Assembly: GCA_036417435.1 (NCBI GenBank)
Contig: JAZAQT010000377.1
Coordinates: 116,001-180,000, forward strand
Origin: Inia geoffrensis
Lineage: Eukaryota; Chordata; Mammalia; Artiodactyla; Iniidae
Direction of reading: 5' to 3'
Length of the DNA stretch: 64,000 bases
Position numbers and translations under genes: made by a program. Each line of letters begins with the position of its first letter. Positions within the stretch are counted from its first letter, which is position 1. Positions 1 through 64,000 of the stretch are shown piece by piece. The notes under the pieces were generated by a model. It did not search any database. It was not told where the DNA came from and saw only the letters and a program-made list of their open reading frames with translations.

Positions 1-370
1 CAAGAGATCCCTCTGCATATCTCCAGAGTACTTTGTCTGTGCGCTTCTTTTCTCTCTGGTAGTCTGCCTTGTGAACTCTAGTTACCTTGGTTTTCCCAGA
101 CTCTCAGATCCATTTCCTCAGTCAGGGAGTCCACCAGTCTCTGCCTGGACTTCTCTTCCCTGTATGATGACCAGGGCACTCTCTCAGAGAAGTAAGTTAG
201 GGCAATTATAGGGATCACTTCATTTATTTCCCATTTCCTAGGGATCACTGAACTTTATTGCCTGAGGTCCAGTTTCTTGAAAACTGTTGTTTCATATATT
301 CTGTCTGATGATTTCATTGTTTCAGGTGGGAGGTTGAATTGGTCCTTGTAACTTCATCTTGACCAGAAGC
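1..370 (-). repeat. Antisense L1 fragment
   Basis: This is L1-like antisense sequence, recognisable from typical phrases such as GAGTCCACCAGTCTCTGCCTG and TGGTCCTTGTAACTTCATCTTG. It is the same element that ends copy 2's long L1 block at 39176-39550. No coding potential remains. The 371-1539 interval is the intron upstream of the LRRC37 cysteine-rich exon, and I see nothing else in it. Confidence 0.6.
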
Positions 371-1267
371 CAATAACATTCTTTAAGTCTGTTTTGTTTT
401 GATACAGTGTCCAATTAAAGATTTGGCATTGCATGTCATGCTTTTGTTTCCTTTAATCTGGAATATTTCCCTACTACTTTGTTGGGGTTTTTTTGGTCTT
501 TTATGACATTGGCGTTTTTGAAGAATCTAAGCCATGTGTCGTGAAATTGCCCCACAATCAGTATTTGTCTGTTTCATCATTAGATTCAAAGTAAATATTT
601 TGGGGAAGAATACTATATAGGTGATGTATTCTTCATACTTCATCACTTCCGATGTCCCAGTACTAAGTTTGATCACTTAATTAAGGTGGTATCTTCCATA
701 TCTCTCCATTGTAAAGTTATTTTTCCCCTTCGTAATTGATAAATCATATGTGAGTTGATACTTTGGGATCAGTGAAGATCCTACTTTCAAACAACTCTTC
801 ACCCGACTGTGCATCAATGGTAATCCTAGTGTGAATCGATTATTACATTGATAGATGCAAAATGACACTTTCCTAATTCTATCTTTCCTTTTGCATTTAT
901 TAACTGACATTATTGTATAAAGAAGAGCTCCCCCACTTTTCATTTTGAGTATCACTATGAACTCGTGTGCTTTTTAAAAAATTAACTGTTATACCTTATT
1001 ATAATGATAATGTTTTTCTTTGGAATGTTCCTTTTGTCCAGATTTTGCCAATGTGATCTCTGTTATTGTTTAACCACACGATGCTTTTTTATTACTAGAA
1101 TAATTTCTAATATATTACTACTCACAAATGGGACCTGAGAAAGGGACTCTAGAAGGTGCGGTCTTATTCAGACTCTTCTTAGAAGTCTGTCTTCTTCCTG
1201 CGTACTCTCAACCCAAAGTGAGGGTTTTGGGTTGGAAGGAGATACTTCTGAATTAAACTACAGATAA

Positions 1268-2340
<1,073 letters not shown>

Positions 2341-2409
2341 AAGCTCGGGCACGCATTCTCTGGCGCAGTCCGCTTGCGCCCTGAGCCGCGCACGCACGGT
2401 GACGATAGG

Positions 2410-2505
2410 ATGGTGCAGTTGGTAACTTTTGTGGTTCCCATTGGGGGTGACAAATCCTTGCTGCTGTGGGAGCTGAGCTCTCGACCCACGGCCGAGGCCT
2501 TGCAA
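2410..2505 (+). pseudogene. RDM1: RDM1 copy 1 exon 1
   Basis: Starts at ATG 2410 and reads MVQLVTFVVPIGGDKSLLLW then ELSSRPTAEALQ, the expected RDM1 N-terminus. An in-frame ATG at 2374 lies upstream, but homology begins at 2410. CpG-rich flanks fit a promoter. The expected donor position (after TTGCAA) lacks GT. Confidence 0.85.
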
Positions 2506-2883
2506 CTGAGACGAGCCGGATCGGAGGGAGGGTTGGAGGAAGCTGCCCCGCACCCCAGTAACTGGGCTCCCCGGGGTACTTCTTCAGTACCTTATCGGCC
2601 TGTGGTCTCCGCTGAGAGGAATCTTAGTTCTAGAGATGACCTGAGCAGTCAGCTCTCCCCCATAAACTTTTGAGAGATACTTCCCAACAGAAGGCATTGC
2701 CTCCTAATGTTTCTCGAAGCTTAGGATTTCAGAGGGACTTGTTCATGAAATGAGAAATGTTTGGAGTTCCAGGCTCACCACAGTTACCTGTGGCGAAAGG
2801 CTGGGGGAATATAAGGGAATGGGCAGTTTTGTTTACTGGGCCTGAAATTTACTGCAGTTACTTAGCGTGGAACCGCCCTACAG

Positions 2884-3062
2884 CATTCTCTCCTCACAGT
2901 CTTCTCCTGGTTTGGCCTTCTTATTCTGTCTGAGTCTTCCCAAACGCAGCAGTGGCCTGTCCTGGGTTCTATGCCATCATCAAGTTTTGTTCAGCAATGG
3001 ATGCCCACAGAGCCCAAAAGGCATGCGACCAGAAGCAACTTTTTCACACATCTCCAGTGAAG
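2884..3062 (+). pseudogene. RDM1: RDM1 copy 1 exon 2 (RRM core), frameshifted
   Basis: Acceptor CTACAG and donor AAG/GTGGGT are intact. It encodes HSLLTVFSWFGLL, and after a one-base frame correction, FYAIIKFCSAMDAHRAQKAC and a KQLFHTSPVK end. The segment between holds the frameshift and a TGA codon (VxVFPNAAVA region). Confidence 0.87.
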
Positions 3063-3130
3063 GTGGGTCCAAATGTGGAATTCCTCACTCTACTGGGATG
3101 ATGTGCTGAATTTAAAACTAATAGCCCATT

Positions 3131-3240
3131 GGGAATTCCCTGGCTGTCCAGTGAATAGGGCTCTGCACTTTCACTGCTGAGGGCCCGGGTTGAATCCCTG
3201 GTCTGGGGACTAAGATACCGGGGGGGGGGGGGGGGGGGGG
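3131..3240 (+). repeat. tRNA-derived SINE head ending in a poly-G run
   Basis: Starts GGGAATTCCCTGGCTGTCCAG with a B-box-like GGTTGAATCCCTGG, as in tRNA-type cetartiodactyl SINEs. It is shared with copy 2 (42301-42400), where the tail is GGGAGGAGGGGAGGGG. Here the tail is an uninterrupted run of 21 G (3220-3240). Confidence 0.75.
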
Positions 3241-3289
3241 AGGCCAGCGTTTCTACAGCACTGTGGTGTACAGAATGCTCTCAGATGCA

Positions 3290-3450
3290 CTGCTCCACTG
3301 ATCCCCCAGTTCCCCAGTTGTTTCTTTTTTGTTAGATGAAGAAACTCGAACTCAGGATGGTTAAGTGACTTACTTAAGGTTCATGACAGTAAACGTGGAA
3401 ACTAGAGGGCAAACCCAAACTTAACTGATGTTAAACCCCATGTCATTTTA
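3290..3450 (-). repeat. MIR-like fragment
   Basis: Contains the typical reverse MIR phrase GATGAAGAAACTCGAACTCAGGATGGTTAAGTGACTTA in degraded form. Also present in copy 2 at 42470-42635, so it is ancestral. Confidence 0.6.
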
Positions 3451-3530
3451 TGCTGCCCCTTAAGAAATCTTCACAAGAGTCTTCCTTATATTTACTTTTA
3501 TGTGAATTTTAAATGTGTGAGGTTGACAAT

Positions 3531-3865
3531 TTTTTTAAATAAATAAATAAATTTATTTATTTATATTTGGCTGCGTTGGGTCTTTTAGCTGCCCGCCAGC
3601 TTTCTCTAGTTGCGGCGAGCAGGTGTTGCTCTTCATTGCCGTGCGTGGGCTTCTCATCACAACGGTTTCTCTTGTTGCACAGCACGGGTTCTAGGCACGC
3701 GGGATTCAGTAGTTGTGTCTCACAGGCTCTAAGCACAGGCTTAGTAGTTGTGGCACACGGGCTTAGTTGCTCTGCGGCATGTGGGATCTGCCTGCACCAG
3801 GGATCGAACTCGTGTCCCCTGCACTGGCAGGCGGACTCTTAACATTGTGCCACCAGGGATGTCCC
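3531..3865 (-). repeat. CHR-type SINE, antisense
   Basis: A TTTATTTATTTATATTTGGCTGCGTTGGG tail region leads into the antisense tRNA part with GATCGAACTCGTGTCCCCTGC and CCACCAGGGATGTCCC. Shared with copy 2 at 42706-43040. Open frames across it are repeat-derived. Confidence 0.88.
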
Positions 3866-4711
3866 GAGCTTGACAAACTTTGGTCAGATGTAACATAAAG
3901 GAGGCTTCATCATCCTCATCACTCTCAAACTGCCAATTCAGAACTCCTTTTGGATTCCAGAAAATGGTTAAAATATTCTTTAATGCATTGTAGAAACCTT
4001 ATTCCATATCAATATGCCATCCAATTTTACTTCCCCAGAATTAACATTTCATTATGTGCCTTCATTCAGGCACCATTCCTTTTTCAAGGACCTTTCAATT
4101 CCTCTGAATAAGTGAGTGAGGCTTAGATTTCCCAGACCTTTCACTTTATAATTTTGTATTTTCTCTGATTGGGTTCTTGCTTCGGCCACTTCCTACTGAC
4201 CTTGCTGCCTCTTCTCACCCATATTTCTTTTCTCACTGATTTCACCTTTATTGAATCTGAGAAGGCTCCTCAGATGGGACTCCAGGTACACTACCTCCCA
4301 CCTCTGTAATCTGTTTAACACCCACTTCAATCCTAGCTGTACTCCCTGGGATTGAAATGATTTTGTGTCAGACATTCTTTAATTTGCGGACCCTGCGACC
4401 ATTTCACGAACCACTCAGATATGACAGATGGTCCTGGAATGATTATGAAGCAGTTTCTTGGTATCATTTGTGAGTAATGAGTTCTTTTCTTATATGGGAC
4501 ATTAAGACCATTCCATAAACGTAGGTTGTCAGATTTTCACAGCATAAAGCCTGTCACTGACAGAGTAATGAAGAAAATGTTCTCCAAGTCATTATAGAGT
4601 TGAGAGGAAAGGGCATTCATATTCGATTTCTTTATTTAAAGCAGAGCCTTAGTTTACTACCCACACCACCGAAATTGTTTCCTTATTTACATATGCGTTC
4701 TTTTTCAATTT

Positions 4712-4976
4712 TATTTATTTATTTTGTTGCACCGGGTCTCAGTTGCAGCAGGCAGGCTCCTTGTTGTGGCTCAAGGGCACCCCAGTTGTGGCATGTGGGC
4801 TCCCCATTTGCAACAGGCAGGCTCCTTTAGTTGTGGCTTGCAGGCTCCTGAAATGTGGCATGCAAACTCTTAGTTGCAGCATGCATGTGAGACCTAGTTC
4901 CCTGACCAGAGATCGAACCCGGGCCACCTGTATTGGGACCAAGGAGTCTTAACCACTGCACCAGCACGGAAGTTCC
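4712..4976 (-). repeat. tRNA-derived SINE, antisense
   Basis: A TTTATTTATTTATTTTGTTGCACCGGG tail and an antisense B-box GATCGAACCCGGGCC, ending CACGGAAGTTCC. Counterpart in copy 2 at 43856-44128. Confidence 0.85.
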
Positions 4977-6213
4977 AATTATGAGTTATTTTATTCATTG
5001 GGAGGTATACATACTTCTTAGCTTTTTTCCCTGTGTTTTTTATAAATACAGAAAAGAGAATAACATCTTAAAATAAAATGAAGGAAAGGCCTAATGTATC
5101 TGAGTTTTTCTCAGTAGCATGAAGGGAAAGGTTTACCAGCAAGAACTGTGGCAAAGTTATCCCAGATGTGAACTGTCTCTACTACCCAGTGGCTCAGAAC
5201 CCTTCTGAAGCTTCCTAATTGTCCAGGACACCTCCATTATGACTCACCGCACAGTACCTAGCCTCCCATGTGACACTCAACATTTAAAAATTAGTCTTCA
5301 TTTCTCCTTCCTTGCAGGCAGCTTCAGTTGGAGAAAGTAACTTCATTTTCTTATGTACTCATTCATTCACTCAGTCAACAGACCATCACTCCTCTACTGT
5401 ATGCCAAGACCTATGCTTGTTACTGGTAACAAGGAAAGAATAATACATGGTTCCTTCAAGCACTTAAGGATCTCATAAACTAGTGACAGAGGAAGATGCA
5501 CAAACAAATCAATAAAGAATTAACAATGCTTTGACTTTATTTGTATCATTTGAATTTTTATGACTATATTTATATACTATACCCTGTTCAAAATGGAAAT
5601 AGACATTTAAGAAAGAGCTAGTGATGTAAAAAATCCACAGTAATATGTAAGTTCTTTAGAGAGTTAAGACTGGAAATATTTGCACTCTCAAAGAAGCTTG
5701 TTAATGCAGATGAACCTCTAATTCTTTTCATTGATTCATTTACATTTATAGAGGTAGACTTATTCCCTCTTCTAACAGGGGTTAGTAACTTGGGGAGGGT
5801 GGGCTACAGATTAAGGTCCTAATTCAGTGGCAGGTCCATCTTGTCTTCTCTTCAGGTCATATTCTCAAGCAGGAGCTACAGGATGAGATGAGTAAAACAG
5901 TTCACTTCCTTTGCTTACCCCCAGCTCCATAATAGGCTTCTGCTGAGCTTCCTTGGTTGCTTTCATCATCACTTTCACCACCGGATGTCAGGGAACTTGC
6001 TGGTTAGTGAGGGGCCATGGAAATGATGCAGAAAAGTACTGACTTAAAAATAATAAATAACATTTATTTAGGGATCACTGTGAACTCATTGCTTAAAATG
6101 TCCTACTTAATCTTCACAACCACTCTATAAAATTGGTAATGATAAATCTCAGGTATATCCAAAATAAGTCTCTATGTAGGATGGTGATATTTTTAGGTCT
6201 TTTATGTCTTTAG
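4977..6213 (+). other. RDM1 copy 1 intron 2, right part
   Basis: Non-coding sequence collinear with copy 2 (44129-45362). It holds old repeat-like words (ACTCATTCATTCACTCAGTCAACAG) but no exon that I can place. Confidence 0.6.
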
Positions 6214-6336
6214 GTTCATCTCGGCACCAGACCTAAGGCGGTTCAACATAATACGCTTGCCCTAAACAGCTCCAGATGCCAAGAATTGGCAAATTACTAC
6301 TTTGATTTCCATGGGTGGTCAAAAGGGATCATCAAG
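6214..6336 (+). pseudogene. RDM1: RDM1 copy 1 exon 3
   Basis: 123 nt, phase 0 on both sides, acceptor TCTTTAG and donor AAG/GTACTC. Encodes VHLGTRPKAVQHNTLALNSS then RCQELANYYFDFHGWSKGII K. The CQELANYYF motif is characteristic of RDM1. Open. Confidence 0.92.
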
Positions 6337-6710
6337 GTACTCTTTAGACTTTCTTTGACTAACCAGACCCCTTTCAACATTGAACTCCTAGACTTTAGAG
6401 AGAAGAATAGAACAGGGCTATGGGGAGGAGATGTGGGAGGCTTCCACATGGAAGTATCTGAGCATTGGCCTTCCACCTAGAATTAGTGATAATCTCAATG
6501 ACTTGGATGGTGGTGTCCATAATTTTCTCCAGTATTTGTATGGTATATCATAAAAAAATAGTTGTCCATATCTAGTCATTCATTTGCAAGTCTCAGTTGA
6601 TTTTGAAGGGATAGCATACCTAAACTATTACCTGGGATTGCTGAAGTTTGGTATTTATTCCTAACAACAGAATATGTTGAAGTCTAGCCTTTAATTCAAA
6701 ATCCTAACAG

Positions 6711-6879
6711 CTTCAGGATCTTTCTAACTTTGAAGAAAGGGAAAATACAGATACTGTGACACCACTTCAGAAGCAAAGTCTGAAGTTCTTCTGTGCTTTC
6801 GAGGTGGTGTTGACCTCCCACGAGTGCAGGAGTCCCTGAGTTGGCATGGCTGAGGAACCTTTGGGTAAGTTGGAGGAAG
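6711..6879 (+). pseudogene. RDM1: RDM1 copy 1 exon 4 with in-frame stop
   Basis: 169 nt after acceptor CCTAACAG. Encodes LQDLSNFEERENTDTVTPLQ then KQSLKFFCAFEVVLTSHECR, SP, a TGA stop, VGMAEEPLGKLEE. The donor is GTCTGT in both copies, so it is probably ancestral. Copy 2 has Gly at the stop position. Confidence 0.9.
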
Positions 6880-7866
6880 GTCTGTTTTCCAGTATGTGTG
6901 TGTGGGGGGAGGTGAGGGAATGGGATATCTCTTTTTTCCTTTCTTTCTGAAACTCAACTTTTCAGATACATCATCATCTTTTCTAAGTAACTAAAGCTCT
7001 GGGCAGAATTGTTCTGCCCAACAATATAGGTTTTTATCTTAGGCAATACCTGACAGCACCTTAAACTTTTGAATTTTAATACTAACTGCCTGCTAAGAAG
7101 CTTAGGAGGAGGAAAAAATAGGGGGTTTTTTTTGTTTGTTTTGGGTTTTTTTTTTCTTGTTGTTGTTGTTGTTAATAATTTGTTTTGGGCTAAAATTGTC
7201 CTTCAAATGCACATGTTCTATGGCCTTCAGTTATCCCCAAAAAATATTTGTCTAAAGATTGAAATAAACTCTTGTGTAAATTTTCAGTCCTTTGCCTCTT
7301 ATAGAAGGGCCTGAGTGGAAAAAGTAAATGTAGATCCCTAGAAAGGGGATTCTGATTGGTACTGAGTATTTTCCTAGAATCCATGGCACTTGGACTTAGG
7401 GTTTTAAGTCAGAGGCAGGGCTGTTAACAAATGGGGAGGAGGAGGCTCCACCATCCACCTGAGTGGGTGATGGTTGAGTAGAGGCCAGATCATCTGCACT
7501 ACAATCAAATCTATCTCACTCTATGAATCTAACCCTTTACACACGGGAGAGCAGTGTCTGTAGCAGTGTAGTCTCAGCTTGTCTATTTGAAACCTGTGAG
7601 TAATATGAGATTTGTGCCACGTTCTTGGTTTTCTTGTCCCGTTTAATATTTTAGGAACTGCCAGAATAGATCTGAGCGGTAAAAATATGCCATGCCAGGG
7701 TATACCTACAAGGGAGACATTCACCTGTACCCCAGTGTTGTGCCTGCCCTTAATCATTAAGATAATGATCTAAGAATCACAGATGCATTTTTAGTTTTAA
7801 CTGTATAACCTAGAAGTCAGTTACTCATATAGGCATTTTAAACTCAACTGTTGTGGTTGGATTTAG

Positions 7867-7965
7867 GGTCATTATCATTACTTATGAAAAGGAAGGTAAC
7901 CCAGAAGCTTGCTATTCAGAAAGCTATGACAGATGCATTCCAGAAATTGCTGATTGTGGTTTTAG
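7867..7965 (+). pseudogene. RDM1: RDM1 copy 1 exon 5
   Basis: 99 nt, acceptor GATTTAG, donor TTTTAG/GTAAGA. Encodes GSLSLLMKRKVTQKLAIQKA then MTDAFQKLLIVVL, a highly typical RDM1 stretch. Open and in phase. Confidence 0.93.
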
Positions 7966-8234
7966 GTAAGAACTTTTTGATTGTCGTTGAAGTGCTTCAG
8001 TTTCAGTAAGCAAATAAATTTATTTGTAAAGTTAGTTGGATGAAAATACTGGTTATCTAAAACATTACACATTCTTTCATTCACAAGATGCTTTCACAGC
8101 AGCAGTCTTACATTTGTTCTTTGTGGCACTTATGAGAAAAATGTCAGCAAATATTATTGTCCCCAGTGTTTAGATGTAGAATCACTTGCCTCAATTCATA
8201 CAGAAAATGTTTGATCCAGTTCTTCCTCAATTGC

Positions 8235-8545
8235 TTGCTTATCGTACAGGATAGGGTAGTGATTATAAGCCTTAGACACCTGTGTTTGAGTCCTAACTTT
8301 GTCTCTTAGGTTTTGTTGTTGTTGTTGTGGCAATTTTAGGTTTTTCCAGCCAGAGACATTTGAAGGTATTTAATACCTCTAAGCTGCAATTTCTTTACCT
8401 GCAAATAGGGTTAGTAATTCAGCTTACCACCAAATCGGGGATATTGTAAGTGTAAATCGGGTGATGAATATAAAAAGCTTAGAACTATGCCTGAAACATA
8501 GTAAGCAGACAAAAAATATGTTGACTATTATTATTACCGCTGTTT
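8235..8545 (+). repeat. MIR element
   Basis: Recognisable MIR phrases: GATAGGGTAGTGATTATAAG, TGTGTTTGAGTCCTAAC, CTGCAATTTCTTTACCTGCA, ending GCCTGAAACATAGTAAGC and ATTATTATTA. Counterpart in copy 2 at 47370-47660. Confidence 0.75.
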
Positions 8546-9613
8546 TCTTGTTGAAGAGTTTATTAGACTATCTTTTTGAAATCAGTTTAATTTCAGTTTT
8601 CATTTCTGATATATTGGGTGAATATGATTCTTATATAATAATCAGCTACATTTTTGTGAGTCTTGAAATTGGTCATGCCATTGAATAGCATTGATTGTGT
8701 TCCCTATTGAGTTATACAGCAGTGAGAATGTCACAGGCTGTGCCGAAAGGAAACTTTATGATTAGTAGACTCCTGGAACTGAATTGCTCCCCTGCTTCAC
8801 AGCCCTGCAGGCTGAGAGACTGAGAAATCCTAATGAAGTTGTCAGAGAGATTATTTGCTTGTAAGAGTTGACCCTGGATTGTTCTTGGCATTCCAACCTG
8901 GGCAGTCCTTCCAGGGAAGTTTGACTTCCCTGGTCATCAGGCAGAATCTCCATCAGCTGTCAACTCTGGGTAACAACCTTTAAGAACCAAATTAAATGCC
9001 TGGGTTGTTTGTGCCTAATATGCCAAGGTATTCTTAATATGTACACAAAACCCCTTAGACCAAAAAGCCTGGTGGCTCTAGCTTGCCTTGAGGAAAGCCG
9101 TATTGCCCAAAGGGTACATGGGCCAGTTTCTGCCAGTAGAGAGTTCAAATGCGCTCTCTCTCTGTCTCTGTCTCCAAAGCTTTGTTCATTGTATCTGGTA
9201 GAATTTTGGTCCGAAAGAGTAGGCACGGGCCTTGCTTCTAATAGGAAGTATCTATTATAGTCCAGTGGTATCTCTCCCAGGTTTGAACTCACTTCGACCC
9301 CCAACTAATGCCTTCCTATTTAAGTGTATTGAACATTTTTGTTTCCACACTTTTTAATTCCTATGTCCTTATTCCTTAGTTCTTATTTCTAAGATCAAAA
9401 AGTTTTTGAACCAAAGTTGATACTTCTTACATATGCTTTCACAAATAATTATGATAAAAACTGAAGTGTCAGATGAGCGAACTTCTAGGAAAATGCTGTT
9501 ATTTTCTGCTTTTAGAAGTCAAAAGAATGTCTAATTATTCATTGCTACCATTGTATATAGGAAGTTTTAGAACAAAAAAACTTCTGAATTGATCCTTGTT
9601 AACTTTATTTCAG

Positions 9614-9699
9614 AAAGTGGTAAAACAGCTATGGCATATAGACCCTGTGAACATGTCACAGATGCTAGAATCGAAGAGGAACTACAGGATTTCATTCAA
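9614..9699 (+). pseudogene. RDM1: RDM1 copy 1 exon 6
   Basis: 86 nt, acceptor TTTCAG, donor CAA/GTATGT. With the G from exon 5 it encodes ESGKTAMAYRPCEHVTDARI then EEELQDFIQ. Open and in phase. Confidence 0.92.
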
Positions 9700-11159
9700 G
9701 TATGTGGAGTTAAAAGCTCAAGGGGTGCACAGCCAGTGTAGCCATAATTCAAAACAACCAGCAGGATTTGGAAGACTTTGGTCTGTCTACTCAGTCCTGT
9801 CTTCCTTAGGGAAATGTGAAATTCTGAAAGTGCTTTTGAGACAGGGAATTTCTAGGACTTTTCCAAGTCCTGGACCTTGTGTCTGGCCCCTTATTTGAAG
9901 TTGGGAGAGCAGGATTGAGGGCCACCAGTGTACGCCTATGGTTGTGGACACAGGAGAAGACAGAGGCCTCTTAGAACTCCCCTCAAATAGAATTTCAGGG
10001 ACTTGGGAACAAAGTAACTATGGCCTTAAGTGTGATTATGCTACACTGTTTAAAAACTATTCATGCCTTTCAAGTAAGGTATATTACCCAGATCTCAACA
10101 CCTCATATATATCTTGTGTTAAATATTTTGCCAAAGAACCTTATTGTAAACCCGTTATATCGATGCCTCAAATTAGGGGTTGAGTTGTCAATGTAATTTC
10201 TAAAAGAAAACATTAATGTACTACATATAGGATTTTTATTTAAAAGGAGCAAAAAATGTGTTTCATGTCATTGAGAGCTTAATTTTTGGCTAGATTTCTG
10301 ATTATTTAACTCATCCCAATGTTGCAAAGTTTGTTTGGAAGGGAAGAAAGTAGAGAAAGAAAAGGTGGTTATGTTCTGAAAAATGAAAAAAAAATGAAAG
10401 TTTTTCCTGTACAAAATAGTTATTTTAATTTTGACTCAATTTAAATCAATCAAGGAAACTTCAAATGTATCCATGTTTGGGCTATAAGAAGTCCAGCTTC
10501 CTGTGAAATGTGAGAGGAAAGGGTTCCATATTGATACTAAAGCTTTTGGAAACCTGATTATAACAAAAAATCCACTCCTAAATGAGGCCAATCTTGGAAT
10601 CAGTTCCATTTAGAAACCATTATGTGCTAGGCAGTGGAGATAAGATGAAGCTCCTTCTCTCCTGGAGTTTAGGTGTTAAAGGTGTACCAGAGAATTAAAA
10701 AGGATTAAAATTAAATAAATTATGAAAAGGACTGTAAAGAAAGTAAACTGGGTGCTAGTTACAGTATTTCAAGAACATTACTTAACATGCTGACTGTAAC
10801 ATTCTAAGTGTCTTCTCCATGTGTTCACACAGGGTAGACCTCTGAAAAGTGACACTAGTTTTTTTCTAGATTAATGGCTCTGTTGAGACAAGGTGTGATG
10901 GGGGAAGTTTTCCCATGCTAATGTAAAGGGCCATTCACTTGGTTTTAAACTCTCTTTCCCAGAATGAATTGCTCACCTGTCCCAAACCCCTCTTACAGAA
11001 GTTCTGGAGTCATCACTGATTCAGTGGTAACTCCTAATACCACAGTTGTGAATGCATAATGAGACGTGAATACTGAGAGTTTGGAGGGAATGGCAACATT
11101 TTAGCATAATTGTAAGGAGTGTCCACCTCACACCACCTTAACTGGTGCTCATTTTGCAG

Positions 11160-11261
11160 GTCAGCTACTTTTCTGGTCAGCCATGTGACCAAAGGGAGGA
11201 AGAATGTCTCTCAGACTTCAGCTTTCAGGAGGAAGTGTTCAGATTGCCAGCACTGGACTAA
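11160..11261 (+). pseudogene. RDM1: RDM1 copy 1 exon 7 (terminal)
   Basis: Acceptor TTTTGCAG. Encodes VSYFSGQPCDQREEECLSDF then SFQEEVFRLPALD and TAA. The acidic SFxEEEFRLPxLD end is the RDM1 C-terminus. The NUMT begins only about 90 bases downstream. Confidence 0.92.
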
Positions 11262-11353
11262 CACTTTTGAATTTCCCAGAATGCCAAGTCCTGTGGTTTC
11301 CTCGGGAATCTCTGCATCCTTCTGAACACCCGTCCACCACTGGGCTGCTGGAG

Positions 11354-11993
11354 ACACCCATTAGAATGGCTCAACTGTGAACAATGACAAGAACAAATTC
11401 TGTAGGGGTGGTGGAATAACTTGTTCACAACATAGGCCTGGTCCTGTTGGTATTAGGATTCTTTAATATTGGCATCCTGGGATAGCAGCTCTTTTTAGGC
11501 CTGAGAAGGAACAGCTCAGGGGTGTACAACAATTTCAGATGAAACTAATTAATATTCCATAACTATCTCTAACTACTTGGTTGGTGATTTCTGTTAGTTA
11601 TTATTCTCCTGGTTTTAGCTCTGATGTGGGGAATACAGAGGAGTCAAGATTTAAATCTTCATAATCTGTGTTTTTGTAGCTTCAGTATCATTACTGACCC
11701 ATAGTTTTTTATGGTTTGGGAAGAGTTATTGATTTCATGTATCATGTAAAGGATTCACAATGATGATAGAGCAACTAAGATTACAATAATGGCTAGTAAA
11801 TTGTTCACATTTTCTCTACCTGTGCACATCTTGTATATATATGAGTTAGTTTAGATGTCAATATCAGTGAAATAATATAGAGGACTAGAGAACTTATTTT
11901 AAAAATCACTATTGTGTGATGATGAAAATGTAAAAGTTCTTCCATAATCGGTGTTGTTGTGTCTTGAGAGCCTAGATGAAATTGATATGCCTT
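11354..11993 (-). pseudogene. MT-CO2: COX2 pseudogene (NUMT), 3' truncated
   Basis: The minus strand near 11990 reads [17 protein letters not shown], the COX2 N-terminus, with the start codon altered to AAG (11991-11993). Similarity weakens at the C-terminal end, where the insertion stops about 45 bases short of full length. Confidence 0.85.
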
Positions 11994-12062
11994 AGTGATA
12001 TACAGGATTTTTGCCTATGATTTAACTTTGACGGAGCTACATCACTTTTTACTTTTATCTCA
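11994..12062 (-). pseudogene. MT-TD: mt tRNA-Asp remnant
   Basis: Lies between COX2 and tRNA-Ser(UCN) as in the mitogenome. The reverse complement resembles tRNA-Asp, with the CAAAGTTAA-like anticodon region mutated to CGTCAAAGTTAAATC. Confidence 0.7.
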
Positions 12063-12068
12063 TTTATT

Positions 12069-12137
12069 GAGAAAGACATAATTGTTATGGTGTTGGCTTG
12101 AAACTGGTTGAAAAGGACTTGAGTCCTTCCTTATTTT
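12069..12137 (+). pseudogene. MT-TS1: mt tRNA-Ser(UCN) remnant
   Basis: GAGAAAGACATAATTGTTAT followed by GGTTGGCTTGAAACTGG-like sequence matches mitochondrial tRNA-Ser(UCN), which is encoded opposite to COX1, as here. It overlaps the COX1 3' end slightly. Confidence 0.8.
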
Positions 12138-14003
12138 ACATTTACATAGGTAGGATCTTGAAACCTAGGATATGATGTAGGGCTTTTGTGTAACCATTCT
12201 AGGTAAGGAGTAGCAGTTTCCACTGCTAAGACTTCTTGTTTAGACGCAAATGCTTTCCAAAGTATGAAGATTATTAGCATTACTGCTGCTACTGAGATGA
12301 ATGAGCCTAAAGACAAAATACTTCATGTTGTGTGTGCCTCAGGGTACTCAGACATCCCTGAGAGGCCAAGAAAGTGCTGCAGGAAGTCATATTTACTACT
12401 ACAAATATACTTGTAAAGTGAATTTTTGCTCATGCTGAGTTAACTGTATAACCTGAGAATAGTGGGAATCAGTGTAGGAAACCTCCTATAATAGTGAAGG
12501 CTGCTCCCATGGACATTAGGTCATGGAAGTGTGCTACTACCTGTATCCTAGAGAACAATGTCTGGGGATGAGTTGGCTAAGATGATTCCTGTCAAACCAC
12601 CTACTGTAAAAAAAAAAAAAAAAAAAACAAAACCTAAGCCTAAAACTCATAATATAGTGGGAGGTCATACAGTATTACCTCCGTGAACAGTTGCTAACCA
12701 GGGACTTCCCTGGTGACGCAGTGGTTAGGAATTCGCCTGCCAATGCAGGGGACATGGGTTCGAGCCTTTGTCTGGGAAGATTCCACATGTCGCAGAGCAA
12801 AAAGCCCACACGACACAACTACTGAGCCTGGCTTCTAGAGCCCGCAAGCCACAACTACTGAAGCCTACGCACCTTAGGGACCGTGCTTTGCAACGAGAGA
12901 AGCCACTGCAATGAAAAGGCTGGGCACCACAACAAAGAGTAGCTGTCGCTCATCGCAAGCAGATAAAGCCCACGTGCAGCAACCAAGACCCAACGCAGCC
13001 AAAAAAAAAAAAGAAGAAAAGAAAAATTAAAGAAAGAGTTGCTCAACAGCTAGATACTTTTACTTCTGTAGGAATAGAAGTAATTTCGGTAACTGATGCA
13101 AAGTATGCTCCTGAGTTGACAGCTATCCCTATGGTAAACATATGATTGGTCCACAAGAGAAATCCTAAGAAGCCAGTAGACATGACTCATACTATTCCCA
13201 AATAGCTGAAATGCACTTTTTGTCCTAAATAGTATGTAATGATATGTGAGTTTATAACAAACCCCGGTAGGCCATGAATGCAGACTTCAGGGTGACCGAA
13301 GAATCAAAACAGGTGTTGGTATAGGATCCAGTCTCCTCCTGAAGGGTCAAAGAAAGTAGTGCTTAGATTTCTATCTCTTAACAGTATGGCAATTCTGGCT
13401 GCTCGGACTGACACTGGTAATTATAGTAATATGGCTATAGTTGGGGAAGATTAAACTAATAGTGGTGTTTGGTATTGGGATGTGACTGCTGGTTTTGTAT
13501 GAAAGACTATAGTAATAAAAGTAATAATATCAAGAGTTATAGAGACACGGGCTAAATGTAAGAAGAAAATGGTTAGGTCGACAGAGGCTCCTGCGTGGAT
13601 CAGATTGTAGGCTAGAACTGAATATGGGATTCCACTGGTACCAGAACCTGCTTCTACTATTGGTGATATGAGTAGGAATAAGAATGATGGGGGAAGTCGT
13701 CAAAATTTTACATGATTTTTTGGGGGAAATGGTACCTCAAGTGTCCGAGTTGTCAGTGGGACAAGTCAGTTTGCAAACCCTGCAATCCTAATGGGTACAA
13801 CTATAAAGAAAATTATTACAAGTGCAGGGACTGTTATGACTACCTTACAGATTTGGGCATCTCCAAGTAGCGCTCCAGGTTAGCATAGCTCAGCCTGCAT
13901 TAATATACTTAAGGTGCTGCCTGCTACTCCAGCTCAAGCACCAAATAGTAAATATAAAATGCCGACATCTTTGTGATTTGTTGAAAATAATCAGCAGTGT
14001 ATG
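12131..14003 (-). pseudogene. MT-CO1: COX1 pseudogene (NUMT), SINE-interrupted
   Basis: The C-terminus is clear: [20 protein letters not shown] then [20 protein letters not shown], ending in a [12 protein letters not shown] tail. The N-terminus near 14000 reads FIHC-LFSTNHKDVG with TGA at the Trp codon, as expected from the mitochondrial code. The gene is split by a SINE at 12701-13036. A homopolymer of about 20 T on the minus strand (12607-12627) sits in the FxxLFTVGGLTGI region. The 1.55 kb length is preserved once the SINE is removed. Non-functional in the nucleus. Confidence 0.93.
12701..13036 (+). repeat. CHR-type SINE inserted in NUMT COX1
   Basis: Begins GGGACTTCCCTGGTGACGCAG with B-box GGGTTCGAGCC and runs through CCACAACTACTGAGCCTGG to CCCAACGCAGCC plus an A-rich tail. 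The short repeats AGTTGCTAAC (12689) and AGTTGCTCAAC (13037) look like its target-site duplication. It postdates the NUMT. Confidence 0.92.
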
Positions 14004-14006
14004 AAC

Positions 14007-14074
14007 AGAGGTAAAAAGACTGAGCTAGCATTCGACTGTAAATGTAAAGACAGAGGTTGAGCCCTCTTTCTCAC
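14007..14074 (+). pseudogene. MT-TY: mt tRNA-Tyr remnant
   Basis: GGTAAAAAGACTGAGCTAGC followed by GACTGTAAATGTAAAGACAG matches mitochondrial tRNA-Tyr in the expected orientation, next to the COX1 start. Confidence 0.85.
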
Positions 14075-14145
14075 AAACCCTGTGGTGAATCAACAAATTG
14101 AATTGTAACATCAGAGAAGCAGCTTAAACTCCTGCCGATGATTTT
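14075..14145 (+). pseudogene. MT-TC: mt tRNA-Cys remnant
   Basis: CCCTGTGGTGAATCAACAAATTG and GAAGCAGCTTAAACTCCTGCC fit mitochondrial tRNA-Cys. The adjacent light-strand-origin hairpin (14141-14180) is too degraded to form a clear stem. Confidence 0.8.
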
Positions 14146-14180
14146 CCTGCCTTTTTTCTCTTTCTCAAATGAAGCAGAAG

Positions 14181-14252
14181 CAGACTGAAGCCAGTTGACT
14201 AGAGGACTGGCCTGTTAACTAAAGTTTCCTGGGGTTAAGACTCATTAATCTC
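14181..14252 (+). pseudogene. MT-TN: mt tRNA-Asn remnant
   Basis: ACTGAAGCCAGTTGACTAGA and CTGTTAACTAAAGTTTCCTG match mitochondrial tRNA-Asn (anticodon region GTT) in the WANCY cluster order. Confidence 0.85.
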
Positions 14253-14321
14253 GTAAAGATTTGGCTGAATTACAATGTTTGCTTTGCATTCAATTGATGT
14301 AGGATGAAGTCTTGCAATCCT
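14253..14321 (+). pseudogene. MT-TA: mt tRNA-Ala remnant
   Basis: GATTTGGCTGAATTACAATG, then TTTGCATTCAATTGATGTAG and AGTCTTGCAATCC, match mitochondrial tRNA-Ala. Confidence 0.87.
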
Positions 14322-14322
14322 T

Positions 14323-14391
14323 ATATTTAGGAATTAAGTAACTTTTACTTGTTTAGGGTTATGAAAGCTCTTGGTCTGAACTAACCTAAAC
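14323..14391 (-). pseudogene. MT-TW: mt tRNA-Trp remnant
   Basis: The reverse complement reads AGGAGTTTAGGTTAGTTCAG then ACCAAGAGCTTTCATAACCC, the mitochondrial tRNA-Trp pattern between ND2 and tRNA-Ala. Confidence 0.87.
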
Positions 14392-15394
14392 TCCTAGTCC
14401 GGCACGGATAGAATGGGTGTTATGTGTAGTAACCGTGTGGATATTATGATTGGTAATGATACGAAGGTTATTTCTTTGTATGCTCAAATTGTTTTATTTT
14501 TGTGTTGTTTAATGAAGGGAACGTAGTGATGTGGAGTATATTAGCTGCAAGTAGAAATATATGTTGAGGACTGCTATGATGTCTATTAGTGTTGGTAGAA
14601 GGATGTTATCATTTTTGTTATCTCTTGGATAATTACTCATTTGGGTAAAAACCATGATAGTGATGGGTGATGTCCTAATGATACTATAATGGTGAGGAAA
14701 AGGGTTGTGATGGGAGGTGTTTTACCTCATATGTGTGATAATGATACTCTTTTAGTACATGATCTGGGCATAAATAAGAAGAAGAGGGTGTTGTTATGCT
14801 ATAAATTAGTATGTTTAGGATTGTTATAATTGGAATATACTTTATAATAGCTGTTATTTATCCTATATGGGCAATTGATGAGGAGGGTGTAATTTTTTCC
14901 AGGTGAGTATGGCTAAGTCTGCCTCAGCCTCCAGTTATGATTTATAATATCACTATGGTTAATAGTATATATAGGTTGATGGATGGTGACATGTGGGATA
15001 AGACTGATAGTGGTGCACTTTTGTCATGTAAATAGCATCAGGCCTGCTGTTCATGGGATGCCTTGTGTGACTTCAGACACTCAGAAGTGAAATGGGGAAA
15101 GTCCTACTTTTGTGACAAGGGCGATTGTCATGAGGGTGGATGCTACTGGATTAAAGATTTTTGTTATTCTTTGTGTCCTTTGACCAGAGTATATGAGATT
15201 AATGATAGTAGCCATTATAAGTAGTATTGATGTGGTGGATTGTTTTAGGAAATATTTGTTGCATGCTTCTGTAGCTTATGGGTTCATGTTTTTTATTAGA
15301 ATGGGGATACCATTAACCAGTGTGAGCTTGTTATACAATTATGTTTCCTGAGAAAATGGTCAGTAAAATGATAGTAAAAACAATGAGAGTTTAT
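14392..15394 (-). pseudogene. MT-ND2: ND2 pseudogene (NUMT)
   Basis: The stretch between tRNA-Trp and tRNA-Met has ND2 length. The minus strand reads LIVFTIILLTIFSGNIIV near its 5' end and later a segment like [20 protein letters not shown] in a shifted frame, which corresponds to the ND2 MTIALxxKxGLxPFHFW region. Multiple indels and stops. Confidence 0.88.
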
Positions 15395-15463
15395 TAGTAC
15401 AGGAAGTATATACGACAACATTTGGTGGGTATGGGCCTGAAGCTTACTTAGAGAACCTTACTA
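15395..15463 (-). pseudogene. MT-TM: mt tRNA-Met remnant
   Basis: The plus strand TTAGTACAGGAAGTATATACG and GGTGGGTATGGGCCTGAAGC is the reverse complement of mitochondrial tRNA-Met, with the CAT anticodon within GGGCCCATACCC-like sequence. Confidence 0.87.
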
Positions 15464-15526
15464 TATAGCATGTGGTGTAAAGTGGTAGCATGGAGAATGT
15501 AAAATTCTTAGGAAGAATGCAATTCC
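15464..15526 (+). pseudogene. MT-TQ: mt tRNA-Gln remnant
   Basis: TATAGCATGTGGTGTAAAGT and TGGTAGCATGGAGAATG fit mitochondrial tRNA-Gln in its expected opposite orientation. The anticodon region is degraded. Confidence 0.78.
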
Positions 15527-15594
15527 AGGAATAAGAGCATTGAAACCTCTATGATTTACTCTATCAAAGTAACTCTTTTGTCAGACATATTTTT
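15527..15594 (-). pseudogene. MT-TI: mt tRNA-Ile remnant
   Basis: The reverse complement contains TATGTCTGACAAAAGAGTTA then CTTTGATAGAGTAAATCATA, a near-intact mitochondrial tRNA-Ile. Confidence 0.9.
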
Positions 15595-16543
15595 AAGTTT
15601 GTGGTGGGTTGCCTGGTATGATGACAGGTAGTGAAAAAAAACCCTCATGTATATAGGGCTAATGTTAGTAGTAAAAAACTTTTTATAAGAGATGTATACG
15701 TTGATCATATCAAAATTCTGGGTAGGATGCTCGAATTCATAGAAAGGAGATTGTTAGATGTGTTTTAATGATGACTTGGGCTGTATATAATTCTGGCACC
15801 TAGGGATTGTCGAATGCTCCTAAAAATAGATTGTTGTGGAAACGTTTATTATAAGGCAATTGACATATTCTCTAGGAAGGACGGGGGGAATGGGCCTGCT
15901 ACATTTTCTACATTGAAGACATATACAGGTTTTGATTCTACTTCTGTGAAATCAAGTGGGGCTTCATTGGCTTTCTGCTACTGAGGAGATAATCAAATTC
16001 TGGGGAGTGGTCAGGAGAAAATTAGTCATAGGTGTTCTCATGTAATAATTACTGTTGAAAGTGTAAATGATCCATTTATCAGTAAGACTGAGAATGGAAT
16101 AACTGCTACGTTACTTCATATGGGATTGTGTGTGCTACTGTCCCTAGAGCTCCAGTGAGTGAGGATTTTGAATGTGAAGCTCATCCAGATCAGAGGATGG
16201 AATAAATGGCTAGGTGTGATATGGCTAATATAAATAGTATGCCTACATTTATATTAATTAGTGGATAAGATACGGGAAGAGGAATTCAAGTTGTGAGAGA
16301 CAGGGCTAAAGCTAGCATTGGGGCAATAATATATAAATTGATGATGTCGATGGACATAGAGGTTCTTTAATAAGTAATTTGAAAGGCTCAGCAATGGTTT
16401 GTAATAATCCATGGGGGCTGATGATTTTGGGCCCTTTCTGGATTTGTATATAGCCTAGGATTTTCCATTTAGTTAATATGAGCAATGCTATGGTGAATTA
16501 AATTGGGTCATTTGTGAAAGAATGTTGATTATAAACATATTCT
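15595..16543 (-). pseudogene. MT-ND1: ND1 pseudogene (NUMT)
   Basis: The minus strand starts MFMINIL-like just after tRNA-Leu and continues through [15 protein letters not shown], the degraded RKVLGYMQxRKGPN region of ND1. The length agrees with the 957-bp gene. Stops and frameshifts throughout. Confidence 0.9.
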
Positions 16544-16617
16544 TAGGAAGAGGACTTGAACCCATGCAGATAAAGGTTTCAGTTTTACATAATTACCGGG
16601 CTCTGCCACCGTAACAA
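16544..16617 (-). pseudogene. MT-TL1: mt tRNA-Leu(UUR) remnant
   Basis: The plus strand AGGAAGAGGACTTGAACCCA and ACATAATTACCGGGCTCTGCC is the reverse complement of mitochondrial tRNA-Leu(UUR), between 16S rRNA and ND1. Confidence 0.92.
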
Positions 16618-17020
16618 ACCCGGTTTTACAGTAAGGTGTGTATAAATTAATTGAATGTAGATGTTATCATCATTTAGCTTGCAGACATTTTGTAAAGTAA
16701 GCCGTATTGCTCTTGTCCTTTCATACTGGAAGAAATCTGCAATAGACAGAAAGCAACCAGGATGACTCCAGTGTGAACTCAGATCATGTGAGACTTTAAT
16801 CGTTGAACAGACAGACAATTAATAGGAGTTATACCATTGAAATGTCGTGATCCAGCATGAGGGTCATAAACCATATTGCCGATATAAACTCCAGAATACA
16901 ATTACACTGTTATCCCTAGTAAAACTTGTTCCATTGATCAGTGTTTTTAAGAACAGGTGATTAAGCATTTTGACTAGCTGGTCTAAATTTTAATCACTCA
17001 GAGGTGGTTTTCTTATCCAA
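16618..17020 (-). pseudogene. MT-RNR2: Mitochondrial 16S rRNA 3' part
   Basis: The reverse complement carries landmarks of the large-subunit peptidyl-transferase end: AGGGATAACAGTGTAATTGT, TACGACCT-like GACCCTCATGCTGGATCACG and GTATGAAAGGACAAGAGCAA. About the last 400 bases of 16S are present, and similarity stops near 17020. Confidence 0.92.
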
Positions 17021-17035
17021 AAAATAAATGGCGCA

Positions 17036-17204
17036 CTGAGTCAAGGTGCACCGGCTTCAGTAATTGTGGCACAGAGGCTCAGTAGTTGTGGCCCACTGGT
17101 TTAGTTGCTCCGTGGAACGTGGTATCTTCCCAGACCAGGGATCGAACCTGTGTCCCCTGCATTGGCAGGCGAATTCTTAAGCACTGAATCAGCAGAGAAG
17201 TCCC
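17036..17204 (-). repeat. CHR-type SINE, 3' truncated, antisense
   Basis: Antisense SINE body with GATCGAACCTGTGTCCCCTGC and AGCAGAGAAGTCCC. It lies immediately beside the 16S end of the NUMT. The tail half is missing. Confidence 0.85.
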
Positions 17205-17374
17205 AGAATCACAGTTTCCCTTTAATATACCTTAAGCCCAAAGAATCCATGGAAAATTGTTACAGAAAATAAGACAATAAAATATTTTAAGGGGTATAAC
17301 AAAAACATATAGTACACAGTTCATATAGACACATCCCAAGCAGTTACAAAGTATATGAAAAGGGAGGCTGAAAT

Positions 17375-17600
17375 TTTATTTTATTTTTTATTATTTTTTT
17401 AACATCTTTATTGGAGTATAATTGCTTTACAATGATGTGTTATTTTCTACTTTATAACAAAGGGAATCAGTTATACATATGTATATGTTCCCATATTTCT
17501 TCCCCCTTGCATCTCCCTCCCTCCCACCGTCTCTATCCCACCCCTCTAGGTGGTCACAAAGCACCAAGCTGCTCTCCCTGTGCTATGCGGCTGAGGGAGG
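17375..17600 (-). repeat. L1 3' end, antisense
   Basis: AACATCTTTATTGGAGTATA, TTTATAACAAAGGGAATCAG and GGTGGTCACAAAGCACCAAG are typical of cetartiodactyl L1 3' ends read in reverse. The 17601-18000 stretch after it holds nothing recognisable. Confidence 0.8.
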
Positions 17601-17678
17601 CTGCAGTTTTAAAAGAAGAAGATGAATTATACACACAAACTCCCAATATTTCCTGAAACATTGCAATCTGAAACCCTA

Positions 17679-17849
<171 letters not shown>

Positions 17850-18016
17850 TCACTCTTCTTGAGAGACATCTATGGTCATATCCTGGAATGTCAGTAGTCC
17901 CTGAAATTAAAGGTACACATGCCATGTGGCCACAGGAAGACTTCATAATGTGACCCAAGAAGAAAACAGCAAGTTAAGAGATCTGGTTTTAATTTAGAAG
18001 AGTGTCTTCAGTTATC

Positions 18017-18018
<2 letters not shown>

Positions 18019-18084
<66 letters not shown>
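18019..18084. repeat. (AT)n microsatellite
   Basis: An uninterrupted ATATAT run of about 66 bases. Likely polymorphic. Confidence 0.97.
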
Positions 18085-18090
<6 letters not shown>

Positions 18091-18629
18091 AAGTAACTTT
18101 CTCTACTTATTTCTAGCTACAAGAAAAGAGTATGGCATGTGATTCACAAAACCAGTATAGAGACTATACTTATCTGAAAAAGAAATGATAAAATGATGGT
18201 TTCAACACAGGCATATGCATTTTTGAATGTTTTCTTTATATCAAATTGGATAAAATGTGTGTATTTCTCAGAAAAGACATGTCGAGGTAGAAATGTACCT
18301 TTCAACTATTCTTGGGTACACAAGTACACTGGGGAGATTGTAAAAGTGCAGTTTGTGATTCAGTAGGTCCGGTGGGCCTGATTTCCATTTTTTTAGCAAG
18401 CTCATTTTTAACTAGTGAGGCCACAGTCTCTGATCCATTAAGAACAATTGTGAATAGCAGAGACATAATTAGAAAGGTAAAAATTCATAGTTAACTTTGA
18501 ACTTAAAGTGTTTTATGGATTTTACGCCTTTTATAGGACAGTAAGCACAGCAGCAGCAGTCATTTGTGAATATTTACTACAGACCGTGTATCTTTCTAAC
18601 TTTTTTGTGTAGGATTCCAGGAAAAAGAC
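18085..18629. other. No recognised feature
   Basis: AT-rich sequence without an exon or repeat I can name. A MIR-like phrase (GATTGTAAAAGTGCAGTTTG) is too weak to call. Confidence 0.5.
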
Positions 18630-19280
18630 CTGGGCTGCGGTAACAGTGGGGGTCCCCCAGGCCGGGCCGACCCTCCAGGAACCCCTACGGGGCCCTGCGC
18701 TCCTGGCGGCTCCCTCCACCGGCGCCCCCCTTCCTCCCGGAAAGCCTCGGGGCAGATCGGTCCCACACCCTGCGCCCAGAACCGAGCGCGCGTTTCCGCA
18801 GAGCTGGAACTCTCGCAGCTCGGGGTCTCTTCCTTCCGCCGTCACGGAACTCCCCGGAGGCCGAGGGGAGGGCGGCCGCACTGAGGCTGTCGGTTCTGGA
18901 GCGGCCCCGACGGCCGAAGCCGCGACAGTCGTGGGGACGGCGGACCGGGTAAGTGGGCGCCGACCCTCTGCCTGATCCGGTGCCCGGGCGGCAGCGCAAG
19001 ACCAGCTTCTGAGGGACAGGGGTTCGCTGCCACCCGCTGCTGCTGTGCAGAAAGTGCGGCCCCCAGCGTCTGGTCCTGGGGAACTTGGGTACCTCCTCTC
19101 CCCCCTGCCTTCGGCCTGGCTCGCGGGGCCGGTGGGGCGTGGGGAGCGGGTCGTCCTGAGCGTCCTGAGAGGAAACGGGGCAATGGTGGAGCAGGGTCCG
19201 GCTGCAGCCTCAGCGCCCCTCCTCCCGACTGCGGGGAAAGCGGCTGAAAACTCCTCCCGACACTCGTAGGCCCCTTATTC
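18630..19280. promoter_or_regulatory. CpG island, orphan promoter/first-exon candidate
   Basis: GC content and CpG density jump sharply here against AT-rich flanks (GGCGCCCCCC, GAGCGCGCG, GGCGGCCGC, CCCCGACGGCCGAAGCCGCG). A consensus donor GGACCGG/GTAAGTGG at about 18949 on the plus strand could end a non-coding first exon. Several overlapping open frames exist on both strands, as expected in GC-rich DNA; I recognise none. Position upstream of the LRRC37 LRR exons (23.8 kb) is compatible with a promoter for that remnant, but I see no similarity to the LRRC37 5' end at 50.6-50.8 kb. Confidence 0.65.
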
Positions 19281-20254
19281 AGCCGAGTCCCTCTGAGCTC
19301 CTTCCTCCCTGAGCTACAGTATCGGAGGGAGGGGACAGGGCAGGGGTCTGGCGCAGGTATTGGGGAACATTAAAAGGTGATTGTTAACTCAGGAAGACCA
19401 GCTCTCCCAACGTGAGGAATGTAGCGCTTTTCTTTGTATACGAAGATGCCAGAGTCTGGGCTCACTGAAATCCTTCCTTTCATATGCACCTCAGCTCTCT
19501 GGGGCCTGCATTCTCTATTTGCATATCCTGAATTACTCAGAGCCCGCGGCTCACACTGGAGGGCTGCAAGTGCTGATGACTGTGACATACTTTGTTTACT
19601 GAGCTGGCAAGAAATATTCCATTTCTCACAGGCTTGAGGGGCAGACAGTGAAAAAGAGTCGGAGAATCTCACTCAGCATGTACTTTGGTTTACATATAGA
19701 TAATATTTATACTTAACTGTGCTAATAGAGGTTCTCAAGTCCCATCAACTTGTACTACTGCCCTCTACGTATTCATTTCATCAATATCATAAGATCAATG
19801 CCTATAGAATTGACTTAATCCATTTAAATAGGATAATGATTTTTAAAGGAAACATAATAGAAATATAACAACAAAACCTTTACCACTAAAGGCTGGGTGT
19901 GGAACAACCTAAATAAATGTTCCATTGTTAAAATATTGACAGATGTATTCAATAGAAATATCAACAAAAATGACAAATAATAAGGTCAGCAGAATGTTAA
20001 AATGTTCTATCTTTATCATTAAAGTGGCAGAAAATCATTTATTAGTAGGCACTGGGGGCAGGAGATGCCTGATTTTATATCTTTGTCATGTTTGTACAGT
20101 TGTTTCAACAAGTAACTTAAAGACAAACTGGAAAAACAAGGACGTTTGTGCCTGAGATCATGTTGATGTGAAACCGGGGATGGCCACCTTGTGCCAGGTG
20201 AGTTAAGTTTAGGTGGCAGGTAGACTGCAGAGCTCCTGAGAAGCAAGGGTTGTA
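19281..20254. other. No recognised gene
   Basis: Non-coding sequence of intermediate composition. Short open frames at 19370-19670 on both strands lack family motifs or splice support. Confidence 0.5.
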
Positions 20255-21070
20255 ATTTTTCTGCTGGGTGCCCCTTAGGTTCTGTAACTTGACTGATTGT
20301 GAGTCATGTTTCAGGGATCTCTATTCTATTCCAGTGATCTTTGAGTCTGTTTTTGCTTCCGTCCAATTTACTTTGATTACTGTCGCTTTGCAGTATAATC
20401 TGAAGTCAAGGTGCATGATGCCTCCAGCTCTGTTCTTTCTCAAGATTGTTTGGCTATTTGGGGTCTTTGTGTTTCTATAGAAATTTTAAAATTGCTTTTT
20501 CAAGTTCTGTGAAAATGCTTTGTTATTCTGATAGGGATTGCATTAAATCTGTAGATTGTCTTTGGTAGTATGGTTATTTTAACAGTATTAATTCTTCCAG
20601 TCCATGCACCTGCTATATTTTCCCATCTTTTTCTGTTGCCCTCAACTTCTTTTACCAATGGTTGGTAGATTTCTGAGTACATTTCTTTTACCTGCTTAGG
20701 GGTGTTTGTTCCTAAATATCTTACTGTTTTTGGTGTGATTGCATATGGCATTGTTTTCTTAATTTTTTTCTTTCTGACAGCTTTGAGTTTTGTTTTTTCT
20801 TCTTTTTCTAATTCCTTCAGGTGTAATGTTAGGTTGTTTATTTGATATCTTTCTTGTTTCCTAAGAACAAGCTTGTATCACTATAACTTCTCCCTGTGAA
20901 CTGCATTGGCTGTGTCCCATAGATTTTGGATCATTGTGTTTTCATTTTCATTTGTCTTGGGTATTTTTAGAATCCCTCTTTAATTTCTTCCGTGTTCCTT
21001 TCTTCCCCTTTTCTTCCTGTCATCTGTGATGTGAGGACTATCTTTAATATTATGTTTGGATTTCTTTCAG

Positions 21071-21112
<42 letters not shown>

Positions 21113-22500
21113 GTGTGTGTGTGATTATTTAAGTTGTTGAGCTCTTAATTTCACATGGACACTAACAACCCTGCACTGTTACTCTGCTCCCTCAGAGTTA
21201 CTGAATTTGACCTTATATTTTACATCTACTGGTTTTGTGTGCCCCTGAACTTTCTTATTTTGAATATAGATGATTTTATTACTGTTTTCTTTCATCCTTC
21301 CCATTAGCTATGTACATGGTTGATTTCCTGCCTTTGTTGAATATTTACCTTATCCATTGAGGTTTTTCCTTTAGTAAGTTTCCTTTCCTAATTTTTATGT
21401 TTCAGTCGTGGCCTTTTCTTTTTCACTGAGAAAAGCCCCTTTAAAATTTCTCATAAAGCTGGTTTGGCGATACTGAGCTGTTTTAGTTTTGCTTCTCTGT
21501 AAAACTATAGATCTCACCATCAAATCTGAAGGAGAGCCTTGCTGGGTAGAGTATTTTTAGTTATAGGCTTTTCCCTTTCAGGACTTTAAATATACCATGC
21601 CATTCCCTTCTGGCATGCAGAGGTTATCCTGAAAAGTCAGCTGATAACTTTATGCAAGTTCCCACGTTTGTAACTTGACGCTTTTCCTTCGCTCCTTTTA
21701 ATAGTGTCTTTTTATATTTATTTTTTTGCCATTTTAATTACAATAAGTCTTGTTGTGGTCCTCTTTGGGTTGATCCGGTTTTGCCCTTACTGTGTTTACT
21801 GGACATCGATGTCTGTTTTCTTTCCCAGGTTATGGAAGTTTTCAGCTTTTATGTCTTCAGGTTTGTTCTACACTGCTTTTTCTTTCCTTTTTTGCTTCTG
21901 GGACCAATATGTTGCAAATATTAGTACACTTGATGTTGTTTCACAGGTCTGTTCAACTTTCCTCATTTCATTTTAATCTGTTGTTTTACCGTTCATCTTC
22001 AGTGATTGCCAGTACTCTGTCCTTCAGTTTTCTGATTCATTCCTCTGTATCACTTAGTTTACAGTAGTTTCCTTTTAGTGTATTTTTCATTTTAGTTATT
22101 GTATTCCTCACCTCTGTTTTGTTGTTCTTTAATGGTCTAACTCTTTTTTAAAAAAAATCTAACTTCTTGCTTTGGTCATGGGTTCTTCTGAGTTCTTTGA
22201 TCATCTTTAGAGTCCTTACTTGAACTCTTTGTTGAGGAGATTGGCTGTCTCCACTTCACTCAGATCTTCTGAGCTCTTACCTTGTTCCTTCATTTGGATC
22301 ATGTTTCTGTGTCATGTCATTTTTCTTAACTTGTTGTTTTTATTGCTATATATGTAGTAGGTTCTTTACCTTTCCTGACCTTGGAGAAGTGGCTTTTTGT
22401 ATGAGGGGTCCTCTGTGTCCCAGGAGCCCACTGTCCCCTAGTCACTAGAACTATATGTTCTAGGTGTACCCCCTATGTGGGCTGCTTGGGCTGTTCTGTT
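20255..22500 (-). repeat. Degraded L1, antisense (ORF2 and upstream)
   Basis: The minus strand 20500-20751 encodes a broken ORF2 segment (KTVRYLGTNTPKQVKEMYSE, then GRINTVKITILPKTIYRFNA). The region 21420-22280 carries common L1 antisense phrases (CTTGCTGGGTAGAGTATTTT, CAGCTGATAACTTTATG). A (GT)n microsatellite lies inside. No intact ORF. Confidence 0.88.
21069..21123. repeat. (GT)n microsatellite
   Basis: A GTGTGT run of about 54 bases with one GC interruption, inside the L1. Confidence 0.95.
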
Positions 22501-23783
22501 GTGGTGGGCTGACTACTGTGGGTGGTCTGGTAGGCTTGGCTGCCCCCAGACTGCTTCTTTTCCAGGCTCTGCCTTGTAGGGAGGCTGTCGGTGAGACTAA
22601 ATCATAAGGCAGCTGGCTGCACAACTCTGGAGGACACCAAATCTAGTGTTGGATCATTTATGGATAGAATTGGAGTCCAGGTGATATCAGGGCTAATGCC
22701 CAGTCACTGGTCCTGGGGCTATGCTGGCTACTGGGAGGAAGACACAGGCCCTGAGTTCTGGCTGCAGGACCCAGGAGTCACAGAGTTGGTGTAGGATCAC
22801 TGTCCCTGACAACAACTATCTACAGGGTCTGTGGTATCCCTAATCTTGTATTGGCATTCTGATGGGCAGGGTCAGGACCTAGCTGAGCCCATGGCTGCTT
22901 CTGGCCTGCAAGTGAGAGTACTGGTCACACACGCTGTTGGACAGTGGTATTCCTGGAGCTGGTGTGTGCCTGTTGGTGTACGAGGCTGATCCCATTGATA
23001 GAGCAGGTTTGCTGTTGGGTAGGTCCAAGCTCCATCCAGTGCCTGGTCAGTAATCACCTGCTGACAGTGAGACTGATTCCGAGGCCAGAGCAGTTAATCT
23101 GGTGATCCCATGGAGCATGTTTTAGAAAGGGAGATGGTAGAGATGGAAACACCAGTCAGAAGACAGTTATGCACATCCAGGTGAAATGAGAGAATAAGCT
23201 GAAATCAATGGAAATAACATAGTCAACTATCGTCAAGAGTAGGTATTTTCGAATAAAAGTCAATATGATAGAAAGTGTAATCCTGGATTAACGTTACATA
23301 TGAATGATAGAAGTAACATCCTTTCAAGTTTTGTGAAAGGGTATCTTTTATTTCTTCCGGTAATGAATTGGCCTAGAGAAACAGAACTATACCAGGAAAT
23401 GTGTAAATATATGAATATTCCTTCTAATATTAGAAATTATAATGATATATAGAGATAAAAACGTTGAGCTCAAAGTCTAGAATTTGATAAGGCCACAAAT
23501 GTTGGAATCTAATCAATGCCTCTGCTCTCAGGAAAGATTAACTCCAAAATCTATAAAGATTTCTAGTCGTATATTTAATTTATGAAGATCCTGAAGGTGA
23601 CACTCTAAAGAGAGGTGAAGGCAGGGTTAGGGGCTCTGGAAGGTTCAAATAGTAATTCCTAAGGTTTGGAGATTAGAACAAAACTTCTTATTTGTTATTA
23701 TCATTCTAACTTCTACTAGTTATTCCTACTAATTAGATATCTAATAGCTAATTGAGGCAATATTTTCCTTTTACCTTTCCTAG
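22501..23783. other. No recognised gene; intron upstream of LRRC37 LRR exon
   Basis: 22500-23100 is moderately GC-rich and continues L1-like text. 23100-23783 is AT-rich. I looked for the preceding LRRC37 LRR exons (LILRENNLTEL type) and did not find them. Confidence 0.5.
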
Positions 23784-23855
23784 AGATTTATCCTGCAATA
23801 AAATACCGTGTATCAAAAAACGTACATGTGAACCACTACCTTTTTGGCAGTTTAT
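23784..23855 (+). pseudogene. LRRC37: LRRC37 LRR exon (unit B)
   Basis: 72 nt (24 codons, one LRR unit), acceptor CCTAG, donor AT/GTAAGT. Reads DLSCNKIPCIKKRTCEPLPF then WQF, matching LRRC37 DLSCNKIQSIE...EPLPFLKF. Open. Confidence 0.88.
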
Positions 23856-24036
23856 GTAAGTTACAAATATAACTTCATTATATTTGGAATTTTTATAAAG
23901 CTTATTTTTTTAAAATTAATTTGTTACTCATTTTGAAATATTATTAAAATTACTACTAAAATTATGTAGCAAATCCTTTTTGTTTCCAGCAAAGATTAGT
24001 GTGAGAATTATTACACAGATCAGAGGAATCTTTATG

Positions 24037-24235
24037 GAGCAGTGGTTCTCAACCAGGGTGATTTTTGCACGCAGGTGACATTTGGTAGTGTCTGGAGATA
24101 TTTTTCCTTGTCACAACTGTATATGCTACTGGCATCTAGTGGACAGAGGTCAGAGATGCTACTGAACATCCAACTGTTCATGGGAGCCTCCCATGGCAAA
24201 GAATTATCCAGCCAAAAATGCTGCCTTTCTAGAGG
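24037..24235 (+). repeat. MER5A-like hAT DNA transposon
   Basis: Typical MER5A text: AGTGGTTCTCAACCAGGGTG, GACATTTGGTAGTGTCTGGAG, CTACTGGCATCTAGTGG and AAAGAATTATCCAGCC. Non-autonomous and very old. Confidence 0.9.
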
Positions 24236-24491
24236 GTGCTGCCTTTCTAGAGAAATAAAGATCACTTCACACAAGTATTTAATGAACATTTACTATTTTC
24301 TGTCTAATGCACCACATATATAATCATGAAAGTATAAATCATAATATCTTCCACAGTGAGATTTCTTTAGTGTATGGAGGGAGTAGTGATGTTATGTTTC
24401 ATCATATATAAATTACAATGATTGCCAAAGGATAAATGTTCTGGAAGAATACATATGTTTCTTCTTCCCTTGCTTGTGTCTTTTTTTGTAG

Positions 24492-24571
24492 AAATCTTGG
24501 TTGCAATTTACTCACAGAACTGAGCTTTGGAACATCCAGGCCCGGCATGGAATGCAGTTTTTCCACAAGTA
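24492..24571 (+). pseudogene. LRRC37: LRRC37 LRR exon (unit B), frameshifted
   Basis: Acceptor TTTTTGTAG, donor TA/GTAAGTG. Starts NLGCNLLTELSFGT, then a one-base deletion (ACATCCAGGC for ACATTCCAGGC type) shifts the frame. The corrected end would read AWHGMQF-like. 80 nt rather than a multiple of three. Confidence 0.85.
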
Positions 24572-26220
24572 GTAAGTGAAATACAACATGGATACATGTA
24601 AAAAACTGTGTGTAAAAGTGTCATGCAGTTATTGGTTAGCTGGATGTAAGACCAGTATGAATTCTGGAAAACATGTCTTGAGAGCCATTTATTTTATTTT
24701 TTCAAATGAGGAAACTAAGGAATAAAGAGGCCAAGAGACTTGTATAAGTCATAAATATGAAACGCTCTGCTTTCCATAGTACTGATCTTTGGCATGGGCA
24801 ATAAAAGGCACCAAGCAAAAACACTCAAATAAGCATTGTCATGGAATCCCATTGATGCCTCTCCAATATGCGAATGGTCCATGAAGTTCCCCTTTTGAAT
24901 TTAACTTTGAATCCTCCTCATGTGCAAAGTTCCTAACTGCTTAAAATATATGCAACACAGAGCTTCAAAGAACTAAGTTTAGCACCGAATTCTTCAGGGA
25001 GCAAAAGGTGTGGGTGCTTCCCCAACCATTATTAGCTCTTTTAAATGGTAAAGCAGAAAGAATTCCTGAACACCCACCACCGGGATCTCCCCAGCCACCC
25101 AGAACATTATTTTTCAAAAAGCATATATCTCTGAAGTGAATTATCTGTGGCCAATGGGAACCTTTGAGGCATGGAAAAAGACATTGTTTGTGTTCAGCTG
25201 TAGTGTGAAAAGTATATAGGAAATACATTGCTGTAGCCTAATTCAATATATTTTCTTTGCTGACTACTCTTCAATAAGAAGTGTGGGTTTTACACCCCTT
25301 CAGCTCAAAAATTCTGTGATTTCTCATGACACGAGGAAATGATAGAGGGTATGTTCAATGGCCCGAAGGTGATTTCAGACTCAAGGTAAAAAAGAGCTCT
25401 TCTACACCTGGCTTTGGAGAAGACTCTCTTACCTGTCTTGTGGGTCAGAAATCCAGTTTCACACAGTTCACACATTTTGGGTTAATGAAGTTGTTGAGGC
25501 TGTGTCTGGAGCTGGATTAGCAATTCCTGCAGATGCCTATCTTTAGTGCCCTCCTTCCTTTCCCTTGTTAGTTTGCTGATGCCTACCTTGGGGAGAGAGT
25601 ACCAAAGGTCAGTTTTTCTTTTGACTGCACACCGGAGAGCAGGCTCATGAGGTCCCTTCACCAGGAGGTTTTAGTAGTGACAATACAACGTCTTAAACTC
25701 ACCACCTTTCCTAAACATCCAGTAAGAGCAAGAGTTCCTATAAGAATCAGAGTTTCACTATAGTTATGTAAGCAACACGGGAAAATACATTGTGGTAATA
25801 AATAAATAAATAAATCACAGTTTAAAAATTAATGAATTCATTCAAAAACATTCACTGAGTGCCCTGCCCACTGTGTGTCAGCACTGTACTAAGCGCTGGG
25901 GTTACAAAGACGCATAGGGCTGTGACTTTGTCCCCAAGAAGGTTTCATACTGGAAGGAGAAAGATGGATGTTGATGGGAAAACATATATGAGAGCTATTC
26001 GAGCATCTATGCAGCAAGGTAACAAGGTGAGGGACGGGGGTGATGAAGTAGAAAATGGGTGGTAGTTTAGAAAAGATTTGTAATGGAAGAGGCACCAACT
26101 TGTTCCTTTTGAATTTGTGTTCCTCTTAAATGACAGAAAAAGGTAGTGAAAGAATCAGATCTATCTGGTGTTGTAAATGAATTAGTACTGTACTCCTAAA
26201 ACTCATTCATAGTTACTTTC
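24572..26220. other. Intronic, no gene recognised
   Basis: Includes a MIR-like reverse fragment near 24690-24780 (AAATGAGGAAACTAAGGAAT), an (AAAT)n patch at 25796-25815, and an old unclassified repeat-like stretch at 25830-26030 (TACTAAGCGCTGGGGTTAC). Open frames here have no family motifs. Confidence 0.5.
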
Positions 26221-26235
26221 AAAAGATTGTCACAG

Positions 26236-26466
26236 GGCTTCCCTGGTGGCGCAGTGGTTGGGAGCCCGCCTGCCGACGCAGGGGACACGGGTTCGTGCCC
26301 CGGTCCGGGAAGATCCCACATGCCACGGAGCGGCTAGGCCTGTGAGCCATGACCGCTGAGCCTGTATGTCTGGAGCCTGTGCTCCGAAACGGTAGAGGCC
26401 ACAATGGTGAGAGGCCTGTGTACAGCAAATGAAAGGAAAGAAAAAAAAAAAAAAAAAAAAAAAAAA
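26236..26466 (+). repeat. Young CHR-type SINE with clean TSD
   Basis: GGCTTCCCTGGTGGCGCAGT, GGGTTCGTGCCCCGGTCC, an ACCGCTGAGCCTGTATG-like middle and a 27-base A tail. Flanked by identical 15-bp copies AAAAGATTGTCACAG at 26221 and 26463. This is the SINE form abundant in cetaceans. Confidence 0.95.
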
Positions 26467-27355
26467 GATTGTCACAGTACAGTAAGTCTTTATTTTGGAA
26501 TAAGTCTTTCTAATAGACATAGCTAATTTGCATCAGGAAGCATTTGCCATGGTGAGATATAAACTTTATTGCATCTCTTTCCAAAGGCTAGCCACCAAGG
26601 GAAGATGCCACCCTCGAGTTAAGTTATTTTACTTCCTATAATGACATATTACTGAGGTGTTTATAAGTTTCCTGCATTAAATGTTTGGAAAAGGGCCCCA
26701 GCTTAGGTGGATTTATCATGAATTCAGTGAAGCTTAGGCTTCAGGGCTCCTCACTTGCAGAGGTCCCTTCTAAGGTCTTGAGAAGGGTCCTAGCGATTTT
26801 TGTATTCATAATTTTGCATGTTTTTATTAGATAAGATTTTCCAAAGTAGATGAGCTTCAGGCCCCACAAAACCTTGATTCATCACCGGGTTGCAGGTAAT
26901 TATAAGTCAGTAGGTTTCTGGAATGAAGCCTGTATGTTATTGACAAATATCAGGTGAAGTAGTTAGCAGTGTTGGTAGTCTATTTTATATCTGAAATCAA
27001 CCTCAAAAATGAGCCAAGAGCTTGTTAATTAATAAAGTACCACTTTTTGAGTGTTAGCAGTAATCACATCTCTTTCAGATAAAATCAGGAATTAAATATA
27101 TTATGGAAAACCAGCAGTGGTTGATAATTCTAAATGTTAAGTATACTTTTTTTTCTGACTTTAAAGTGTTTCTCCTTCATTCACCTATGAAGGTCCAGAC
27201 TGATGGCTTATTTTTAAAAATTCTTTTAGTCACTTCATTGGTTCTAGCAATACAAGCTCCATGATTTTAGAAACTGTAGTACTCTACAATGTAGAAAGGC
27301 TATATAACTTAACCAGACAGAGCACATTCACATGCTGCCTTCTCTGTGGTACATT
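26467..27355. other. Intronic, no gene recognised
   Basis: AT-rich unique-looking sequence without an exon I can place. Confidence 0.5.
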
Positions 27356-27368
27356 AATATGGTACCAA

Positions 27369-27590
27369 GGGCTTTCCTGGTGGTGCAGTGGTTGAGAGTC
27401 CACCAGCCGATGCGGGGGATGCGGGTTCGTGCCCCGGTCCGGGAGGATCCCGCATGCCGCGGAGCGGCTGGGCCTGTGTGACATGGACGCTGGGCCTGCG
27501 CGTCCGGAGCCTGTGCACCACAGCGGGAGAGGCCACAACGGTGAGAGGCCCGCGTACCACAAAAAAAAAAAAGAAGAAAAAAAAAATGTA
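27369..27590 (+). repeat. CHR-type SINE
   Basis: GGGCTTTCCTGGTGGTGCAG to CCGCGTACCAC plus an A-rich tail. TSD-like TAATATGGTACCAAG and TAATATGACACCAAG flank it. Confidence 0.93.
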
Positions 27591-28059
27591 AAAATAATAT
27601 GACACCAAGAACATAAGCACTAAGAGAGATTACGGGGAAAATCAAAGCCTTATCCCTATTGAATTATTTACCTCATTGTTGAGAATATCAGTAAAGGAGG
27701 TGTGGCCACACTATGAAGGCAAATTGAGCTGCGGTCACAGAGCTGCACTAATGCTTCCGCAGTCAGCTAGATTTGGTTTCCTTTAGATAACTATGTACAC
27801 ACAAAAATTTACACACTTCAGGGTGCTGTCATCACTTTTTTCTCTCTACTAGAATCCTGGCACCTTCTCAGATTTAGAAAAGCATTAACGCTAAAAACAA
27901 AAATAACATGGGTCTGCCCTTTGGGGTTATTCCGGGTGGCTGTTGTATTTGTAATAGTTCAAAATTTTGAGATTGTCACACCTAGCAACTACTATGCTTT
28001 TCTTCTCCCAACTGCCTCTTATTCTTCCCAACTGTAGTACTTTCTCCCATTCTATATGT
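27591..28059. other. Intronic, no gene recognised
   Basis: No exon, named repeat or regulatory motif that I can support. Confidence 0.45.
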
Positions 28060-29000
28060 TTTTTCACTTGCTTGATAGTGTCCTTTGAAGCACAAACTTT
28101 TTGATTTTTATAAAATCCAATTCATCTATTTTTCCTTTGGTTGTTTGTACTTCTGGTATCATATCTAAGAAACTATTGTCTAATGCAAGGTCATAAAGAT
28201 TTACTCCTGTGTTTTCTTCTAAGAGTTATATAGCCTTAGCTCTTACATTTGGATATTTGATCCATTGGGAGTTTATTTTTATATATGGTGTGAAGTGTAG
28301 GAGTCCAGCTTCATTATTTTGTGTGTGGATGTACAGTTGTCCCAGTATCATTTGAAAAGACAGTTCTTTCCACATTGAATTGTTTAGGTACACTTGTTGA
28401 AAATCAATAGACCAAAAATATGACGGTTTATTTCTATACTGTCAGTTCTGTTCCATTGATATACATATCGGTTCTTATTCCAGTACCACACTGTGATTGC
28501 AGTAGCTTTGAACTGAGTATTGAAACCAGGATGTGTGAGTCCCCCACTTTGTTCTTTACCAACATTGTTTTGGTTATTCTGTTTCCTTGATTTGCTATAT
28601 GAATTTTAGAATTAGCTTGGCAATTTCTGGAGAGATATCAGCTGGGATTTTGATAGGAATTGCAATGGAACCATAAGTCGATTTGGGAAGTAGTGACATT
28701 TTAATATGACTATCTTCCAGTCCATGAATCCAGCATGTCTTTATATTTATTTAGATCTTCTTCAATTTCTTTCAACAGTTTTGTACTTTTCAACGTGAAT
28801 CTTGCACTTACTTGGTTAAATTTTTCCCTAAGTATTTTATGCCTTTTGGTGCTGTTACACATGGAATTGTTTTCTTAATTTCATTTTTGGATTACTCATT
28901 GCTGGTGTGTAGAAATAATATTGATATTATATCCTACAACCTTGATGAATTCTTTTATTAATGCTAACAGTTATTTTCCTAGATTCCCAGGAATATGTCT
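28060..29000 (-). repeat. L1 ORF2 region, antisense
   Basis: Typical reverse L1 ORF2 text: ATCATATCTAAGAAACTATTG, TTTTTATATATGGTGTGAAG, GTTCTGTTCCATTGATATAC and CTTCAATTTCTTTCAACAG. Degraded. Confidence 0.85.
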
Positions 29001-29879
29001 TGTGGTCTTCCAGTTTCCCCGGAATACATTGGCACATTTCATTCTCTGTGGACATCTCATTCCTCAGCTTTTCTTTTTAAGCTTTTCAGTTGGGCTGTTT
29101 ATTGCGCCAAACTCTTATCCATTGCCTCATGCAAGCGCCATGTTAAAATATTTGCTTGAAAATGTTTTCCAGAAATGGAACCCGAGGAACGGCTTTTCTC
29201 GCTAGACAGCTCTCAGTCAGGTCACAGGCAAGCCTTTCAAGTGATGTCTTCCAGGGTACCACCAGACATGTAAAACCATGACAGTTCTTTGGGAATGAGG
29301 CTTTGAAGGACCTCCCAGTCCATGCTGCTCCTTCTGGTACCAGGGATGTGGGCTGTTTTTCAAGGCTACCACTGGTATGGAGAGCAAAGGTCAAGGACAA
29401 GTTCAAGCAACACAGATCTCATTGTTCTTACAGAAATTAATTTGTTTTCCTTGAATAAATTGCTCCCCAGTGTGTTGTGAGACTGTTGGTTAAATCTCCA
29501 GAGTTCAGAAGAAGTTGATTTTGACCATTTTTGCCAGTTTTGTTGTTGTTACTGGTATTGTTGCTTCTATGGAGGGATGGATTTTCAGATGTCCTTCCTC
29601 CATCATTTTTACTGATTTTCCTGCAATATTTTTTTAAAAATCTCTAAAGGCTCAATGACCATAGGCTAACTAATATTTGTCATGGGAGATGATTAAGGAA
29701 AAAATAAATTAAAAGATAAACACTAACTAAAAAGAGAAAATATAATTCTCATAGAGGTTTTCCCAGATGGGTAGATGAAGATTGAAAAGGTATTTCTGTA
29801 TTTAGTTTTCTGAAAATTAAGGTTAAATTAACAGATGTTTAACACACCCTCACTTTTCTTTTCATTCAGGTTAAACACA

Positions 29880-30110
29880 GGCTTTACAGTCAGAACTGAT
29901 TTCAAATTCCACCTCTGCTTCTTACTAACTTGATGTCTTAGGACAATTTATGTAACTTCTCTGAGCCTCAGTTTCCTAATTCGTACAATGGGGTAATATA
30001 TCTATCACATAAGGTTACTGTCAGGATTGACTGTAAAATGCTGATCACAGATGCCTGGCAACCCAAAAATTATTAGTTTTGATAATTATCTTTATAATAT
30101 TCTTCAAAAA
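29880..30110 (+). repeat. MIR element
   Basis: ACACAGGCTTTACAGTCAGA, GAGCCTCAGTTTCCTAATTC and ATAAGGTTACTGTCAGGATT match MIR in sense orientation. A poly-A run of about 28 bases at 30213-30240 and an old repeat-like stretch at 30345-30530 follow. 29001-29879 holds nothing recognised. Confidence 0.82.
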
Positions 30111-31028
30111 TATGCTAATAATTCTTGAGTAGAGTTAACCAAAATTTAGATATTCTTTTCTTTCTTCCTGTTTCTTTTGGTTTTTTCCCCTATTTGTTTT
30201 AAGAACTAAGAAGAAAAAAAAAAAAAAAAAAAAAAAAAAAGAAAGAACTAAGAAGAAAATCTATTCTAGCATTTTGGAATAAAATTTTGTTCCCCCCGAT
30301 TTATTTATTTATTTTATTGATATACAAACAATATTTTATTTATTTATTCAGCAAACATTTATTAAATGCCTAGTAAATATTAGGCAATGTGTCAGGCACA
30401 GGAATAATAATAACAATAAAGTATGTTCCCTGCTCTCAAGTTGCTGACAATCTAGGGGACTGACAAGTAAACAGGTGATTATATACACAGTAACAAAGGC
30501 TATGGTAGAAGAATACACATGGTACTATGTGATGGGAGCATGGGTTTCACCAGTTCCTATTGGATTTATCTCTCCTTCTTTGGCTCCAGAACCAAGGAAT
30601 TAGACCTATTTTTGTCTTTAACTGGATAGTTTAAATCATGAAATTAAAAAAAAAAAATGTAGAAATGAAGGAAAAACACCTTGAATTATGGAGGACACTA
30701 GGAATGGTACTTTTTTACAGAGCAAGAGCTTCCTACCAGCATAGTCACTTCTTGGGTTTTTAACCTGAAAAGTTCTTTGGCATATTTTTTCTTTGCTAGC
30801 TACTTTTTTTTTTCTATTTTTTTGTTTGTTTCTCTTCTCCACTTTATCATCTAGAGACCTGCCTAGTTCCCAATGAAAGGGTGTTTTAAAGATTCTAAAG
30901 GTGATTTAGAGGTAAAGACAGAAAATGATTGTTTTTTAACCTTCAAGTTCCATACCAAAAAAATGAATATAAGCTTTCATGGAAATAATTGAAAATGCAG
31001 ATAATTTTAATTCCATTCCATTTTTCAG

Positions 31029-31100
31029 AATTCTCTATCGTAATCCTTGGATAAAGGTTGAAGATTCTTATCTTTTTAAATTGCCAGCATTAAAATATTT
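31029..31100 (+). pseudogene. LRRC37: LRRC37 LRR exon (unit B)
   Basis: 72 nt, acceptor TTTTTCAG, donor TT/GTAAGT. Reads ILYRNPWIKVEDSYLFKLPA then LKY, matching LRRC37 [23 protein letters not shown]. Open. Confidence 0.93.
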
Positions 31101-31637
31101 GTAAGTATTGCAACAGTTTCATGGCTCATGAGATAATTTCTGCTCTTTTTTGCTTTTCTCAAAGATTGAGTACTTTGGCTGAAAAGTCATAATTTAGATT
31201 TTAACTGGGTTATTGAAAATAAGAGTTATTGACAAAGTATTAAGAAAGAATATATATGGGCAAGACAGACAGCACAGAATAAGAAAAGTGTTGAAGAACA
31301 CATATTGTTATGAAGATGTAGATGCATGTAGGAACATTATTTATCCCAGAAAGCAAAAAGTAATAATAGGTACATTCTTTTTTTTAAAAGAGTGATCAAA
31401 GAGGTAGATGCAATTGAAAAAGAAAAGTTAGGATAACAAAAAATGAGTGTGCTGTTCAGCATCATGGTCATTAATTTGATGATGCAAATTTAAATTTCTT
31501 CAGTAAGAGCTTTTTGGAATTATCATCTATGGCAAGTCAGAAGCCGGAATTGAAGTAATCACATGTTAAGTATCTTTTTATGTTTAGAATTTTTGTCTTT
31601 GGGTTTTATATCATGTATGTTTGGGCTTCTCCTTCAG

Positions 31638-31712
31638 ACACATGGGAACAACACAAGTGTCACTTACAACTGTTGAAAGCATCCTCATGATGACCCCTGA
31701 ATTGGAAAAACT
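31638..31712 (+). pseudogene. LRRC37: LRRC37 LRR-cap exon (unit B)
   Basis: 75 nt, acceptor CTCCTTCAG, donor CT/GTAAAT. Reads HMGTTQVSLTTVESILMMTP then ELEK, matching LRRC37 LDMGTT...LTTLKNILMMTVELEKL. Its terminal CT plus the leading G of the cysteine-rich exon rebuilds the Leu codon, which confirms the exon pairing. Confidence 0.93.
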
Positions 31713-31779
31713 GTAAATTGATTTTTCTTACATTTATTTTCACTCAATTGTTTTTTTTTTTTTTTTTTAAGTTTTATTT

Positions 31780-32830
31780 TATTATTTTCTTAAGTCAGGT
31801 TTATTTATGTATAATTTTCATTTAAGAAAATTCACTATTTATAAATATACATTGTGATGTGTTTTGACAAACGTACAATTCTGTAGCTACCACCATATTT
31901 GAAATAAAGAAACCTTCTGAACTCCCAAAAGACCCCTCATGTCCTTTTGTAGTCTATCCATCCTTCTCCCACTACCAGCCCCTGGCAACCAACAATCTGA
32001 TTTTTGTCCATATAATGTTGCCTTTTCCAGATATCTTATAACTGAAATCATGTGGTATGTAGCTGTTTGTTTTTGGCTTCTTTCACTTACCAGTCTCTTT
32101 GGAGATTCATCTGTTTTGTTGCACCTGCCAGTATTTCATTCCGTTTTATTGCTGAGTAGTATTCTAGTTGTGTGTATACACAGTTTGTTTACACATTCAT
32201 CATTTAATGAACATTTGAGTTTTTGCTAGTTTTCTGGCTATTATGAACAAAGCCTCTGAAAACATTCACATGTGTGTGTGAACATATGTTTTGTGTGAGC
32301 ATATGTTTTCATTTATTTGGGGTAAAATACCTAAGGATAGGAGTGATTCATCATATGCTAAGTGCATATTTAACTTTTTAAGAAACAGCTCAACTGATTT
32401 ATAAAGTGCCTGTGCCATTTTGGTTTCCCATTAGAAGTCTATGAGTGTTGCAGTTGATCCACATCATCACCTGATCATTATATTTGTTTTTAAAAAACTT
32501 AGCCTTTTTAGTAGGTGTGTAGTTCCATCTCGTGGTTTTTGCCACATTTTGCACTTCTGTAATATCTGATGATGTTGAGTATCTATTCATGTGCAAATAT
32601 CTTTTTAAATGAAGTGTCTGTTAAAAGCCATTTTTAATTGGATATTTATATTGAGTTTTAAGAGTGCTTTATATAAAAAAACAATGGAAAAAGTCCTTTC
32701 TCTCAGATATGTGTTTAGTAAATATCTTCTCCCAGATTGTGACTTATCTTCATTGTATTAAAGTGTCTCTGAAGACTAGAAGTTTGAAATGTTTGATGAA
32801 CTCTAATTTAGCAAATTTTCTTGTTTTTCA
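31780..32830 (-). repeat. L1 3' region, antisense
   Basis: Reverse L1 text such as TTGTCCATATAATGTTGCCT, AACTGAAATCATGTGGTATG and TTGCTGAGTAGTATTC. Continues after a SINE to about 33260. Confidence 0.8.
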
Positions 32831-32835
32831 TATTA

Positions 32836-33029
32836 ATTTAATTTCTTTATTTGGCTGTTCTGGGTCTTAGTTGCAGCAGATGGACTCCTTAGTTGTGGCT
32901 CATGGGCTTCTTAGTTGTGGCATGTGAACTCTTAGTTGAGGCATGCATGTGGGAACTAGTTCCCTGATCAGGGATCAAACCAGGGTCCCCACATTGGGAA
33001 CTCGGAGTCTTAACCACCAGGGAAGGCCC
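32836..33029 (-). repeat. tRNA-derived SINE, antisense
   Basis: TTTATTTGGCTGTTCTGGGTCTTAG to GATCAAACCAGGGTCCCC and CCACCAGGGAAGGCCC. Related to the element at 4712. Confidence 0.87.
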
Positions 33030-33597
33030 TTAGCAATTTTTCTTAGATGGTTTGTGCTTTTCTGTGTTTTATCTAAGAAATCTTTTTTTCTGAGACCCCA
33101 TTGTGTAATCCAAAATCACAAAGATTTTCTCCTATGTTTTCTTCCAGAAGTTGTATAGTTCCATTTAGGTCTATGATTCATTTTGAGTTAATTATCATAT
33201 ATCTTTTGAGGGAAGGGTAAAATTTCTTTTATTTTTTCCGTTAAAAAAAACTATTTCTGTAGGACCCTATTGTGACACTTTATTACACAACTTACTGAAC
33301 CTTAAATTGTGCCATCCCCCGCTCCAGTATGGCAAGCCAATAGAAAGTTTCTGTTATGCCAACGTTAGTTGAGGGGATTGCATGAGATTAGTATGTGGAA
33401 AGAACACTGCATTTAGCAGTCTGTTCCAACCGTCTTTGTCAGGTCAGCTGACAAATGACTGTCTTCCCCACACCATCACACATTGGTCACTGCTCTAGCC
33501 TCATCTTCCTCAGCCTCCAACAGCATCTGCCACAATTGTGATCCCTCTCTTGTCAGCTAGATGCCCTCCTCTCTGGATATGAAAAATTATTTCCCGG

Positions 33598-33810
33598 GGC
33601 TTCCCTGGTGGCGCAGTGGTTGAGAGTCCACCTGCCGATGCAGGGGACGCGGGTTCGTGCCCCGGTCTGGGAAGATCCCACATGCTGCAGAGCGGCTGGG
33701 CCCGTGAGCCATGGCCGCTGGGCCTGTGCGTCCGGAGCCTGTACTCCACAACGGGAGAGACCACAACAGTGAGAGGCCCGCGTACCGCACACACACATGA
33801 AAAAAACAAC
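33598..33810 (+). repeat. CHR-type SINE
   Basis: GGGCTTCCCTGGTGGCGCAGT to GAGGCCCGCGTACCGC with a short (CA)n/A tail. The flanks AATTATTTCCC and AATATTTCCC suggest a TSD. Confidence 0.94.
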
Positions 33811-36071
33811 AATATTTCCCTATGTAACTACAATACTGTTAACACACAGTATTGAAGAAATTAAATTCCTGCACAATAATATTACCTAATAAAGACTTGC
33901 TATTCAAATTTCCCCAGTTGCCTCTCTCATATAATATCATTTCTTTTAACAGATTTTTGAGGTATAATTGACATACAGTAATCTGTTTTCACACACACAC
34001 ATACATACACACCATGAAGACATCACCAAAATCAAAATGTCCATCACCTCAGAAAGTTTCTTAACGTTCCTTCGTAATTACTGCTTCCAGTCGTTCATTG
34101 CCCTTTCCAATCGCCATGCAACCATGGATCTGCTTTCTGTTTGCATTTTCTAGAATTTTATGTAAATGAAATCATGCAGTGTATACTGTTTTCTAACTGG
34201 CTTCTAAGCTCAGCATGATTATTTTAATCTTCATCCATATTGTTGTATATATCAGTAATTCATTTCTGTTTATTGCTGAATAGTATTCCATTATACGATG
34301 TACCCCAATTTATCTATTAACCATTGATGGACATGTGAGTTGTTTCAGTCTTTGTCTATTACAGATAAAGTTGCTATGAATATTTGTGTACAAGTCTTTG
34401 TATGGATGTATACTTCCATTTCTCTTGGGTAAATACCTGCAAGTAGAATGGATGGATTGTTGGTAAGTGCATGTTTTAGTTTTTTAAAAATACCTGTTTT
34501 CAATACTGGTCTGGTCATTTTACATCTCTACCAGCAGTGTAAGAGAGTTGCATCTTCTTCACATTGTGGCCAACACTTGCTCTGATCACTATTTTTAATT
34601 TTAGATAGTTTAATAGGTGTGTAATTTTTGTCACTCTAGCATCCCTAATGATTAATCTTGTCAAACATCTTTTCATATGCTTATTTTCCACATGTATATC
34701 TTTGAATTTTTTATCTATATTTTTCTGGAGTTTTGAGAATTCTTTATATATTCTTGAAATTTGTCCTTTATCCAATGTGTAAGTTGCTAAGTATTTTCTC
34801 CCATTCTGTGACTCATCCTTTCATTGTCTCAGTAGTGTCTTTTCCAGGGCAGAAACTCTTAATTTATCTATTTTTTTTATTTTATGGATTATGCTTTGGC
34901 TGTTGTATCTAAGAAATCTTGCCTAACTCAAGGTCATAAAATTTTTCATTTGTTTTGCTCTAGAAGTTTTATAGTTTTATGTTATACATTTAGATCTTTG
35001 AACCAATTTGAGTTCATTTCTGTATATGGTTTGGATGGAAGTTCTTTTATTTATTTATTTATTTTGAACCTGGATATTCAGTTGTTCCAGCATCATTTGT
35101 TGAAAAGGCCATCGTTTCTCCTCTCAAATGCCTTTGAACCTGAAAGTCAGTTGTCCACATCTCTCTACTTCTGAACTTTCTATTCTGTTCCTTTGATTTT
35201 TTGTGTATCTTTACACTACTATCACAATGTCTTGAAAGTGTAACTTCATAACCCTTGAAATCAGTTACTGTTAGTTCTTCAACTTTGTTATTTTCAACGT
35301 TGTTTTAGTTATTCCAAATTTTATTTCCATATAAAATTTAGACTTAGCTTGCCTATTTCTCCTGAAAAGCCTACTGGGATTTTGATCTGTAAATTAATTT
35401 GGGGAGAAATGATATCAATATTGAATCTTCAGATCCATGAATACAGTATATCTCTCCATTTATTTAGGTCTTCCTTAATTTCCCACAGCAATATTTTACA
35501 GTTTTCAGTGTGCAGGTCTTTTACATATTTTATCAGATTTATTCTAAGTATTTTATATGTTTGATTCTATTATAAGTAGTATTTTAAAAGTTTGATCTCT
35601 GATTGTTTGTTGAGATAAATTAATAATTTTGTATGTTGATCTTTTACGCTGCAAACTTGATAAACTCACTTATTAGTTCCAGTAGCAATTTTGTAGATTC
35701 TACCAGGTTTTCTACATAATCATGTTATCTGCAAATATAGTTCTACTTCTTCCTTTCCATTCTGAATATCTCTTAATTTTTGTTGCCCTATTGCAATGGC
35801 TAGAACCTTCAGTGCAATGTCAAATAGAAGTAATGAGAGTAGACATCCTTGTTTTTGTCCTGATCCTGGAGAGAAAGTACTTTGTCCTTCACCATTAAAT
35901 ATGATGTTTGGTTTTTCGTAGATGTCATTTATCAAGTTGAGGAAGTCTCCTTCCATTCTTAGCCTACTGAGGGCTGTTTTTTTCTTTAATCAGGAATGGA
36001 TGTTAGAGTCTTTCATTGTTTTCCTGCATCTATTGCAATGATTATGTGATTTTCCCCTTCTTTTCTTTTCT

Positions 36072-36410
36072 AAATTTATTTATTGTTGCCTGCTTTGGGT
36101 CTTCATTGCTGCACGTGCAGGCTTTCTCTAGTTGCGGCGAGCAGGGACTACTCTTCATTGCAATATGCAGGCTTCTCATTGCTGTGACTTCTCTTGTTGC
36201 AGGGCACGAACTCTAGGTGAATGGGCTTCACTAGTTGTGGCACATGGGCTCAGTAGTTGTGTCTCACAGGCTCTAGTGCGCAGGTTCATTTGTTGTGGTG
36301 CACGGGCTTAGTTGCTCCGTGGCATGTGGGATCTTCCCAGACCAGGACTGAAACCCATGTCCCCTGCACTGGCAGGTGGATTCTTAACCACTGCCCCACC
36401 AGAGATGTCC
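36072..36410 (-). repeat. CHR-type SINE, antisense
   Basis: Full-length antisense form, TTTATTTATTGTTGCCTGCT to CCACCAGAGATGTCC, nested in L1. Confidence 0.92.
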
Positions 36411-36814
36411 TGATTTTTCTTTTTTAGTGTACTACGTTGGGGAAATTGATTTTCAAATATTAAACCAACCTTTCATTCTTGAGATAAACCCAAATGGTCA
36501 TCATGTATCATCTTTTTATATAATACTGGATTTGATATGCTAAACTTTTGTTAAGAATTTTTGCCTCTGTGTTCATGAGAGATATTGGTCTATAGTTTCT
36601 TGCAATGTCATTGTCTAATCTTGATGTGGTGAAAGTTGGCCTTATAAATAAGTTGGGTAATATTCCCTTCTCTTCAAGTTTCTGATAGAGTTTGTGTAGA
36701 ATTGACATTATTTTATTCCTTAAATGTTCAGTAGAATTTATCAGTTAAGCCACCTGGACTTGAAGATTTCCTTGTTGGAAGGTTCTAAACTGCACATCCA
36801 ATTTCTTTAATAGC

Positions 36815-37038
36815 TGTTTTTTTTTTTGTTTGTTTGTTTGTTTGTTTGCAGTACGCAGGCCTCTCACTGTTGGGCCTCTTCCGTTGCGGAGCACAGGCTC
36901 CGGACGCGCAGGCTCGACGACCATGGCTCACGGGCCTAGTCACTCTGAAGCATGTGAGATCTTCACTGAGGGGGGCACGAACCCGTGATCCCTGCATCGG
37001 CAGGTGGACTCTCAAACACTGTGCCACCAGGGAAGCCC
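36815..37038 (-). repeat. CHR-type SINE, antisense
   Basis: GCAGTACGCAGGCCTCTCAC to CCACCAGGGAAGCCC, short form, nested in L1 with a (TTTG)n head. Confidence 0.93.
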
Positions 37039-37499
37039 TAATATCTATATTCTTGAAAACTTTAATAGTGCTTGTCTTTCAGGGAACTTGTCCATTTCAT
37101 CTTGAATTTATTGGTATATTCTATATATTCTCTTACTATCCTTTTCATATCCATAGGATTTTTCTGTTTTACATTTTATTTATTTCTACTTTGATCTTTA
37201 TTGTGTTCTTTCTTCTCTTACTCTGATTAATTTGCTCTCGTTTTCCCAGATTAAGGTGGAAGTTGAGGAAGCTGAGTACAGATTTAGCAATATCCCACAT
37301 GTTGACATATTATGTTTTCACTTTCAGTGAGTTCAGAATAGTTTCTGATTTCCCTTTTGATTCCTTCTTTGACCACAAAGATACTCAGAAGTGTGTTGTT
37401 TAGTTTCCAAATATTTGGAGCTTTTTCAGATTTGTTAATTTCTAATTTATTTCCATTGTGTTCGGAGACATATATTGAATGACTAAAATCCGTTAAAAT

Positions 37500-37828
37500 T
37501 TTTTTAAGTATGTTTTTAATTTATTTTTTTGCGGCGTTGGGTCTTTTTTGCTTCGCCTGGGCTTTCTCCAGTTGCAGTGAGCAGGGCCGACTGTTCGTTG
37601 CGGTGCACCCGCTTCTCACTGGATGCCTTCTCTTGTTGCAGAGCACAGGCTCTAGTTACATGGGTTTCAGTAGTTGGGGCACACAGGCTCTAGAGTGCAG
37701 GCTTAGTAGTTGTGAGGTACAGGCTTAGTTGCTCCGCGGCATGTGGGAGCTTCCCGGAGCAGGGATCAAACCCATGTCCCCTGCATTGGCAGGCAGATTT
37801 TTAACCATTGAACAACCAGGGAAGTCCC
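37500..37828 (-). repeat. CHR-type SINE, antisense
   Basis: TTTTTTTGCGGCGTTGGGTC to AACCAGGGAAGTCCC, long form, nested in L1. Confidence 0.92.
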
Positions 37829-40715
37829 TATTCCTGTATTCTTAGTCTTTTATGTAGATCCATATTCCAATCTGATGTCATTTTCCTTCTGCTTGTAAAT
37901 ACTTCTTTTAACATTTCTTAAAGTGAAATTCTACTAGTAATGAATTCTTTCAGCTTTTGTATGTCTGGGACAGTCTTTATTTTGCTTTTGTTTTGACATA
38001 TTTGGGTATAGATTTCTAGCTTGATAGAATTCAATTCATTACTTTAAAGATGTTATTTCGCTGTGTTCTCATTCACATTGTTTCCAACAAAAATTTTGCT
38101 GTCACTGTTATCTTTGTTCCTCTGTATGTAGTGTATAGTTTTTTCCTCCTGCTGCTTTAAAATTTTTCTCTTTATTGCTGGTTTTGAGCAATTTGATTAT
38201 TTTTTGTGCCTTGGTGTAGTTTTGTCCATGTTTCTTATGCTTAAAGTTTATTGACCTTGACTTTGTGGCTTTATAGTGTTTAACATTGTGGAAAAATTTT
38301 GGCTATTATTTCTTCAATTTTTTGCATTTCTCCTCTCCTTCATGGACTTTAAGTACACAAGTATTAGGCCACTTGAAGTTGTTGCACAGCTCACTGACGC
38401 TCTATTCAGTTTTGTTGTTGTTTTGCTTTATTACTCTTTTTGTTTCATTTTGGATAGTTTCTATTAGTATGCCTTAAAGTTCAATGACCCTTTCTTCTGC
38501 AGTGTCTAATCAGCCTTTAACCTTTCAATATCTTTTTCATTTAGACATTGCTTTTAATCTCTAGAAGCTCAATTTTGGTCTCTTTTACCTTTTTCATGCC
38601 TGTAGTTAACATTTTCAGTTTTTAGTCTAGGTTTTTTAACACATGAAATACAATTATAATAACTTTACTTCGGGTATAATAACTTTATAAATGTCCTTTT
38701 CTGCGAATTATAACATCTGTATAGATTATACATTAGTTCTGATTGATTGCCTTTTCTCCTCACTATGGGGCATATTTTCCTACTCCTTCCATGCTTGGCA
38801 ATTTTTCATATGATCCCAGGTATTGTGAGTTTTAGTTTATTGTGTGCTATATATATTTATATTCCTGTAAAATGCTTGAGATTTGTTTTGGGTGAAATTA
38901 AGTTATTCAAAACAATTTTATTCTCTTAGGTCTAGCTTTTAAGATTCATTGGGTAGGAGTCCAAGTACCCTTTAGTCTGGAGCACATTATTTGCAAGTAC
39001 TGAGACAAGTCCTTTCTGAGTATCATGAGGTTTTCCAGTCTGACTTGTAAGAACAGGTACTATTCCTACAACCTTGTGTGATATCCAGTTATTCTTATTA
39101 TTAATCCTTTCATGTGGTCCTTTTCCTGACATCAAGTAATTCCTCATACAAATGTACTGACAAATACTTTGTTGAATTCTCAAGAGGTCCCTCTGCATAT
39201 CTCCAGAGTTCTTTGTCTGTGCACTTCTTTTGTCTCTGATACTCTGCTTTTTGAACTCTAGTTACCTTGGTTTTCCCAGGCTGTTAGCTCCATTTTGTCA
39301 GTCAGGGAGTCCACCAGTCTCTGTCTGGACGTCTCTTCCCTGTACCATGACCTGGAAACTCTCTCAGAGAAGTAAATTAGGGCAATTATAGGGATCACTT
39401 CATTTATTTCCCACCTCATGGGGATTACTCAACTTTATTGCCTGAGGTCCAGTTTCTTAAAAACTGTTTTTTCATTTGTTCTGTCTTATTTTTTCATTGC
39501 TCCAAGTGCAAGGTTAAATTGGTCTTTGTTACTTCATCTTTGTCAGAATCCAATAACAATCTTTAAGTGTGTTTTGCTTTGATACAGGGTCCAAATAAGA
39601 TTAGGCATTGCATGTCTTGTTTTTGTTTCCTTTAATCTACAATATTTCCCTGCTATTTTTTTTTTTTCTTGGTCTTTTATGACATTGACATTTTTGAAGA
39701 ATCTAAGCCAGTTGTCTTATAAATTGCCCAACAATCTGGATTTATCTGTTTCCTCACTATATTCAATGTAAACTTTTTTGGGAAGAATACTATATAGGTG
39801 ATGTAATCTTCATACTTCATCACTTCAGGTGGCCCAGTGCTAAGTTTGATCACTTGATTAAGGTGGTATCTTCCATATCGCTCCATTGTAAAGTTATTTT
39901 TGCCCTTGGTAATTGAAAAATAATATGTGGGGTGAAAGTGTGGGATCAATGAAGATCCTACTTTCAAACAACTCTTCACCCAAATATGCATCAATGATAA
40001 TCCTTGTCTGAATCGATTATTACATTGATAGTTGCAAAATGACACTTTCCTAATTCTATCTTTCCTCTTGCATTTATTAGCTGACATTATTCTATAAAGA
40101 AGAACTCCCCCACTTTTCATTTTGAGTATCATTATGAATTCATGTGATTTTTTTCAATTAACTATGTTATACCTTATTTTAATGATAAAGTTATTCTTTC
40201 GAATGTTCCTTTTGTCCAGATTTTACCAATGCGATCTCTGTTATTGTTTAACCACACGATGCTTTTTTATTACTAGAATAACTTCTAATATATTACTACT
40301 CACAAATAGGAACTGAGAAAGGGACTCCAGAAGGTGCGGTCTTATTCAGACTCTTCTTAGAAGTCTGCCTTCTTCCTGTGTACTCTCAACCCAAAGTGAG
40401 GCTTTTGGGTTGGAAGGAGATACTTCGGATTTAAACAACAGATCAGTGTCACCCAATTCTAATCCCTATTCCCTTTTTTCTAGGCATACCATACCTAATG
40501 CCATTCTAATCCTTCTGTTGGGCACCTCTCCTCTTCTCTATTTATTTACAACAGTCAAAAGCAGTAATTGGCCAACCAGCCCCTTTCCAGTTCTGCAGTC
40601 CATATGGCCCAAGAATTCCTTTTTGCACTGTTCTGTTGTGGCATTGGCCTGCCTCTTCTACCTACCCAATTAACTCTTTTACCATGAATTTAATTACCTG
40701 TGTTTCCATTTATAA

Positions 40716-40834
40716 GATCTTACCTAGCCATATGGCCTGCTGCCTCTGCCAATTTAAAAATATTATTGAGGTTGCCTGAAAGGCAGTCAAGCTGCATTGT
40801 GACAGTGAATGCCTGACAGACGTCACACATTGTG
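40716..40834 (+). pseudogene. LRRC37: LRRC37 cysteine-rich exon, copy 2, broken
   Basis: Aligned to 1540-1658. It reads [20 protein letters not shown], then TGA in place of a Cys codon, then [18 protein letters not shown]. The acceptor AG has become AA, with a new AG one base later. The donor GTGAGT has become TTGACT. Three independent lesions in one exon. Confidence 0.9.
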
Positions 40835-41578
40835 TTGACTCTTAATTGAGGAATATTAAAATTTTAATTATTTAATATTTTTATTTTTAATCAATGAAGA
40901 TAAATTTTAAAATTCATGATGTAATTGCATTATTTCAATTCATACTTTCAGAGTTCCAGCTTCCTAAGTTTCTAAGAACTACCCCCTTGCTAAAAATCAG
41001 ATTCTTGGTTACATTATTAAGCTAGTAATAGCTCAGTTACATTGTCAGCTTAATAATGTAACTGATCCGCATACATAAAGGAACCAGAGAAAGGAATGGT
41101 TGGGGGAAGGGAATTAACATTAATGCCCTCATATCCTATGCTGTTCTCTCTGCAAATGAGAACTTATTGATATAGTGCATCACAGTTTGTAAACTGATTT
41201 TATATACATTAAGTCTCAAGTACCCTCTGTCTTATAGGACAGGTGTACATATATTTTTGTTTATTTTGTTTGTTTCTGCAATTTTATAAAGAGTACAAGT
41301 GATGCTGTTTTATGTCCTATTTGGAGCCTGAGAGTTTCTGGTTCCATAATAAGAAGCTGCTACCTAGTCCTTGTAATGGAATGGAGAGCTAGTTTATTCT
41401 TACTCTCAAGCTCTGAACTTGCTCTGAATCTCATGCTTTTCTATCCACAAAACACTCAGGGGCTTTCAACTCTTTTTCTATATATTAGATTTATTGGCAC
41501 TAAGTATTTAAAAAGTGCGGGTGCGCGTGCGCAATCGTCCGCTTGCGCCCCGAGCAGCGCACGTGCGGTGACGGTGGG

Positions 41579-41674
41579 ATGGTGTAATTGGTCCTTTTTG
41601 CGGTTCCCATCGGGGGTGACAAAAGCTTGCTGGTGTGGGAGCTGAGCTCTGGACCCACCCCTGAGGCTTTGCAA
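41579..41674 (+). pseudogene. RDM1: RDM1 copy 2 exon 1, stop at codon 3
   Basis: ATG 41579, then GTG and TAA (41585-41587), then a clear RDM1 sequence LVLFAVPIGGDKSLLVWELS. CpG-rich upstream (GTGCGCGTGCGCAATCG). No GT at the expected donor. Confidence 0.87.
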
Positions 41675-42052
41675 TAGAGCCGTGCCGGAGCAGAGGGAAG
41701 GGTGGAGGAAGCCGCCCCGTGCCCCAGTAACGGGGCACCCCGGGGTACTGCTTAAGTACCTCATCTGCCTGTGGTCTCCGCTGAGAGGAATCTTAGTTCT
41801 AGAGATGACCTGAGCAGTCAGCTCACCCCCATAGATTTTTGAGAGTTAGTCCCCAACAGAAGGCATTGCCTCCTAATGCTTCTTGAAACTTAGGATTTCA
41901 GAGGGAACTTGTTCATGAAATGAGACGTGTTTCGACTAGCAGGCTCACCACAGTTACCTGTGGTGAAGGGCTGGGGGACATAAGGGAATGGGCGGTTTGG
42001 TTTCCTGGGCCTGAAATTTACTGCACTTTCTTAGTGTGAGACCACCCTAAAG

Positions 42053-42232
42053 CATTCTCTGTTTACAGTCTTCTCCCAGTTTGGCCTTCTGTATTCAGTC
42101 CGAGTCTTCCCAAACTCAGCAGTGGGTGGTCCTGGGTTCTCTGCCATCATCAAGTTGTATTCAGCAAGGGATGCCCACAGAGCCCAAAAGGCATGCGACC
42201 AGAAACAGCTTTTTCACACATCTCCAGTGAAG
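42053..42232 (+). pseudogene. RDM1: RDM1 copy 2 exon 2 (RRM core), donor lost
   Basis: 180 nt, fully open: HSLFTVFSQFGLLYSVRVFP, then NSAVGGPGFSAIIKLYSARD, then AHRAQKACDQKQLFHTSPVK. The donor GT is AT. Confidence 0.93.
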
Positions 42233-42300
42233 ATGGGTCCAAAGGTGGAATTCCTCGCTCTACTGGGATGAAGTGCTGAATTTAAAACTAATAGGCCATC

Positions 42301-42400
42301 TGGAAATCCCTGGTGGTCCAGTGATTAGGACTCTGCACTTTCACTGCTGAAGACCCGGGTTGAATCCCTGGTCTGGGGACTAAGATCCCAGGGAGGAGGG
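42301..42400 (+). repeat. tRNA-derived SINE head
   Basis: Copy 2 counterpart of 3131-3240: AATCCCTGGTGGTCCAGTGA, ending in a G-rich but interrupted tail. Confidence 0.75.
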
Positions 42401-42705
42401 GAGGGGAACGGCTGGTGTTTGTACAGCACTGTGGCGTACAGAATGCTCTCACATGCACTGCTCCACTGATCCCCCAGTTCCCCAGTTGTTTCTTTCTCTT
42501 TTTTTAGATGAAGAAACTTGAACTCAGGATGGTTAAGTGACTTACTTAAGGTTCATGTCAGTAAATGTGGAAACTAGAGGCCAAACCCAAATTTAACTGA
42601 TGTTAAACCCCGTGTCATTTTATGCTACCCCTTAATTTAAGAAATCTTCACAAGAATCTTCCTTATATATACATTTATGTGGATTTTAAATGTGTGAGGT
42701 TGACA

Positions 42706-43040
42706 AATTTTTTTAAATTAATGAATTTATTTATTTATTTTGGGCCGCGTTGGGTCTTGTTGCTGAGCGCCGGCTTTCTCTATTTGCGGCGAGCAGAGTT
42801 TGCTCTTCGTTGCAGTGCATGGGCTTCTCATCGCGCCGTCCCCTCTTGTTGCGGAGCATGGGTTCTAGGCATGTGGGCTTCAGTAATTGTGCCTCACGGG
42901 CTCAAGAGCACAGGCTCAGCAGTTGTGGCACACGGGCTTAGTTGCTCTGCGGCATGTGGGATCTGCCTGCACCAGGGATCGAACCCATGTCCCTTGCACT
43001 GGCAGGCGGACTCTTAACATTGTGCCACCAGGGAAGTCCC
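42706..43040 (-). repeat. CHR-type SINE, antisense
   Basis: Copy 2 counterpart of 3531-3865, ending CCACCAGGGAAGTCCC. Confidence 0.9.
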
Positions 43041-43855
43041 GAGCTTGACAAACTTTTGTCAGATGTCAGATAAAGGAGGCTTCATCATCATCATCACTCT
43101 CAAACTGCCTATTAAGAACTCACTTCAGATTCCAGAAAATGGGTAAATATTCTTTAATTTATTGTAGACACCTTATTCCATATTAACATGCCATCCAATT
43201 TTACTTCCCTAGAATTAACATTTCATTATGTTAAGGACCTCTTCAATTCCTCTGAATAAGTGAGTGAAGCTTAGATTTCCCAGACCTTTCCCTTTATAAT
43301 TGTGTGTCTTCTCTGATTGGCTTCTTGCTCTAGCTACTTCCTACTGACCTTGCTGCCTATTCTCACCCATATTTCTTTACTCACTGATTTCACCTTTATT
43401 GAATCTGAGAACTCTCCTCAGATGTGACTCCAGGTACACTACCTCCCAGTTCTGTACCCTGTTTAACACCCTCTTCAATCCTGGCTGTACTCCCTGGGAT
43501 TGAACGACTCTGTGTCAGACATTCTTTAATTTGTGGACCCTGCGACCATTTCACATACCACTCAGATATGACAGATGGTCCTGGAAAGATTATGAAGCAG
43601 TTACTTGGTATCAGTTTTGAGTAATGAGCTCTTTTCTTATATTGGACATTAAGACCATTCCATAAGCATAGGTTGTGAGATTTTCACAGCATATAGCCCG
43701 TCACTGATAGCATAATGAAGAAAATGTTCTCCAAGTCACTATAGAGTTGAGAGGAAAGGGCATTCGTATTAGATTTCTTTATTTAATGCAGAGCCTTAGT
43801 TTACTACCGACAACCCCGACAATTTTCCCTACTTTACTTATGCGTTCTTTTTCAA

Positions 43856-44128
43856 TTTTATTTATTTATTTATTTGGTTGCACCGGGTCTCAGTTGGAGC
43901 AGGCGGGCCCCCTAGATGCGGCTCAAGAGCTCCCCAGTTGTGGCATGTGTGCTCCCCATTTGCAGCAGGCAGGCTCCTTTAGTTGTGGCTTGCAGGCTCC
44001 TTAAATGTGGCATGCAAACTCTTAGTTGCAGCATGCATGTGAGACCTAGTTCCCTGACCGGGGATCGAACCTGGGCCCCCTGCATTGGGATAACGGAATC
44101 ATAACCACTCCACCAACACGGACGTTCC
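43856..44128 (-). repeat. tRNA-derived SINE, antisense
   Basis: Copy 2 counterpart of 4712-4976. Confidence 0.85.
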
Positions 44129-45362
44129 AATTATGTGTTCTCTTATTCATTGGCAGGTATCTTCCTATCTTTTTTCCCCTGTGTTTTTTTATAAATACAG
44201 AAAAGAGAATAACATCTTAAAATAAAATGAAGGAAAGGCCTAATGTATCTGAGTTTTTCTCAGTAGCACGAAGGGAAAGGTTTGCCAGTGAGAACTGTGG
44301 CAAAGTTATCCCAGATGTCAGCTGTCTCTACTACCCAGGGGCTCAGAGCCCTTCTGAAGATTCCTAATTGTCCAGGACAGCTCCATTATGACTCACCGCA
44401 CAGGACCTAGCGTCCCATTTGACACTTAACATTTAAAAATTAGTCTTCAATTCTCCTTCCCTGCAGGCAGCTTCAGTTGGAGAAAGTAATTTCATTTTCT
44501 TATGTACTCATTCATTCACTCAGTCAACAGACCATCACTCCTCTATTATATGCCAATATGTATTCTTCTTTGTGGGAACAAGGAAAGAATAATATATGGT
44601 TCCTTCAAGCACTTAAGGAGCTCATAAACTAGTGACAGAGGAAGATGCAGAAACAAATCAATAAAGAACTAACAATGCTTTGACTTTATTTATATTATTT
44701 GAATTTTTATGACTAAATTTATATACTACACCCTGTTCAAAATGAAAATAGACGTTTAAGAAAGAAGTAGTGATGTAAGAAATCCACAGTAATATGTAAG
44801 TTATTTAGAGAGTATAAGACTGGAAATATTTGCATTCTCAAAAAAGCTTGTTAATTCAGATGAACGTCTAATTCTTTTCGTTTTTTATTTACATTTATAA
44901 AGGCATACATATTCCCTCTTCTAGCAGGGGTTAGTAACATGGGGAGGGGGTGCTACAAATTAAGGTCCTAATTCAGTGGCAGGTCCATCTTGTCTCCTCT
45001 TCACAGCATATTCTCAAGCAGGAGCTACAGGATGAGACAAGTAAAACAGTTCACTTCCTTTGCTTACCCCCAGCCCCATAATAGGCTTCTGCTGGGCTTC
45101 CTTGGATGCTTTCATCATCACTTTCACCACCGGATGTCAGGGAACTTGCTGGTTAATGAGGGGCCCTGGAAATGATGCAGAAAAGCACTGACTTAAAAAT
45201 AATAAATAACATTTTTTTAGGGCTCACTGTGAACTCATTGCTTAAAATATCCTACTTAATCTTCACAAACGCTCTATGAAATTGGTATTGATAAGTCTCA
45301 GGTATATCTAAAATAAATCTCTATGTAGGGTTGAGATATTTTTAGGTCTTTTATGTCTTTAG

Positions 45363-45485
45363 GTTTGTCTCGGCACCAGACATAAGGCGGTTCATCACAA
45401 TATGCTTGCCCTAAACAGCTCCAGATGCCAAGAATTGGCAAATTACTTCTTTGGTTTCCATGGGTGGTCAAAAAGGGTCATCAAG
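45363..45485 (+). pseudogene. RDM1: RDM1 copy 2 exon 3
   Basis: 123 nt open: VCLGTRHKAVHHNMLALNSS then RCQELANYFFGFHGWSKRVI K. Donor AAG/GTAAAC. Confidence 0.93.
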
Positions 45486-45860
45486 GTAAACTCTGTAGAC
45501 TTTCTTTGACTAACCAGACTCCTTTCAACATTGAACTCCTAGACTTTAGAGAGAAGAATAGAACAGGGCTATGGGGAGGAGATGTGGAAGGCTTCCACAT
45601 GGAAGTGTCTAAGCATTGGCCTACCACCTAGAATTAGTGATAACCTCAATGACTTGATGGTGGTGTCCATAGTTTTCTCTGGCATTTGTATGGTATATCA
45701 TAAAGAAATAGTTGTCCATATCTAGTCATTCATTTGCAAGTCTCAGTTGATTTTGAAGGGGTAGCATACCTAAACCATTACCTGGGATTGCTGCAGTATA
45801 GTTTTTATTTCTAACAACAGTATATGTTGAAGTCTAGCCTTTAATTTAAAATCCTAACAG

Positions 45861-46029
45861 CTTTGGGATCTTTATAACCTTGAAGAAAGGGAAAATAAAG
45901 ATATTGTGACACTACTTCAGAAGCAAAGCCTGAAGTTCTTCTGTGCTTTAGAGGTGGTGTTGCCCTCTCACGAGTGCAGGAGTCCTGGAGTTAGCATGGC
46001 TGAGGAACCTTCGGATAAGTTGGAGGAAG
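45861..46029 (+). pseudogene. RDM1: RDM1 copy 2 exon 4
   Basis: 169 nt open: LWDLYNLEERENKDIVTLLQ, KQSLKFFCALEVVLPSHECR, SPGVSMAEEPSDKLEE. It keeps Gly where copy 1 has TGA. Confidence 0.92.
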
Positions 46030-46982
46030 GTCTGTTTTCCAGTATGTGTGTGTGGGGGGAGGTGAGGGAGTGGGATTTCTCTTTCCTCCTTTTTTTCTGA
46101 AACTCAAATTTTCAGATACATCATCACCTTTTCTAAGCAACTAAAGCACTGGGCAGAATTTTTCTGACCGACAATACAGGTTTTTATCTTAGGCACTACC
46201 TGACAACACCTTAAACTTTAGAATTTTAGAACTCGCTGCCTGCCAAGCTGCTTAGGAGGAGGGAAAATTAGTTATTATTATTATTTTCTTGGTTAATAAT
46301 TTGTGCTAAAATAATCCTTCAAATACACATGTCTTCTGGCCTTTAGTTATCCCCCAAAAAATCATTGTCTAAAGATTGAGAAAAACATGTGTAAATGTTC
46401 AGTCCTTTGCTTCCTATAGAATGGCCTGAGTGGAAAATAAAAAAATGTAGATCCCTAGAAAGGGAATTCCAATTGATACTGAGTTTTTTCCTAGATTCCA
46501 TGGCACTTGGGCTTAGGGTTTTAAGTCAGAGGCAGGGCTGTTAGTGAATGGGGTGGAGGAGGCTCCACCATACACTTGAGTGGGTGATAGTTGAGGAGAG
46601 ACCAGATCATCTGTACTACAACCAAATCTATCTCATTGTATGAGTCCAGCCTTTTACGCAGAGGAGAGCAGGGTCTGTAGCAGTGTAGCCTCAGCTTGTC
46701 CATTTGAAATCTGTGAGTAATATGAGATTTCTGCCACGTTCTTGGTTTGCATTTCCCGTGTAGTATTTTAGGCACTTCCAGAAGAGATCTGAGCCATAAA
46801 AATGTGCCATGCCAGGGTATACCTACAACAGAGACACTCACCATACCCCAGTGTTGTGCCTGTCCTTAATCACTAAGATAATGATCTAAAAATCACAGAT
46901 GCATTATTAGTTTTAAACATATAACCTAGAAATCAGTTATTCATATAGACATTCTAAATTCATCTGTTGTGGTTGGATTTAG

Positions 46983-47081
46983 GGTCATTATCATTCCTTA
47001 TGAGAAAGATGGTAACCCAGAAGCTTGCTATTCAGGAAGCTATGACAGATGCATTCCAGAAATTGCTGATTGTGGTTTTAG
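46983..47081 (+). pseudogene. RDM1: RDM1 copy 2 exon 5
   Basis: 99 nt open: GSLSFLMRKMVTQKLAIQEA then MTDAFQKLLIVVL. Donor TTTTAG/GTAAGA. Confidence 0.94.
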
Positions 47082-47369
47082 GTAAGACCTTTTTGATTGT
47101 CATTGAAGTGCTTCAGTTTCAGTGAGCAAATAAACTTATTTGAAAAGTTAATTGGATGAAAATAATGGTTATCTAAAACATTACATATTCTTTCATTCAC
47201 CAGAAGCTTTCACAGCAACTGGCTTAACTTTGTTCTTTGTGACATTTATGAGAAGAATGACAGCAAATATTATTGTCCCCAGTGTTTAGATGTAGAATGA
47301 CTGACCTCAGTTCATACAGAAAGTGTTTGATCCACTTCGTCCTCAGTTGCTTGCTTATCATACAGAATA

Positions 47370-47665
47370 GTGTAGTGATTATAAGCCTTGGACACCTGTG
47401 TTTGAGTCCTAACATTGTCTCTTAGATTTTGTTGCTGTTGTTTTTGCAATTTTAGGTTTTTCTAGCCAGAGACATTTGAAGGTATTTAATATCTCTAAGC
47501 TGCAATTTCTTTATCTGCATATAGTGTTATTAATTCCACTTACCACCAAATGGGTGATATTGTAAGAGTAAATGAGGTGATGAATGTAAAAAGCTTAGAA
47601 CTGTGCTTGAAACATAGTAAGCAGACAAAATATATTGACTATTATTATTACCAGTGTTTTCTTGT
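47370..47665 (+). repeat. MIR element
   Basis: Copy 2 counterpart of 8235-8545. Confidence 0.72.
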
Positions 47666-48692
47666 TGAAGTGTTTATTTCTGATATATTGGATGAATATG
47701 ATTCTTTTATAATAATCAGCTATGTTTTTGTGAACCTTGAAACTGGTCATGCTATTGAATAGCATTGACTGTGTTCCCTATCCAGTTATACAGCGGTGAG
47801 GATGTCACAGGCTGTGCCCAAAGGAAACTTTATGATTAGTAGATTCCCAGAACAGAATTGCTCCCCTGCTTCACAGCCCTGCAGGCTTAGAGACTGAGAA
47901 ATCGTAGCTAAGTTGTCAGAGAACTTATTTGCTTGTAAGATTTGACCCTGAATTGGACTTGGCCTTCCAGCCTGGGCAGTCCTTCCACTGAAGTTTGACT
48001 TCCCTGCTCATCAAGCACAATCTCCATCCGCTGTCAACTCTGGGTAAAAACCTTTGAGAACCAAACTAAATGTCTGGGTTGTTTGTGCCTAATATGCCAA
48101 GGTACTCCTTATATGTACACAAAACCCCTTAGACCAAAAAGCCTGGTGGCTCTAGCTTGCCTTGAGGAAAGCTGTATTGTCCAAAGGGTACATGGGCCAG
48201 CTTCTGCCAGTAGAGTGTTCAAATGCACTCTCTCTGTCTCTGTCTCCAAAGCTTTGTTCATTGTATCTGGTAGAATTTTGGTCCCAAGGAGTAGGCACTT
48301 GCCTTGCTTCTAATAAGAAGTATCTGTTATAGTCCAGTGGTATGTCTCCCAGGTTTGAACTCACTTTGAACCCCACCTAATGCCTTCCTATTTAATTGTA
48401 TTGTGATTGAACATTTTTGTTTCCACAGCTTTTAATTTCTATGTCCTTATTCCTTAGTTCTTATTTCTAAGATCATAAAGTTTTTGAACCAAAGTTGATA
48501 CTTCTTATATATGTTTTAACAAATAATTAATAATAAAAACTGAAGTATCAGGTCAGAGAACTTCTAGGAAATTGCTCTTACTTTCCGCTTTTAGAAGTCA
48601 AAAGAATGTCTAATTATTCGTTGCTACCATTGTATATAGGAAGTTTTAGAACAAGAAAACTTCTGAATTGATCCTTGTGAACTTTATTACAG

Positions 48693-48778
48693 AAAGTGGT
48701 AAAACAGCTGTGACATATAGACCCTGTGAAGAGGTCACAGATGATAGAACCGAAGAGGAACTACAGGATTTAATTCAA
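48693..48778 (+). pseudogene. RDM1: RDM1 copy 2 exon 6
   Basis: 86 nt open: ESGKTAVTYRPCEEVTDDRT then EEELQDLIQ. Acceptor TTATTACAG, donor GTATGT. Confidence 0.93.
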
Positions 48779-50233
48779 GTATGTGTAGATAAAACTCAAG
48801 GGTTACACAGCCAGTGCAGCCATAATTCAAAACAACCAGCAGGATTTGGAAGACTTCCGCATATCTACTCACTTCTGTCTTCCTTAGGAAAAGGTGAAAC
48901 TCTGCAAGTGCTTTTGAGGCAGGGAATTTCTAGTACTTTTCCAAGTCCTGGACCTTGTCTCTGGCCCCTTATTTGAAGTTTGGAGAGCAGGATTGAGGGC
49001 CACCAGTGTACGCCTATGGTTGTGGACACAGGAGAAGACACAGGCGTTTTAGAGCTCCCCTCAAATAGAATTGCAGATTTGGGAATAAAGTAACTATGGT
49101 CTTAAGTGTGATTATGCTACACTGTTTGAAAATTATTCATGCCTTTCAAGTAAGGTGTATTACCCAGATCTCAACATCTCATATGTATCTTGTGTTAAAT
49201 ATTTTGCCAAAGAACCTTTCTGTAAAACAATTATATGGATGCCTCGAATTAGGGAGTAAGTTGTCAACGTAATTTCTGAAAGAAAACATTAATGTACTGC
49301 ATATAGGATTTTTATTTAAAAGGAGCAAAAAATGTGTTTCATTCATGTCATTGAGAGCTTAATGTTTGGCTAGATTTCTGATTATTTAACTCACCCCAAT
49401 GTTGCAAAGTTTGTTTTGAAGAGAAGAAAGTAGAGAAAGAAAAGGTGGTTATGTTCTGAAAAATGTAAAAATTTTGAAAGTTTTTCCTGTACAAACTAAT
49501 TATTTTAAATCAGTTTAAATCAGTCAAGGGAACTTGAAACATATCCATGTTTGGGTTTTAAGAAGTCTAGCTTCCTATGAAATGTGAGAGGAAAGGGTTC
49601 CGTATTGATACTAAAGATTCTGGAAACCTAATTTTAAGAACAGATCCACTCTTAAATGAGGCCAATCTTGGAATCAGTTCCATTTAGAAAGATTATGTGC
49701 TAGGCAGTGGAAATAAGGTGAAGCTCCTTCTCTCTTGGAGTTTAGGTATTAAAGGTGTAGCAGACAATTAACAAGGAGTAAAATTAAATAGATTATGAAA
49801 AGAACTGTGAAGAAATTAAACTTCGTGCTAGTTACAGTATTTCAAGAAAATTACTTAACATGCTGACTTTAACATTCTAAGTGTCTTCTCCATATGTGCA
49901 CACCGGGTAGACCTCTGAAAAGTGACACGGTAGTTTTTTCTAGATTAATGGCTCTGTTAGGACAGGTTGAGATGGGGGAAGTCTTCCCATGCTAATGTAA
50001 AGGGTCATTCACTTGGTTTTAGACTCTCTGTCTCAGAATGAATTGCTCACGTGCCCCAAACCCCTCCTACAGAACTTCTCGAGCCATCACTGTTTCAGTG
50101 TTGACCCCTAATAACAGAGTGATGTATGAATAATGAGACGTGAATACTGAGAGTTTGGATGAAATGGCAACATTTTAGAATAATTTTAAGGTGTGTTCCC
50201 CTCCCTCCACCCTAACTGGTGCTCATTTTGCAG

Positions 50234-50344
50234 GTCAGCTACTTTTCGTGTCAGCCGTGTGGCCATAGGGTGTTAGAATGTCTCTCAGACTTCAGCTTTG
50301 AGGAGGAAGAGTTCAGATTGCCAGAACTGGACCAGCACTTTTGA
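50234..50344 (+). pseudogene. RDM1: RDM1 copy 2 exon 7
   Basis: Open from acceptor TTTTGCAG: VSYFSCQPCGHRVLECLSDF then SFEEEEFRLPELDQHF and TGA. Three codons longer than copy 1 because the ancestral stop is lost. Confidence 0.92.
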
Positions 50345-50599
50345 ATTTCCCAGAATGCCAGGTCCTTTGGTTTCCTCGGGAAGGTCTGCATCCTTCCCTC
50401 CTCCCTCCACCCCTGGGCTGCTGGAGTTTGGGGCCACTCGTGTCTGCAGCCCAAATCCCACCTCAGTGTTTGAGGCCTCGGAGGGCAGGGCGGGGTTGGG
50501 AGGAGGCCCCGGCAGGAGGTAATTGTCGCCTTTGCAAGGGGAAGGATGGCTTGCGCCCTGGGGACTCTGGGGAAAAGGCCCAGTCTGGTGGCGTGGATT

Positions 50600-50798
50600 G
50601 GATCCCCGCACGAGCCTAATAACTGTGGCGTAAGTAAAGACGTCATAAATACCGGGTGGGACGTTAGGCGGGGCCGGGGCGCGCGGTTGCTAACGTAAGC
50701 CGTTGTGTCGGCGCAGGCATAGCGGTTCAGCTCGAACGCAGGATGTGGTTCCGGCTTCTCCCTGGCCTGGGGCAGTACCCCCGGAGCCGCCGCATGTT
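50600..50798 (+). promoter_or_regulatory. LRRC37 exon 1 promoter and 5' UTR candidate
   Basis: GC/CpG-rich stretch directly before the LRRC37 reading frame. It contains GACGTCATAAATA (CRE-like core abutting a TATA-like word, about 50640), GGCGGGGCCGGGGCG (GC box) and GGTTGCTAACGTAAG (RFX half-site-like). Such CRE and RFX elements are common in testis-type promoters. Their function here is inference. Confidence 0.5.
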
Positions 50799-51600
50799 AT
50801 GTCCCAGCTGCGCCATTGGTTGCCGCGGCTCTTCCTCACATGGCAAGGACGGTGGCTTCTAGTCCAGGCAGTTCATCCTCCGGAGTGGGCCCTGGGCCCC
50901 GTCCAGGTGACACCCAGCACCCCGCGGCTGACAGAGACTCGGTCTTCACAGGCCTCAGACCCTCATCCAAATTGCCCCATGCCCTTACACCCCTGGCAGA
51001 AGCCGTGGGCTTTAATTGCTTAACGTCCTTGTCTCCAGTCCAGATGTTGGCCCCGCGTCATCAGGAATTGACTGAGAATGAGCTTCCATACCCCGACACG
51101 GATTCGGTTGGAGAGCTGCTTACAGGGCCAGATCAGTTTGCTGTTCTATGTCAGGATCTGAATAACAAGCAAACCCAACAGCAAAAGCTCTCAGAGGCAC
51201 TTCCAGTGCTAGACTGGGATCAGAATCAGCCGTTGTTTCTCCCTTCTCGACACAAAAGTAAGACTAAACACATAGGTCTAGATGAGGTGAAAGTCACCAA
51301 TCATTTGAAATACTTGTTCCACCTCTAGGTAGTAACAGCTCAAAACCAATGAAGTTTATTGTTTTACCCCTAAACCTGAAGAAAGATCCAGTTCAGCATC
51401 AACGGCTTGACAAAATTATTGTTGGAACTATAGGCTCATCTCAAAAAAACACTCAGGGTCTAGGTCAACAGTTGCAGGGTGATTATTTAGATCCCAGTAT
51501 GGATGCCATTTATCCTGAGGAGTGCCTACTTAGGGATTTTTGGGGGAGCCTAGATGAACCTACAAAAAACCCTGAGGAAGCAAATTTCTGCATCCCAGCA
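50799..51600 (+). pseudogene. LRRC37: LRRC37 exon 1, 5' part, frameshifted and truncated
   Basis: The frame from ATG 50799 reads MSQLRHWLPRLFLTWQGRWL then LVQAVHPPEW, a signal peptide of the LRRC37 type ([21 protein letters not shown] family pattern). The frame then shifts near 50970 to HALTPLAEAV...QMLAPRHQELTENELPY and DSVGELLTGPDQFAVLCQDL, and again near 51325 to FIVLPLNLKKDPVQHQRLDK and DYLDPSMDAIYPEECLL. These blocks follow the LRRC37 N-terminal region in order, before the Pro/Glu repeats. At 51600, after KNPEEANFCIPAG, it joins the third copy of the duplicated intron, so the repeat region is missing here and reappears at 63306. Two frameshifts plus truncation make it non-coding. Confidence 0.88.
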
Positions 51601-53297
<1,697 letters not shown>

Positions 53298-53427
53298 GGT
53301 GACTTACAAAATGTGCTTTCATGCCCACGTAGCTTGAATACAGGTCTCTATCACTGATCTAGAGCACATCATACATAATAACACTTTGCTACTTATATAA
53401 AGAAAATATTGCTGATTTTTCAACACA

Positions 53428-53556
53428 ATTTTTTTTTTTTTTTTTTTTTGTCTGTGACACATAGCTTGTGGGATCTTAGCTCCACAACCAGGGATTGAAC
53501 CTGGGCCACAGCAGGGAAAGTGCCGTGTCCTAACCACTAGACCACCAGGGAACTCC
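53428..53556 (-). repeat. tRNA-type SINE, antisense
   Basis: A 20-T run, then CTGTGACACATAGCTTGTGG, GGGATTGAACCTGGGCC and CCACCAGGGAACTCC. Confidence 0.87.
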
Positions 53557-54640
53557 AAATCAATTTTTTTTACTAGTTGTATTACTCCCTTCTCCCCCAG
53601 AAGTGGGCAGAAAAGACATTTTTAATTTCCTTTTACAGGTGAGGAGAAACAAGATCAGAGGTGTTAAGTGCTATGACCCTAGTGCCCCAATGTCCTCTCC
53701 CCAGTTGGGGGCTCTCTGCAAGCCCATGCTCCTCCTTTCTCACGACCCTTCCCTCCTCCTTTGACCCTCACAAAAAATACTTTTAATCCTTTTGGAAGAG
53801 AAGCCCAGCTACACAATGGCACACGTCACCTTGACACAGTCAGAAGGCTTGGATGGTTCCCCAAGTAAAGCTGGAAATCTTAGAAGTAAAATGAAATGAA
53901 AGCAAAGAAGCCATCTGAGAGAAGTTGCTTTTTCCCTTCTGCATTTTGGACCTCAAGTATTATTCCATTGATTTGTTGAACATTCCACATTGGCATTCAA
54001 TTGGGCAAAACTCTTATACCCCAGATCCCTGCCCAAATTTTGCAAAGAGCTCAGGCAGACATAGTGTGTTTTTTCTTCTGTATAGAGCCTTCTGTTATGA
54101 GGGCTGGGATATATGGAAGCAGGGACTGAGCAAAGGACTCGATGGGTGGGTAGAGAAGGAAATGTCCAGATGACGACCTGTTAATGGCGGTTGTTGTCGT
54201 GGTCGTCTGTGATAGTAGCAAGGACACAAGCACACTAAAGTGGTGGATAGAGGAAGCCTCACACTCCTCTGCCTCTGAGGAAGGACAGGAGGGAGTATAT
54301 AAATTTGAGGAGTCACAGAGATCTGCAGAGAGTCCAGCTGAGTAGGGGAATATTTGTCTTCCAGCCTTTTATTTTCTTCAGTACTGACCCCTGGGAACCA
54401 GTGGAGTAATCCTGAATGTAGTTAGTATATTTCACGCTAAAGAATTTTCTGAGTAGATAGCCACTTTTTCAAGAGAAATCATTTTCGCATTTTGTTGTTG
54501 CCAGTCATAGGCTTAAGTGTGTGTTTCATTTTCTCCTATGTGACACTCAAACGTTGAGTGATTCCTAATTTATTTGGCTGTGGACTGACTAAAAGCTGTC
54601 CCATCAGTCTTCAATGATCAAAAACAGTTATTTTTGACAG
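53557..54640. other. Intron before LRRC37 juxtamembrane exon; no gene seen
   Basis: Largely unique-looking sequence, not part of the three-copy duplication. Short open frames lack motifs. Confidence 0.55.
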
Positions 54641-56447
<1,807 letters not shown>

Positions 56448-56873
56448 GTGAGGATAACCCCTGACACATGGACTTTTACTCAGTTTAGGACATGCCATTG
56501 ATGTGCCCAAGCAGGATTGCCATGGGCTCCTAGTCTGTATCTTATCTTCAGCCATGAAACTGGCTAAGAGAGTGACCTTCCACTTTGCTCGTTTAGAGAG
56601 TGTGCCACTATTCTTAGGGTAGACGAGAAAAGACATAACACAAGATAAATAATGTGTAGATAAATAAATTGTAGAAGAAAATGCTAACGATAAGATTAAT
56701 AACATTAAATTTGGCTTGTTCTTATAGAGGCTACTCACCTGAAAGGATTGGGTTTTATAGTGTTTTAAGAATAATTAACTATCATTTAGAATAGGATTAA
56801 AAATAGTTAGCTTTCATCCCTTCCATCTCCTTGTGTTTAAAAAAAAATGTTATTTTATTTTATTTTTTTTTAG

Positions 56874-56978
56874 CTCACAAAAGAAGTTCCAGGATATGGC
56901 TATAACAACAATCTCATCTTGGCAATATCTGTAACTGTAGTAGTGACGATTTTGGTTACACTTCTCTGTCTCATTGAG
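56874..56978 (+). pseudogene. LRRC37: LRRC37 transmembrane exon
   Basis: 105 nt, acceptor TTTTTTTAG, donor GAG/GTAAGG. Reads LTKEVPGYGYNNNLILAISV then TVVVTILVTLLCLIE: the KEVPGYGY motif followed by a single TM helix, diagnostic for LRRC37. Open and phase 0 on both sides. Confidence 0.95.
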
Positions 56979-57120
56979 GTAAGGACAGTAATTAATTCAG
57001 ATTCAGAACCCACAAACTGAGAATCAAAGGCACATTTCCTCCTGCTACTACTTGATTCTTCTCTTTAATCATGAGGACTGAATACACTTTGCTCTTTTAC
57101 TGAAAAGTGTATTCCCAGGA

Positions 57121-57365
57121 TTTTTGTTTGTTTGTTTGTGCTTTTGTTTTTTTGTCTGTGTTGGGTCTTCATTGTGGCGCGCAGGCTTCTCATTGTGGTG
57201 GCTACTGTTGTTGTGGAGTACGGGCTCGAGGCACGCAGGCTCAGGAATTGTGGCACACGGAGTTAGTTGCTACGCAGCATGTGGGACCTTCCCAGACCAG
57301 GGATCAAACCCACGTCCCCTTCACTGGCAGGTGGATTCTTAACCACTGTGCCACCAGGGAAGTCC
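57121..57365 (-). repeat. CHR-type SINE, antisense
   Basis: TTTTTGTCTGTGTTGGGTCTTC to GATCAAACCCACGTCCCC and CCACCAGGGAAGTCCC. Confidence 0.92.
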
Positions 57366-59890
57366 CCACAGGATTTCTAAAGGAACTCCATTCCCAGGAG
57401 ATCTCTATGGAATTGGATCCACGGTAACAAGCCATTGGACGATTTTGACAAGTGAAGTTTATAAGAAGGCCAGAGTTGACATGATAGTAAAATTTCTTCA
57501 ACACAAAAAACTGCTGAATTGATGTACTCTCCAGTCACTCTCATTGTACTGTTGATTTCTTTACTTGTTGGCTGAAATGATGAAAGATATGGGATCTCCA
57601 TACTCATGGAGCTATCAGTCACCCTGGGAGGGCTAAAAGGATATGCCTAAAAGATAAAAGTGTGATCTCGTCAATTCCTTAGGTTTACTTAGCAGCTTTC
57701 TTCTCCGCTGTATTAGGAATTGTGTAGATAAGTTCCATTAAAACATTGCAAGTAAAATCCTGCAGCAGGCTACCCTAATATATGTCATATTTATAGTAGC
57801 CTATTCCTGGAGCTAGCCTGTTTGCCTTTTGTTCAGTTACATAATGGTTTATTTCTTTTCCCAACAGGCAGTTGCTAACATTAAAAGAGTGACTTTAATA
57901 AGCTGACAATCTTGATTCTACCCTGCCAATCCAACCTACTTCATTGACCTTTTCTCTTGTAATGGCAACCCCCCATTCCAGCCAAAGCAGCTCCTCACTA
58001 TACACTAGTTACACCATACCCATTCCTACTTTTGTCTGTGCCTTTTCCCATGGAAAATGCCTTTATTTTGCTTTGCCTGTGGAAGTCCTATTAATCTCTC
58101 AAAAACCAACTCAAGTTCAGATATCTTTCTTCATAAAGACTTCCCTGAATACTCCAGCCCTCCTGATCCTTGTTCTGTGAGGTTTGTCACCAGTTCTCAG
58201 GGGCCATAGCAAAGCAGTCCCCTCCCCTCAGAACTCACAAAAGTGGTAAGCAGGTTTTAAAAAGGCAGCCCCCTAGGAGAGAAACACCAAGGTTAGCACA
58301 TCATGGAGCTGAGCAGAGATGTGTAAGGACCAATCGCTTCCTGGCCTATCAGACTCGAATAAAACCTGACATGATGTACTAACTTCTCAAGAGAAATGTG
58401 TCTATCTGCAGAAGGGTTGGTCAGTAGTGAAAGGAAAGAAAAGGTGAGGAGAGACCAATATGGGCAGTGCTCATCCTCCCATTGCCCGAGAGTAGAGATG
58501 GCACCTTAGGCAGCATAACTGAAGAACCAGGCCCACCAGCCAGGCTGTGCCTGTTGAGGAGCTGGATGGATCCAGCTACCTCAGGCCTTCGCATTAAATT
58601 CTCGATTCAGCTGATTCCTTTCCTAATTCTGTTCTCACCAAGTAGTCTTCGATTGTGTGACTGTGCTTGAGTGTGCCACGGAGGCCTGTCTCCACAGAAG
58701 GTCATTCACTGACTCTGCAGACACGGATGCCCTGTGTGTAGAACAGATATATTTCTCATTGTCAAGTAATAATTCGGCATTCTGATTTTTTATCAATCCT
58801 GTGATATTGATAAAGTGAGACTGCCACAACAGGAAGACATGAGTTCTCTCTTGGTGAGGAAGAGGATGATTTCTGAGCCTCGGAGGCTGGGGACTAGCAT
58901 GGGGTCAGCTTGCTAGTCATTGGCCATTACCCTCTACATCTCCAGGTGGCATATGGCCTTTTGTTTTTTTTACAATTCCTGTAAAGTCCCCTTTTTAGTG
59001 TTTTTAACTTCTATGCAGTTTAACCTTGCATATGTTTTCTTTTGTTTTGGTTTCACCTGCGAGATCTTAGTTCCCCAAGTAGGGATTAAACCTGTACCCT
59101 CGGCAGTGAAAACGAGGAGTCCTAACCATTTTTTCCTCTCCCCACTTATATGATAAGCTTCTTGAGGACAGGGGCCATGCAGTGCTCTTCTTATGGTAGA
59201 CAATAATGGTGTTCAACGGAAGAGAGATGAGGCATTATGTCAATTCCACAGTGAGGAATATTGCAGCCGAATATTTATTTGAAGTAGCATAGAGTCCAGC
59301 AATAGACCCATGTTCTCTTAAGACTTTTGACATGTCATGTTTTAATATTCAAATCAGTGGGAGAAAAATGAATAAATGGTGATAGAATAGCTGCCTAACT
59401 ATTTGGGAGGTAAATAATAGCAAATCCCCATTTTTCATCTTAAAAAGACATATTTCCATAAATGTGAAGAAAGCCCACATAAACGTATTAGAAGAAAGTG
59501 AAAGCAAGAGTTTTATAATCTTATGGTGGGAAAGAGCCTTCAGAGCCTGATGCCACAAGCAGAGCCTTTTATATATTCCACCACCTTGTCTGTGACACCA
59601 GCTTAGCACTGATTCATGCCAAGCATAAGAGGAAGAGTTTTCCATATATTGTCTGATTTAATGCCCACAGTCCTGTAAGGATGATATAACTATCCCTCCT
59701 TCATAGATGAAGGAGATCAACGTAAGGTCCCAGTGGCCAAGCCAAAAGCAGAAGCCAGTTTCATCCGTCTGCAAAGCTTGTGCTCCCTACTCCACTCTTT
59801 TGTCTTGTCTCCTTAGAGACAAAAAAAAACTGGAAAGATTCGAAACACTGAAATTCAATGAAAGCCAGTATTTCTTTACTATAAGGAGAT
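57366..59890. other. LRRC37 unit C intron, no gene recognised
   Basis: Mostly unique-looking. A weak antisense SINE remnant lies at 59040-59131 (GAGATCTTAGTTCCCCAAGT) and a MIR-like reverse fragment near 59650-59760. I found no LRRC37 tail exon in this stretch. Confidence 0.5.
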
Positions 59891-59891
59891 T

Positions 59892-60023
59892 TTTGTTTGG
59901 GCATGGTGGGGTTTGGCCATGCTGTGCAGCTTGTGGGATCTTAGTTCCCTGACCAGGGATTGAACCTCGGGCCACAGCAGTGAAAGAGACAAGGCCTAAC
60001 CAGTGGACCATCAGGGAACTCCC
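59892..60023 (-). repeat. tRNA-type SINE, antisense
   Basis: GGCATGGTGGGGTTTGGCCA, GGGATTGAACCTCGGGCC and CATCAGGGAACTCCC. Confidence 0.85.
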
Positions 60024-60189
60024 AAGAGTTTGATAAGTCAACAAGAAGAAGACAAACAGTCCAGGGAAAAAGGGGGTAAGGGCTGTCAAGAGTAGGATGT
60101 GTGTTGACAGTCAGCCACCATATCTGCCCGACCACTCCTCATGGCTCATGTTTGTTGCGTTTTGTTAGTCAGGCCGTTGTCACCTCATG

Positions 60190-61150
60190 ATGTAGAAATA
60201 ATCCATAATATTTTCTTCAAGTACTTTAATAATCTGTCTAGAATTTGTTGTATTGTGTTTTTCGTGTGGTTGAGGTAGGGGATCTAACATTTTCCCCCTA
60301 TATGCAGATCTAATTGTTTTCAAACCTTTCACTAAATGGTTTAGTCTTTCTTCCCTGGTCTAATATACTATCTTTATCTGGACTCTATTCTGTGATCCAG
60401 TTATCTTGTCCTGTACCAGTATCAATGTCACACTGCTTAATTCCAGTTGCTCTGTGACATATGTTATATCTGGTAGGGCAAGATCCTACTCTTTGACCTT
60501 CTTTTTCATACATTTCATAAAAATTCTTACATATATTCTCTACCAAATGTCTGCTGGCCAGGTTTTATTTAAAAATTATTTTGGCTATAAATGGATTGCA
60601 TTGAAATTGGAGGTTACTGTGAGGAGAATTGACCTCTTTACAACCTTCTAGGGGGATGGTACCTCTTGCCATGTAAGTAGATCTTCTTAATGTCCTTCAG
60701 AAAAGTTTTAATATTTTCAACACATAGGTCTTACAAATTTTTGGTTAACTTTATTCCTAGGTACTTTATGCATTTCTATTGATATAGTAAATGGGATGTT
60801 TCTTCCGTTTCTTAGTTAGTTATTTGTGTTATATGGGAAAGCTATTGAGGCTTATATGTGGATCTCTTGATTTTGTATGGAGCCATCTTACTCATGTTGC
60901 TTCCAATAAAATTTCGGTTGATTCTTTTGGTCTTTTTAGGTCCCTCATTTCATGTGCAAATATTTTTGTCTCTTCCTTTCTAATACTTCATTTTCTTTTT
61001 TTTTTATCATACTGATTAAGACCTCTTCCACAATGATCAATAATAGCAGTAATCATGGGCATCCTGCTCTTGGTCTTGACTTTAAAACAATGCTTAGGCT
61101 TCTGCTCTATACTTTTATTTTCTTTTCCTATTTCTAAGAGTTTTTCTTAG
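60190..61150 (-). repeat. L1 ORF2 region, antisense
   Basis: Reverse L1 text: AGTTATCTTGTCCTGTACCAG, CACTGCTTAATTCCAGTTGC, TTCCTAGGTACTTTATGCAT and GGGCATCCTGCTCTTGGTCTTGAC. Degraded. Confidence 0.82.
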
Positions 61151-61433
61151 GAATTATGTGTTGAACGTTATGAAAAACAGTCAATAAAATATATCACCTG
61201 CTGCATGCAAGTCCGTATGTTAGGTACTGTGGAAGAGTCAAAGGATTATTAAACAGGGTAGAATTCCTTTCCTTAAAAAAGTTATCATCTCACTGGGTAA
61301 ATAAGATTTAAAGTAAAAAGGAATGAATAAGGATTTGGAAATAGTTGTAATGGCTAATCATGATCACGTTTTCTTTCAAAATGGATTTATTCTCATAGAA
61401 TTGCAAAAGAGGAGGATAGAAAAAGAGGCAGAG

Positions 61434-61666
61434 GTCTTCCCTGGTGGCCCAGTGGTTGAGAGTCCGCCTGCCGATGCAGGGGACACGGGTTCATGCCCCA
61501 GTCCGGGAAGATGCTACATGCCGTGGAGTGGCTGGGCCCGTGAGCCATGGCCACTGAGCCTGCATGTCAGGAGCCCGTGCTCCGCAATGGGAGAGGCCAC
61601 AACAGTGAGAGGCCCGCATACCACAAAAAAAAAAAAAAAAAAAAAAGAAAAAAGAAAAAAGAAAAA
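61434..61666 (+). repeat. Young CHR-type SINE with TSD
   Basis: TCTTCCCTGGTGGCCCAGTG to GCCCGCATACCAC plus a long A/G-rich tail. Flanked by GAAAAAGAGGCAGAGG (61419) and GAAAAAGAGGCAGAAGG (61666). Confidence 0.93.
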
Positions 61667-61689
61667 GAAAAAGAGGCAGAAGGTAAATA

Positions 61690-62700
61690 TTGGTTTTGAA
61701 AGCAGAATTTTACAAGTGGAGGAGAACTTAGAACTCATCTATTTCAATTTCTTGACCAAAGGCAGGAAGAATATTTACCCTAATGGTTTACCCTAATATA
61801 TTTTTTAGCAGAATTAACTCCCCAGCCCAAGCTGACTTAGAACAGGACTGGCACCGATTCATCTGCTTTCACTAGTCCTTTAAGGAAAGAGGGTGGACGG
61901 GAAGAGGTTTTGGTTGTACCTGTTCCTGCAGGTCTGATGCCGGGTTCCTAGGCATCCGGCCAAGCCAGAGCCCTTCTAGGAGCCTCCGGGGTAGGGAAGG
62001 CCACATGGTTGGGGGTGTAGGGGCTGGCCTCACTCAAAGCTGACAAAAGGTAGATCATATGAGTCCCTTTTGTAATTTGGCAAGGAAACTTCGCTTCTCA
62101 TCCTACTGTTTTTTTATGCCCCTACTCTCTATTCCCTTTATCCAAACCTCATAGAATTTTAACCGGGAGAAACTTTAGACAGTCGTTTACCTCTTCCATT
62201 TATAATAAGGAAATAGAGAAGGAGCAAGGGAAAATATCTTTCCCCATGGTCATACTGCTGGTGATTATCAAAAAGAAGAGGGTCCCTTTCCACTGGGGAC
62301 TTCTCTACTGATCGCACTGTGCTTGGGCTGTGAGCTACGTTTTATGTCACAATTCAGTATACACATACTATATGGACATAAGTAGTTTCTGAAAGAAACT
62401 TACTGTGCACTCTGATTTTTTTCTCTTCTATTTGTATTGAAATAGAGTATTTTGTGTTTCACTGCTGGTCCTGGCCTTTAAACTGATCCCACAATTCACT
62501 GACACCTCAGTGACAGCCTGCAGTATGAAAGTCAGAGAGGAATACATAGCTTTGCTCGTTGGTTTCAGGGGTTTACTTGGTGTGATTCAACTTATAGGAT
62601 AGAGCATCCAGGAACATAAAAGCACCTTCTCCCCACGCCCACACCCCCAGCAAATGCTGCATGTGCAACTATGTCCGAAGCGGACTGGTGTGAAACGCAT
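61690..62700. other. LRRC37 unit C intron, no gene recognised
   Basis: No exon, named repeat or structured RNA that I can support. Confidence 0.5.
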
Positions 62701-62726
62701 CTAGGGAGTAACGTGTTTCTGCCCAG

Positions 62727-62781
62727 CGCCGTTGTGCAGTGGTTTCTCTGCACGATGGCACTTGCCCAAGGACCAAGAAAG
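62727..62781 (+). pseudogene. LRRC37: LRRC37 first tail exon (tentative)
   Basis: Bounded by acceptor TTTCTGCCCAG and donor AG/GTGAGT. The frame that joins the next exon in phase reads LCSGFSARWHLPKDQE then R, loosely matching the LRRC37 CHRRSLQEDEEGFSR segment. The start phase does not fit the upstream TM exon, so either the acceptor is different (62705 would fit) or the exon is damaged. Confidence 0.4.
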
Positions 62782-63052
62782 GTGAGTGGGGCTGAAAATC
62801 CTGCCTATACTCCATGCTAGTCTACATGTAAAGGTCTCCCCAGAGACACTAGGGGGCCATTTTGGACAGACACAGAACTTCTGGAAAGCCAGCATGCATG
62901 CAATGATTTTCAAGATCCCGGGTCTGTTGTGATTTTGCTCGTTGCGTTTATGGACTGAGGTACCCATTTAATCCTAAAGAGACCAGAGATAATACATTGT
63001 GAGAGAGATGAAAAATGACATGTAACACTAACTGTGTGTGTTTTCCTCCAAG

Positions 63053-63107
63053 GGGCTTTTTTCGATTTCTGCTGTGTAAGAGAAGCTCAGGGGAAAGTGA
63101 GAGTCAG
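63053..63107 (+). pseudogene. LRRC37: LRRC37 tail exon
   Basis: 55 nt, acceptor CCTCCAAG, donor CAG/GTAAGT. Encodes GFFRFLLCKRSSGESESQ, matching LRRC37 GIFRFLPWRGCSSRRESQ. Open. Confidence 0.85.
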
Positions 63108-63187
63108 GTAAGTTTGAGAAGGAGAAAGTACTGTGGCCAGAGAAAGTAGGGGAGATGCAGAATTAATATTTCCCTTTCTGTTTCTAG

Positions 63188-63305
63188 GAGGGCTCTTTTG
63201 GGAGAAGGCGGCCACTTTGACATAGGGATACGTAAAGGCCTCTCAATGCCACACGCAAGGAAAATATGGCACAAAAGCTACACGACAGGGAGTCTCCTGA
63301 GGAGG
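63188..63305 (+). pseudogene. LRRC37: LRRC37 last tail exon with two stops
   Basis: Acceptor TTTCTAG. Reads EGSFGRRRPL, TGA, HRDT, TAA, RPLNATRKENMAQKLHDRES, PEEDE, matching the LRRC37 tail (SFGQPLWFKDMYKPLSATR...WKLH). The TGA replaces a Trp and the TAA a Tyr. The exon then runs without an intron into LRRC37 exon 1 repeat sequence. Confidence 0.87.
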
Positions 63306-64000
63306 ATGAGATATTTCTCCATCCCAGCAGAAGGCCCAAACTCGTCATCCAGAGCTCACTGAGGAGGCTGAATCTTTACCCCAGGAGACCCCTGCTCAGC
63401 ATCCAAGGACCCCTGAGGAGGTTGAATCTTTTTCACCCCAGGCAGAGGCCCAGACTCAGCATCCAGAGCCCACTGAAGAGGTAGAACCACCTCCACTTCA
63501 GCAGGAGGCTCCATCTCAGCCTTCAGAGGCCCCTGTGGAACTAGAAACTCCAAGTCCTCATGAGGCCCTCTCTTGGCCTTTGGAGACACTTAAGGAGATT
63601 GTAGTTCGACCAGTAGCACATCATGGGGTAAATGAAGCTCAGCAGTCAAACTTGTACAATTTCTCTATTAAACCTATGGATCTGGCACTTACCATAACTC
63701 CACAGGCCAGTAAATAGGTTGATCCTTCTCCAGTCCAGCAGGAGACACCATCTGAGCCTCCAAAGAGCCATGTGGAGGTTGAACCTCCAACAGTCCAGCA
63801 GAAGGCACCATCTCAGCCTCCAGAGAGCCCTGAGGAGGTGAACCTTCTCTACTCCATCAAGACGCCCCAACTCAGGCTCCAGGTCTCCCTACTGAGTATC
63901 TACATGAAATTCCAGTGAGTGAAGAGGTAGCATCTCTACCTGGTGTTCAGCATCACGCTCATTCCAACTTGCCCAGTGATACACTTCAACCTCGGGATTT
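63306..64000 (+). pseudogene. LRRC37: LRRC37 exon 1, 3' part: Pro/Glu-rich repeats
   Basis: In the third frame: SPSQQKAQTRHPELTEEAES, LPQETPAQHPRTPEEVESFS, PQAEAQTQHPEPTEEVEPPP, LQQEAPSQPSEAPVELETPS, then NFSIKPMDLALTITPQASK and TAG at 63715-63717. After that come VDPSPVQQETPSEPPKSHVE and VEPPTVQQKAPSQPPESPEE before the frame is lost. These are the roughly 20-residue PEEVEPxxxQQEAPxQPP repeats and the SIKPxDLxLTIT block of the LRRC37 N-terminal region. The start is fused to the tail exon above, with TGA just before it in this frame. It continues past the window edge. Confidence 0.9.

What the first reader, a model, noticed from the sequence alone, without database searches (positions are those of the whole stretch)
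2410..50344. Both RDM1 copies are disabled by different lesions
Copy 1 has a one-base deletion and TGA in exon 2, and TGA in exon 4. Copy 2 has TAA at codon 3 and an exon 2 donor changed from GT to AT. Both lack GT at the expected exon 1 donor. No inactivating mutation is obviously shared except perhaps the exon 1 donor. If no third intact copy exists, this lineage has lost RDM1, a DNA-damage-response gene. The shared donor defect would date the first hit before the duplication.
Basis: partly seen in the sequence, partly recalled or inferred. Interest (0 to 1): 0.8.

Follow-up and report, generated by a model that had tools for sequence, protein, structure and literature searches.

The report
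RDM1 pseudogenes, mass-amplified; original intact
The two broken copies of the DNA-repair gene RDM1 in this whale-like genome belong to a family of more than a hundred copies spread through repeat-rich chromosome blocks, broken wherever we read them, while an RDM1 with an unbroken reading frame still sits at the gene's normal place, so loss of the gene is not shown.

Summary
The lesions are real. Copy 1: exon 1 donor GT>CT, 1-bp deletion and TGA in exon 2, TGA in exon 4. Copy 2: TAA at codon 3, exon 1 donor GT>TA, exon 2 donor GT>AT, own stop lost. The loss reading fails: a third RDM1 beside LYZL6 on contig C31 (52,071,948-52,081,404) has an open 277-codon frame, GT/AG at every intron and the RDM1 Pfam domains. 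The shared-donor reading fails: native CAA|GTGAGC became CTGAGA in one copy, TAGAGC in the other. The window copies are two families of one duplicon that breaks off about 27 bp upstream of the inferred transcription start; their exons changed at intron rate (odds ratios 1.02, 1.06). Exon-2 and exon-3 probes find 137 and 133 places, controls 0. Of 98 exact exon-2 places listed, 44 carry copy 1's TGA, 51 copy 2's marker, 3 the native type: 42 on C5, 12 on C7, 9 on C8, 31 on unplaced contigs, 3 on C31, 1 on C1. A protein search adds 17 on C3. The 1-bp deletion is late. Open point: since a second C31 copy arose, the intact gene shows no measurable constraint.

The parts
2334..11353 (+). RDM1 copy 1 block of the duplicon, homologous to C31 from 75 bp upstream of the RDM1 ATG onward
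   Evidence: blastn against C31; self alignment
2410..2505 (+). copy 1 exon 1; donor position 2506-2507 reads CT, native GT
2884..3062 (+). copy 1 exon 2 with 1-bp deletion between 2921 and 2922 and TGA at 2931-2933; GT donor kept
6214..6336 (+). copy 1 exon 3, open
6711..6879 (+). copy 1 exon 4 with TGA at 6837-6839
7867..7965 (+). copy 1 exon 5
9614..9699 (+). copy 1 exon 6
11160..11261 (+). copy 1 exon 7 with TAA stop
41507..51610 (+). RDM1 copy 2 block of the duplicon, same upstream breakpoint as copy 1
41579..41674 (+). copy 2 exon 1 with TAA at 41585-41587 (codon 3); donor position 41675-41676 reads TA
42053..42232 (+). copy 2 exon 2, open frame; donor position 42233-42234 reads AT
45363..45485 (+). 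copy 2 exon 3
45861..46029 (+). copy 2 exon 4, no stop
46983..47081 (+). copy 2 exon 5
48693..48778 (+). copy 2 exon 6
50234..50344 (+). copy 2 exon 7; stop codon lost, three more codons to TGA
651..2332 (.). 1.68-kb segment abutting the RDM1 breakpoint in copy 1; also at 39826-41503 (before copy 2) and 51599-53295 (after the copy 2 block); no match over 200 bp in the 50 kb of C31 compared
23092..28280 (+). interrupted piece of the native region downstream of RDM1 (C31 offsets 45381-49556) between the two copies

Best explanation
The window holds two unprocessed RDM1 pseudogenes on one rearranged segmental duplication of the native LYZL6-RDM1 locus. The duplicon begins 75 bp upstream of the RDM1 start codon, about 27 bp upstream of the transcription start inferred from two retrocopies, so it most likely left the promoter behind (inferred). 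Without expression both copies decayed neutrally (neutral rate shown, cause inferred) and gained separate lesions (shown). Copies of the dead pair were then spread, as trios about 52-53 kb apart on C5 and further copies on C3, C7, C8 and unplaced contigs, by segmental amplification (spread shown, mechanism inferred). An RDM1 with an open frame stays at the native locus on C31 and is the likely source of any RDM1 protein.
For: Native gene: LYZL6 exons upstream; 7 exons, open 277-codon frame, GT and AG at every intron, 77% identical to recalled human RDM1; Pfam DSRM_RDM1 1.5e-30, RRM_1 and Rad52_Rad22. Common breakpoint: homology to C31 starts at offset 21873-21874 in copy 1, copy 2 and array copy L038; both retrocopies align from offset 21900; the second C31 copy keeps upstream sequence. 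Neutral decay: exon versus intron substitutions, copy 1 branch OR 1.02 (p 0.86), copy 2 branch OR 1.06 (p 0.72); on the C31 stem OR 0.47 (p 0.006). Near-simultaneous split: K2P 0.100, 0.102 and 0.102 for C31a/copy 1, C31a/copy 2, copy 1/copy 2. Spread after death: exon 3 133 places and exon 2 137 places, controls 0; 44 TGA-type, 51 copy-2-type and 3 native-type among the 98 exact places listed; array A copy L038 97.5% to copy 1 with its donor CT and both TGAs; array B copy L041 97.8% to copy 2 with its TAA and both broken donors. Of 140 scored matches to the native protein, exon 2 identity over 90% occurs only at the two C31 copies.
Against: The native gene is not proven functional. Since the split from the second C31 copy its exons changed no more slowly than introns (OR 1.40, p 0.25); a codon model gives omega 0.79 on the C31 lineage, not distinguishable from 1 (lnL gain 0.17); a neutral simulation keeps frame, start and splice ends free of substitution lesions in 5.5% of runs. 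The exon 7 acceptor kept by the window copies is mutated in it (TGCAG>TGCTG), so the model uses an in-frame AG 21 nt downstream. It differs at 7 positions where recalled human agrees with most other copies. For the copy-2 family, death before the spread rests on one array copy read over exons 1-2 (L041) and one over exon 2 (L042); exon 2 itself is open at most listed copy-2-type places. Promoter loss and heterochromatin are inferred; no RNA or chromatin data were available.
Confidence: 0.9

Rival explanations
1. The lineage has lost RDM1: no working copy remains, the C31 copy being a pseudogene whose frame happens to be open.
For: On the C31a tip exon rate is not below intron rate (OR 1.40, p 0.25); omega on that tip 0.93; the exon 7 acceptor kept by the window copies is mutated in it; the second C31 copy is dead.
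Against: Exons are constrained on the C31 stem (p 0.006 overall, 0.002 outside the converted tract). An open frame with start and splice ends intact over the whole C31a path has probability 0.055 under neutrality counting substitutions alone.
Confidence: 0.12
2. The stops and deletion are assembly errors in a collapsed or misjoined repeat.
For: The window is the last 64 kb of a 180-kb contig in a multi-copy region.
Against: The TGA is at 44 listed exact places on several contigs; copy 2's lesions recur in L041; the deletion recurs in a 701-bp match on C5 with the self-match score.
Confidence: 0.02
3. The exon 1 donor was broken once before the two copies split, and changed again in one or both.
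For: Both copies have lost the donor G.
Against: The +1 base is C in copy 1, its 6 relatives and L038, and T in copy 2 and L041; +2 is intact in copy 1 and A in copy 2. C31a and C31b keep GTGAGC. The three lineages are about equidistant, leaving little time for a shared hit.
Confidence: 0.05
4. The amplified copies have a role: transcripts from the arrays act as noncoding RNA on RDM1 or on the chromatin.
For: High copy number and 96-100% identity within families at the 40 places scored for each.
Against: Exons of the window copies evolve at intron rate; the native upstream sequence is cut away. Recent amplification explains the high identity.
Confidence: 0.05

Closest known systems
RDM1 (RAD52 motif-containing 1), vertebrate DNA-damage-response gene (function recalled)
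   Same: Exon order, phases and protein similarity to recalled human RDM1; LYZL6 is the neighbour of the native copy, as recalled for human; Pfam domains.
   Different: The window copies keep introns but carry stops, a frameshift, broken donors and no native upstream sequence beyond 75 bp.
Unprocessed (duplicated) pseudogenes in segmental duplications (general knowledge)
   Same: Intron-containing, about 10% diverged from the native gene, disabled, neutrally evolving.
   Different: Very high copy number; the pseudogene pair itself became part of an amplified unit.
Macrosatellites and pericentromeric duplicons that carry gene copies, such as D4Z4/DUX4 in humans (recalled)
   Same: Kilobase-scale units with gene pieces, high identity among copies, several chromosomes.
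   Different: Copies here are in spaced groups tens of kb apart over many Mb, not shown to form one head-to-tail array; no expression data.
Common cetacean satellite (L1-derived; PMC9659126, passages seen)
   Same: The contig's far end holds a tandem repeat of period 1756 with L1 ORF2-like sequence in it; the review says the common satellite resembles the 3' part of L1.
   Different: No sequence of that satellite was compared; the match rests on period (recalled) and L1 likeness.

Membership tests
Functional RDM1 (the C31 gene) | Open frame over all exons with canonical splice ends | tested here: met
   277 codons, GT/AG at every intron; exon 7 by a downstream in-frame acceptor
Functional RDM1 (the C31 gene) | RDM1 domain content | tested here: met
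   DSRM_RDM1, RRM_1, Rad52_Rad22, all over cut-off
Functional RDM1 (the C31 gene) | Conserved neighbourhood | tested here: met
   LYZL6 exons just upstream, same strand; that they are neighbours in human is recalled
Functional RDM1 (the C31 gene) | Purifying selection | tested here: inconclusive
   Constraint on the stem (OR 0.47, p 0.006), none detectable on the tip (OR 1.40, p 0.25); omega 0.79, not different from 1
Functional RDM1 (the C31 gene) | Expression | not testable with these tools
   No RNA data
Unprocessed pseudogene (window copies) | Introns retained | tested here: met
   7 exons with introns in both copies
Unprocessed pseudogene (window copies) | Disabling lesions | tested here: met
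Unprocessed pseudogene (window copies) | Neutral exon evolution | tested here: met
   OR 1.02 and 1.06, neither different from 1
RDM1 loss in the lineage | No intact copy in the assembly | tested here: not met
   Copy with open frame and intact splice ends on C31
Amplified segmental duplication | Many places with over 90% identity beyond 1 kb | tested here: inconclusive
   Over 1 kb only single copies were read: L038 97.5% over 5.1 kb, L040 99.83% over 1.2 kb. Over 701 bp, 40 of 40 scored places (158 candidates) are 97-100% for copy 1 and 40 of 40 (158 candidates) 96-100% for copy 2
Constitutive heterochromatin block | C-band or repressive chromatin | not testable with these tools
   Only a tandem repeat on the same contig was seen

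The most novel reading that the evidence does not exclude
RDM1 is in slow terminal decay in this lineage. After a promoter-less duplicate was amplified to more than a hundred places and a second native copy died, the last open RDM1 has evolved without detectable constraint, sharing a recently homogenised tract with its dead neighbour and relying on a substitute exon 7 acceptor. The arrays would then record how a repair gene can turn into chromosome-block building material.
Probability: 0.15. Interest if true: 0.6.

Novelty: new member of a known kind. Interest (0 to 1): 0.42.

Why it matters
It prevents a false report of loss of a DNA-damage-response gene in what looks like a cetacean: where many broken copies exist, they can be taken for the gene. 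It also shows a dead gene pair spread over several chromosomes, with ordered steps (breakpoint near the transcription start, separate lesions, later spread) that can be tested by looking for the same breakpoint in other cetaceans and in hippopotamus.

Tried and rejected
Loss of RDM1: rejected on the C31 gene. Shared donor mutation: rejected on base identity. Assembly error: rejected on recurrence at separate places. Processed copies: the window copies have introns; retrocopies are on C1 and C10.

A search for CCL5, CCL14, CCL16 and LYZL6 in the window found nothing convincing, only two CCL5 matches at E 0.6. Tandem Repeats Finder on L013 missed the 1.76-kb repeat because its longest period is 500; scripts found it. 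The codon model was too weak to separate constraint from neutrality on the C31 lineage. That no other native-like copy exists rests on capped lists: 139 of 1125 candidates scored, 140 of 1120, 100 of 133 places listed and 100 of 137; an intact copy hidden among the rest is unlikely, since the best candidates are scored first, but not excluded. The PF00076 search was too general to use, except for the window's place in the genome. One script failed on a slip of mine (mended).

Papers: searches for RDM1 with cetacean (0), RAD52 motif and pseudogene (2), gene loss and mammals (2), whale (6), dolphin (0), and RAD52 motif with cetacean (0) listed nothing that by title and abstract start bears on this; searches on genes lost in cetaceans and on cetacean satellites and heterochromatin were seen as listings only, except PMC9659126, of which passages were seen. 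The library holds open-licence papers only.
Full report
The window is G000:C369:116001-180000, the last 64 kb of a 180-kb contig in a 2.75-Gb assembly of 895 contigs. Two RDM1 copies lie in a direct repeat, 1-11353 and 39181-50426, 89.1% identical. Copy 2 has also lost its stop codon.

An intact RDM1 exists. A search of the genome with the window's RDM1 protein (139 of 1125 candidates scored) found, among other places, a stop-free exon 2 on C31 at 52.07 Mb. The DNA there holds LYZL6 exons followed by seven RDM1 exons on the same strand. They join into an open frame of 277 codons with GT and AG at every intron, 77% identical to human RDM1 as recalled, and match Pfam DSRM_RDM1, RRM_1 and Rad52_Rad22 above their cut-offs. 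One caution: the acceptor that the window copies keep for exon 7 is mutated here (TGCAG to TGCTG), and the model takes an in-frame AG 21 nt downstream. A second search with this protein (140 of 1120 candidates scored) gave exon 2 identity over 90% only at the two C31 copies; the retrocopies on C1 and C10 follow in identity or exceed them in score because their exons are joined, and the arrays lie at 79-85%, one isolated C31 copy at 89%.

The second C31 copy, 93 kb away and inverted (L039), has a 1-bp deletion in exon 3 and stops at codons 135, 189 and 275. A stretch of about 3.3 kb in it is 99.6% identical to the intact copy, against 89.6 to 97.1% in the neighbouring pieces, which reads as gene conversion (inference). 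Two retrocopies, on C1 and C10, come from the same splice form; both align to C31 from offset 21900 and end in retained intron 6 at offset 31108. They imply that the native gene was transcribed in the germ line of an ancestor, and their common 5' end is taken as its start (inference).

The shared-donor idea fails. The native exon 1 donor is CAA|GTGAGC. Copy 1 and its 7 relatives read have C at the first intron base; copy 2 and its one array relative read there have T and A at the first two. Divergences are nearly equal: K2P 0.100 between C31a and copy 1, 0.102 between C31a and copy 2, 0.102 between the copies, so the three lineages parted at about the same time and the lesions most likely came after. 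At neutral rates recalled for cetaceans, near 1e-9 per site per year, this is some tens of millions of years; no call supports the rate.

The copies were born without the native upstream region. Homology to C31 begins at offset 21873-21874 in copy 1, copy 2 and array copy L038, 75 bp before the ATG and 27 bp before the start marked by the retrocopies; the second C31 copy does keep upstream sequence. Upstream of the breakpoint the duplicon has a 1.68-kb segment that also stands after the copy 2 block and has no match over 200 bp in the 50 kb of C31 compared. In line with that, exons of copies 1 and 2 changed at the intron rate (OR 1.02, p 0.86; OR 1.06, p 0.72), while on the C31 stem exons changed about half as fast as introns (13 of 832 against 244 of 7519 sites, OR 0.47, p 0.006; outside the converted tract OR 0.34, p 0.002).

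Amplification. A 39-base exon 3 probe with up to 3 mismatches finds 133 places, control 0 (100 listed). A 28-base exon 2 probe with up to 1 mismatch finds 137 places, control 0 (100 listed, 98 of them exact). Of these 98, the window's two included, 44 carry copy 1's TGA, 51 the copy 2 marker (which is not itself a lesion) and 3 the native type: C31a, C31b and the C1 retrocopy (recount). By place: C5 42, C7 12, C8 9, unplaced contigs 31, C31 3, C1 1. The listed C5 places lie at 90-118 and 150-153 Mb, with one more at 158 Mb; C7 at 23-29 Mb; C8 at 92-102 Mb. One search adds 17 exon 2 matches on C3 (38-52 Mb), each with a TGA. On C5 at 90-118 Mb many come as trios about 52 and 53 kb apart; at 151 and 153 Mb there are pairs 39 kb apart, as in the window, with a further exon 2 about 51 kb beyond each, a place that would fall past the end of C369.

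The array A copy L038 is 97.5% identical to copy 1 over 5.1 kb, breakpoint included, with the donor CT and both TGAs but not the deletion, and its ATG is changed too. The array B copy L041 is 97.8% identical to copy 2 and has its TAA and both broken donors. The array C copy L042, which starts after exon 1, is 92.3% identical to copy 2 and has the AT donor. So the copy-1 family was dead before its spread on strong evidence, the copy-2 family on two array copies. The 1-bp deletion is seen only in the window and, by a 701-bp match with the self-match score, at C5:153.13 Mb; 6 of 6 other loci, and L038, lack it; the rest were not read. A further 1.2 kb of C5:153.12 Mb is 99.83% identical to C369, so C369 is probably an allele or a very recent copy of that place.

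Context. The first 5 kb of C369 repeat with a period of about 1756 bases, and again at 50-56 kb, with L1 ORF2-like sequence in both. A review says that the common cetacean satellite resembles the 3' part of L1 (PMC9659126, passages seen). Together with the SINE type, recognised from recall, this supports a cetacean, but no call names the species. Whether the arrays sit in heterochromatin was not tested.

How sure is function of the C31 gene? Not settled. After the split from the second C31 copy its exons did not change more slowly than introns (14 of 647 against 71 of 4574 sites, OR 1.40, p 0.25). A codon model gives omega 0.79 on the C31 lineage and 0.93 on its tip; neither differs from 1, and the model has little power. 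A neutral simulation leaves frame, start and splice ends without substitution lesions in 5.5% of runs over the whole path and 39% over the tip. At 7 positions it departs from a residue shared by recalled human and most other copies. The evidence favours a gene that was constrained for most of its history; whether it still is needs expression and cross-species data.

Noticed in passing
C369:1-23213 and 32400-55608 (outside the window): A large inverted repeat with arms of 23.2 kb, 99.6% identical, about 9 kb apart, with the 1756-bp tandem repeat at both outer ends.
   Followed up: partly
L036 (C1:25737501-25742500) and L037 (C10:80621501-80627500): Two RDM1 retrocopies of the same splice form with retained intron 6; both use internal acceptors in exons 2 and 4.
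   Followed up: partly
L039 (C31:52163101-52173100): A second, dead RDM1 copy inverted 93 kb from the native gene, with a tract of about 3.3 kb 99.6% identical to it, probably gene conversion.
   Followed up: yes
C369:67253-81692 (outside the window): A third, partial RDM1 copy (part of exon 5, exons 6 and 7); from 68916 to 81692 it is 95% identical to the copy 2 region over 12.8 kb.
   Followed up: no
C31:43792035; C1:104861276 and 105350584: Copy-1-type exon 2 with TGA at places far from the listed arrays.
   Followed up: no
window 651-2332, 39826-41503, 51599-53295; C369:71880-73559: A 1.68-kb segment of unknown origin with nearly fixed ends at each duplicon border.
   Followed up: no
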